Origin: Hirudinaria manillensis | Taxonomy: Eukaryota > Annelida > Clitellata > Hirudinida > Hirudinidae | Assembly: GCA_034509925.1 (NCBI GenBank) | Contig: CM067536.1 | Location: 460,001-524,000 of the forward strand | Direction: 5' to 3' | DNA: 64,000 nt | In this document: piece by piece, positions 1 to 64,000 of the stretch | Layout: each line of letters starts with the position of its first letter | Position numbering within the stretch: the first letter of the stretch is position 1 | Notes under the pieces: model-generated | The model's input: the letters and a program-made list of their open reading frames with translations, nothing else | Database searches by the model: none | What the model was told of the DNA's origin: nothing | Made by a program: the position numbers and the translations under genes

Positions 1-600
1 TTAATAACAATAATAATAATAATAATTATAATAATAATAAACGCTTCCAGGAAATAAACAGTGACTATAAACTCAGGAATGTGGATGAAAGGGTTGCTGT
101 AAACCTGAAGACGACGACGATGATGATGATGATGACGATCATCATCATCGTCGTTGTCGTCATCACCACTCTTGCTTTAAGATTAGAACCGGTGAAATAT
201 ATATACTAATGTGGAAGTTGAAACGATTTAATGAATTGATAGTAATAGTAATAATAATAATAATAACCAATAATAATAATAACAATAGTAATAACAATAA
301 TAATAATAATAAGCAATAATATTATTATACCTCCATAAATTTTTCTATCCTTTGAGCTTCGCCCTGAAATCAATCAATCAATGATTTTAAAAATAAAATT
401 TCAATTAACCATCAATTTTAACAATAAAAATATTAAATAAATAAAAATACGTTAAAAACACGTTAAAAATTATGTTCTTGCACCAAAACAAGTCGAATAG
501 AATATTTCACACCATCATCATCATCTTCAGTCACCATAGCAACGCCATCAACTCGGTAACCATGGGAACGATAACAACAACAACAACAACAAGGACTCAC

Positions 601-682
601 AGATATTTCAAACTGCGACTGATAAACTCTGAGAGCCACGTCGACCTGAAGTCCTGTTAAGTCGAGTTCTTCTGCGAAACAC
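601..682 (-). CDS. Sec7 domain exon 2 (IQSEC-like)
   Basis: An 82-nt exon lies between a GCAG acceptor (683-686) and a GTGAGT donor (from 600), entering in phase 2 and exiting in phase 0. It encodes CFAEELDLTGLQVDVAL then RVYQSQFEIS, equivalent to the EMDFSGMELDEALRKFQ part of Sec7 just before the catalytic glutamate loop. The remaining Sec7 and PH exons must lie left of position 1. Confidence 0.8.
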
Positions 683-685
683 CTG

Positions 686-726
<41 letters not shown>

Positions 727-3700
727 TGCATCTAATCAATTAATCAATCAATTTATTAATAATTAAACTTATTTGTACCATGAAATATAAAATAATTTCT
801 AATTTAATATATGATAATAATATAATTTAATATATAATAATTTAATTTAATTATACCTGAATAGACAAAACAATTTGTTAAAAAAACAGTTGAAAGTTCT
901 TAAAAATAAAAAGAAAATCAGGAAATAAATTTCCAATCAACAGGAAGTCATGTTTTCCAACGCTGATTCCACGATTAATCATCATCATCATCAACATCAA
1001 CTATTCACGCAATTGAATTGGGTTTTAAGAGGATAACCAACCATCCAACCAACCAACCCACCCACCCACCCAACCAACCAACCAACCCACCCAACCAACC
1101 CACCCAACCAACCAACCCACCCACCCACCCAACCAACCAACCAACCCACCCAACCAACCCACCCAACCAACCAACCCACCCAACCAACCCAACCAACCCA
1201 TCCATCCATCCATGCAATCAGTCCTTCCAATCTTCCATCCATTTTCTTTTTAAAATTATACCATTTGTGAAGAAATTATAAAGACAAACCATAATAAATC
1301 CATATTTATGGATGATGATGATGATGATGACGGAGACGACGATGACGACGAGAATGGTGATGACGAAGACGATGATGATGATGTGGAGGTACGTGATGAT
1401 GACGACGACGACGATGAGGAAGGTTATCATAATTCGGTAAAAAAAAATGTGAAGAGATAAATAACTTCTTGATGCAATCGCAGTCAGGAATCTTTGTTGG
1501 TGAATGAAAACATTAACAAATTATAATAAAATAATAATAAAGATAAATAAATAAAAATAAATAATATAATAGAATAATAATAATAAATAAAAAAAAAATA
1601 ATGATAACAATAATATCATCATAATAATAAAGTTGTTATCATTGTTAGAACATGATAAACATGATAACCTTGCAAATGCAAAATAACTGAGATGCAATCA
1701 TTTCCTATTTGATCGTCTGATAAGAAATAATAATAATAATAATAAATAATCATATTACAAAAATATTATAAAAATAAAAATAATAATAATAAAAAATAAT
1801 TAAAATGATTTCATGTTTTATAATAGAATTATTATTATTTTAAAAGAAAATTTTGGTTCTGAACAACAGCAGATGTAAACGATGGTGGTGATGATGACGA
1901 CGATGATGATTGGGAAGAGGAATGCAAGGAATTGGAATGAATTTGGTCTTTGTTAATATTTACAACCTCATTTAAACCAACCACTCAACCAATATTATTA
2001 TTATTTTTATTATTTAATAGTATAAATTATTATTATTATTATTATTATCATCATCATCACCACCACCACGTAGCAATGTTAATTGATAACTGATATCAAT
2101 CCGATGAAAGGAACAAAAAAAAACTGGGACACACGACCTTCCCTTATCAGTAGGAACTCATCATCATCATCATCACCAACATCATCACCATCATTATCAT
2201 CACCACCATCATCATCACCATCACCACCATCATCATCATCATCACCACCATCATCACCATCTTAATCGTCATCATCATCATCATCACCATCGACGCGTGC
2301 ACCTGTCTATCTCCTAACAACTGATAACCGGGAAATGATTAAAAAAAAAAAAAAGAAAAAGAACACAAAAACGAGTCCCTGAAGGAAGCAGACTGGATGA
2401 GGCGATAAAAGGCATTGAATTATCATAATTTATTGCTCATTAATGAACGGCATTTTTCATTATAATCGCTCATTAATTATTCATTAGCCTATTATAAACT
2501 GATTACAACATGGACGTTCTAGCCATAATATTTTAATCTTTCGTTTATTTCAAGTTATTAATATTATTATATTATTATTATTGTTTTATTATTATTATTT
2601 TATTATTATCATTATTTTATTATTATTATTATTATTTCTAACCTAAAATATTTTTTTTAAATGATCATATAAAAAGTAAAATACAGAAATTGGCATAAAA
2701 AAAAATAATGAAAACGTCAAAAGTAAATGAAATAATAAAATTATTAATGTTCATAAATAAAATGATTAATGTTCATAAATAAAATTATTAATGTTCATAA
2801 TTTCATAAAAACCACCAAGGAAAACTCCTTCGAAGGTTGATGAATAAAAACAAAAGAAAACAACAACTCTTTGATCATTTCGCGGAAATAAAAACGCACC
2901 CACTTGAGATGACGACAACGACGACGACGATGATGATGAATAAGATGATGGCGATGGAATTAATGTTATAAAAAAGATGGACGAATTCAACGACACAACT
3001 TTGATTGATTGGTTGGCTGAGTGATTGACTGGTTGGTTGATTGATTGGTTGACTGGTTGGTTGATTGATTGATTGATTATCAGTCCAGATTCATAGCGGC
3101 AATTTACAAGGACAACAAACAAGTACGTGCCTAGATTCGAGAACAGGAATGTTCTGTCAGGTTGCCATGACAACTCGAGTGCTCCAGTACTTTACCCAGG
3201 GACTCTCGAAGATAACGACGACGACGACGATGATGATGGCAGAAATGATAATGATATTAAGGACACTGATAGTCGTGTTATAGGATGTTACGAAGAACGT
3301 ATTTGAAGGATGGATAGATGAATGGATGGATGGATGGATGGATAGATGAATGAATGGATGGATGGATGGATGGATGGATGAATGATTGTAAACAACCAGC
3401 TATAATTCTCCGAGAGCATTTAATTTCTAGAACAGAGCACTCGGGAATCGGAATCGACTGACTGATTGCAACGCAGCGACTCCACTGGTCTGACCAGACC
3501 TGACCCCATTAAAAATCATTGGTCAGATAAAAATAATATCTGACCCCATTAGAAATCATTGGTCGAGTAAAAATAATATTTGACCCCGTTAAAAATCGTT
3601 GGTCAGATAAAAATAGATAAACATGAATAACACATGATAACGATGACCTAGAAGAGATAAAACAGCAGATCGAGTATCCTGGGTGCATCCAAACAAATAC

Positions 3701-4374
3701 AAAACAACCAGGACATGGGCAAACAAAGCCTGTGATTGGTCAGAAGATTTTAAGTGGGACAAGCAGTATTTGACCTCCAGGGATGATCAAAAGGAGATTC
3801 CTAACTGATCACATGATCCATCCATCCATCCATCCATTCATTCATTCATCCATCCATCAATCAATCAATCAATCAATCAATCAATTCAATCTTTCAATCA
3901 TCATTTTCTACAGTCAACAAAATACAATGCTGCTACAAAACAGACCCAAACATTACCAACCTTCACCCCTGCAATCGGTTGTTAACAGTTAAGCTTAACA
4001 ATCTCTTAATTAAAACCAATCAATAATAAATTATTATTATTATTATTATTATAAAGTTAATATTAAGATAATAAATAAATTATGATAATTTGTCTCACTT
4101 GAGGACCTCCATGCTGAACCTGTCCTGTATGTTACCCATGTACTGACCAATCATCTTCCTACTGACACCCTTCCTGCTTATCAAGAACTTCGCGACTGCA
4201 TTCGGCTGTGGCTCCAAGAACTTGTTTTCAATCAGGTATTCTATGCCCCTGGCTGGTTTCCTGATTAATTATTCATTAGTTTATAATAATAATAATAATA
4301 ATAATAGCAGCATTTAGGAATCTATAGCATATTGTATGATGATGATTGCAATTGATATAATTATTATTTTTATT

Positions 4375-4440
<66 letters not shown>

Positions 4441-6975
4441 AGTCTACTTGTCAAGTGATCAACTCTAAGTATTAAAGGAAATTAACATCCTCCATTTGGA
4501 ATAACGATGACGACTCATGAATATTCATGAGCCTTAATTAGTCGTTACTGGCTGATTATAATAATATTATAATATCAAGTCCGACTGACTGCCGATGACT
4601 GGAGATGCCGATGAGGGGGATGCCTCATTTGCATATTAATGACGGCGACGACTGTGACCGACTCGATGGGATGAGAGGAATCTTTACGTGATGACGATGT
4701 TGATGATGACGATGATGATGTTGTTGATGATGATGATGATGATGACGACGATGTTGATGATGATGTTGATGATGACGATGATGATGATGACGTTGATGAT
4801 GATGATGATGACGATGTTGATGATGATGATGTTGTTGATGATGATGATGATGATGATGATGACGATGTTGATGATGACGATGATGATGATGTTGATGATG
4901 ATGATGATGACAGCTCATCTTCTCAGCAGTTGAATGATCTCAACATGTTGATGAAGGTCCAGAGAGTTTTAAGTTTTAATCTCGGAAGGCGTCGAATGAC
5001 AAAGTCCAAACTGGTTTCACACAATCATCATCATCACCACCACCATGAACACCACAACCATCATCATCATCATCACCGTCATCATCATCATTATCACCAA
5101 GGACACCACAATCATCATCATCATAGAAACCCACTTGTTGAAGATGTTCAGTCCAATCCTGTAAGCTCTCTTCCTACTCCTGTCAGTTACGTTCCTGATC
5201 ACGTGACCCTGGGTCGTGACCCCTTGACCCTGGCGAGTGGTCAGCGATGAGGGGGCGTGGTAAAAGTCTGTGCGAACTCCACCCACTCGCTGAGACTGGA
5301 GAAGATGGCCGTGAGTGTGATGATGTTGTTGTTGCTGTTGTTGTTGAAGATGATGATGGTGGTGAATCTGCTGATGGTGATTGGTCGGGAGTAGATTAGG
5401 GGCGGTTCCGTAGATAGATTGGTTGTGGTGGAAGTTTTGTTGTTGTTGCTGCTGGTGCTGGTAATAGGACGAATGAGAAGCAGTTAGAAGAGGAGACTGG
5501 TATCCCTGGAAAGCCTCTTGCAGGTGATGCTGTTGCTGTTGTTGTGGCGGAAACTGGAAACGACTGTGGCTCGACCTGAGAGGAGAAGACGGGGATGGCG
5601 ACGGATGGCAGCCCAGGGGGACCTGGCAGTGACCGGAAGAGCACCTGCCGCACCTGTGGGTCGACTCGCAGGGGCACGAACAGGTGCTCAGATTGCCCAC
5701 GGAGGACAGGGATTCGGAGCCCGAACTCATCCTTTCCGGCGTCTTTCTCCAGGAGCTCGCGGGGCCCCTCTGTCTCAACTCTGCCGAGTGGATTTGCTGC
5801 TGGTGTTGTTGTTGTTGCTGTTGTTCAAGACTCGAGTTGCTGCCGGCAGAGAGGTTTCCGTTGCTGTAGGACTGGACCTTGCAGCTGCAGTGGTGAGACG
5901 TTGCAGTTGAGTCGAAGCTCTGATGACGAGCAACGAAGGAGCGACCGGGTTGGCAGTCGCCGCTCGTGCACTGATCTTGTGCTTGGTAGTTCCTGGTGCT
6001 GTTCAACGTCCTCAGTTTGAGTCTCCACGGTTCCAAGCCCAGAGGAGCTAAGGGCTTGATGGGTCCCGAGGACTTCGGGCAGAGAGAGTCGTAGTCTTGC
6101 TGTTGAACTTGGTGGTGGCCGCTTCGCTGTAGGGTCTGAGAGAACAGCGGGTGCCTCTGACGTCCGGCACTGCCCTCCAAGCAGTCCGGACAGGGGCACG
6201 TCGAGACGAACGAGGGCGACGAGGAGAAGCCCGGGGAAGAGAGGGAGGCGGAGAAGAAGGAACCTGCAAAGACGGACGGAGAGGAGGCCGAAAGAGCGGA
6301 CGATGAGTTCGGAAGGAAGATCTTGGATATGCTCGGATGGTCCCGTCTCAGCGTGCCACCCTGGCCAAGGCTGGCGAACAGGTGCTCCTCGACCGAACCC
6401 AGCGACTCGTGGCTGCCGACGGCGACTTCGGCTACCTTGGCGACCGCCGACGACTTCTGTTTCTTCCTTAGAGTCGAGTTGCCGGAATTGGAGCTGGAAT
6501 TGGAAGCGCCGAACGCGCAGGGAGTCGAACCGTCGTCGTCTCCGTCTTCGTCCTCGCTGCCGCTGCTACTGGTGTCGCTTTGGCTGCTGTTGAAGCTGTC
6601 GTCGCCTTCGCCCAGGGCGTCCAGAGCGTCCGAGGCCGCGTATTCTTCGAGCAGGTTCTCGAAGTTGGTGCTCGTCTCGTCGACCAGCATGTCGTCGGCG
6701 GTAGCGGCGACCTCGCAGCAGACGCCAGTGTCGCTCGTGCAGTCGGCCGAGACGGGAGTCGATTCGGCGGCCCCGTTGATCGATTCCTCTTCTTCTTCCT
6801 CGTGAATTTTGAGCTCCACGTTTTCGTAGTGATGATGATGATGACGACGTTGATGATGATGGTGATGATCATTGGACTCGTCATCAAATCTGCTCAGCGA
6901 GGAGGAACCTTCTTCTGTCGCCTCCTGTGGTCGAGTGTCGCTGCTGTCGCCGACTGCCTCAGACGAGCGACTCAC
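601..6975 (-). CDS. IQSEC/BRAG/schizo-like Arf guanine-exchange factor, partial gene
   Basis: Three exons are visible on the minus strand: 6975-5135, 4260-4099 and 682-601; the rest lies beyond the left edge. The large exon ends by entering the Sec7 domain (RKRAYRIGLNIFNK). A GTGGGT donor follows, and the next exon continues the same domain as KPARGIEYLIENKF and SRKGVSRKMIGQYMGN. The third exon reads CFAEELDLTGLQVDVAL. These blocks match the IQSEC (BRAG) type of Sec7 domain, which catalyses GDP/GTP exchange on Arf GTPases, mainly Arf6, at plasma and endosomal membranes. Phases agree: exits 2, 2 and 0. The catalytic Glu loop, the PH domain and the stop are not in the window. No IQ motif was found in the visible part, so it may be missing or on an upstream exon. 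Family assignment is strong; the orthologue name is an inference. Confidence 0.82.
1039..1212. repeat. CCAA/ACCC compound minisatellite
   Basis: About 175 bp alternate AACC and ACCC tetranucleotides in short runs, forming a loose higher-order period. The tract contains only A, C and a few T on the plus strand, a strong strand asymmetry (pyrimidine C versus G). It is open in several frames on both strands only because of the repeat. Confidence 0.9.
3501..3620 (+). repeat. Three-copy 40-bp tandem repeat
   Basis: Three consecutive 40-bp units start with TGACCCC at 3501, 3541 and 3581, each followed by ATT..AAATC.TTGGTC and a TAAAAATA tail. The copies differ at only a few positions. It lies inside the IQSEC-like intron. 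No function is evident. Confidence 0.85.
4099..4260 (-). CDS. Sec7 domain exon 1 (IQSEC-like)
   Basis: A 162-nt exon lies between an AG acceptor (aatcag, 4261-4266) and a GTGAGA donor (from 4098). It enters in phase 2 and exits in phase 2. It encodes the second and third helices of Sec7: KPARGIEYLIENKF, EPQPNAVAKFLISRKG and VSRKMIGQYMGN. These correspond to the KKPEKGIQYLI and GLSRQMIGEFLG blocks typical of the IQSEC family. It is isolated in a 4.4-kb microsatellite-filled interval, so it is easily missed. Confidence 0.85.
4686..4914. repeat. ATG/ATC trinucleotide microsatellite with GTT and ACG interruptions
   Basis: About 230 bp are almost entirely ATG triplets on the plus strand, with regularly placed GTT and ACG triplets. 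It encodes poly-Met/Leu or poly-His in the various frames, none supported as genes. It sits in the intron between the first two visible IQSEC-like exons. Confidence 0.9.
5135..6975 (-). CDS. N-terminal low-complexity exon of the IQSEC-like gene
   Basis: This exon encodes about 613 residues from the first Met at 6975 to the donor at 5134. It begins with a Ser/Glu-rich stretch, then His runs, an acidic block (HEEEEEESINGA) and a Ser/Asp-rich segment. Two Cys-rich patches (CPCPDCLEG and CSCPCESTHRCGRC) follow, then Gln/His-rich tracts and finally the start of Sec7. The His and Gln runs come from CAT/CAG-type triplet repeats like those in the introns, so repeat expansion has entered coding sequence. 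The exon is much more GC-rich than its surroundings. Reading past the donor gives only Met/Val repeats from a GAT microsatellite and is not coding. The start is the first ATG after upstream stops; an upstream exon cannot be excluded. Confidence 0.75.
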
Positions 6976-7090
6976 GACGGCCGGTGCTTCAGATTTGCAT
7001 GCTGGATGGCTGGAGGAGGAATTAAATGAAGGAATTCAATGTCTAAGATGTACAGTAGAATAACGAACATCGTAGTTGTAAATAACGCTA

Positions 7091-7095
7091 CATAA

Positions 7096-7131
<36 letters not shown>

Positions 7132-7365
7132 AAATAATAATAATAATAATAATAATACTAAATAATAATAATAATAATACTAAATAATAATAATAATAAA
7201 TAATAATAATAATAATACTAAATAATAATAATAATAAATAATAATAATAATAATAATACTAAATAATAATAATAATAATAATACTAAATAATAATAATAA
7301 TAATAATACTAAATAATAATAACAATAATAATACTAAATAATAATAATAATAATAATAATAACGT
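7091..7365. repeat. AAT microsatellite with ACTAAAT higher-order period
   Basis: About 275 bp of AAT repeat are interrupted every 15-30 bp by ACTAAAT, forming a higher-order ladder. It begins just upstream of the first visible IQSEC-like exon, in the presumed 5' region of that gene. Confidence 0.9.
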
Positions 7366-8852
7366 CAATGTTAATAATAACAACATCAGTCAGTCAGTAA
7401 GATAGCAATCCATCGTCAATCTCAAAACAAAACTTTGGAAAACAAAAAATTTTTGAAACAAAAACTTCAGGGAAGGGCATATTCTATTTTTAGATCCACT
7501 AATCCGAGAATAAACACCGGCAGTCACGTGACCCCGTCACTCGCACGCACAACTGCACAAGGGCACAACAGCGGAGCTGGAGTCGAGGAAAGAGATTGAA
7601 TGCCTCCCATAAAAGATTTGCAAGGAATGCGCCGCTCTTAATCAGCAACGCCATCGTCTTTCTCGTCGTCGTCGTCATCATCACCACCAACATCGTCATC
7701 GTCATCATCATCACCACCACCATCATCATCATCATCATCACCATCATCATCGTCGTTATCATAGTCATCATCATCATCATCATGGTCGTCATCATCATAG
7801 TCATCATCATCGTCGTCATGCAAATAGTTTCCAGTGGAAGGAAGCCCAACACTTGAAAGGAAATTGCTGAATCGGTGGATGGATGCCAATGTACTCCGCA
7901 CAGATGTACGTGTGTGTGTGTATGTGTGTTTGCGTGTCTGTGTGTGTCTGGATGCGATTGGATGTCTTTGTGCACGCGATAAATGTAGGCTGGATAAAGC
8001 TCACGCATCCCTAACACGTATCACGTACATTGTTTGTTCCATTTCGGGTCATCAATCGTCAATACTTGTGGCTTAAAGCGGACTTCAGTGGAGACGTATT
8101 TACAGCAAGAGACATCATTTCGTTCATCCAATCATCCACCCAATCACTTCATTCACTCATTCATTCACTCACTCACTCACTCACTCACTCACTCACTCAC
8201 TCACTCGCTCACTTAATCACACATTCATTCAAACATCCAGAGTTCGCATTCCTCACATGGATTTGCAAGAAATTTTTTTTGACGCAAATCCAGAAAAAAA
8301 AGGAGTGTCTATGAGGAGGAGAGGAGATGCACTTTCAAAGAAATCAAAGTTCATTTGCAAAGCATTTTCTTTTCAGCGGATCTTAAAAGTGAACCTAAAC
8401 TTTAAAAACAAAAAAAATTAGGTTTCAAATACCACAGAGACGTCTGCTTACGTAACCAGCACTCATTCTCACTCCTGAACCAATGCTGTTGATGATGATG
8501 ATGATGATAACGATGATGACAGCTCTCCTGATAATGATGATGCTAGTGATGAATAGGTCTTAGAATTTAGAGGCCTTACTTATGACTGTAGGCATGCATA
8601 GGTAACATAGCAACTGTTATCAAAAGCATTGATATAAAGTGATGAAGACGACGACGACGATGATTGCCATCGAAAAGTAGGTCAGGACATAAGATGATGG
8701 TTAAGAGAATGAGTGAGCGGCTGAGACAAGTGGATGGTGATGATGATGATAATGATGGTGCTGATGATGATATCTGAGGAGGATTTACGAGGTGCAAATA
8801 AAATGTAACACGACCATGGATGAGGAGGACCACGAAGATGGTACCTATTATA

Positions 8853-8894
<42 letters not shown>

Positions 8895-11800
8895 GAAGAA
8901 GAAGAAATGTTCTCATTATTATTAATAATAATTGTTATTATAATGATTAATGATTAATTATTACATAATGATGGACATTTCAAGTGATAAGTTCTATAGC
9001 GACGTCGATGACGACGACGACGATGATGGTTGCCATGGAAACGGCAGGTTGTTATTTAAAACAGATTGGAACTCGATCTTGATTACATAAACTCTGTTTA
9101 TCACTGGAAACAAAAAAAAGTGAAACATTCCAACGGATGGACTGACGGTAGAACGGACAAATGAAAAAGTGGATGGATGTATGGATGGATGGATGGATGG
9201 ATGGATGGATGGATGGATGGATGGATGGATGGATGGATGGATGGATGGATGGATGGATGGATGGATGGATGAGTGGATGAATGGATGAGTGAGAGCGACT
9301 TAACGAATTGATTGATGGTCAAGCAGATTTATAGTTTGGAAAAGGATAGATTGATGGATCCACGAAGAGATAAAACAATAGAACTTAGAGATGGATTTAT
9401 GAGGAATAGGTCAGACTTCGTTCGTTCGTTCATTCATTCATTCATTCATTCATTCATTCATTCATTCATTCATTCATTCATTCATTCAATCAATCATTTA
9501 ATGACCTCAAGTTTTGGCGCCATTAAAACAGCCAGTAAAATTCCCATCTCCCAGACAACATGTTCAGACGGCGTCATAGCGATAATCATTGTTGTTGTTG
9601 TTGTTATCTTTGTAGACTCTCTACTTGGTTGACGTGTCTACAGGTGTTCAATCAGGTATTCAAGCAGGTAGTTATGTATTGTAACCATACAATACGTCTC
9701 TAATTATTACATATGGCGCTATACACATATGACCACATACAACATCAGAAACATCCTCGATACAAGGTCGTGATACAAAACTTGTATTATTTCAGAATTT
9801 AAAAACTCATTCAAAGATCCCAGAATGTACGATGTGTTTTTTCTTTGCATTTTAAAATAGAACAAAGGCATCCACCAACAGGTTCTCGTGTCTGCAGTTT
9901 GTAATTCTAAAGTCCAAATAAAAAAAATTATTTTAAAAAATAATAAAAATAAAGGTCTTAATTCGATCGTTGACATTCATCCACTTCTGGGATGACTCCA
10001 CCCACTTTGAAGACAAATAAATTAACACAACGATGATGATGATGATAACCACTATGATGATGATGATGATGACCTTATTGATGGTAGGAAAGTTGAGAAG
10101 AGGGAAAAGTAATAAAAACTATTAATTTTAAAAAATATTTATTATGCGCCACATTTGACCCTGGATGTTCTTCCTGCACACTGAGTCATTCGTGGTGAAA
10201 CCCTAAACACGTAAACATGCGTCACCATGGTTACGGGGAGGTCTCACCGTTGCTGTTGTTGTTGTTGAAATATTAGCACGTGGTCACACAGAGTAAACTC
10301 TCATGGATTCCCAGACGTACATCAAAGGATTGAGCATAAACAGAATTTTAATTAATCGAATAAATATTTTCAATTGAATTCTTTTTTTTTTGTCATTCCT
10401 TCTCTCCTAACAACTTTCAACTATCGGCAACAACATTCAACAACAAACAGCATTCAACAACAACATCAGGCAACAACAGAGAACCAGCATCTTTGTGACA
10501 GCAATTTTAATGTAATTTGAGTTGTTGCTGTTGTTGTTGTTGCAGACACAAAAATATTCCTTAAAAATTATTTCTAAAAATTGAAAAAAACAATGTCCAT
10601 CAATTCAACTTTTTTTCCAGAAGATTTAAAAAAAAAATCGTTGAAATCAGTTTTTAAAATCCAATGAAATGCAAAGCAGTAAAAGTCCTAGCATCGGGTT
10701 TCTGCTCAGAATTTCAAATTCTTTCAACTCCTCCTTTATCAGTCCATCCATCTGTCATGGGCCCATATCAACTAACTAGCCAGCGTCACTATGGCAACGA
10801 TCATCACAACCACCGCAATCATCATCATCATCATCATCCAACGTCCCAAGAACTGACCTCAACATAGCTTCAATCTCCATGGCAACAGAAACTAATACTG
10901 ACTGTCGTTGCAGCAAGTCAACTGATAAAAACTGCTACACCATATATTGTTAAGTAGTACAGATGACCTTACATCATCACCATCATCATCGTTATCATCA
11001 TCATCATCATCGTCATCATCATCAGTAGTGGTAGATGTCGTAATGATGTTTGTCGTGTTTCATGTTCCATTAATAAACAAACGTTCACTCGTTGAAACCT
11101 TCCATTAGCTCTACGGTTGATTACGTCATCACCTTCATCATCATCATCATCATCATCATCAATCTTCAAAGCCTCCTTATCACTGTTTTCATCATCAACA
11201 TCTTCATCGTCATCACCATCAACGTAACCATGGTTACGCAATGCATTACGTCGCACGAAGGCAGTCTACGAGACGAGACGCTACATTAAGGAATGTTTTC
11301 AATCGTGGTTCAATAATGTCTACGATAATGATGACCTGATGATGATGATGACAATGATGACCTGATGATGATGATGACAATGATGACCTGATGATGATGA
11401 CGATCTGATGATGATGATGATCGATAAGCTGATGCCGACCACGTCCACCTATGCGTTGAATGTTGTGATTGGTGATATTCACATCTTATCAACCGATACC
11501 TTAAGAAGCGATGACGACGACGACGATGATGATATAAACAGAGCATCGTAAAAAAAACGCTTGAATGTCTCGTGGCGAGGGTCCCCAGTCATTGCCTGTC
11601 CCAGGATTTGAACCCTGGCAGTCCAAGCGAATGTTCGCAACGTCCAGGTACGTTCGGTAATCAGTCAATCCATGTTCAGACATACTTGAGTTGAGTGAGT
11701 GTTGTTGAAAATGTTGACTTATTAATACTTATTGTTATTATTATTGATATTATTATAAATATTGGTTAATAAATTGTTGTTTTGTTCTTCAAGAAGTCAA

Positions 11801-14100
11801 GAATGACGAGAGCAGCCATGAAATAAAAGTCACACCGTGTGAAGTAGGTCAACCAGAGACGAAAACAGTGTGATCCTACGACCTAATTGGTCATCATTAT
11901 CATCATCATCGTCTGTCCATCATTCTTACGTAACCAGTTATTCATTGTGTTTAATAATTAAATTGTTAAATAATTCACGTTCACGTGAATGTTAGGAGCA
12001 TGTTAGGAACATGTCAGGAGCTGATGAGTGCTTGCAACGACCAAATTAGATATTAATAACTCATTAAAACAACGAATAATACAAATAATAACATAATATT
12101 ACAAATAATAATATACTATAATAAATGAAAATATAATATAATTAATTATATAATACATAAATAATAACCTACTTAATGCCGACATTAATTAGGCCACCAA
12201 TACCAATTAGTATTGACAAGCAATGAATTATTAAAAACATTTGTTAGAAACAACTCTTCGGTTAAGAGCTAATTAGAGCCATTAATTTTAAAAGTTAAAC
12301 ACGAGCCAGACGAGTTATAGCAGTGCGACTGTAAACAAACATCTAGTCTCGGTAGCCATGGCAACCACAATAAACAAAACTCCGGGCGAGCGGCGGATGG
12401 CCGGAGGCGAGTCTCGTAATGAACGGCTTAAAGGTTAATTGAGTCTGCCATCGTCGTGGTCGTCTTCTTCCTCCTCCTCATCATCATCGTCGTTGTTGTC
12501 ATCACGTCGTCATCATTAGTGTCATCACTGACGTCATCAGGCACCACCATCATCATCATCATGTAATGATGATACACCCCACCGTCCTCTTAGACAGCAG
12601 CGGGGGGTTATTGTGCTCAGGTTATCAACTCAGGTCCTTGAAAGATTGTAATTAGCAATTCAAAGCTGCTATAAGATCAACTATTCGGTCTCTTATTTCG
12701 AACAGATGATGATAATGATGCTTTATATAAAAATGTAAATAATAATAAAAATAATAAGAAAAGGTTTTTAATATAATTGGTTAATATTAAATTGATAAAT
12801 AGAAATTTATGAAAAAAAAAACCTTGGAATTTCAAGGAAGGGCAAAAAAATATTTAAATGGGATATGATGATGACGACGACGATGATGATTGTCAGTGAG
12901 TGCAGAAGTGATAAAGATGATGATGTTGGCAACCATGAGTTGACATCTGAGCATGACTGATAACAATAGCCATGACAGGATGACAACGATTGCATAATGC
13001 AGGTGATAATGAATTTAAAAATCTCAATTATAACAATGATGTCAGTCATGATATCGAATGTCAAGGAAGTGATAAATGCTGTGATAACAACGATGATGAT
13101 GATGATGGTGACAAAGGTGATATCGTCGGTCACTCATTACTGACCAACTCCAAAAGTTATAGAAAAAGCACGAAAAAATAAAAATTAAAATTTATTCCCA
13201 GAAACAGAAGCAGACGATTTTGATAAATAACTGGTTTTATTTGAATATATTTTATTTATTTTTTAATGCACTTTTGTTTTGTTTTTTTTTCTGCTGAGAC
13301 TAAACACGTCCACGTCTGTGTCTCTGTCTGTCTCGTGATGCTGGTAATTTGTTAGTGGTGCTGGTAATTTGTTGGTTTGTCAGCTGATTAACTAATAAAC
13401 GATTGTGATGCAATTGAATAATGTCTTGTAATGGATTCACTTTTCATATTGCAGTGGTGATGATGATGATGATATTAATTGGGCTAATAAAAATGATTAC
13501 TCAAATCTTCTAACTAAATTATCCAACTAAACAAATATTAACTAACAAATATTATCTAACTCATAAATAATAATTAGCTCATTTAATTAACTAGATACAG
13601 GAAAGTTTCTAACAAGCATTTACAATCACCTTGAAGCAGGATGGGGGTCCATTTTTTTTTTATTTTTAAGAAAAAAAAGAATAAAAACCCATTTAAATTA
13701 ATTTAATTCCAACCAGGAAGTTGTTATGGTAGAGAAGCCATTATTTCAGAAAAATTGCATTGAGTTAAGTGAGACTTATTTTTTCTCATGTACATTTTCA
13801 AATTGAATAAAATTGCTCTAATTACTTAATGCGTTTGCCACTGCGTTTCTAACCACCACAAAAACTCTTTGCAAACTTCATTGACGTCATGCATAGAATT
13901 TATCATGTAGAAACGAAATTCCAATTTTGCAGAATTTAAAAAAAAACTACTTTGATACACATGGATGGGACCAAAGACTTCAAACAAGCAGCCTAAATGG
14001 ATCTTAAACATGCATTGATTGGTTGAGTATAGTCTTGTATTGTGTAATTATAGCTAATGTGCCAAACAGATGAATGCAAATTTAAACAATCAATTGAAAA
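7366..14100. other. Gene-poor, microsatellite-rich interval
   Basis: I see no supportable gene over about 6.7 kb. It contains GAT/CAT blocks (7660-7825, 10970-11040, 11120-11160, 11330-11425), ACTC repeats (8150-8215), an AAT block (8853-8893), a long ATGG block (9168-9272), an ATTC block (9420-9487) and many GTT/CAA clusters. A short tRNA-like B-box occurs near 11610. Apparent open frames have repeat-derived compositions. Regulatory DNA for the flanking genes could lie here, but nothing specific is visible. Confidence 0.6.
9168..9272. repeat. ATGG tetranucleotide microsatellite
   Basis: About 105 bp of nearly pure ATGG repeats. A second ATGG tract of about 68 bp occurs at 32471-32538, one of the few microsatellites in the right half of the window. 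Confidence 0.95.
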
Positions 14101-14140
14101 CTTAAATAGTTGAGATTAACGGGAATTAAAAATTACGTAC

Positions 14141-14382
14141 TCGGTTGCACTTTTGGTTTCTCCACTTCCGACTTCATTGTAAAAGTGTCTTGTAATTCCT
14201 GCATAAAATTCTTCTAGTGGGTAATATTGCGAAAGTTTTCTTTCAAGTTCATTTATAATGATCCACTGTTTATATATCATTTCATCTCTTTCTTTTAAAG
14301 CAGCTGTTACGCTTTCCGATAAACCATTATAATCCGAGAGGGTTAATCCGGCCATATTTGAATTTAAAACGTCTTCGGCCAT
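14141..14382 (-). CDS. Candidate first exon of an unknown coiled-coil protein
   Basis: An ATG at 14382 opens a frame reading MAEDVLNSNMAGL then LKERDEMIYKQWIIINELE, ending at a GTACGT or GTAATT donor near 14141-14137. The Leu/Ile spacing suggests a coiled coil. The composition is normal for protein and not repeat-derived. The frame is divergent from the KSR gene, with about 530 bp between the two start codons, suggesting a shared promoter. Downstream exons on the minus strand were not identified. I do not recognise the family. Confidence 0.4.
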
Positions 14383-14911
14383 CACCTAACACGATGCTTG
14401 CCCGGCGAGTGCAACCAAAACTAAACCCATTGTTTACCGGTCTATTAATATTTATAGTTGAGCGACAAAGAAAAAATCATAATTAACAAATGCAAACATC
14501 ATCATAAATTTATTTTCCTATAATTTAAATAATTTTAAAACAAACATTTGCCTTAAATGAATAAAAATCATCAACTAAAATCTATGAATTTAACGATTGT
14601 TTGGTATGCTATAATTTGTCGATTTATTCAATTAAAAAATATGCACAAATTTAAAACTTTAATAAAAAATATTTATGATGCCCAAATAGTGTTGCTATTT
14701 ATTAACATGGCGATGCAAGCAAGAAACTTGTCACCGTAACCGCGACGATGCTTCGTGGTGCCTGAGGTGTTTGAAGTGTAATTGTCTCAGACAAGGGCTC
14801 CATGATTTCTTTCGAACTCTAACATTGGAACGAAATGGTTGTTCCAGGGCAATCTTGTTTCTAACGGCGCACAAAAACCTTTTTATTTTAATTTCCATCT
14901 CTTGGCCCATC
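14383..14911. promoter_or_regulatory. Probable bidirectional 5' region between the unknown exon and KSR
   Basis: This 530-bp interval separates two divergent putative start codons. It contains no repeats of the kind seen elsewhere and has a moderately GC-rich patch at 14735-14790. No TATA box or other element can be assigned. Transcript 5' ends would be needed to define the promoter. Confidence 0.3.
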
Positions 14912-16302
14912 ATGACTTCGGACGAAAGCGTCGAGAAGATTGTTTCCGTCTGCTCGGAGACTCAGAGTATGATTAACATAGCCGCCAAGCAATTATTCGG
15001 ATTGCGTCAATGCCGAGAGACAGTGGACCTGATCAGAGAGGAAATATCGGAGAGCGAGGTTAGACGAAGTTTAAAAGACGAATTACAATATGCTCGACAT
15101 GTTAGCAGTGACGACACTATTGGTGATGAACAAGCATATGTCAACATAAGGCTATGATCATGTCATCATTGGTAAACATAAGCAGAAGACTTTTTCTGAT
15201 GTTGAATGATTTGCCTCATTCACATAATCATTTCTGATGACACTTTATATGGCGATTATATGGTGACATTAAAATACGAGGTAATTTTAAGTAATTGAAC
15301 ATGATACTTGACAAATCTAAACAAATCATTTGTGATAAAATTGAAATAATAACAATAAATGATTCACTTATATAGCCTAATAATGTGACAGTCTAGTGAA
15401 GATTATTCAAAGTGTTTTTGAATGCACATTCAACATTTAAAACTGTTGTTACGACTTCACTTTGACATAATTTCCCATGCACAGATCAGAGTTCAGATCA
15501 CGTTCAGAGTCATTAAACCATTTGACAAAAACATTCTGATAAATTCATTAGAAACCTGGCCATACAAAAAAAAAACTCTTGCCATTTGCAGAGCAAGTTG
15601 GCTCTTCTCTTTGGCAAGCTGTTGATAGCCAAATCAAAACTCGACGACCGAATGCAGCTCAAAGATTATGGGAGGATGGGACAATGGCTGGACATTGTTG
15701 GCATCAGTTCCTCACTATCAGAGGTGAAATATCTGATTGTGACTCATCGGACATTTCTGAGTGTGTGTCTGTCTGTCTTTAGATCTTTGCAAAGCTGTTG
15801 AATTGTTAGAACTGTGGTCTCTTTTGATAGCACTGATCTATGAGGAGGAGAAGTTGATGATGATGATGATTGTGGTGTCACTGATGGTGATTGTGATGAT
15901 GATGATGATTGTGGTGTCACTGGTGATGATATTGGTATCATGTTATCAGTAAACATTATGGAATGTCATCCTTACATATTAACAGAAATTTTATATCATG
16001 TTGCACTGGGCATCTGTAGCTCGTGGCATTCTCTCATTCTTATTCTTTTCAATGAGATAGTATGATAAATAATGCTTTAAGATATATTATTCTGTAAAAA
16101 CTTTGTAAATATTTTGTAACATTTTTGCAAAAAAAGACGATCGTGTGACATTTTCAGAAGGTATGCTCGAGATATGCTTCCTTTTCTGATTTGCTGCAAT
16201 CTGGCAAGGAACAACTCGAGAGGGAGTTGAAGTTTTTGACGGCTTCTGAGGAGGAGGTTCAACTCCTGTTGACGGCCACGAAACAGCTCAAGAGAGCCAT
16301 AG
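14912..16302 (+). CDS. KSR: KSR CC-SAM region exons
   Basis: Three exons (14912-15058, 15592-15723, 16158-16302; exits 0, 0, 1) encode [20 protein letters not shown], an Ala/Leu-rich helix pair, [18 protein letters not shown] and a final helix with [17 protein letters not shown]. In KSR this N-terminal coiled-coil/SAM-like module mediates membrane association and BRAF binding. The ATG at 14912 is preferred because the homology starts directly after it and upstream sequence in that frame adds no recognisable homology. Confidence 0.8.
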
Positions 16303-19300
16303 GTTCATTACAAACATTGGTTGTATTAATTGTTAGTTATAATAGTTGGTCTTAGAGCCACGCTAACAACAATGCTAACAACATTGCATCATGATGTCTT
16401 TAAAAGCTGCTCACGAAAGTGAATTCTCCAAGAAGTGACTTCTGATAATGATAGGTGTTAATCAATAACTTTCTTTAACATTAATTAGCAAACAAGCAAT
16501 AATAGTAAATTATTAGTAAAAAAATTTTTTTTTTTTACGTTAATTCTACATTTACATCAACAGATCTCTTATCCCGCGATCCGAAGCTCTGCGTCAATGG
16601 CAACTGGTCGACAGCTGAACTGCACTGGTCCAACTTCAAGCCCTCTGCTGCCCAGCAGGTTGCATCCGGTACGGGGACGTTTTCTGCTGTCTCCGTCGGG
16701 AGAGCGGGGGGTCAGCATCAGGGTAGCTCTCCGAAATTTCAGAATCACCACCAGCACCCGACCTCCTCTTCCGGCACTCAGCGACCTCCGACCTCGGGCG
16801 CCGAACCGACCGGCGTGCCCCCGTCCGGGCGCCAGTCTCCCCAGGGCTCGCACTCGGACGAACCCGACCGCCCCGCGTCGGAGTTCGTCCACCAATCGCG
16901 CTCCCAGCACCAGTCGGGTTTTCCGATCTCGAGGTTCACTCCGCCGTCGACTCCGCAGGTCGGGAAAACCCCCAGGACTGGGAAATTTCCTACCACCCCG
17001 CCACCCAAGCGGAGGAACAAACTCAACCCGGACTCCTTCCAACCCCTCATGAAGAGCACTTCGCACGAGTCTCAGCTGTCGCTCAAGGTCTCGCAGGACT
17101 CTAAGTCAGTAGGAGTCCGATGGTGATGATGACGATGACGATGATGATGATGATGATGACTGTGACGATGATGATGTCACTAACAAAGATGATGGTGATG
17201 GTGATTGTACTATTTGTGGCTGTGGTTTCTTCATGTGAGGTAATGGATAATAATAATAATATTAATATTAATAATAATAATAATATTAATAATAATAATA
17301 ACCATAATAACAATCCAACTAGAACCTCAAGGCACACCAAAAAGAAGCCAAGCAACATCAACATAGTGGGCAGTTCCGAAGCAATATCCACCTTCTCGCC
17401 ACTCCGGAGCAAGGCCACGGCCGGCCCCGAGGAGACGTCGGTGGGGGCCTTGGTGGGTCACCCAGGGGGAGGAAGGACCTCGGGTCAGTCCTCCCCCCTC
17501 CTCTCCTCGCCCTACCGGTCGCCCCAGCTTGGGAAGGCCTCCTGTGAGGATGCTTCTGTTCAGGAGTCACATTTTCGAAGTTCGTTGCACTCGTGCGATC
17601 GACGTCCGTCTGTGACGGAGTATTTCCTCTGTCCGGGCAAATCGATGATGATGATGATGATGATATTAATTGTTATGATTATCAGTATACTAATATCTTT
17701 TTATTGATTGGAATGTTTATATTTATGTTTATTGTCCTGAATAATTATGTATATTTATATGTTTTGTTGTTGGTCACCACCAACTCTGCTGGGTCAGGTC
17801 TGTGGGCATTTTAAGGGTGCTCGTTGACTTTGAAATAATTTATTGATTTTTAAATTTTATTTATTTATTTATTATTAAAAACAGTGAACCAACTGGCAGT
17901 GCCACCGATCTCCCCTGGCAACCAGTTCATGACAAACTCCATCACCCACAAGTAATGTGGTGTAAATGTGATGATGATGACAATTATGATGATGATGATG
18001 ATGACGATGATGATGATGATGCTATTGCTTTGCTATTTATATATCTTCACCATTATCAACATAGTTACATGACTACTATTGTGATTTTTATTAGAAATGT
18101 CTTGCTAATTTTATTTATAACCTTTTATTTGCAATTTTACTGTTGCATTCTCTCATTGGATGGCCTGTTAATAGTATTCTGTGTCTCAATTCAGGATTGG
18201 TCAGCTCATTAATATGCTAATTTCAACTTGTTAATATGCTAATTTCAACTCTCAGGCTGAAGAAGAGCAAACTACTATGGGGAACATGTGACGTCTGCAG
18301 GAAGCAGCTCATAAGAGGTCGACTCTGCAAGAACTGCAGGTGGGTGACCTCTGACCTCATTACCTCTGACACGACATTGATTTAACCTTTGACATGACAA
18401 ATTGTTCCTACAATGACATGACCCGATACATATATTCAGCTCTTAGCTTCGATGTTTTCTTGCTCGTGTATGTTCGGCTCTTCTGGGAATAATAATTGCA
18501 AACACTTTTATAGGAGGCTTATATAGCAACATGCTAAGTATTTAATAAATTATGTATCGTTATGTTTATTAGCTGAACATATACACCACCTAAAATAAAT
18601 AAATTAAATTAATAATTAATAAATAAATTAAAATAAAATACTTGCAGGTTGAAATTCCACAACGACTGCGTCTCCAAAGCGCCATCTATCTGCAAGTTTT
18701 ACCACAGCTTCATGACGAAGCATGACGAAGGTCAGAATCAAGTCTTCTTTAAAATTTAATTATGATGATGATGGTAATAGTGATGGTGGTGGTGATAATG
18801 ATGTCGATAATTATAATCATCACCGTTGTGGCAAACAACACCGAGTTGAGTTTTTCTTCCTTTATCTCGACTTCAACCTTTAGTTTTAAGGGTGGTAATT
18901 CATTATTCTAGTTTATTCAAATTATTATTATTAATTTTTTTACCAAACTGGCATTAATAAATATAAATTATCATGGATTTGCGATGAGCATTTAAAAAAC
19001 GGTCTTAATTAATTCCTATAGAAATGATTCCTCGTTGAATGTGTATGCACTTGTTGAGGTGAATAACACTGAGTTGACTTTTTATTCCTTTATTTCAACT
19101 TCAATCTTTCCAAACTCCAAGGAACCAACAACTGTAATTCGTAGTCCATAATACTACTTTTAATGTCCTTAAAAAACGAAATTGTTCAACAACTTAGCAA
19201 TAACTTGAACTCCACAACTCCATAACTCGCCCGTCAGACTCTGGATCTTTCGTTCCTCCGACTTATAAACACGATTTGGCCCCGCCCCTTCCTTTACGGG

Positions 19301-21608
19301 GAATTGGCCGATAACAATCACAGTTTCCTTTAAATACAATTGCAATGAATGAATGGTGTGGTGATGATAATGATAGCGATTAGTATATTTATATCAATGT
19401 CCTGTAAATGCAATTATGATGACGATGATGCTGCTGCTGCTGATGATGATGATGTAATATAATAATTGCTGCAATGGCTGCAGACTCTCCCGAGCCCCAC
19501 CACCAAAACCGACAACATCAGCCTCCGCATCAACGTTTCCAGCAACATCAACAACAACAGCAACAACACCTTCATCATCATCACCTCCATCAACAACAGC
19601 AACACTTCGATTCGAGCTCCACCCCCTCCTCGTGCAACTCCTCCACCCCGAGCTCCCCGGCCGCCCCCACGGCCACCCCGCTGTCCTCGTCGACCCATTG
19701 GACGCCACAGCAACAGAACTTCAACATCACCCACTTTCCTTATCCAGGCAGGCATCATAATGATGGTGATGATAATGTTGATGATGTTGATGATAATGAA
19801 AATCTAATTAACGTTATCAATGATGATGATGATGATGATGACAATGGTGATGACATGATGACGAGCATCAGACAGGAGATTAAAAAGTGGAAATTTCTGT
19901 TTCTGGAATGACATAAATTTCAATAATAGAAAATAATTTTGTAAATAATAATTAAATATAAATAGAAAAAAGAGTTCTAATGCCTACTGAGAACTTAAGT
20001 TGTCTTGAAACTGCTTGAATGTTCAATGAGTTCGATGAATATTTATTATTCATTATTATTATATTATTCATTATTATTATTATTATATTATTCACTATTA
20101 TTATATTGTTCATTATTATTATATTATTCACTATTATTATATTATTCATTATTATTATATTATTTATTATTATTATATTATTCACTATTATTATATTATT
20201 AATTATTATTATATCACCATCAGATACCTCGTCCGGGGTTGGGAGCAGCTTGAGTTCCAGCAGCACGCCCACAGTTTCCGTTTCTGCTGCGTTAATATTC
20301 AAGACTTCTGCTTTAATAAATTATATAAATTGTCCATTTATAATTAATTTTTGTTATTTATAATAACATTTATAATATTATAATATTTACAATAATAATA
20401 ATTATTGTTATTTAAAAATATTATATTTTTTATAGTAATATATTATTATTTATATTATTTATAATAATAATAATTATTATTTAAAAATATTATATTTTTT
20501 ATAATAATAACATTATTATTTATAATATTATATTATTTATAATAATAATTTTGTTGTTGTTTATAATCAATTAATAGATCGATTGCAATTCTTAAAAACA
20601 AAACCAACAGCGACGTCGTAAGCACCAACACGTCCACAGACAGCGACAAGAGCGACAAAACCATAGTTAGTTTTTAACTTCGGCTCCTCGACTTCCTATT
20701 GGTCTTGCGAAGTTGTGGCTCCGCCTCCCTCCGAACTCGTTACGAATTCACTTCCCGCTTTTTTACTTTTCCCTCGTCAGACGGGCAGTGGCGACAGTTC
20801 CGGAGATCAGAACCTGAACTCGGAAAACATGGACTCTGTTGATGGTTCGGAAGATTTGAGTCTCAGAAGAGACAATAGTGTTAGTTTGAAATTTATTTTA
20901 ACAGGACTAATTATAAAATAATAATAATAATTATTATTATTATGATTACAACAAGGAAGTAAAGTTTGATTGTAATGAAGTTTATTGTGACAGTGCAAAT
21001 GATCCATTAATAACAATAAATTTAATAATCACAACATACTCATGTGCTATGCAATGGTGTTAAGTAATAATGTGATCGTTACAAAACACTTTCAAAATGC
21101 AGATCTCAGTGGCCCTGAAAGAATGGGACATACCCTATCAGGAGTTGAATGTACTTGATGCCATTGGCGAAGGAAGATTTGGAAAAGTACACAAGTGAGT
21201 CTCGTACCGATGGATGTGTACATAGGGATACATAGGGAGTGGTGGCTTAAGGTGGTTTGTTCACCCTCTCTCCCCTGAAATGGAATTTTAAAAAAAAATG
21301 AAATTAAAATTAATATGATTTTTACTGGTAAAATTAATGGATTTTTTAATAGAAATGCAATTTTATGGTTTTATTAATAAAAATTAATTTATTTTAAATA
21401 AATTAAAAAAAAAATTTGCTCTGTTTGATTTTTAAAATTCATCCTTTCTGCTTTTCGTATGAAAATTAAGCACAAATAACAAAAATAAAAGTTCAAAACC
21501 CCCTCTTTTTAATAAAAAAAAAACATTCACTTATAGATAAATAATATCTAAAAATATTTCTAAATAAATAATTCCTAAATCATCTCTAAATAAGCCCCTC
21601 CCACACAC

Positions 21609-21643
<35 letters not shown>

Positions 21644-22758
21644 TTTTCAACGTCCAATCATCACTTGAAGGGGATATTGGCACGGAGAGGTGGCCATAAA
21701 GTTGCTCAACGCGAACCCAAACTCCGAGGATCGAGCTCAGCAGTTGCAAGCCTTCAAGTTGGAGGTCGCGAACCTCAGGAAGACCAGGCACGAGAACCTC
21801 GTCCTCTTCATGGGCGCCTGCATGGATCCGGACCATCTCGCCATCGTCACCAGGTCGGGGGGGGGGAGTTGACGATAAACAAATAAATAAACAAATAAAT
21901 AAATAAATAAAATGGAATATTAAATAAACAAATAAATAAATGAAATGGAATATTAAATAAAATTATGAAGTTTACTGACTGTGGTTTGTAGCCAATTATC
22001 AAGTACCAATTCAATGCTAGTTAATTAGTTGCTTGAGTATTTAACTAATTTGTATTGCACCATGCTCATAGCAGACGTTATGTTGTGTATTTATATATTG
22101 GCAATTATTTTAAATCATGGTTTCATTGTTTATACTTTTGAATATTTTATGTTAATTTTTTTATAATTTTATAATTATTATTCATCTGCTAATTATTAAA
22201 ATGGCTTCAACAACAGCAAACGTTCGATTCTTTGTTTCCAGTTTCGTGAAGGGGCAGACGTTGTTCTCCAAGATCTACCTGAGGAAGGAGAAATTCTTGA
22301 CCAATCAGACGATAGCCATCGCATCACAGATTGCTCAGGTGATCTTTTGCAGCGACGTCGTTGTCGTCGTCATTGCCACCATCGTCGTCGTCATCGTCAT
22401 CATCGTCGTCATTCAGCAGCATTATAAATAAATTAAAATGATGATGACAATGATGGTATACCCCCTGAGCTATCAACGTCAACGTGAATGATTGATAAGA
22501 AGTGTTAAATGATTGACATTTTATGCAAACATTTTATGGAATGTTTTGCAATGGATTTTAAAATGGAATTGTACGAAACATTAAAGCAATATTTGATGGA
22601 CATTTGATGGATGTGATCAATGGTGGATCACCCATTGTCCTGCTCTGTTGTTCCATTCAGCATAACCAATTTACATTTATTTATTTATTGTCTAATAAGC
22701 CAATTTATTTATTTTTATTTTTTTAAATTATTTATTTATATTTTCTTTCTTTATTTCT

Positions 22759-22793
<35 letters not shown>

Positions 22794-24172
22794 TCATAAA
22801 CCTCCATCCACCATCGTCACATACACACACAGGGTCTTGGCTACCTGCACGCCAAGGGCATCGTGCACAAGGACTTGAAGACGAAGAACGTCTTCGTGGA
22901 GAACCTGAAGCCCTCTTCGACCTCCTCCGAGAACTTCAAGGTCGTCATCGGGGACTTTGGACTCTTCAGTGTCTCCAAGCTCTGCCAGGGAAGAGGGTGA
23001 GATGCTGTCAAAGTTGGATTATAATAATTATTATTATTATATTACTATTATCATTGTTGTATTATTATTGTTATTATTATTTTATTGTTATTATATTATT
23101 ATTATTATTATTATTATTAATTTTATATAGAATTGATCAATCTGCCTATTACCCAAAAATTGATACAATTAATTTTAATATTTAATTCCAATTTACGTAT
23201 AATTCGACCAATCACAGAAAGGGTCAGTGGCTGAGCATCCCTCACTGTTGGTTGTGCTACTTGTCACCAGAGATTGTCAAAAGTCTCAACCCTCGAAGTC
23301 CGTTTGATGATGAGTTGCCATTCACGAAGGAGTCGGACATCTTTGCTTTTGGGTTTGTGTCGTTCACATCATGTTAATAAAATCATTATCATCATCACCA
23401 TCATTATAGTTGCTGTTGTTCTTGTTGCCACTGGTGATGTTGTTGTTGCTGTTCTATGTCAAAATTGGCTGGTAAGCCTGACAAAAAACAATCAAGTCTC
23501 AGCCAGAGATCTTGGACCCTATTATCGTACTTTGTAAATAATTGATGTAATTTTTGATTGAACCACAACTATTTATTATTATTATTGTTATTATTATTAT
23601 TATTATTGCTATTAATATTATCAATATTGTTATTATTACTATGATCATTTTTTTCAAAAACCATGAATAATTAAGATACAAACAAAGTGTAAGTCAAATT
23701 CGATATTGTTCTGCTGAGTGAAACATGGGTGTTGATCCAATAGGACGATCTGGTTTGAGTTACTGGCAGGCGATTGGCCGTATCGGTCAACGAGGCCCGA
23801 GACTGTCATCTGGATGGTCGGCAAAGGCGTCAATCAGCCCCACCTCAATGTCCAATCAGAGTTCAAGGTGAGACACTAATCAAAATATTATTTATTATTA
23901 TTAATATAATTTTTATCCCATTATTAACAATATTATATAATAAATTATTATTGTAATTATTGGTTTGCAAAAACAAATCTAACAATCATACATCATCATG
24001 ACTGCTTGTCCCATTTTAGGAAATACTGCTGCAGTGCTGGGCCTATCAGCCAAGTTCCAGGCCAAACTGCCAGCAGCTCCTGAAGATACTTGAAAAACTC
24101 CCTCGGAAGCGATTGGCCAGGAGTCCGTCGCATCCCATCCAATTGTCGAGGAGCGCGGAGTCCATATTTTGA
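14912..24172 (+). CDS. KSR: Kinase suppressor of Ras (KSR)
   Basis: KSR is a scaffold and RAF activator in the RAS-RAF-MEK-ERK pathway. Well-supported exons: 14912-15058, 15592-15723, 16158-16302, 16564 to about 17108, one near 17.33-17.6 kb, 17885-17951, 18256-18339, 18648-18730, 19494-19765, 20224-20290, 20611-20665, 20781-20879, 21103-21194, 21671-21853, 22242-22338, 22833-22996, 23218-23352, 23744-23867 and 24020-24172 (TGA). Order: CC-SAM region (first three exons), Pro/Ser linker ([17 protein letters not shown]), C1 zinc domain, Ser/Gln-rich linker, kinase domain. Hallmarks: [47 protein letters not shown] (HKD instead of HRD), [17 protein letters not shown] and [15 protein letters not shown] at the end. 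Exon phases are consistent throughout except around 17.1-17.6 kb, where the exact splice sites are unresolved. Identity is secure. Confidence 0.93.
17885..18730 (+). CDS. KSR: KSR C1 domain exons
   Basis: Exons 17885-17951, 18256-18339 and 18648-18730 (phases 1-2, 2-2, 2-1) encode a C1 zinc finger. A leading His (ITHK) is followed by [25 protein letters not shown] and SIC, giving the expected H-C-C-C-C-H-C-C ligand order. In KSR this atypical C1 targets membranes rather than binding phorbol ester. All introns are GT-AG. Confidence 0.88.
18731..19493 (+). repeat. KSR intron with a degenerate duplicated segment
   Basis: The segments near 18830-18905 and 19045-19150 share an ordered motif series: AACAC.GAGTTGA, TTTTT.TTCCTTTAT.TC.ACTTCAA, then CTTT. 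They look like two degenerate copies of one element, possibly an old transposon or LTR remnant. No coding capacity is visible. Confidence 0.4.
20040..20214. repeat. ATT microsatellite with higher-order ATTATATTATTCA unit
   Basis: About 175 bp of ATT repeats are broken into 20-24-bp modules by TATTCA or TATTCACT. The tract ends about 10 bp before a KSR exon acceptor at 20223, so the microsatellite supplies the polypyrimidine/branch region of that intron. Confidence 0.85.
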
Positions 24173-26385
24173 CGCCGGCTTTGAAAACACGAGAGAGCGG
24201 GACGTGCATTGCCGGAACTCGATTGGCCGACAGACGAGGACCAGAGCGTCCAATGGGAGCCTACTTAAGAACTGATTTTCCTCCTGCTATTCTTGTTTCG
24301 ATCATTTGCAAGCTCTTTACCTCCCCTAGGTCCCCAGTTGCCGACGGACCCTCGGGACGGCCGGGGACCCTCTTCTGAGTCGCCCCGGTTCTCATGACCC
24401 GCTTCTCTCTCTCTCTTCCTATTGGTCGGATTGTTCGGTTTTAATTTCGATTTGCTTTTTCTTAAATATGGAAAACAACTCAAACGAACCTCTCTGTATA
24501 ATCACTCACTCACATTTGTGATAGGAATGTTGGCAAGTGTGATGGCATGACGATGATGATGGTGGTGATGATGACGATGGTGATGATTAAGCTCAAACCT
24601 TAGATGCAAGACAGTGTATTTATTCGCTGGCAACTAGCGAGCACGTTTTCATCGAGTCCGTGGCGACTCTGGTTCGACCAATGGGGATCGACGTCTTTGA
24701 AGTTGAGCATCCGATTGGCTGATGGAATTGATTGAATTTTGACTTCTTTTTCAATCGTTTTGTCGAATCCTACTCTAGCACGTCTTATAAACGTAAACAA
24801 AGTAAAAGCGCAAATCAAAAGTTCACGAGGTATTATTTTTTTCCATGATGATGATGATGATGATATTTATTAGCCACATTTTGTCCTCCGTTTATTCTGC
24901 ATCTACGTTGGTCTTGTCACGAGTATTGTTATTATTGTTGTTATTATTACTACCATTGTTATTGTTATTAATTTTAATATTAACTATTAACTAACTATGT
25001 GGAGCATCGTTTTGTTTTTAATTCTTCGAAGTGATATTTTATTTGTTAAAACTGCGAGCCGCCATCCCAGGACGTAATCGTCGTCGTGGCAACGCATAGA
25101 AGCTCATAACTTGGTGACTCTGAAATGCCAACCTGGTTCCCTCCCTGTCGTCGCTCGTCTGCAACTTTTGGAATCGACAAGAGAATGTAAACGTGCCTAT
25201 ATTTTCTATTGGATTGAGTTCTTGTGCTTTTAAAACAACCTGTTCGCTATCATTATCATCATCGACATCATCATCGTCATTATTATCATTATTATTATTG
25301 CTTCACTTCTTCGTGCTCGTCGTCGTCGTCGTCCTCTGTCTCGTATTCCCACGACAACAAAATCAAGACACCATTTCGGTCATCGATATTATTTTTAAAC
25401 TCTTGAAATGTTGTATAAAAAGTACTTAACCGTAGGGAAAAATGGCTCCGTAATCAAAACAAGTTTCAAATCTAAAGACGTTGCTTGTACTATTGATGTG
25501 ATTATGATAATGATAACTTTTTGCCAAACATGACTATGGAGAATGACTGAGTTCTGAAGTAACCTTTTGTTGTTGGGAATCTTCTAGTGAAAAGTGTATT
25601 ATTTACATGTTGCATATCCTCGCGCCTGCACAACCAAACCTCAGTTAGAAATTGAAATGCAACTTTCCAATTTTTATATCCATAGCCATTCATCGAATAG
25701 CCACAAGTAGCCTTAAACGCACCTATCTGAGCGATTAATGTCCGAGCTTCCTGACTCGACCAACATCTTAGACGAGTTTTAGGATACTGGATATTATTAA
25801 TAAGTTGACAGCCCTAACCATCTAGTTATATAAATTAGGTTAACAGACAGAAGGACGCTCAGCTTTATTTTTCCCTCCCTCGTTGGAATCGCACATCCCT
25901 ACGTGCAGACGAGTGTTGGAGTGATGAAGCCTAACTACAGACATATCAGGAGGAGAATAAAGTGCGTTTTTGTTTGCCTATGAGTCAGCTAAAAAAAGGT
26001 TTCTTGTGAAGTGCTAGTCCAACACACGTTCTTTAACTCCTCGTTATGGGCAAAACTTTTTAAATTGCTGAGCGTAAGATTATATTAAGGTTAGCAACAT
26101 TCAATTTTAATAACGTTACTTAGCTATGCGTTTTAACTTGCATAATATTTAACTGCAGCAATATTTTTATTGTTTATAAAGTGTTGGCAGGGAAATTCCT
26201 AGCGTAATGGTTGATTTCCAAGACGAAGTAGCTTGGTTTTCCCTGTTTTCTCCGTGGAAATCGTCTCGTTGCTAACAAGTTTTTTGGGTGAAAGTGAGAA
26301 ATTAAGATGTATTGATGATAATATATCAGTACAACTTATTGTTCTTATTTTTAGGAACACGGTGGAACAACTTGCATGGTTAACA
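24173..26385. other. KSR 3' flank and spacer before gene A
   Basis: There is no supported coding exon in 2.2 kb. The first part (to about 25.4 kb) still has GAT/CAT microsatellites and presumably includes the KSR 3' UTR. After about 25.9 kb the sequence becomes AT-rich and loses trinucleotide repeats. This is where the compositional change of the window occurs and where the promoter of gene A should lie. Confidence 0.5.
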
Positions 26386-28369
26386 ATGATTCTATTGTGG
26401 ATTGGAACATATCTCCTCTTATCCCTAGTTACAGGTAAGAAATCCTTTCTGAAAACGATGGTTAATTTGTTTGCCAACATTGATGTAATATGTATAATGA
26501 AGTTCCCTTTGGTATTCATACCTAATTTTTTGCATTTAAATGAGTTTAATCTTAGGACTCCATAAAGATAGACATGTGGTAAGAAAGGATGGGCCTCTGG
26601 AAATGGATTGCAAGCACACGTTAGAAAATATAACAAGAATCATGTGGGACTATATTTCAACGTATGATGACAATGAAACCATCTATGACAGTCAAAATCC
26701 TGATAAAACTCTAAAAGATGGTTTTGAGGTCTCCTGTGAACCACATGAAACATTGATATCAAACTGCAGTCTCAAATTGGTTCGAGCAAGAAATGAAGAT
26801 TCAGGAAAATATATTTGTTTTGTTGGACAAGAAAATGAAACAATGCTGGATTCTGAAACATTGAAGCCTGTTACTGAGATTGAGTTGGTTGTAAAAGGTG
26901 GTTATAGCTCTATGAATTTTATTAAACCCTGTGGTTAAAACTTAAATCCAATGGTTCAACATAATAAATAAAGTAATTGTGTTATCTGAATGAAAACCCC
27001 ATTGTTATAAATGTTATGAAGTAGTGATGCAGTTTGATTTTTAATGAATTTTTGTTTGAATATTATTATTTGAATGATTACTTAGAACCAAAGTATAAAA
27101 CAATGGTGATAAACCAAGGCGATCAAATTTTTCTTCCATGTGAACACAACATAAAAAATTTAACACGAGCAAGATGGAGCCATGTTTCAACAAAGGATGT
27201 TATAACTAATGCTGTTTATAACATGCCTGCAAAAGAAACATCAAACAAGAATTATGAAGTTCAGTGTGAACCTCATGAACTTTCTTGTAATCTCAAAATA
27301 CTTGAAGCAAACAAGGAAAGTGCAGGAAAATATATTTGCTTGGTTGGAGAATCACAAGAATTTGAAGAGAAATATGGTTTGGATTCAATGACACATTTTA
27401 TTGAAATAGAACTTGTTGTTGGAGGTAAGTGGTTGTAAATATCAATTATTAAGTTTTATAAATTCACTAAATAAAATTTATAAACAGAATTGGAATGCAA
27501 TGAAAACATGAAGAAAGACCTAACTTTTCTTGGAGAAAATGATTGCTATGGAATAGAAGCAGATGTTTTAAATCTGAAATGTTCTTTCAATTACTTTGGC
27601 AACATCAATTATAACCTTCTTCATCTCAGATGGATTGAAAAATATAAATTTAATTCATTGGAAAAGAAATTAAATTCATCACCAATAAACCATGAAGTGA
27701 AAGATGAAACAAAAAAGATTTCAATTCAAACCAACTTATCTGTTGCTTATGAGATGCAAAACTCAATATTTCAATGTGTTTTGGATGATATTCAAGTCAA
27801 ACCATGCCAGTTGCATGAGTTCAGAACTCAATGTGAGGCAAATTCTTGCTATTACAACAATTGCCTTTAATGTTTGTTATTTTCACTACATTCAATATTT
27901 CACATGATTCTACCATTAATTACTACTCCAGATATTAAAAACACCACAGAAAGATCTCCACCCATATACTTTAATAACCTCCACAACAAGAAATGTTTGG
28001 TCAACAAGAGTGCAAATGTCCAATGTTCATATTATTGGGTTCATCAAATTGCAGGAGCCATGCTTGAAAATCCTTATGCAATCTTGCCTGTTGAAAACAT
28101 GAACTCACCTGGTATTTACACCTGCATTGCCAAATGTCAACAGGGAAACAAAAAAGAGTGCATTATTGAAGCCATGGAGGTTGAAATTATTCAAGGTTCA
28201 AAGGTTGAATTACATTCAACATCAAACGTAAACATTGGTTAGTACCCCATCTTTTACACGACTGTTTATGTTTAGTGGATGATATTTGTGTTTGTTTTTC
28301 AGGGTTATTAGTTGCATTGGTTATGTTGGTTCTTATAAATTTGATTGTTTTATCTTATTTTGTGATAAG
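26386..28369 (+). CDS. Gene A ectodomain and transmembrane exons
   Basis: The signal peptide reads MILLWIGTYLLLSLVTG. Ig1 has the Cys-Trp-Cys core (LEMDC, IMWDYIS, DSGKYICFVG) plus an extra Cys pair around SCEPHETLISNCSL. Ig2 has LPCEHN, ARWSHVS and SAGKYICLVG. Ig3 has LKCSFNYFG, LRWIEKY and IFQCVLDD. Ig4 has VQCSYYWVH and GIYTCIAKC. The transmembrane helix is GLLVALVMLVLINLIVLSYF, followed by a basic residue. Potential N-glycosylation sites (NIT, NLT, NSS) occur. Ig1 and Ig2 are related to each other, pointing to internal duplication. The domains are Ig-like by core residues; the exact Ig subclass is unclear. Confidence 0.8.
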
Positions 28370-31118
28370 GTTGGTTTTTGTTTTGATTAATGAGAGTCAA
28401 TTTTAGACAAAATGTTTAATTTTATGATAGGCACTTAAGTTACACTTATGTATTTTGTAATGACATGTAAAGGCATCAAATGATTGAATAAATACACAAA
28501 TAAATATTAAAATATTGAAATGAAAATCCCATAAATGTTGCTGTCAGGAAGAAACAAATTCTTAAGATAAAGATTTTGTGATTGTGTAGACCTCGCCAGA
28601 ATGAGGGTTAGATTTGATTTTTAATGTTGATTAAAGGTTCTATCTAGTATTGTTTATTGTGAGGACATTGTTTTGTTAAGTACAGATGACATCTCAAGTT
28701 TAATGCTTCCAAGTTTTATTAAATATTATAGCATTTTCAAAATCTCTATCTTAAAGCTTGACTTAGAAATAAGTTGGAATGTAACATTTTTCATTTTTGT
28801 TTGTCTTGCTAAATATAAATTATTATTGAATATTTGATAAAACTATTCAGATGCAGGACATGATTCGTCCGTTCCATTAAACTTTGAGGCATTTCAAGAT
28901 ATTATTATAAAGTGGTACGACATCTTGATATATGAAATGTAAGTGATTTACTTGAAATTTAATTTTAAATTATTGAATAATAAAGATTTATTTAAACCTT
29001 TTGTTATTAAACTTTAAATGTTTAAATTGACTTTTATTTGTATTAAAGGAATATATTTCTAAATTTTATTAAATAACAAATTGTTTCAATTGAACTCATT
29101 TATGTCATTGTTATATGTAATTTATCCAGATTTTCTGAATCCATGTTATGTTTTAGGATGAATTATGGAAAGGAGGTAAATGTCTCTAGTACCAAAAAAG
29201 GTTTTAAGGATCCAGATGAAATGCTCCAACTTTTGCTCGGATGTCAGCCCAATCCACAGCATGTATGTTTTTCTCTGCGTTCCTTGTTCCTCGCTTGCTT
29301 CCTCAGACATGTTATGATGTTACGACTGAATGCTTAAAACTTTGGTGGTTGATGAGAAAATCACCAAATTTTTCTGTTCCAAGAAATTTCACCACAAATT
29401 ACATTGTAGATTATTAAACATTAAAGCATTATTATTATTATTATTGTTATTATTGTTATTATTATTATTATTATTATTCTTGCATTAAACATTTTTCCAC
29501 ATTTTTAGTTGTTAATTGATGAAAATTATGATGAAGACATTGTTAGGAAATTAAAAACATTTAAAGAGGTGAAATCTATTAGATTTCTAAGTGATGAAAC
29601 TGAGGTGAGCTTGAATTTTTAAAAATATGTTTTGTATCAAACATATAAATTTATATAAAGCCATATATTATGGGAATATAATATGAACAATTTCTGCATT
29701 CGTGGGCAGCACTTATAATAATATTTATATAATTCGGGCTCATAACAATTTTTTAAAAGGTTTTATTTATCTTTTAGAAGCATTATGTTACTAAAATTGA
29801 GATTCAAGAAAATGGAGTGGAGGAAACGTGCACTGAAAATATTAAAAATAGATCGGAGTATTTGGAAGAACACATTGATACCATTAATATCATCATTATC
29901 AAAACATATCAAGAAAGTTTGGATTGTGAAGACAATGTCAAAGGTAAATAATTCAATAATATAACAATAATGGGGATTATAAAAAGTCATGATTAATCCA
30001 TCATTAATTTGGCTGCAGATTATTGCCACTAATGAGTCTCACCATTGATTAATCCAACTGATCAAATTGTAATATATTGCAAATGAACCTAGTTTTTATG
30101 TTAATAAAAGATCTTTAATATGTATTTCAAATTGATTCAAATTAATTAAGTCTGCTATCTGCTATGCAAGTATCGTATTTGAATAGAACTGATTAGGTCA
30201 TAATCAAGTTTATGAATGATCTCAATAAAAGTAGACATTCCCTCATTTCATAATCACAACTGATTATAATTCTCCAAAGATCTTACAAATAATATTAACA
30301 CAAATTAATTTCTAAAATTCTCCATGCCTAGCATAAGACGTGCAAATATCATATTTGAATAGAAACTGGTAACATAAGTTCATAAGTGAGCATTTGGATA
30401 GTATGACATTGTTTTCAATGCCTTGAACTAAATAGAAATCACAAATTATTAATAAGTTATTAATACATTTTAAATAAATTATCTATAAGTCTCACTGATT
30501 CTGGCTTTGATGAGGAACATTGTCAGTGATAAAAATGGAGAAGATAAAAAAGTGAACCACTACTAAATTCATGATGAGTGTTGTGACCCTTTCCAAGGTC
30601 TTTTGTTACATGACATGAATTTAGTAGTGGTTTTTACCTCTCTTTATTGATTTTTTTAACTTCATTATAACGTGAAGCTGTTAGGAGCTCACAGTCAATA
30701 TTATTATGAATTATCAGTTTCTGATGATATCCTGTCATATGTCAATGCAAGAATGATAGAAGACCTTTGCAAAGAAAGATTTCCCAAAGTGGCCCACGTC
30801 GTTTTTCTCAGTCAAATTTCTCAGAATATCGTTTTGGATTGCCTGCTTTGCAGCCAGAATCCTGTTGGTGTATTCTTTCCTTTATTGAATTTGATTATTA
30901 TTAAAATGTACCAAGTTATTGGCTTAACCTTGTTGTAACTTAGCCATTTATTAACTTCTGCATGGATAAATATTTTAAATTCATTTATTACTGTTAAAAC
31001 CTTATTAAAGTAACAATCTTCCAGCAATTTATTTGGTTTCCATGGCCCATGGAATCAATTCAATTCTTTACTTGTTTTCTAGGGCACTGATTTCAAGAGT
31101 CTCATCATCAAGCGCAAG
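26386..31118 (+). CDS. Gene A: four-Ig transmembrane protein with cytoplasmic spermidine-synthase-like domain
   Basis: Exons: 26386-26434 (signal peptide), 26556-26897 (Ig1), 27086-27424 (Ig2), 27488-27832 (Ig3), 27932-28237 (Ig4), 28303-28369 (transmembrane), then 28851-28938, 29157-29262, 29509-29604, 29778-29943, 30685-30863 and 31083-31118 (synthase-like). Ectodomain exons are all phase 1-1. The cytoplasmic exons align in order with genes B and C, whose sequences match spermidine synthase clearly. Here the domain is the most decayed: the GGGDGG motif has become LLIDENYDED and the catalytic segment reads INIIIIKTYQ. The exon for the NEYYELVKSKL block was not found. A small exon linking 28369 (phase 2) to 28851 (phase 1) is required but not located. 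The C-terminus is uncertain; KRK may be followed by a short exon with a stop near 31342. Confidence 0.75.
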
Positions 31119-34041
31119 GTAATAATCTTCTTTCTTCAGCTTATTTTAATAGATGATATAAGATGATGTTCTTGGAATGATCTCATTTTAATTTTTATGA
31201 ACCATAGAAGTGGCAACGTTTTATTTGAAAATTGTACCATTTCTTTTGAAATAGTGTTTAATTGATTAAATAATATATGGGAAATAATACCAATTTTCAT
31301 GGAATTTAAGCAAATATCACAAAGAAGAAGCAAATGCTCTAGTGAGCTTAATTCGGATCAAGAAATCTGATGGATTTATATGCAAGGTTAGATATAATTT
31401 CCTTGTTACTAATAAGTAAAATTTATTTAGTATTATTTTCACATGTTATTTATAAATATTAGGAGCTCACGGTCACTGATCACAATTTATAAATATCATG
31501 CTAAAGTAATATATATATATATATAATACTTAGTATTACTTTTATGTAGAAAACATGTTTTCCAAAAGTAATTGTGTAAAGTAAAGTAAATTTAGCCTCT
31601 ACTCACCTTCAATTTGCCTGTTAAAGCCACAAAAACTAATAAAAATTTGCCTTTAATTGTCATCCTGCCATTATTTATTGCTAGGTGCAGTATGCTCCAG
31701 AACTGTAGGCCAATAATTGGGCTTGCTTTTCCAATGATATATATTTTGGTTGATAATTTGATGGGGTTGCATTCTAACTCATGTCAATACATTATTACAT
31801 TATTATATATGAGAAAGACTAAGGGAGACCTTAGGGATATCTTAGTCTAATCATGGTCAATTGCTTGAATTGATGGAACAGACATTTATTGTCATTGCTT
31901 TATTCTTGTCTCAAGCAAAATTAAAAATTTAGGTCTATTAAATTAAGTTTATAAAAATTGCAATTCAACCCTTTTTAAATCCTAACAGCTCAACAAAAGA
32001 ACAAAGTGCTTGAAGAATTGAATATGATGTCCTATTACATTGAATACTGAAGTGCTCTTTAAAATTTATAACTGGAGTATTTTTAGTTCTCGTGAAGTCA
32101 AATATGGATTATTCAGTCAATATGGTAATTTCTTTTCAATTCTAGTCTCCCATATTTTGCAAATAGAATATTATTGTAAATTGTTTAATGTTTGAATGAC
32201 AATCGTAACGAGGAATTAAGAACTTCCTTGCAATGGCTTGATTTTTCATTGTTCAAAAAATTCTTTTGTTACTTCTAAAGTAAACATTGTTGAGTCTGAC
32301 TCCAATATGTGATTGAATATTCTCATTTCCATAAGAATAAAAAGTGATGAAATCCATGGTATTTCAATATTTAAGACCACTTTGTAACTTAGTGAAACTA
32401 GTTTTTATATTTCAAAAATGACATTTTTATTTTGTTTATTTGAGTGCAAATCAAACAAATTTAGCTGAGAATGGATGGATGGATGGATGGATGGATGGAT
32501 GGATGGATGGATGGATGGATGGATGGATGGATGGATGGACAAACTATAAAATCAGTATTTAATCAAAAAAGTTAAAAGTATAACTCTGAAATGAATGTTA
32601 CAAATCTTAAAAAATTCTATTGCTGCAAATAATTTAAATACAAAAAGATGTTCAATTGAACTCAGGTGCTAAATTTCATAACACACAAATTTCATTGTTG
32701 AAATTTGAGATCACTTCAAAATTTAGTACGAGGTAAATATTTGAAAAGGTATGGTATACATGACTAATGTCTTTAAATAGCATTTTCAAAGCAATAAATC
32801 TAATGTGTTTAAATAGCAATAAATTGAAAGCAATAAGTCATCCTTTGCAATACCACAACCTGACAAGCATTATTAAGAAACATGATAGCAATTTAAATAA
32901 AGTGCAAGTGAATACTGATGGCGGATGTCGTTAATTTAAGTGGTAAGCCAAATATTTTGCATGTCAAGATCGAAGTATGAAAATAAATGCTTTGATGTCA
33001 CATTCCCATCACATTGCCATTTTGTGGATCATGACCTATTTCTTACCATGACCTGAAATGTGAGCAGATTGTAAAACAGATGTACATTTATAAATTATCA
33101 AACTTTAGTAGCTAGAAAAATAGCATAATTCCAATACTCTAATTACTTCCAAATGATCTTCCAAATGAAAAAACAGGGTAGATGGGGAAATATGTCAAAC
33201 TGATATGTATGTTGGCATCAATGTCATCATTACACATTCATAACCTATGAGCCCCTGGGAAATGGCAGTATATAGATAATCTAAGTATTCCTGACCCCTA
33301 CTTTGACTAAATTATTATCATTATGGTGTCATATTTAAGACCACATTTGTTGGTATAACTTTCATAAATATTAGTTTTACATTGTAAGATTTAATGACAT
33401 AATTTGGGCTCTTTTGGAGAAGTTAGTCAGTTAGTTTATCAGCTACATAAGTGTTATGAAATATCCTGCATTCCCCAAATTCAAGTCTTATAAAAAATAT
33501 TTGGGGGACTCTTACAAGTCAACAAGTCTTACAAGTTAGCATGATGGCAAACAGTATTCAACTGTTGTGAAATTAAAAGGGTCAGTAATTTGAGCCTGGA
33601 AAAACCTTCCAAAGGTATACCTGGAAAAATTAGCAGCATCAATGAAGTCAAGATGCATTGAAATAATACAAAAGAAGGACCAAAGCACACCCCATCGGCA
33701 CTAATTTTGAATTAATAACATGTTTTAGATCCCTTAGGGCTGTCTTTCATTTCAAGCAACTTAAAGAGAAGATGAATAATTCCTGATAATATGATAAAAT
33801 ATGACAAAAATAGACTTTAGAACATATCTCCATAAATTATCATCAGAATATATAATAAATTTCCATATTTTTTAAAACAAACACCATATCCAAATTTGGA
33901 TAAAATAATTCTGTCCAATGATACCACTATATCACAACCAACAAAATTATATATCTTTCCTTTCACATGGTTTGCATTACTGGGTTGTAGGTTCAAATGA
34001 TCTAATTTTTAAACTAACTAATTTTTAAACAACTTATTACC
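31119..34041. other. Convergent spacer between genes A and B
   Basis: AT-rich, no gene supported. It contains an ATGG microsatellite (32471-32538) and an AT run near 31510. A short in-frame stretch near 31330-31380 (EEANALVSLIRIKKSDG, ending at a GT donor) could be one more exon of gene A or chance. Genes A (+) and B (-) converge here. Confidence 0.5.
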
Positions 34042-37000
34042 TTATTCTTCAGACATCCTGGAGATGGGACTCTTGAAATCAGTTTCCTACAAATGTTGTT
34101 AGAATTGGTTTTAGGAGAAATTGAAGCAAACAGATTATGAACGATGACAATTTCATATTTGGAAAAGATAGGTCCGCATACATTAGTAACTTAAATAGGA
34201 ACAGATTCATAGTTTAGTTGAAACATAAGTAATTATAATAATAACATAATTTCTAAAGTAACAAACTGTAAACTATTGCTCAAAAGAACCTCTTACTTTA
34301 TGTTTACTAATTTATTTCGTAAATTTTATTCTAATATTATGTATATTTTTATACATATAAATTGCAGGGTGTTTTGAAATGATTTTAAATGCATTCAGTT
34401 AGATAACTCATATTATTTATGAACCATATCATTGTTAAAGTATTTATATAACACCAAGGCCAAACTGAACTAAGTTAAAACTTTAAGCAGTACAACTTCT
34501 TCCAAATCAAAACTATCGAAATTTCTGAGCTTAAATTGTGCATTTATGAAATAAAATGAATATGAATAACAACATCCTACTCACTGAACTAAGGCTGCAA
34601 AAAAGGCACTTAAGATCAACATTAGAAAGTGGTTGAGCAATGGTAACAATATGTATTGCAACAGGGAAAAGACTTCTGCATGCCTCGACTATTCCTCTTT
34701 CGATGACATAACCAGGAACATTTTCCCCAAAGACTTGTTAGGTAAGGCATATCAAGTATTAAATACGGCATTAACCAAATTGACAATAAACTTATAAGGT
34801 TATCAAACATTTTAGAAATATTCATTAAAATAAACATGGGAATTTTAAAAAGAACTTAAGATTCACTTAATAAATCACTTTATATATTAAAGTTATTATT
34901 TTAAATATCACTTACCCTCCAAATTCATTGCCAGCATTCCATTACCTTTTAAAGCCTGTTTGGAAATTTCACAAATTTTCTGCATATCCTTCACTTTTTC
35001 TACAAAAAGTCAAAACCTATTACATTCTTTATCTAGTTCAGATATAGAACATCTTCAATTGCAGCTATGAATTTGGATCCACATTGACATTTGGCTTATT
35101 TGTGTCCTTGCTATCTTTTTAGTGCCTTTATTTGTCACTAAGGCACATGAAAGCACATTTTAGCTGATCCCATTTATGTAATGTATTAAGGAAGTTACTC
35201 CCCCACAACTAACCAATCAAATCAAATTTATCTAGTTAAAGGCAAAGAGAGAAAAGAAAATATTTACCATAGGCCTCTTTTAACATTTGGTCAGGGTCCT
35301 GATGACTATGTATCTTTTCCAATGTATCTTTACAAATAATTTATTTAATAATTTGATTATGTCTATGAAGCTTATGCTTAAACAATACATTTTTAAAATT
35401 TAAAAAACAATTTGAAAACACTGAGTCTAAAATACTACCCAAGACAATTGAGAGAAAAAAGTGGTATTACTTGAGAACCAAATGGTTCATAATAAAACAT
35501 GTTTTTAATATATAAATAATGTTACAAATAGACTTGTTTTTATTATTTCAACCAATTAAACTTAGAAACAATGAATTGAATCATTGCTGAAATATCTAAA
35601 TCCTCAGTCTTTTAAATAGAAATTGACAGCTAATTAGACCTCATTTAAGCAAGCATGTTGTCATCTCTTAAACACCAAGACATAATTCTAATAATTAAAT
35701 ATTTAAATTTAATTTTCATTATTAATGTCAGTATAATCAGTAACAATATTGTTAGTTTCATCATTTTACTATATTACTGTTAGTTACTATTAATAATTTA
35801 TTAGATTTCCAAACCATGATTGCATGCTTGTGGATATGATAAATTGTTGATGATGATGTCAAAGCAATTTCTGTGGTTTTCCAAGAACTCCAAAGGCCTG
35901 TCGAGCTTAATTTCAACCCGACTTATGTCAGAAAATCTTTTGATTAAATTATGATATTTGGTACTCCTTGCACCCTGTAAATGATAAAATTCAAAATAAT
36001 GAAGCAAATTCATTTTCATGCTTAATTTCATTTATTATTTTGGATCAATAAGTAATAACAATCCTAGCAAAGAAGATATTTATTAAATTATCTGAACACT
36101 AAACATCTGAAAAAATATCAAAATCAAAAGGAATCCAAAATAGAATTAAATATATTTATATTTAAATGTAGCAGAAGGTAATATTATATATTGGGCAGAA
36201 TACGTATGTACAAAAAAGTAATATATTAAAGCTTAGCACAATTCAAATTACTTTGTAAGCAGGGCAAAGGGTAATGGACTTCACTTTGGTTTGTTTCAAC
36301 AGGTCCTCAACAATGTTTACATTTTGTATTCCAATCGCCAACACCTTAGCAATGGATTTGTTTTGGATAAAATGAGTTGAATTTACTAAAGTAAAAAATG
36401 TACAGAAAAGGTACATTCCATTTTATACAATATTTCTTACAAACTACTTAGTGCAACTAACCTAAGATAGCAATTTCTAATTGCTTGAAAGCATTTTCTG
36501 CCATTGCATTGCTTGGGTTATGAGAATAATGTTTAATTAGGTGCCTCATCATAACAGACCACAACAAAATAACCCCAATGAAATAGCAAACTAAGGTTTT
36601 GTTTGGCATTTCTGTCTTTCTCTTCAAACATCTTTTTCTTCAAGCAGTTAACCAATTTCCCTCAAATAACTTTCATCCAAATTTTCAAACATTGATGACC
36701 CCAATGGTTGGCGTGAAAGTCTTCATTGTCACTTTAGCAGTTTGCCAAATGAATTTTCTGAACCTTCCTCCACAATCATTGGCTACGATGGAAGAGGTAT
36801 CGAAATGGCTTGAATGGTTTGGAATATACTTTACTTTTGACACCATTTTGACCAGCCATAAGTTGTTCACCAATGGATTGATTATTATTGCAATTAGATA
36901 CATTTGTAAAGTTAATTAAATTTAAATACAACTTTTTGGAAAACCCCTTTTTCTGAATGGGTTATTTTGCTGAGTCACTGCTTAATTAATGCATGGAATG

Positions 37001-37397
37001 AAAATGGTTCTCACTACCAGTGTCCAAAAAACTACTACGGTGCTAGCTTGCAATTTTTTTATAGTAATAGTATAATAGTACCTTTATATTTGCTTTGTTT
37101 ATGAATCAAATAAAATAAGCTTAAGGCACATATACATAGAATGAAATTGTTTGTAATAAAATTAAAAATCTACTAATGCATAAACAATCTAAGTTTCACA
37201 ATTTCACTCAAACTGCAAGCAATTTAAGGTCTCAATTACTTCACATTTGAAGCATAAAAAATGTACCATAAATGATCTCTTGACTCACTTTGTTTGGATT
37301 TGGATGACTTTCAATCAAAATTTGCAGCATTTTGTATTGATAATTTAAATCTACTGTGGTAGTCTTGGAGACGTCTGGCTTGCTTGCATTTTCAATC
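34042..37397 (-). CDS. Gene B spermidine-synthase-like cytoplasmic domain
   Basis: Six exons in synthase order: NYQYKMLQILIESHPNPNK (37397-37289), VLAIGIQNVN with VKSITLCPAY (36344-36252), RPLEFLENHRNCFDIIINN (35974-35815), ICEISKQALKGNGMLAMNL (34999-34916), VEACRSLFPVAIHIVTIAQ with LKCLFCSLSS (34733-34585), and a terminal ETDFKSPISRMSEE plus stop. In spermidine synthases the equivalent blocks carry FSYHEM, GGGDGG, DGFEFM with TDSSDP, YYQLMKTAL and CQSLFP; the terminal block is a short C-terminal tail. Here both the nucleotide-binding glycines and the catalytic acidic residues are gone. Homology is clear through gene C; enzymatic activity is not expected. Confidence 0.72.
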
Positions 37398-40300
37398 CTA
37401 AATTAACAAAGAATCAATTAATTAAGTGTTTACTAATTTCTGGTACTTTGTCTCGGGTACTTAAAAATAAATATGAATTTTCAGTGATGAAAATATAATT
37501 AATAATAATAATCTGCATTTCATCTAGTTATTCAAGATCACTATTTCTATTAGTGCTATAACCATCACTATGCTGATCATTGCAGCAAAACAAGCCATTG
37601 TTTCAAAGATGACTTGTTATGACTTTTGCTTTTAAGATTGCATGAAGGAAAATATCCATCTGAGTGCTTGCATGCCACATTAAAGGACTCTTTATTAAAA
37701 CATAATTTGTGTATACATTTATATATATATTTATTATATTCAAAATTAATTAATTTTCAAAATAATCAAATCACCTACCATTGAAATAATAGGATGTCAT
37801 AAAACCTATAATCACCTGTTGTCACAAGTCATTAAAAGTGGATTAAATTTAATTCAAGTAAAAAACTAAACAGTTAACCTGTTCCAACATTCTTATTTGC
37901 AGTAGGACTTTAAATGAATTTCAATGTTTTCAATAAAAAAATTTTATTTGAGAATGTCAAAGCTTTACAAAATTACTTTTTTACCTTTGAACCTCTTTTA
38001 TTTCTTCTGCAATGATGGCAGGATTTTAAAAAATTAAACTATTTTACATTTATTTATAAAATTAAAAACATTTCTAATAAAGTAATTCAAAAAGTAGGCC
38101 TTTCAATGAATTACAATGTTTTTCAAACAAAAACAGATTTTATGTGTTAAAATAATGAGGACTTACAAATTTACCATTTATGATTTATAAGTTCCATTCT
38201 TTCAATTAAAAAATTAAACAGTTAACCTGTTCCAACTTTCTTATCTGCAGTACGACTTTAAATGAATTTCAATGTTTTCAATAAAAAAAATTTTATTTGA
38301 GAATGTTAAAAGTTTACAAAATTACCTTTTAGAAGTTTGAACCTCTTTAATTTCTTCTGGAATGATGGAAGGATTATAAAAAATTAAACTATTACATTTA
38401 TTTATAAAATTAAATCATTTCTTTTAAAATAATTCTGTTGATAAATCAAAGAGCAAATATTTTCCATGATTCAAGCAAACCTAAACTTTCTTTTAAAATG
38501 GTTTAATATTAAAAAACCAGGATTTAAATTTTTAGAATTTAGTTAAAACTAGATTATCACTCACTTTTTTTAGTTTTTACCAAAAAAGAATATAATACAT
38601 TACAACTTTGCCATTATTAAAGTCATTACCTCAATAAAATATTAAAATTTAACTAAATTTTGAATTGTTTATTTGCAGCATTGAAGGAAAAGATTAAAAG
38701 TGGATTGAACCTAAATTAATAAAATCTCATACATTTATAGGTAACAAAACAGCTAACCTGTCCGAACATTGTCTGCAGTAGGCCTTTCAATGAATTACAA
38801 TGTTTTTCAAACAAAAACAGATTTTATTTGTTAAAATAACGAGGCTTTACAAATTTACCGTTTATGATTTATAAGTGGCATACTTTCTCCTTCTTGAGCA
38901 TTATTTGTGGCAGAAGAATCTATCAAAATTGAGCTACATTGTATTTTACATGTGTATATAAAATTAAAATGTATTTCCGTAAATAAATCAGGTCTCATAG
39001 CTATTATAGTAATCCTCTTGTGTGTTATTTTATGTGTTATTTTACTTAGGTTAGTATGCACTTTTAAAAATGTTAGCTGTTAAATCTTTTTATAAAGATA
39101 AATCATACAATCAAAGATAAATCATACAATCAAAGATAAATCATATAATCAAATTATAGATAAATCAATAAATCAAGGGACATAAATTTGATACAGATGC
39201 ATTTAGATAAGATATGCTTTGAAATTGTGTAATATTATAAATAAAACACGTTCATAATAAATGTGATTTAGATTTTAAATGTATAACAGTTTTGTTAGAA
39301 TTGGATTTTCACTCACTTTTTGTTCTTTTTGCTATTTTTCTGATCATAATGATGCTGCAAATTAAAAAAATTTTTAATAAAACCTATAAAAAGATTTAAT
39401 AGCTAACATTTTTAAAAGTGCATACTAACCTAAGTAAAATAACACATAAAATAACTAAGAGGATTACTATAGTAGCTATGAGACCTGAAAATGGGCATAC
39501 AATATTATTATTATTATTATTCATATTCTTGCAAGAATTATTAAATTAAAATATTTAATTTTAATAAATTAAAGATTAAGGACACAAGAATGAACTGACC
39601 TTTATTTAAAATTTCAATCTGTGATGACTCTTGTGGTTCTTGAACAACTTCAACCTCCATAGCTTCAATAATGCACTCTTTATTGCTCCCAAGTTGACAC
39701 TTGGCAATGCAGGTGTAAATACCAGGTGAGTTCATATTTTCAACAGGCAAGATTGCATAAGGATTTTCAACTATGGCTCCTGCAATTTCATGAACCCAAT
39801 AATATGAACATAGGACATTTGCACTCTTGTTGGCCAAACATTTCTTGTTGTGGAGGTCATTGGAAGATATGGGTGGAGATCTTTCTGTCATGTTTTTGAT
39901 ATCTGATGTTTTATAAAAAAAAGCTTTAAAGTAAACTTATGGAGTGCTAAATATTTATTTAAGATTATAATTCAACTATTAAAATAGTATTAAATGGCTA
40001 AAACTAGAAGTAATTCAATGCCAAAAAATGAAATTTTAATGTAATTAACCCAAAAGATATTAATGTTGTTGCAACCTACATAGGATTCTGAACTCATGCA
40101 ACTGGCATGGTTTGACTTGAGTATCATCCAAAACACATTGAAATATTGAGTTGAATTGCATCTCATAAGCAACAGATAAGTTGGTTTGAATTGAAATCTT
40201 TTTTGTTTCATCTTTCACTTCATGGTTTATTGGTGATGAATTTAATTTCTTTTCCAATGAATTAAATTTATATTTTTCAATCCATCTGAGATGAAGAAGG

Positions 40301-40971
40301 TTATAATTGATGTTGCCAAAGTAATTGAAAGAACATTTCAGATTTAAAACATCTGCTTCTATTCCATAGCAATCATTTTCTCCAATCAATGTCAGGTCTT
40401 TCTTCATATTTTCATTGCATTCCAATTCTGTATACAAATTTAAAGTATTTAAGTATTGCATAATATAATTAATTTAACACTTAACTTGTAATCACAAACC
40501 TCCAACAACAAGTTCTATTTCAATGAAATATGTCATTTGATCCAAGCCATATTTCTTTTCATATTCTTCTGAATCTCCAACCATGCAAATATATTTTCCT
40601 GCACTTTCCTCGCTTGCTTTAAGTATTTTCAGATTACAAGAGAGTTCATGAGAATGACACTGGCCTTCATAATTCTTGTTAGTTGCTTCATTCCAATCCA
40701 TGTAATACAATTGATAATTCATGTCACCTTGAAGTGAAACATGGCTCCATCTTGCTCTTGTTAAATTGCTTATATTGTGTTCACATTGAAGAACCACTGA
40801 TTCACCTTTAGTTACTGCTACCACCTCAGGTTTTGGTCCTGTTACCACAAAATGAACAATATTTTATTAATTATATGTATTAACAAATTCTTTAAAAACA
40901 TTTGTGTGACTCCAATGATGATTCCACTTACAAATTACTTATATATATACATATTTGTAAGTTGAATCATC

Positions 40972-41002
<31 letters not shown>

Positions 41003-41782
41003 CATTACAATATATATATATATATCATTACAACCATAAATACTGGTTTAATTTTTTAAATTATTGTAAAATCAACCAGAGTGGCACCATCTAGCTATGA
41101 ATGTCAAGAATGGAAATCTGGAGCAGTTTTCACAATTATACCCTTTAATAAAAGCCTGAAACTCTGAATTCTCATTTACAAAGACATCAATATTAGTACC
41201 TCTTATGACCAACTCAACTTCAGTGATGGGATTCAATTTCATTTCATGTTCTTGTCCAACATAACAAATATATTTTCCTGAATCTTCCTTTCTTGCTTGA
41301 ATCAATATGAGACTGCATTTTGATATCAATGTTTCATGTGGTTCACAGGAGACTTCAAAACCACTTTTTAAAATTTTGTTGGGTTGTTGAGTGTCATACA
41401 AGGTTTCATTTAAGCCTTCAAGTGTTGAGTTTGAAATAAATTCCCATTTAACTCTTGTTACTTTTTCTAATTCATGATTGCAATCCAATTCAAAAGTTAT
41501 ATTCTCTCTCACCAGGAATCAGTCCATTTTAGGATCTGAAAACAATTTTAGACAAATAATAAATAGATCTTCTCAGAAGTGAATTAGTTCTTTTATATCA
41601 AGCATAAGCAAACTACATTAAATTGTAAACTTTTACAAACCTTACTAACTTAATAATCAGTAACATTGATCATATTCATTGTTTGACTTCAAGACTACGT
41701 TTTAACAATTGAAGGACTCACCTCCGACAACAACGGAATAACTGACGACTATAAAAAACCCTAGAATCATGACTAGTTGCAT
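34042..41782 (-). CDS. Gene B: four-Ig transmembrane protein with spermidine-synthase-like domain; carries an in-frame stop
   Basis: Exons on the minus strand: 41782-41722 (signal), 41535-41200 (Ig1), 40838-40500 (Ig2), 40427-40080 (Ig3), 39902-39600 (Ig4), 39484-39430 (transmembrane), 39354-39317 (basic juxtamembrane), then 37397-37289, 36344-36252, 35974-35815, 34999-34916, 34733-34585 and 34086-34042 (synthase-like, ending in TAA). Splice phases match genes A and C exon by exon. The SAM-site segment reads VLAIGIQNVNIVEDLL (GGG lost) and the catalytic segment DIIINNLSYPQ. The first synthase exon (ending IYE in A and C) was not found; three short alternative exons may replace it. A TGA at 41521-41519 interrupts Ig1 where A and C have Arg, so B is either a recent pseudogene or uses an alternative acceptor. 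Confidence 0.75.
37860..38920 (-). repeat. Tandem intronic repeats with short alternative linker exons in gene B
   Basis: Segments beginning near 37866, 38215 and 38755 share long stretches (AACAGTTAACCTGTTCC or a close variant, a CTTTAAATGAATTTCAATG-type block, then TTTTATTTG.GAATGT). They carry short possible exons on the minus strand: 38919-38859 (DSSATNNAQEGESMPL), 38356-38326 (EEIKEVQTSKR) and 38006-37985 (EEIKEVQ). Each has AG/GT boundaries, enters in phase 1 and exits in phase 2, so exactly one at a time could join the juxtamembrane exon (exit 1) to the first located synthase exon (entry 2). This layout would suit mutually exclusive exons, which is an inference. Confidence 0.45.
38985..39492. 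repeat. Inverted duplication of the transmembrane exon
   Basis: The plus strand at 38992-39049 carries an intact-looking transmembrane exon (GLIAIIVILLCVILCVILL) with AG acceptor and GTTAGT donor. It is nearly the same as the gene B exon on the minus strand at 39484-39430. The similarity continues about 40 bp past the donor on both arms. The arms are about 100 bp and face each other across about 300 bp, so the DNA or RNA could form a hairpin. The plus-strand copy has no neighbouring exons in phase and is probably a relic. Confidence 0.8.
39317..41782 (-). CDS. Gene B ectodomain, transmembrane and juxtamembrane exons
   Basis: Signal peptide MQLVMILGFFIVVSYSVVV, donor GTGAGT. Ig1 (FELDC, VKWEFIS, DSGKYICYVG) contains the premature TGA five codons into the exon. 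Ig2 (LQCEHN, ARWSHVS, SAGKYICMVG) is the most divergent Ig2 of the three genes. Ig3 differs from gene A at only about five residues plus one insertion. Ig4 has LCSYYWVH and GIYTCIAKC. The transmembrane helix is GLIATIVILLVILCVILL; the following 38-nt exon encodes a Lys/Arg-rich segment (IMIRKIAKRTK), consistent with a cytoplasmic anchor. Confidence 0.78.
40974..41025. repeat. AT dinucleotide repeat in gene B intron 2
   Basis: Two AT runs are separated by CATTACAA, between the Ig1 and Ig2 exons. A nearby self-complementary stretch around 40928-40965 (CAAATTACTTATATATATAC and its near-inverse) could form a hairpin. Confidence 0.9.
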
Positions 41783-42303
41783 AGCGAAAAACTACTTTCA
41801 CCATACTTAAATATGTCCAGCAAATATGTGGTGAAAGGATGTGACTTCCTACTCACAAAGATTGTAGTCAGCGTTTCAATAACAAAGTATTCTTATACCA
41901 TCACTCAATAACCTGCCTTCTAACCCATGTTTACATTTCAGTTCTGATGCTGGGAAAATCCCGTAATGTTAAGAATGCTACTGATGATCCTGAATAACTG
42001 CCAAATTAGAACATACTTGTACAAAATATTTTATATATATAAATATATTGTTATTATAAGCTTTATGAATCTTTAGAGGATTTATAAATTCAAATTCTAA
42101 ATAGAACTTAATGTCAAAATATATTGGGCCATGTGAATGAAATTGGACATATCTTAAAGCATAATCTCCGATGTTCTTATTATTTTCTCTTTTCAATCAT
42201 TTGAATCGTGAATGACGATTGGGAAAACCAGTCTTGCCATTTTTCTTCAATTTCAATTCGATGTGTCTACTAATTGGTAAAGAGTCAGATTTATGTCTTA
42301 AGA
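41783..42303. promoter_or_regulatory. Head-to-head intergenic region of genes B and C
   Basis: Only 521 bp separate the start codons of B (41782, -) and C (42304, +). The region must hold both 5' UTRs and probably a bidirectional promoter. No repeats or recognisable promoter motif were seen. Shared control of the two receptors would follow if transcription starts are here. Confidence 0.45.
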
Positions 42304-45300
42304 ATGAAAATAATCATCCTTTTTATAATTTCGACTATTGTTATCAGGAGTCAACTTAGTCTCAACTTAGGTGAGAAGAACTTTGCTGATGTTATGAGAA
42401 TCCACTTTGGCATTTTCCAATATTTATGATGCAAGAATTAAAATAAATACGATTTTCTTCGAATTGACGTTAAAATAGATAGTTAATAAATGTCAATTCC
42501 CATTGAATTATAAATACTTAAGTAATATTATTTCAAAAAAATGTCTTTAAAGAGTTTAACATTAAAGGTTCTAATCATCAAACAGTTCATGATGGACAGT
42601 GTAAATTGTAACGAACGTAACTAATTGTGGTCTAGTAACGTGTTATTTTTTCTGATTAACTGCAACCTTAATTCAGTTGCAAACCTAACGCCTGTAATTG
42701 TAACTGTAATTTTGGATGATTAATTTTGCCATCATATAGTTTGTAAATAATGATTATATTATCAAATGCTTTTAATTTGCAGCTTGGATTATCTGCATTT
42801 TTTGAATATTAAATTTAGCAATTATTTATAGAACCAAAAAGGGATCGATTTGTGTTGAGAGAGCATACAAAGTTTGAATTGGATTGCAATAACAAATTAG
42901 AAAAAGTAACAAGAGTTGTATGGGAGTTTATTTCAACCTCAACACATGAAGACTTAAATGAAACCATATACACCATATATGACAGTCAACAACCCAGCAA
43001 TACTTTAAAAAGTGGTTTTGAAGTCTCCTGTGAACCACATGAAACATTGATATCAAAATGCAGTCTCAAATTGGTTCGAGCAAGAAAGGAAGATTCAGGA
43101 AAATATATTTGTTATGTTGGACAAGAAGTTGATGCTGAGTTTGACTCCAATGCATTGAAGCCTGTTACTGAGATTGAGTTGGTTATAAGAGGTTATTACA
43201 AATTGTTATTAAATTTAAATGCAAATTAATTTTTTTATTTTAATGTCCTTGTTTTTAGTAAAAATGATTTGCATAAAGCAAGTTTATAATTTATCTGAAT
43301 GAAAGAGAGAATCTTCATTTCGATCCAGATTATTTCTTAAGTTAAATTTGTATGATTACAGTTTCTAAATTTATCAGGATATAAAATTAAATTGTATTAA
43401 AATCAGTCAACTACATTTATGAAATTATATGGCATGTTATCATAACTCAAGAAATGCCTTAATTGAAGGACCTACATACAAAACAATATTAGCAAACAAA
43501 GGTGATCCAATTATTCTTCCATGTGAACACAACATAACAAATTTAACACGAGCAAGATGGAGCCATGTTTCAACAAAGGGTGTTTTAACTTATGCTGTTT
43601 ATCACATGCCTGCAAAAGAAACATCAAACAAGAATTATGAAGTTCAATGTGAACCTCATGAACTTTATTGTAATCTGAAAATACTTGAAGCAAACAAGGA
43701 AAGTGCAGGAAAATATATTTGCAAGGTTGGAGAATCACAAGAGTTTGAAAAGAAATATGGTTTGGATTCAATGACACATTTTATTGAAATAGAACTTGTT
43801 GTTGGAGGTAAGTGGTTGTAAATATCAATTATTAAGTTTTAATAATTTAATAAATTCACTAAATTATAAACAGAATTGGAATGCAATGAAAATATGAAGA
43901 GAGACCTAACATTGATTGGAGAAAATGATTGCTATGGAATAGAAGCAGATGTTTTAAATCTGAAATGTTATTTCAATCACTTTGGCAACATCAATTATAA
44001 CCTTCTTCATCTCAGATGGATTGAAAAATATAAATTTAATTCATTGGAAAAGAAATTAAATTCATCACCAATAAACCATGAAGTGAAAGATGGAACAAAA
44101 AAGATTTCAATTCAAACCAACTTATCTGTTGCTTATGAGATGCAAAACTCAATATTTCAATGTGTTTTGGATGATACTCAAGTCAAACCATGCCAGTTGC
44201 ATGAGTTCAGAACTCAATGTGAGGAAAATAAGATTTCACTCAAGTTGTTATTATCAAATTAATTAATGATGTGATGAATTATCATTAAGATTTAAAATTT
44301 GATATTGTTGATAGAATAATTATTTAATATTATTTATAGAATAAATTTATTTAAATGAAAGTTTTTGCACTCAATTTTAAAGAATTTTAAATAAGATCAT
44401 GGAGAGCTGAGAATTTTGACACGTTTCCCATAAATTGAGATTTAATTTGTTTTTTTTTATTCCTGCTTATATTGTTATCATTTAACAGTTGACTAATTAG
44501 TTAAACAGTTTAAAAGCAGGAGTTAAATCAATATGTGAGGTTCTTGATAATATATATCAAGATGTAAAGTATTTCCCAAAAAAGTCTCCATCGAGATACT
44601 TTTAATATGAACCCTAATTGAGTTTGTCATCCAATATTAACAAAAGTATCATAGGTCTGTTACAATGGTTGCTCTTGGCTGATATTTCCAGATTTGTCCT
44701 TAAAACGGCATCACAAAATTAACTCCATTTGTAGATTGTTATCCATTAGTTAGTCAGCAACCATAATGCTTATGCAAGGGATATTTTAAATATTGATTCC
44801 TTCAGGGGTCTCACCTCGAGGTTCTTGGTAATCAGATAAACAAGCAATTCAGGAAAAAATAGTACATGGAAATATGATGGAGAGAAATCAGTTTGGAATC
44901 TTTGTTGAGGAACTGTAGAGATGAATTTTAAACAATTTTTAAATTGAATCAAGTGAAAAATAAGATATTAGATGCTGGAAACTCCTCCACGGAGCTTTCC
45001 GACAGGGATCCTCAGAGAAGGTCCCCCATCTTCGAACGTTGTGGGCCGCATCCGGTGATCAGCCGGATGTCCCTGCCGGTTTCCATGTGCGGACTCAAAA
45101 GCTTAGGCTTTGGAAGGCTCTCATTGGCCTCTTTATGCCATCACGTGCCAGACTGGAGCGACTACTGAAAGCTCTCGTTGGCTTCTTTCGTCGCTGCACT
45201 CAGTCGCTGAAGCGACGCCACCTAGCCCCTACGACTCTCAGTGGCCTTCTTTCCGTCATCCCTGCCGCCCAACAGTATCGACTTGGGCTTTAAATTTTCT

Positions 45301-48300
45301 TTGCAGCGGCGCGCGGTAACAGACATTTCCGTCACCGGCTCCGCGCCTCTCGGGCGATGAATTGCTTCGGTGGATTTATTCTGACCGGAGATCGGCGGCT
45401 TTCTCCGGTCCTTTCGCTGTGGCATCCGAAGATGTTTCCTTGCCTCTCATTTGCCAGATCCAGAACGAAGCTGCCTCCGCCGCTTCAGACATCTTTGTCA
45501 TCGTCTTCGTTCTTTCTCGGCTAGATAGGCCTATTTTCGTGAGGAATGCGTAAGTCGACTTGCCGACTACGCCCCTTGCGCCAACTTCTATTGGGAAGAG
45601 GTCAATTCTGAACCCTTTCGCTTCCAGGTCCACCGCCAGATCTGCATACTTTTCCGCTTTTAGCACATTGCTATATTGCATTCTGTCCTCCCATGGGACC
45701 GTCAACTCCACCAAAATGATGGCATCTGACGACGGTGACATCAACGCAATGTCCGGCCTCTTGCCACTCTCAATCAGCACCTGGGGATAGTGCCTCATTC
45801 CTTCTAAGTCGGCTGCGACTGTCCAATCGTTTGCCTCTGCAAGGATGTCCTTTCTTGGCGTTTTACATCGCTTTCTGCAGAGGTGTGCGTGGCCCTCGCG
45901 CAGGAAGTAAATCTTCCGCTGCTTGGAGATTGCGCGCGAGTTTGCTCTGGTTACTGCTGCTTTGGTGGCCTCACACACTTCTCGAAGAACCTGATTGTGT
46001 CGCCACGTATACCGACCATGGGCAAGGGCGTATGTGCAGTTGCTGAGCACATGATGCAGTGTCTCGGCTCCGTCGCAGAGTCCACATTTGGCGTCTTCTA
46101 CTAACCCCCACCTCCTTAAATTGTCCTTGGAAGGCAACTGATTATAAATCGATCTTACCGCAAAGGCCAGCCGGAGCGGGGACAACTTCCATAAATCGCT
46201 CCAGGTAAGGGACCGTTCGATCACACCCTCCCAAGTTGTCCACTTACCCTGTTGTGCTAACTGTACGGCCTTTGTGACTCGATCTTGTTCCTCTTTCCGC
46301 CTCCTCTCCTGGCCAATCATCGTACCTCTAGTCGATGAGCTGGCCTGGGACCATTTTTGGAAGTGGTTCCATCCCACTGCGTGACGGTCTGTCTGGATAG
46401 GACCTCTTACTTCTTCGAACATCAGTACATTTACTGACTCGTCGATCTCTTTCTGCGCTCGGAACTTCTTTCCAGATCTGAGCAGTGGATTAACTTCGCG
46501 GATCCTGTTGTCCGCGGAGTTATTGAGCATCCACTGCGTTCGGATTTTGGAGAGTTTGTACTCCTCCACGATGGACCTAAGTGGCAGTCTAAGGCTCGTG
46601 CTCCTGCTGTAGAGGGCAACCGACGACAATGCTAGAGGTAAACCCAGCCATGTCCAGGTGTGCCGATTGATTTTCCTCTCTAGCCCCTCTACCGCCGATA
46701 GACCAATCTCATAGATGGTCAAAGGCCAAAGGAGTCTGGGCAGGAGCACAAACTGCAAAAGCCACACTTTGAAACGACCCTGGAGCGGCGCCGCCTCGAT
46801 CGCTTGCAGCCCCTTACTGGTTTGCGTGACTATGGCGTTCTTCATGCTCTCGTCGGTGAGCGAGTCGTCAAACATCCTTTTTAGACTCTTCACAGGCTCC
46901 TCGGATACTGTGGGGATTCGTTGTCCCGCCACCTCGAAGAACGCGTCCCTGCAAATTTTCCCTCTAACCAAAGAGAGACTCCTGGACTTCGCAGGTTTGA
47001 AGGCCATACGACACCATCCTAGCAAGTCGTCCAGCTTGTCCAGGGTTTCCTGAACGATTCGCTTCCTATTCATAATCAGGGTGGTGTCGTCCATGAATGT
47101 CTTTATTGGAGGCATGTACACACCCTTGCCAATGTGCGCCTCTGGAATGTCGGACCCAACTGCCTTCAGTAGGATCTGCATCGCCAGTACGAACAGGGTC
47201 GGATAGATCGCACACCCCATGGCAATCCCGACCTCCAGAGGAACCCATCTCGTCGTGTACGCTTGGGTGGAGAAACGCATCATGAACCCTTTAAAATATT
47301 CCTGGAGGATATGGATAACGGGCTGAGGCACATGGTGTGCCTCCAACGTCTTCCACAGGAGTTGATGCGGCACCGACCCATATGCGTTTGCTAGGTCCAG
47401 CCACACTACGTACAGACTCAACCGGCCCCTCCTGGCCCTCTGGATCGCCTCCCATATCATGGAGGTGTGTTCGATGCAACCAGGTACACCTGGAACTCCT
47501 CCCTTTTGGACAGATATGTCAACGTACTGGTTAGCCATCACAAACTCTGTGAGCCTCGATGCCATTATGGAGAAGAATATCTTCCCCTCTACATTCAGCA
47601 GTGATATGGGTCTGAATTGATTCAGATCCCTGGAGTCTTTCTCCTTTGGAATATAGACGCCCTCTGCCTTTTTCCATTCATCGTGGATCGTGGCGGAAGA
47701 CCACGCCCCCTCGACGAGAGAATACAGCAGATATAGTGTCTTGGGGCATCTCTTGTACAGGAGATATGGAACTCCATTGGGTCCTGGCTGAGCGGTTTCT
47801 CGCTTTTCTAACGACTCTTTTCACCTCCTCGAGCGAAGGAGACGCCATACAAAAGGGGCTGGCTGGCAGCGGCACCGCCGGAATGTCCAGCCTTTCCTGA
47901 AGAGCTTCGTGATGGAGGAGGTCACTATAGGTTCTGACTAAGTGTTCCTCCAGTTTTTCTTGCTCTACAGTAAGCACACCCGATTTTGGAGGATCTAACA
48001 GCGACCTCCCACACTTATAGGGATCGCTGAAGAAGCTTCTCATAGCTTTCCTCCTCTCGTATTTCCTCTTCCGCGCTCTTTCAGCTCCGCGCAAGTCCCT
48101 CACACGTCTTTTAACGTCCTCCCATAGGACGGAGAGTCCTTCTCTCTCATCTTCGTTGGCCACTTTCCACCGCCGGCGGAGCGCCTTTTTCTCGCCCTTT
48201 AGGCGTTTAATGTCGCGCTGAGGCCTGGATTCATACACCTTCTGAGGTTCCTTTGCAGGGATGACCCCAAACTTTTCGACACATTTGTCGTAAATGAAGT

Positions 48301-49521
48301 CGCTGAAGGACTTCACTGATCCATCCTTCAGGACTTTATTCAGCCCTCGCTTCAGCTCCTCATCCAGTCCTGACCAGCTTTCCTTATCGCTTCCTCGAGG
48401 GAACCTGATCCTAGCTCTCGGGGGGTCTTGTCCTGGCATGAGACTCGGACACACACGGAACTGTGGTGTGACTCCGGTCCGGTGTCGTCCGGCGTTTTAT
48501 AATATATTATAACAGATTATGAAACTTTAAATTATAATTTGGAAAATTGGAAAAGATATCATATGTTCACAAGCTCAAACATTGATAATGGAGTTATGGT
48601 ATTAGTTGTCAACATGAAATCAATTATTTAATATTTTAATTTATTCAAATCATCAGATGTCAGAAACACCACAGAAAGTCCTCTACCTTTAAACTCCAAT
48701 GACCTTCAAAATAAAATCTGTTTGGTCCAAAAGAGTCAAAATGTTGAATGTTCTTATTTTTGGGTTCATGAAAGACAAGGATCCATGGCTGAGAATCCAC
48801 ATGCAATGTTGCCTGTTGAAAATATGAAATCACTTGGTATTTACACATGCTATGCAAAATGTGATGTTGGAAATCATAAAACTCATTGCATCATCAAAGC
48901 TATGGAATTTAAAGTTATTCATGGATCACATACATCGGGCCTAATTGGTTAATATTTGTTTATTAATTAATTGCTTTTAAGTTAATGAATTTAATTTCTT
49001 TATTCAGCATTTTCTGAAATGAAAAATTAATTATCCTTCAGGTTTAATAGTTATTCCAATTATACTGGTCTTAGCAGCCTTAATTGTTGTGATTGTGTTG
49101 AGGTTGGTGATCAATTTAGTTTGGAAATAATTGAAATATTTAAATGCCATTTCCTGCATATTTGTGAAAATTTTAATTTCAAGAAAGAAAAAAGTTCTTT
49201 TCTGGAAAACAAATAGAAATAAACAGAAAGAAACCACAGAAAATAAAGGTAATAATAATTGTAATATATAGAAACATTCTGATAACAATAATATTCCTTT
49301 TAATGCTAGATATTTAACAAAATTAACAATTGTGCTCATATTATATTTACATATATATTTACATATTTACATACATATTTAAAGAAATATTTCATAAAAA
49401 ATTATAGTGACATGATAAATAACTTATTGTAAATTTGTAATTTTCATTGCATTTGAAGATGAACATGAAATTGTGGGTTTATTGGATCAGAAAAAGCAGG
49501 AGGGAAGACATGAAGAAGATG
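42304..49521 (+). CDS. Gene C ectodomain, transmembrane and juxtamembrane exons
   Basis: Signal peptide MKIIILFIISTIVIRSQLS, donor GTGAGA. Ig1: FELDC, VVWEFIS, DSGKYICYVG. Ig2: LPCEHN, ARWSHVS, SAGKYICKVG. Ig3: LKCYFNHFG, LRWIEKY, IFQCVLDD. Ig4: VECSYFWVH, GIYTCYAKC. The transmembrane helix is GLIVIPIILVLAALIVVIVL, then RKKKVLFWKTNRNKQKE, a strong cytoplasmic stop-transfer signal. Ig3 to Ig4 is split by a 4.4-kb intron that contains an antisense R2-type LINE. Ig1-Ig4 exons are all phase 1-1, so domains can be skipped or swapped without loss of frame. Confidence 0.82.
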
Positions 49522-52500
49522 GTAAATTTATATTTACATCTATATTTGCATTTATTTATCCAATTTTTAACATGCTTGATTTTATCCCAAAGGGTTGTAA
49601 GGGCACCAACAAACAATACTATTGGACAAATGACAGCAATGTAGCAGATAATTAATAAAATTAAATTAAAATTAAAGAATAAAATTAAAATGAATATCTT
49701 GGTGCAAATGAGGAAATTGATAAAAATAAACACGATAAGAGCAAAGAATAGTAGGATTAATAAATCATAAATTTTGAGTTTGGATCGGAAGGTTTCTGAC
49801 GCCAGAGGAATATTTGGAGGAAGTGCATTCTATGTCTTAGGAGCGCTGACATAGAAAGCCCAGTCACTTTGCCTCACACTTCAAGACCTTGGAACGCCTA
49901 GGGTCCTGCTATCAGAGGAACAGATTGACTCCCTACCAAGAATGGCCATGGTGCTTGTAAGTAACGCAGCCAGATATTGAGGGGCATAACCTGTGGCAGC
50001 TTCATAGACCAGCTGAGCAATCTTATATATTATTCTGTCCAAGATCTTCAGCCAGTGAAGGTTCACCAGCATTGGAGTGATGTGCTTCGATGACCTCCCT
50101 CCAATTATAAGTCAAGTGGCTGGGTTCATGACGGCTTGGTAAGTGTTGATGACCTGAGAGCTGGCATTGACCAGCAGGGAGTCAAGCAAGTATGAATTGC
50201 AGGTGACCAAAAGGCTTCAAGCCTCAGGAATGGCTTTGCTTCCTTGAGGATGTGAAGTTTGGCATAGCAGGTGATGGTGACCTGAATGACATGGGGTTTC
50301 AACCCCAAAATTCCTGACTCTCTGTGGAGGAGTTATGGATGAACCTGCAAACTGGAGAGGGAGGTCACTAATCTGATTGAGTTGAGCAGGGGTGCCAAAA
50401 CAGTTTGCTTTTGTCTTGTCAGCATTAACTAGTAGATGATTGGATAGTTGCAAGTGCTGTCCAGTTACGCCTAACAAGGGTTGGGGCATCCTCAAGGCTG
50501 CAGTGACCATAAATCTGAGTGATGTTGATAATTGGAGGGTCCATGTTTGGAGATGATGCCCTCAATATTGGCCACAAGGTCAAGAGTATCGGTCCCAAGA
50601 CTGTACCCTACGAAACGCCCGATTGCACTAGGTGGGGGTTGCTGACTGAATATGGCCACAATATTGTGCAATTGGTCCTGCGTAATGAGGCATAATTATT
50701 AGAAATATTTCGTAAGGCAATATTATTATAATTTTTAAACACTTATAATTTAACGTGAAATTTTCATTGCATGTGAAGTTGAACATGAAACGGTGGAGTT
50801 AAGAAATGAGGGAAGAAATGAAGACGATGGTAAAATATTGTAATGAGGCATCATTTTAAGAAATGTTTTATTATATAATATTACATATTGTTATATCCGT
50901 GGTAATGCTTAATTAAGAGATAAGTTGGTGTATCAAGTGTGTTCTTAATTTCAAAATAAGGATTACGAGCTCTAGCAATATTCAAAAAAAGTCTATAAAT
51001 ATTAATTATTACTAAATAATAAATATAATCAACTATATTTATAAGTAATAAATTTATAATAATATTTATATAATTTGGCCAATAACACATATAATAAGTT
51101 TTAAGCATAGTTATAATTTAACACAAATAAAATTTGTGTGGCATGACAAGTTGGACATAGGAACCAAGAGAAGCAGCAGAAAAGAGATGAAGTAGATGGT
51201 AAATAAAAACAATGATTCACTTTATTTCGAACTTTTTTTATATTTACAATTATTTCCACTAATTTTAATTAATTAATTTGACAAATATTTTTTAATTAAA
51301 TTGCTTTTAATAACTTGCAATCAGAAGATGAAATCACCAGATTGCCTCAAGCACCAATCAATCCTTTGAAAGTCAAGAAGATGTTGCATGAAAAAAAGAC
51401 GAAGCATCACGAAATCAAGATTTATGAGGCGTAAAATTTTGTTATGTTTTGTTACTTTGTTAAAAGCATCTTGGTAATAAAATCCTTTTTATAAGCTTTC
51501 TTTGAACTTGTACAAATACTTTTTAAAAACAGAACTGATAGTGATTATGGAAAAGTATTGATGATTGATGGAGCCATGTGGGATGCAGAATTGGAGAAGT
51601 TTTCGTATCAGAAAATGATGACTGTCCTTCCAATTAGGAGCCATCCGAATCCTAGGAAAGTGAGTTTTATTAACAAATCTTACCAATACCTGATATTTTG
51701 TTAAAAAATTTGATGATGTTATTGTTATATTAATTACATTGACACCATTAAAATTGTTATGCTATTAAGTTGCATATTAAGTCAGCATTGAGGGTTCAAC
51801 TGTTCTTATGGAAACATTAATTTCATTTGTAAATTTATTTTCAATGCAGGTGTTGGTCATTGGAGGAGGTAAAGTAAGACTTGTGAAGAAATTGGTGAAG
51901 AATCCGGAAGTGGAATCCATAACAGTGTGTGAGGTTGATGAGGTCAGTTCTCAAATTTTGATATTTGACTTTGAGTTTTTGAAGCTAGTGATTCCTATTA
52001 TTCAAACTGCTATGCAGAACATATTATGAAGATAAATATGAAGTTTAGTCTAATAGAGGAGATAAAGATATATATATATATATGTAGATAAGTGTGGCTT
52101 ATCAAACTATTAAAAGTCTTCTAAAGTGTTTAATTGAATAAAAGATTATGAATAATATAATAAATCAATTAATAAAGGAAACTTAATTAGATGTTGTAAT
52201 AATACAAACTATTATATTTTCTGTAAAATTTTATTGATTGTTTCAAATTATAGTTTTTGAATTAATCTCTTTTAATTTATTAATATCCATTTAATTCAAT
52301 TTGCAAAAAATTAATAATAAATGGATCATTGTTTAGAATAATTAGATTGTTTCTTGTTCCATCCAAATATTTTCATGATGACTTTAACCCAGGAACTCCT
52401 TGCAATGTGTCGAAATTATGTTCCATCATGGACTCCATCATTGGATGATGATAAGGTGAAGATCAACATTGAAGATGGATTTGAATTCTTAAAGAAAACT

Positions 52501-55500
52501 GAAGATACATTTGATGTCATCATCAACCATTCATCAAATTCTGAAGGTGGATTTGGAACTAATAATTAATTTTGTATTTCATTTTAAACACTTTAATGTT
52601 TAATAAATATATTCATGAAATGGATTCAAAATATTAAATTCTAAATTTACAATTATAGTTGAAATTATTGGAATAAAAAATAAGAAATTTAAATAAAACT
52701 CAATGTTATTTGCAGGTCCATCCAAATATCTCTTCACCAATGAATATTATGAACTTGTTAAATCTAAACTTAACAAGAGAGGAGTGGTGGCGTCAATTGG
52801 TTAGTTAGTATTGGTAGTGCAAAGCATACATTAAAATGTAGGAGTATTTAATAATTTAATTGTTTAATAAATTGAACATGTTAGTAATTATTAGATCTCT
52901 AACAACACAAAATGAGGTGCTTTACATTTCTTATTATTTATAAAAATTTTATTTACAAATACTAAATATATAATATAATTAGTCACATATTAATGCTTAT
53001 TATCATAGTCAATGGAAAAGACAAATCAGGATCTGACATCTTAGAAGAAACAACAATGAAGTTCTGCAAACAACTTTTCCCTGAAGTTCATTATTTTTAT
53101 GCTCATGCATTCAATCATCCAAGTAGTCTTGTCAGGTCCCTTGTTTGCAGTCTCAATGAGGTGAGTTTATTTTTTAAATATTTTGGTTTTCAAGTTAATA
53201 ATTACGCAATTTATTGAAAACATTCATAGCTTCTGGTTCTGCTGATTTAAATTAAATATTTAATAATTTAATAATTTAATGTTTGTATCAATTATTAACT
53301 ACTCATTTTTTTCACTTTGTGTATTTTTTATTTCTTTTTTTGGAACTTTTTTCCTGCTTAATGAAAGATTAATTTTTGTAGTTAAAACAGGAGTGATTTA
53401 GGAAAATTAATTTCCATTAATGAGTTTTTGTTTTTCCTGGAAGGATATTGATCTTAGACAGTGCTTTGGCAAGATGAATGGTGAATATGCACTTGGTAGA
53501 CTCAAGAAAGAGTTACTAGATTTTTATTTATTGAAATATTGATTTAATTTCAACTTTTGATCTTTCATTGCTCATGTCTGAATCATTTAAATGCTTATTA
53601 TTTTAAATTACACAATTAAATTGATAATTTTAGCTGAGTAAATATAATTAATTAATTTAATTATTTAAATTATTTGTTTAATTCAGCCACCCTGCAAAAG
53701 TTTGTGGAATGAGATCTATAAACCTTGCAAAAAAACCTCAGTTACTTCAATCATCTGAGCTGAAAGCTCAAATCCTTTGAGCATTGCTGCCTCATCACCA
53801 ATCCTTCTCTTTTTCTACAAAATAATTAATAACCTAATATTTAATGATTTCACTAAAGATATCCCTAAAGCCACATATTCTTCAGCAAGAGGCCATCAAC
53901 TGAAGTTGAGATCAAAATTATGTGCAATAGCCTTAATTAAATACTTTTACACTAACTGCAGAATTTATATGATAGTAATTATGTAATTTATCTATTGCAC
54001 CAGTTGGCCACCTATTGAGATTGAAATTCTTTCTGGCCAACTGATATTATATTAATTTTTACTGTTTTTAGGGGGAAAAATATAAAAAACATAATAGATT
54101 TCAGAGCACTGCCATACCACAACAGACCGCAACAACGTGGACTATAAACCTTTGAACATCAATGCCTCATCTGTGATTTGTGCTTATGCTACTTAATAGT
54201 CCATGGTCTTGTTAAACCTAGCATTCCACAATTCCCTATGTTTCTAGACTCAAGAACCTGTGATCACCACCTTCGTTTATGCCAAGAGAAATGTTCCACT
54301 AGTCACAGGCAGCATTTTTTCATCAACCGAATTATCAAACCCTGGAACTCACTACCATATGACGTCATTAACTCCTCAACATTTTCTTGCTTCAATAAAT
54401 GCGTGTCATCCTTAAACCTAAATAACTACCTATCCATTAAGTGAACTTGATTTTCTGTTGACAATATTGTTGATTCTGTTTCACTCTATAAAGAAAATAA
54501 ATAATTAAATAAAAAATAATATTAAGAATGAAACTGTTTTCCTAATGTAGTCGTCTCATCTACTGATTGTTGATTCATTGATCTAATTAATGACTACAAC
54601 TTTTCTTCTTTCTGGATGTACATTTGACTTAAGTTTGTGCCCCTCTGGCATTGCTTTGCTGTTTGCATTCATGTTTGTCTGTCTGGCGAGCAGATAAAAG
54701 TCACCAACCCTCTGCTTGTCAAAATAAATAAAAGAAAAATCAAATAGAAATAATAATTAATTAGTTTAGGTTGCTTAATTGTGGCATCCTGATTTTGAAT
54801 ACACAAAGTTGTTGCTGCCCTTTATGTGAAATGCTTATTTAATGCAAAGGCCAATATTTTCACATTAGATTGGAGAAACTCAAGAAAGAATTGGAAGATC
54901 TAAAGGGAATTGGGAAAGTGAAGATCAAAGGTCTGCCAAAATTCTCAGATTTTGAAAAAATGTTCGAAAAGGAGATGAAAAAAAGAAAGAAATTAAGTAA
55001 TGTTTTACTTTTTATTTTAAACAACTTTATTTATTTATTCATTCAATCATTCGTTCATTCGTTTGTTTATTTATTTATTCATTTATGAACTACTTTGAGA
55101 AAATGGTGACAGAAGCAAATAAAAAAATTAGAAACTTGTGATAAAAAATGAATATAATATCATCGGTCGGCATTTATACCAATAAAAGACTAATTGGATA
55201 CACTGATTTCTATTTAAAACATTGATGTAATGCAATAATATAATGAGGTTTTTATTTATACATGTTCATAAAATTTGGATGATTTTTGTTCATTTAAGCA
55301 ATAAATATGACAGCAGATTATTGCCTTTTTATATATAAGACTACCAAAAACATTCTCTACCATCTATTTAGGATTAGAATTTATTACAGGTCTTATTTTT
55401 TTGGTGGAAAAAATTTTAAATAATGTAATTTTAGTTTAATATTAATTTAATGCCTTTTTATGTACTTCAGATGATGACAGTGATAGTGATGACAGCGATG

Positions 55501-58500
55501 ACAGCGATAGTGATGACAACGATAGTGATGATAGTGATGATGGGAATCACCCAAGACTTCATTCAAGGTTATTTATTGTAATTAAATAAAAAATAATATT
55601 AAGAATATGAAACTCTCTTCCTCATGTAATCATCTCATCTACTGCCTGCAGTTGATTCATTGATCTAATTAATGGCTGCAACTTTTCTTTTTGGATGTAC
55701 ATTTGACTTAAGTTGTTGTTTGTGCCCCTCTGGCATTGCTTTACTGTTTGCATTCATGCTTGTTTGTCTGGCGAGCAGGTAAGAGGCACCAACCCTCATA
55801 TCAACGATCATATCATTTATATTAGTAATTCTTCTATATCTAGGGTTGAATCTTGTAGATTTCTCGGCGTCATTATAGACCAGCATCTGTCATTCAAACA
55901 ACATATTCAGTACATAGCGGCAAAGATCTCCAAAAATATTGGCTTAATTTATCGCATACGTCGTTATATAAATATAAAAACAGTAATTACATTGTATTAT
56001 TCATTTATCTATCCATATTTAAACTATTGTAATTTAATTTGGGCTTGTAACTACTCAACTTGCTTAAAACCCTTACTTAATCTTCAGAAAAAATTCTTAC
56101 GTGTTGCCCTTTGTTTGCCATATAATTCTCATACCGATTATGCATTTACAAATTTAAACATACTTAAAATTCATCAAATTAATAATTTCCATTTGGCCAT
56201 TCTCATGTATAAAGTAGATCATCACATGCTGCCTCGTCTTTTCGATAGCTTGTTTTCAAAAATATCCTCCTTACACAAATACTCTGTTCGAACGTCTAAT
56301 GCTTATAGACCGACTTTTGCTAAATCTGTCACTGGCTCTCGTTCTATTGTCTGTATGGGACCAAAAATTTACTCTGCTGTCCCGCTTAATATTACCAACA
56401 TTTCTAATCTTTATGCTTATAAGAAAGCATTAAAACATTTTATTATTAACTCTATCGGATTAATTTAACTACATGTTATTGTACTATATTTATTGTTTAA
56501 AAACATGCACCTTCTGATTAATGGAACCATTTAATTATATACCATCATTCCTAATTGTTTGTGTTAACTTTTCTGCTTATTGTGTTTCATGGGTCAGTCT
56601 ATTAGCGGAAGCATGTGCTTCCTTAAGGCTGGCCCTTTGAGTTTTATTTTTTTTGCTGCTCTTTTCAGTTTTTTTTTGTGTTAAATGAGGGAATTAGTAT
56701 ATAATAATAAAACTCGTAACCCTCTGCTTGTCAAAATAAATAAAAGAAAAATCAAATAGAAATAATAATTAATTAGTTTAGGTTGCTTAATTGTGGCATC
56801 CTGATTTTGAATACACAAAGTTGTTGCTGCCCTTTATGTGAAATGCTTATTTAATGCAAAGGCCAATATTTTCACATTAGATTGGAGAATCCTTTGAAGA
56901 AACTCAAGAAAGAATTGGAAGATCATCTAAAGGGAATTGGGAAAGTGAAGATCAAAGGTCTGCCAAAATTCTCAGATTTTGAAAAAATGTTCAAAAAAGA
57001 AATGAAAAAAAGAAAGAAATTAAGTAATGTTTTACTTTATATTTTAAACATCATTATTTATTTATTTATTCATTCAATCATTCGTTCATTCGTTTATTTA
57101 TTTGTTTATTTATTCATTTATGAACTACTTTGAGAAAATGGTGAGAGAAGCAAATAAAAAAATTAGAAACTTGTGATAAAAAATGAATATAATATCATCG
57201 GTCATCATTTATACCAATAAAAGACTAATTGGATACACTGATTTCTATTTAAAACATTGATGTAATGCAATAATATAATGAGGTTTTTATTTATACATGT
57301 TCATAAAATTTGGATGATTTTTGTTCATTTAAGCAATAAATATGACAGCAGATTATTGCCTTTTTAAATATAAGACTACCAAAAACATTCTCTATCATCT
57401 ATTTAGGATTAGAATTTAATACAGGTCTTATTTTTGGTGGAAACACAGTATTTTATAAAAAAAAATTCAAGTAATATAATTAGTTTAATATTAATTTAAT
57501 GCCTTTTTATGTACTTCAGATGATGACAGCAATAGTGATGACAGCGATAGTGATGACAGCGATAGTGTTATTACTGATGATGGGAATCACCCAAGACTTC
57601 ATTCAAGGTTATTTATTGTAATTGAGTTTGTACGTTGAATGATTGAAAAATTAATATGATGCAAGTCAATTTGAAATTAATTTTTGACAGAAACGATACA
57701 ATTTTAAATCCAATTGCAAAGGACTTTTTAGATGAGATTCAAGATGGTCGGTCCATCTTGGAACGTGAACGAGATAGTAGCAAGAACAGTAAAATAATTT
57801 TGGTTATGGTTTCATTGTTTAATAATTTGTCACTTTTTATTATAAAATGATTATTATGAAAATTAAAATTTTTTTATTATCACAAAAAGCACTTAATTTG
57901 ACTCTTAGTCTTCACTTAATTAAGATAATAATAGGTTACCATAACTCTGTAATATTGCAAATATAAACTTCCATTTTGGGTATTTTAAATATTTTGTTAT
58001 ATTCAATAATTCCATGATTGTCTTAAAGAGCAATAATTTTAAATAAATAAAGTCATTTAAAAAGGTAATATCTTTTTTATATAATTCTTCATAGAATTTG
58101 AAACAACAAATTTAATATTGTTGATGATTTCAATCAGAGATTAAGGTCATCAGAACGAATAAAGGAGACTATAACCCACTGACAAGCAGAAGAGAGATCC
58201 TCACAAAGAAGTCAGAATTCCATGACATTGTAATCTATGAATCGTAAGTTGATGAAATAATATTCCAATACTATATTTACAGGATTGAATGATGCACTCG
58301 ATTTTGGCTTTAATTGTTTTAAATTGGTTAGAACCTTATTATTGTTTCTTATCAAAAATAATTTAAAGTCAAGATTAGCATCTTGCAACCATGACACTAG
58401 CAAATTAATATTGAATAATGCATGCCAATATGTTGATAAATATGATAAAAATTAATTCAGTGTGAGCCATGAAAAAGTCTTATCCCTTGATGATACCCTC

Positions 58501-61500
58501 TGGGTCACTGAGTATGATGAATTCTTCCAGAAAATAATGTTCAGTCTTCCTGTAATTGGTCATCAGGAACCAAATGATGTGAGATTTGATACATTTCAAC
58601 ATTCACGTTGTAGATACTTTTAAAACATAAGAACTACAAACAAAAATATAATGCCTGGAGCCAATCAGAGTAAAGATCACCAGAAGACAATTAAATGACT
58701 ATGAATTGTCTCAGACTATTGTTTGCTCTTGCTCTCTTAGTTGATAAACTTGATTCTCCTTTTGGTCCAACTGACATAGTAGAAAAGAATAGAATGCCTT
58801 GAATGTGGAGCATTGAAAACCTTTCATAAAAGGAGTTTCTTTGAACAAAATCACTTGTTTTTCCTGCTCCTTGCCTTTCTGATACTAGATCACTCAAAGG
58901 TTCATCACAAAAGACCTGAACAGCAGTCACCACTCACTCACTCAGCAATAAATCAACTAATTTGAAATATAATTTTACAACCACAATTATAATGAATAAT
59001 ATCAAGGTCCAGGGTTGCTTCATCATGATTTCTTGAATGCAGGTGTTAGTGATTGGAGGAGGCGATGGTACAATTGTGAGCAAGTTGTTGAAACATCGCA
59101 ATGTGAAATTTATAACAGTTTATGAGAGCGATGAGGTGAGTCCAATTTCTTTTATTTTTATTTTAGAACTTATTTGAAATTGAAAACATGCAAATTATGA
59201 GGCTCTTTCAAGTCTTTCATAATATTCCTAATTCCCAATACTTAATATTTATTTTTTAAGCTACAGATAAATTATTGGAATAACAGAAAAATTAGTTGTA
59301 AAATTAAAAAATAAAGAGCTAACCTAAAGATAGTTATTGATAAATTGCAGAGCATATTGAAGTTAAGTCATGAACACTTCCCTTCTTTTGCCTCTTCTTT
59401 GAAAGATCCCAGAGTCAAACTTGTCATCGGAGACGGATTTAAATTCATGAAGACGCAGAGGAAGGCCTTTGATGTCATCATCAGTCGCTCAACAAGTCAT
59501 TTCATTGAATTGTTTTAATTTCCAGATTTTGATAATAATGATAACTGCAATGGAGTAATATTCTCGAGCAAAGAAGTTCGAAGTTGAGATTGAATGCCAA
59601 AATTACCTTGAGATATGATTGTAGGATTGAGATAGGATCATAGAACAACTGGAAATATTATCAAATTTTATTTGCAGATAAATATGAAACTTTATTTGGG
59701 AATGAATATTTTGAGGTTGTTAAAGCTGCATTGAAAGAGGGAGGTGTTAGCTCTTTATTGAGTAAGTTCTTGCCTTGGATTCATTAATCAATACTAGAGG
59801 TGCCCAACCACGTGTTGCTGTGGCTCAATCTGATTAATTTTATAAGAAAGAAATTTTCTAATAAGTTTATTTTTACAATTTCACAATGCTTGAGGGTTAT
59901 GATACTTTAAGCTTTTTCATGTCCATGGCAAGATGGCAGGATTTTCGAAAAAAGTTTATTTTGACATTATATAGTTGTGGTATATATATGATACCTATAT
60001 AAAAACACTCCCCTAATCGAGTACTATGTTGTGTCAAAATTTCAAAGCAATTGGTTAAGTACTTTCAGAGAATGTTTACATGATACAAACGCACATTGCA
60101 TTTTTATTTATATAGATTCAACTAAAATGAACATCAGTTAGCTAATAAATTTATAAAATCAAAAGATTAAAATATGCCAAAAACGTAAATAAAATATAAG
60201 ACATGAATCATTGAAATTATTTATGGTAATTTTTTAATTATTTGTATTCAAAACCAGGTAGTACAAGGTTTTCAAGTACTTGGCACCCTCACCAATGATT
60301 GAATTTTTATTTGTTAAATAGTCCATCCTAAATTAATTAAAATGTAATTAAAAATGTATAACTTGAGTTCCAGTACTACAAGTCTACAAACCATATCTAC
60401 AAAGGGAGCACATTCATGATGGCTTTAACTGAATTCATTTGCAGTCCAAGGGGGAGGTTCCGGGAAAAAGGACGTAATTAAGAACACACTTGCCAGATTT
60501 CTTATGGATCTTTTTGATGTCATACAATATTTCTACTTGCCTTGTTATGACCATCCTGGCAGTCTTATCAGATGCATTTTGTGCAGCCTCAATCCTGTTA
60601 GCTTTACATGTTTTTCTGTAATGTTTAAATTAAGGTATCAATTATTATTATTGTCAATTGTAATTGGATATTGCAATCATTACTGATATTAGGGAAGATT
60701 TTATTATTGATTTAGTTTTTTGTATTTGATTTTTACAAAAATGTTAGGGCTAGGTATGAGTGCATCAAACCCAACAAATTATATTAAATCTATTTGTACA
60801 ATTTTTCAATCTCATTCTATTTATTACTGAATTGTTTTTCATATCGAAATTGCTTTAGAGTCTCGATTTCTAAGTTAGATTCATTTTTGGCAGCATATAT
60901 TTATGCAAAACATTTCAGTTTATATTTATGTATAAAGTTTTACTTGAAAATTCTTGCAAAATTTATAATAATATACATTTAGTTATACCTATATCCTCTG
61001 GTCCCAATGATGTTGTACTATTGTGATACAAAACAGTCATCAAGCAGAATTCCGTTTTGTAATTTCTCAACTATGTTTATTTATAAATTTCATGATACTT
61101 TCCATTTGCTATCATTATTAATTATAAAGTTATAAAGTTGTCATTTCATTTTATTCATCATTCATGGCAAATTCATAATTTTAATGAAATCCGTCCCTAT
61201 TATTAAGGTCTGTTTATTACTTATTATTGATATTAAAAAGTACAAAAGAATGCTTTTGACGATACGACATTTAACATATGAGCCGTAATATTTTTTGTAC
61301 TATTTCCATATTAGTGTTCATTAATTAATTAAATAAAAATGATATAATAATGTCTTAAGTTAATTTAAATTATTTTAATGTTCCTAAAATTCTCACAGGT
61401 GATAGATTTTGAAAAATTCTTTGATGTGATGACTTCTCAGTTTCAAAGTGGCAAGAGGTTGGTGTATTAAAATCATAATCTGGCCATTTCAAATCATTTC

Positions 61501-62287
61501 ATCGATTAAGTATTTTTATTTTGTAATTCTTTCTGTCCAACTGATATTATATTAATTTTTGCTGTTTTTAGGAGGAAAAATATATAATACGTAATAGATT
61601 TCAGAGCACTGCCATACCACAGCAGACTCAACAACTTGGACTATAAACCTTTGAACTTCAACGCCTCATCTGTGATTTGTGCCTATGCTATAAAATAGTC
61701 CATGGTCTTGTTAAATGCAGCTTTCCACAATTCCCTAACTTTCTAACCTCCAGAACCCATGATCACCTCCTTAGCTTATGCCAAGAGAAATGTTCCACCA
61801 GTTACAGGCAGCATTTCTTCATCAACTGCATTATCAAACCCTGGAACTCACTACCATATGATGTCATTAATAACATCTTCAACATTTTCTTGCTTCAAAT
61901 CACGCATGTCATACTTAAACCTCAATAACCACCTCTCCATTAAGTGAACTTAATTTTCTGTTGACAATATTGCTTGTTTCTGTTTCACTCTATATAGAAA
62001 ATAAATAAATAAATAATAAATAATATTAAGAATATAAAACTCTCTTCCTCATGTAATCGTCTCATCTACTGCCTGCAGTTGATTCATTGATCTAATTAAT
62101 GGCTGCGACTTTTGTTTTAATTGAGTTTGTATGTTGAATAATTGAAAAATTAATATGATGCAAGCCAATTTAAAATTAATTTTTGACAGAAAATACACAA
62201 TTTTAAATCCAATTGCAAAGGACTTTTTAGATGAGATTCAAGATGGTCGGTCCATCTTGGAACGTGAACGAGAAAGAAGCAAGAAAA
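42304..62287 (+). CDS. Gene C: four-Ig transmembrane protein with tandem spermidine-synthase-like domains (partial)
   Basis: Exons: 42304-42370 (signal), 42832-43191, 43469-43807, 43874-44218 and 48657-48947 (Ig1-4), 49042-49102 (transmembrane), 49184-49248 (basic juxtamembrane), 49459-49521, 50779-50829 and 51151-51198 (charged mini-exons), synthase-like domain 1 (51328-53160 plus 53444 onward), linker exons (54869-57788), synthase-like domain 2 (58138-61457) and a further linker (62190-62287). Phases agree through the whole chain except at the end of domain 1, where an open frame reaches TGA at 53540-53542. So a one-domain isoform ending there and a longer two- or three-domain isoform are both possible. 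The gene is swollen by LINE insertions in its introns. It may continue beyond the right edge. Confidence 0.75.
44970..48505 (-). mobile_element. R2-type LINE with restriction-like endonuclease
   Basis: This GC-rich island of about 3.5 kb sits antisense in the Ig3-Ig4 intron of gene C. Its reverse transcriptase and endonuclease are described in the CDS entry. The 3' region (44970-45375) is GC-rich and noncoding with short direct repeats (CTCTCATTGGC/CTCTCGTTGGC). The 5' end near 48505 lacks an obvious complete N-terminal zinc-finger domain, so the copy may be 5'-truncated. No target duplication could be fixed. Confidence 0.85.
45376..48454 (-). CDS. LINE polyprotein: reverse transcriptase plus restriction-like endonuclease, frameshifted
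   Basis: The 3' frame (stop at 45376, open upstream to about 47790) encodes RT motifs: FRPISLLNVEGKIFFS, SVQKGGVPGVPGCIEHTS, VVWLDLANAYGSVPH, GIAMGCAIYPTLF and FMDDTT (variant of F/YxDD). After the thumb comes a zinc knuckle CGLCDGAETLHHVLSNC, then a PD-(D/E)xK-type endonuclease core with RPDIALMS and ILVELTVPWE. This order is that of the R2 group. An upstream frame (48454-47678) encodes a Lys/Arg-rich segment and joins the RT only across a one-base frameshift near 47790 (after RKARNRSA). The copy is therefore probably inactive, unless this is a sequencing error. Confidence 0.85.
49459..51198 (+). CDS. Three charged cytoplasmic mini-exons of gene C
   Basis: Exons 49459-49521, 50779-50829 and 51151-51198 are 63, 51 and 48 nt, all phase 1-1. 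They encode DEHEIVGLLDQKKQEGRH, VEHETVELRNEGRNEDD and VGHRNQEKQQKRDEVD. They share an EHE-x-n-E(D)DG pattern and similar flanks (the first two have TTTTCATTGCAT before the acceptor), so they arose by tandem duplication. They would form a flexible highly charged spacer between membrane and synthase-like domain, of adjustable length. Confidence 0.65.
49780..50690 (-). mobile_element. LINE reverse-transcriptase fragment (antisense)
   Basis: Between the first two charged mini-exons of gene C the minus strand encodes broken pieces of a jockey/CR1-like RT C-terminal region: HLLVNADKTKANCFGTPAQL, ITPPQRVRNFGVET and LHWLKILDRIIYKI with TGYAPQYLAALL. The pieces lie in different frames with stops, so this is an old inactive fragment. 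Confidence 0.7.
51328..53542 (+). CDS. Gene C synthase-like domain 1
   Basis: Seven exons: 51328-51430, 51533-51659, 51850-51942, 52393-52546, 52716-52799, 53009-53160 and 53444-53542. The blocks read YGKVLMIDGAMWDAELEKF, FSYQKMMTVLPIRSHPNPRK, VLVIGGGKVRLVKKLV, VESITVCEVDE, IEDGFEFLKK, DVIINHSSNSEG, NEYYELVKSKL and MKFCKQLFPEVHYFYAHAF. This is close to animal spermidine synthase in order, spacing and wording. GGGDGG has become GGGKVR, the Gln after the IDG block is Trp, and TDSSDP has become NHSSNS, removing the catalytic Asp. The ribose-binding Glu (CEVDE) and the DGFEF Asp remain. The last exon stays open to a TGA at 53540. Confidence 0.85.
53690..53990 (+). mobile_element. LINE C-terminal fragment
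   Basis: The translation includes LLFFYKIINNLIFNDFT and ATYSSARGHQLKLRSKL, resembling the extreme C-terminus of non-LTR RT proteins (the RTYKL..RSF..R.I..WN region). It lies in the spacer after synthase-like domain 1. Short and decayed. Confidence 0.5.
54020..54490 (+). mobile_element. LINE 3' fragment, copy 1
   Basis: Encodes CLCYLIVHGLVKPSIPQF and FFINRIIKPWNSLPYDVIN, the typical last residues of a CR1/L2/jockey-like RT protein, followed by an AAATAAATAATT-rich tail. A second copy with the same boundaries occurs at 61530-61990, so the fragment was carried along when the gene C segment duplicated. Confidence 0.75.
54500..57620 (+). repeat. Tandem duplication of about 1.1 kb carrying linker exons
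   Basis: Unit 1 (about 54500-55580) and unit 2 (about 55580-57620) are near-identical over their length. Each begins with AATAATATTAAGAAT, contains the basic exon and the acidic exon, and ends at CATTCAAGGTTATTTATTG. Unit 2 is longer only because a 920-bp LINE has inserted (55798-56717). A third, shortened unit starts near 62010 and lacks the basic and acidic exons. Confidence 0.85.
54869..57788 (+). CDS. Duplicated linker exons between synthase-like domains 1 and 2
   Basis: Basic coiled-coil exons 54869-54996 and 56881-57023 (KLKKELEDLKGIGKVKIKG, FEKMFEKEMKKRKKL) enter in phase 2 and exit in phase 1. Acidic exons 55471-55567 and 57520-57607 (repeats of DSD/DDSDS, ending NHPRLHSR) enter in 1 and exit in 2. 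A third exon type, 57691-57788 (LNPIAKDFLDEIQDGRSILE), enters in 2 and exits in 1. The chain basic-acid-basic-acid-third stays in frame and joins domain 2. Ser-Asp runs are typical casein kinase 2 substrates (inference). The acidic exon differs in length between copies. Confidence 0.68.
55798..56717 (+). mobile_element. 5'-truncated LINE insertion with target-site duplication
   Basis: The element interrupts unit 2 of the linker duplication. AACCCTC occurs at both borders (55791-55797 and 56718-56724) and once at the empty site in unit 1 (54706-54712). The body encodes RT C-terminal blocks (SCRFLGVIIDQHLSFKQHI, SFIYPYLNYCNLIWACNY) open to a stop at 56468, then a 3' UTR ending in TAATAATAAAA. 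It inserted after the duplication. Confidence 0.88.
58138..61457 (+). CDS. Gene C synthase-like domain 2
   Basis: Seven exons: 58138-58243, 58461-58578, 59043-59135, 59351-59495, 59678-59761, 60445-60596 and 61399-61457. Blocks: REILTKKSEFHDIVIYES, LDDTLWVTEYDEFFQKIMF, VLVIGGGDGTIVSKLL, VIGDGFKFMKTQ, FDVIISRSTSHF, NEYFEVVKAALKEGG, FLMDLFDVIQYFYLP and VIDFEKFFDVMTSQF. The nucleotide-binding GGGDGT is preserved better than in domain 1, but the catalytic TDSSDP is SRSTSH, with Arg at the catalytic position. It may still bind a SAM-like ligand without catalysis (inference). The donor at 59496 (GTCATT) is weak. Exit is in phase 2, compatible with another linker exon. Confidence 0.82.
59795..60117 (+). 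mobile_element. RTE/SINE-like element
   Basis: Begins CTAGAGGTGCCCAACCACG and ends with AAAGCAATTGGTTAAGTAC, then ACAAACGCACATTGC and TTTATTTATATAGATT. This combination is typical of short non-autonomous elements sharing an RTE-type 3' end. It lies in an intron of synthase-like domain 2. Family assignment is from pattern memory only. Confidence 0.5.
61530..61990 (+). mobile_element. LINE 3' fragment, copy 2
   Basis: Paralogue of 54020-54490, starting with the same TTCTTTCTG.CCAACTGATA and ending in an AAATAAATAAATAAT tail. It encodes FFINCIIKPWNSLPYDVIN. It follows the last exon of synthase-like domain 2, exactly as copy 1 follows domain 1, marking a duplication of the whole domain unit. Confidence 0.75.
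62190..62287 (+). CDS. Linker exon of a possible third synthase-like unit
   Basis: This 98-nt exon copies the one at 57691-57788 (LNPIAKDFLDEIQDGRSILE) with few changes, phases 2 to 1. Flanking DNA matches the copy on both sides until about 62471, where a LINE begins. If the duplication extended further, a third synthase-like domain would lie right of the LINE and beyond the window. Confidence 0.6.
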
Positions 62288-62471
62288 GTAAAATTATTTT
62301 GGTTATGATTTCATTATTTAATAATTTGTCACTTTTTATTATAAAATGAATAAGAACAATTAAATTAACATTTTTTATTATTGCAAAAAACACTCAAAAT
62401 GATTGAAATATTGAAGGGCTCATGTCGAAATTAAGATAATAATAGGTTACCGTAACTCTGTAATATAAACT

Positions 62472-64000
62472 CTGCAAATCCTGATAGTAGATATTTCAGA
62501 TCACTTTCCTATATTTCTACAGATTCCTATAAAATGTGATCGAGCAAATACAAAGCTTGGACAATATAGACAGATTAACACCCATTCCAAAAATAAATTT
62601 CAAAATGCACTTACATTATGTGACTGGTCTTGTGTATCAAATCATTGCATAAATGATGATCCCTGTTCGGCTTACAAAGAATTTATTTCTATTTACTTAA
62701 CTCTATACAATGAAGCTTTTCCCCTAGTGCCTGACCAACATAGGCCAATCAGAAATTTCAAACAACCTTGGATGAATGCATCCCTGCTGAAGTCTTCCAA
62801 TACAAAAAATAAATTATATAGAACTTTCCTTCAATACCCCACAGACCAAAATAAACTGGCCTTCGTTAATTTCAGAAATGCTTTTAGGAAATCCAAATTA
62901 GCTACTAAAAAGGCATATTATGATAAACTCTTTATAAAACATAAATCCAATATGCACAGAACCTGGGATATCATTAAATCTTTGATGGGATGTCAGACCA
63001 GTACCAGAAATAACTCTGGTTTCTTTGTGAATGACAATGGTGATTTGCTTACTCCACATGAAACTGCTAGCCAATTCAATCGCTATTTCTCTGGTATTGG
63101 AAAGAACATTGCCAGCACTATTCCCACAACAGACAGGAACATCTCGGATATGCTGAGTGGATTTTCCCAATTACAGTCCATGAGTCTCACACCAACCAGT
63201 CCTTTCGAGATCATCAAATTTTCCAGTGCCCTCAACAAATCCCATAGTTGTGGTGTCGATGACATAGACCCTTGCATAGCACATGAATTTATATCACTAG
63301 TAGCAGATCCTTTATCTTCTATTTTCAATTCCTCCTTCCGTACTGGTCTCATCCCAAAAGAACTTAAATCTGCTAAAGTTATACCTCTCTTCAAATCAGG
63401 TGAGCAGGACAAGGTTGAAAACTACAGGCCCATATCTATCTTACCATACTTTTCCAAATTTTTAGAAAAAATTGTACATTCCAGACTATATGATTACTTT
63501 GATAAATTTAACCTACTTAATGATTCTCAATTTGGTTTCAGAAAGAATCATTCAACTTATATGCCTCTATTGTTGCTTCAAACTGATGTTTACAATGCTT
63601 TTGATGATGGTGATGTTGTATTGGCTTTGTTTCTTGATTTACAAAAGGCTTTTGATACTGTTAATCATCAAATATTGCTTCGTAAGCTTGAATTGTATGG
63701 TGTCAGAGGTGTCGTTTTGTGTTGGTTTAAAAATTATTTGTGTGGCAGAAGTCAAAGGGTTATGTTTAATGGTGTGTGTTCTTCTGATGTTCTTATTGAT
63801 TATGGTGTTCCTCAAGGTTCTATACTGGGTCCCCTTTTATTTCTTATTTATATTAATGATTTTCAATGTTCTTCTGATCTTTTCAAAGTATTAATATATG
63901 CTGATGATATTGTTATTTATACATTAGGGAAAAACATAAATAGTCTTATTACTTTATTCAATAATGAATTAACTTTTTTGAAAAATTGGTTTGCGAGTAA
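62472..64000 (+). mobile_element. APE-type LINE (jockey/CR1-like), 5'-truncated, running off the right edge
   Basis: The 5' junction is near 62471, where identity with the duplicate at 57.9 kb stops. One continuous frame encodes the end of an apurinic endonuclease (DISDHFPIF), then RT: VIPLFKSGEQDKVENYRPIS, NDSQFGFRKNHST, LALFLDLQKAFDTVNHQ, YGVPQGSILGPLLFLIYIND and YADDIVIY. No stop was seen from 62469 up to the YADD block near 63900, so the RT part looks intact, although the endonuclease is mostly missing. It presumably separates the last linker exon of gene C from any third synthase-like domain. Confidence 0.9.

Follow-up and report, generated by a model that had tools for sequence, protein, structure and literature searches.

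Many receptors are known to carry a kinase, phosphatase or cyclase domain. A retired polyamine enzyme used as the tail of a receptor is unfamiliar, as far as the open-access literature examined shows. Invertebrates possess expanded families of immunoglobulin (Ig) superfamily receptors, for instance Hydractinia Alr and Botryllus fuhc, which are clustered and multiplied like the receptors described in this work; we know of no spermidine-synthase tails in these families. Dead relatives of polyamine enzymes that have acquired new roles are also known. Antizyme inhibitor and trypanosome prozyme keep the fold, have lost the chemistry and exert a regulatory role, as is proposed below for the receptor tails, but both are soluble regulators. 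The spermidine synthase itself (SRM; PF01564 and PF17284) shares with the tails both Pfam domains, the exon order and six intron phases. It differs from them in that the receptor tails have lost catalytic and amine-site residues and follow a transmembrane helix that is itself preceded by Ig domains.

Fusions of polyamine enzymes have been described, and one article (PMC12803844) mentions several of them. Bacteria possess AdoMetDC-synthase fusions, such a fusion also stands at the origin of the spermine synthase of animals, and Ustilago maydis possesses a synthase-saccharopine reductase fusion. A fusion between a membrane protein and an aminopropyltransferase-like domain is found throughout Fungi (Magnaporthe oryzae and relatives; PMC12803844), which makes the statement of the initial annotation that spermidine synthases lack membrane anchors too strong. 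When isolated, the domain of the fungal fusion produced neither spermidine nor spermine in E. coli; the authors allow expression problems as the cause of the missing activity, and cite work in which deletion of the fusion gene lowered spermine. The fungal protein thus resembles the receptors described here in joining a membrane part to an aminopropyltransferase-like domain. However, that part is presented as a membrane protein rather than an Ig receptor, and the words "immunoglobulin", "transmembrane" and "receptor" are absent from the accessible text of PMC12803844. No paper on an Ig-receptor/spermidine-synthase fusion was found in the open-access PMC full text, a result that does not by itself establish absence from print, and "spermidine synthase" appeared in none of the ten papers listed among 20 further matches.

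The window analysed here is a stretch of 64,000 nucleotides of Hirudinaria manillensis, bases 460001-524000 of contig C11 (9.59 Mb), in a genome of 148.4 Mb and 23 contigs. Beyond the window, bases 524001-714000 of C11 and parts of contigs C6, C13 (two genes) and C2 were examined. Rfam gave no match up to the gathering score. The sequence suggests a clustered family of type I Ig receptors with catalytically dead spermidine-synthase tails, which would signal as scaffolds and, in the better-kept modules, be switched by an adenosine-type ligand; we give this reading a probability of about 0.6. It would apparently constitute a new receptor class built from a recycled metabolic enzyme.

Gene C lies on the forward strand and consists of 17 exons (42304-53542) that encode 834 residues in one frame, with GT-AG junctions throughout and no internal stop. 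A signal peptide exon (42304-42370) is followed by four Ig exons, Ig1 (42832-43191), Ig2 (43469-43807), Ig3 (43874-44218) and Ig4 (48657-48947), and by a transmembrane exon with a phase 2 donor (49042-49102). Then come four juxtamembrane exons, the basic J1 (49184-49248), J2 (49459-49521), J3 (50779-50829) and J4 (51151-51198), and the tail exons S1 (51325-51430), S2 (51533-51659), S3 (51850-51942), S4 (52393-52546), S5 (52716-52799) and S6 (53009-53160). S7 (53444-53542) is the probable terminal exon with the stop, and a homologous sequence exists in gene H, where, by eye, the frame is kept for about 18 codons before a stop. The continuity that the initial annotation wished to see at 49102, 49184 and from 49459 to 51328 is provided by the transmembrane, J1-J4 and S1 exons, of which the juxtamembrane ones were picked by eye for phase fit and are therefore less independent than any other exons modelled. 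The Ig3-Ig4 intron contains long frames of 814 and 272 amino acids on the reverse strand (45376-48496), which resemble a non-LTR reverse transcriptase element.

Pfam recognised in the whole gene C model a V-set domain in two stretches (5.1e-11, 43.2 bits), Spermine_synth (1.7e-40, 139 bits; cut-off 22.9) and Spermine_synt_N (1.5e-07, 31.6 bits; cut-off 22.1). The tail by itself matched the Pfam spermidine synthase at 3.5e-41, and its residues 13-237 matched the human enzyme in the PDB at 7.9e-51, so that the suspected relationship of the cytoplasmic exons to spermidine synthase is real. Among the individual Ig exons, Ig1 alone scored 29.7 bits for V-set, above the cut-off of 26, and Ig2 23.3 bits, under it; Ig3 and Ig4 had no Pfam match. 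Hydropathy and exon layout predict a signal peptide and one transmembrane segment. From this predicted type I layout, and from the basic residues that follow the helix, we infer that the tail is on the cytoplasmic side.

The layout recurs in paralogues, as had been anticipated from the window, and the sequence indicates a family far bigger than the three genes recognised there. On C11, genes H (558.6-564.8 kb, forward strand, 795 residues), I (588.6-582.8 kb, reverse, 778 residues), K (608.0-616.0 kb, forward, 800 residues) and L (618.6-630.8 kb, forward, 795 residues) chain without internal stops. Together with gene C they share exon order, strand and phases, with GT-AG at each modelled junction; of the five models, those of C and H alone include a terminal exon. 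Gene K scored 118 bits for Spermine_synth (cut-off 22.9) and 36.3 bits for the N-terminal tetramerisation domain (cut-off 22.1), and in both genes scanned for it, C and K, Pfam places V-set and spermidine-synthase domains inside a single model. Contig C6 repeats this order and strand with Ig1-4 and six tail exons, the S5/S6 boundaries of which are uncertain. On contig C2 (13.52 Mb), in the segment 13518001-13528000 (local positions 4740-9920), Ig1-4 exons are followed by divergent S1-S3 tail exons, at which the examined sequence stops; the arrangement therefore extends past C11 and C6. Gene E of C11 bears Ig exons and only a weak tail remnant, and for genes F, J and N, also on C11, the exon templates gave no convincing tail chain. 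Searching the whole genome with the PF01564 profile gave at least 23 exon matches, 21 on C11 and two on C6. A single Ig1 exon used as genome-wide query gave 64 matches, some of them Ig2 exons, on contigs C1, C2, C6, C11 and C13, and the receptors thus form a clustered multigene family, a trait shared with allorecognition receptor families.

The spermidine synthase of H. manillensis itself is also encoded on C11 (694.55-691.89 kb; 694553-691888, reverse strand). It has its own ATG, was modelled through the seventh exon, scored 253 bits to Spermine_synth and has the human residue at each of the 18 active-site or pocket positions checked. All six intron phases compared are the same in this gene and in the gene C tail, and S3, S4 and S5 have identical lengths (93, 154 and 84). 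Such conservation of phases points to a duplication that retained the introns, and rules out a retrocopy origin of the tails. Bacterial contamination was rejected as well, these being multi-exon genes inside a 9.59-Mb contig. Judged from these sequences, the tails derive from a duplicated synthase gene like the copy that remains on C11. In the simplest history, an upstream Ig receptor gene would have captured synthase exons and then duplicated in tandem. Since a working donor copy with matching introns persists on the same contig, it could be followed step by step how exon capture gave rise to a class of receptors. In an unrooted FastTree tree the human and H. manillensis synthases group together (support 1.000), as do the C, H and I tails (1.000), and two separate captures are conceivable, but His49, Trp70 and His241 are common to both module types.

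About 4.4 kb upstream of the synthase, on the same strand, are the Ig exons of a further unit, N (C11 700938-698957, reverse strand). By eye, the frame of the first synthase exon has no stop as far upstream as an AG in phase 1, so that a read-through fusion could occur at this place; the scan of the N Ig3 exon gave no phase-compatible donor. This neighbourhood, in which a genuine synthase starts from its own ATG behind same-strand Ig exons, speaks for the view that Ig receptors and synthase-like genes are separate neighbours throughout and that the chained models join two transcripts. Other features fit it too. In all five genes (C, H, I, K and L) an unspliced transmembrane exon would run into a stop after at most 10 codons, and a short-tailed receptor form could therefore exist; S1 contains internal ATGs in six modules (C, H, I, K, L and H2), that of H2 coding for the third residue, which makes a translation start inside the exon possible, and internal methionines occur in the entry exons of the second modules H2, I2 and D1 described below. 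However, order, strand and phases are constant across five loci, and the exons that connect the two parts are found again in paralogues (C and E share J1, H and I have a related J1, and K and L contain J1-J3). Moreover, upstream of S1 the unspliced frame shuts within 9 codons in C, H, I, K, L, C6, H2, I2 and D1, and none of these nine tails has an ATG in frame on the stretch from the S1 acceptor back to the first stop. Separate transcripts are thus improbable, and Ig part and tail are very probably joined in one transcript.

In order to evaluate the tails as enzymes, nine modules (C, H, I, K, L, H2, D1, C6 and I2) were aligned with the human and H. manillensis synthases; the residue numbering was carried over from yeast by us. 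Glu124, Asp155 and Gly156 are kept in all nine modules and the full three-glycine motif (Gly101-103) in eight; we take Asp155, Gly156 and Gly101-103 to be residues of the adenosine half. Asp104 is kept in four modules and Glu208 in none (with a gap in two). Asp173, Asp176, Gln70, Tyr241 and Gln49 are lost in every module, and the H. manillensis enzyme keeps Asp173, Asp176 and Tyr241. According to two articles (PMC12812037, PMC10146546), Asp173 deprotonates putrescine, Asp176 anchors the diamine, Tyr241 positions the amine, and Glu124 and likewise Gln49 contact the ribose. The strong likeness of the tails to human spermidine synthase might suggest active membrane-tethered enzymes that make polyamines locally at the receptor. 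However, with the base, the amine anchor and Tyr241 replaced in nine of nine modules, this is extremely improbable. By its sequence, the tail is very probably a pseudoenzyme devoid of aminopropyltransferase activity.

Retentions and losses of this kind have to be compared with the general divergence of the tails. At the 151 positions that are identical in the human and H. manillensis enzymes, the modules keep on average 47.7% of the cells; 27 positions are kept and 36 lost in all nine, so the loss of any single catalytic residue is not rare. Random draws were used as a guide rather than a strict test, because positions are not independent and the modules share ancestry. On that footing, 53 of 54 cells are kept at Gly101-103, Glu124, Asp155 and Gly156, where randomly drawn conserved positions give 25.7 (3 of 20000 draws as high), and the nine positions on the aminopropyl/amine side keep 13 of 81 against 38.6 (189 of 50000 draws as low); for the six strictest amine-side positions the values are 4 of 54 cells and 118 of 50000 draws. 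Gln49 had also been counted as an amine-side residue, in a set that kept 1 of 63 cells (3 of 20000 draws as low). It was dropped from that side owing to its published ribose contact and the sets were recomputed; counted on the adenosine side, it gives 53 of 63 cells (218 of 50000 draws as high), a weaker result. At six positions all nine modules agree on a residue that differs from the one in both enzymes: Gln49 is replaced by His, Val53 by Ile, Gln70 by Trp, Val153 by Ile, Ala234 by Phe and Tyr241 by His. Three of these changes (Gln49, Gln70 and Tyr241) affect pocket residues. At ten pocket positions both enzymes have four acidic and no basic residues, and the modules have none to two acidic and three to five basic ones (K, R or H), gaps being counted as neither.

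The tails of the other two genes of the window are much more divergent. In gene A (forward strand), a signal peptide exon (26386-26434), Ig1-Ig4 (26556-26897, 27086-27424, 27488-27832 and 27932-28237) and a transmembrane exon (28303-28369) form an outer part of six exons that chain with GT-AG and no stop. Behind it are divergent S1-S4 (28851-28938, 29157-29262, 29509-29604 and 29778-29943), S6 (30685-30863) and S7 (31083-31118), whose intron phases equal those of the intact modules; S5 was not found. The initial annotation had left gene A to be joined between 28369 and 28851. The outer part is coherent, and none of 21 phase-compatible candidate exons bridges the gap convincingly. A short inverted repeat (CCACTACTAAATTCATG...) at 30551-30640, in an intron of gene A, looks by eye like a small mobile element.

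Gene B (reverse strand, about 41782-34000) comprises a signal peptide candidate, Ig1-4, a transmembrane exon (start 39484) and a basic juxtamembrane exon (start 39354); its divergent tail consists of exons S2, S3, S4 and S6 on the same strand, and S1 and S5 were not found. Its Ig1 exon (41198-41545, reverse strand) has an in-frame TGA near the fifth codon, and gene B may be a pseudogene, or the present allele may be disabled. Two profiles were used for these tails, one of the family (human and H. manillensis SRM plus seven modules) and one of the two SRM alone. The respective scores, flattered because the exon pieces were chosen by their likeness to the receptor-tail family, are 36.6 and 36.2 bits for A, 79.3 and 71.9 bits for B and 52.0 and 24.3 bits for S1-S3 of the contig C2 gene. 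None of 2000 shuffles reached either score in any of the three cases, the top shuffle score across the tests being 11.4 bits. Pfam gave no spermidine-synthase match for the gene A tail.

Decay is a further way to read such tails, which would then be functionless remnants of a duplicated synthase gene within the receptor. The loss of active-site residues in the modules, the very divergent tails of A and B, the premature stop in B and the weak remnant in E are all compatible with it. However, although synonymous changes have reached up to about 1.3 per site, the five models and the modules H2 and D1 are free of stops and their splice sites are intact, and the new pocket residues are identical in nine of nine modules. 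The ratio dN/dS (Nei-Gojobori; point values, within module type only, with C6 and I2 left out) is 0.50 for C-H, 0.63 for C-I, 0.58 for H-I, 0.44 for K-L, 0.44 for K-H2, 0.36 for K-D1, 0.50 for L-H2, 0.37 for L-D1 and 0.39 for H2-D1. It is thus below 1 in all nine computed pairs, but only moderately. Functionless decay is therefore unlikely, and a retained function of the dead fold is preferred.

In the proposed receptor, a signal peptide and four Ig-like domains would be directed to the outside, followed by one helix, a basic stretch and the dead synthase fold inside the cell. The Ig part would recognise a surface or foreign ligand, as likeness to other expanded Ig-receptor clusters leads us to infer. 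Binding would gather or rearrange the tails, and the synthase fold, which is a natural dimer, would relay the signal as a scaffold. For the better-kept modules we propose allosteric switching by an adenosine-type ligand (dcAdoMet, MTA, AdoMet or an adenine nucleotide). These two roles of the tail differ in strength. That it acts as a protein-binding or dimer module is probable; that the better-kept modules bind an adenosine-type ligand is a tentative suggestion. Since the tails of A, B and the contig C2 gene have no glycine motif, ligand binding cannot be general, and the function shared by the family would be scaffolding rather than ligand binding. The proposal of a new receptor class on a polyamine-enzyme fold gains from the transmembrane Ig family, the synthase-fold tails, the profile match and the recurring paralogues. 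Its suggestion that a SAM-like metabolite is sensed fits the residues kept in nine modules but not the divergent tails. With the tail, a connection of surface recognition to the intracellular state of AdoMet, polyamines or adenine nucleotides can be put to the test.

At three loci (C/D1, H/H2 and I/I2), two tail modules are located behind a single Ig-transmembrane part. D1 lies in the window (56881-60596, forward strand) and consists of an entry exon (56881-57023, phase 2 in), S1-S3 (58138-58243, 58461-58578 and 59043-59135) and S4-S6 (59351-59495, 59678-59761 and 60445-60596). The entry exon is present once more, with a copy that begins near 54869, and no Ig exon was found around D1 in 57000-61500. 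Between both entry exon copies is an open frame of 253 amino acids (55707-56468, forward strand), which we take to resemble the end of a reverse transcriptase. D1 is present on C11 in three copies (about 518-520, 525-527 and 533-535 kb, the first being 57959-60652 of the window) that are 96.9-98.7% identical over 2.2-2.7 kb; the stretches searched at the first and third copies gave no Ig exon.

The transmembrane donor is in phase 2, and at all three loci both the first tail and the first exon of the downstream module enter in this phase. In H2 and D1, the entry exons and S1-S6 are open with GT-AG and no stops; the entry exons and S1 of I2 are likewise open with GT-AG, and its remaining exons translate openly. 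Alternative tails are therefore possible. The first tail carries its own stop in C and H, and the second modules may be separate genes or relics. A more elaborate scheme, in which mutually exclusive splicing swaps pseudoenzyme tails and the pocket, once acidic and now basic, is a sensor of an intracellular anionic adenine nucleotide, is compatible with these sequences but unlikely.

The Ig exons have evolved differently from one another. Their dN/dS values range from 0.27 to 1.23. Among C, H, I, K and L, synonymous divergence is 0.20-0.46 in Ig1, 0.13-0.24 in Ig2 and 0.10-0.83 in Ig4, whereas in Ig3 it is 0.02-0.08. The low value of Ig3 with respect to the other Ig exons suggests gene conversion limited to this one exon.
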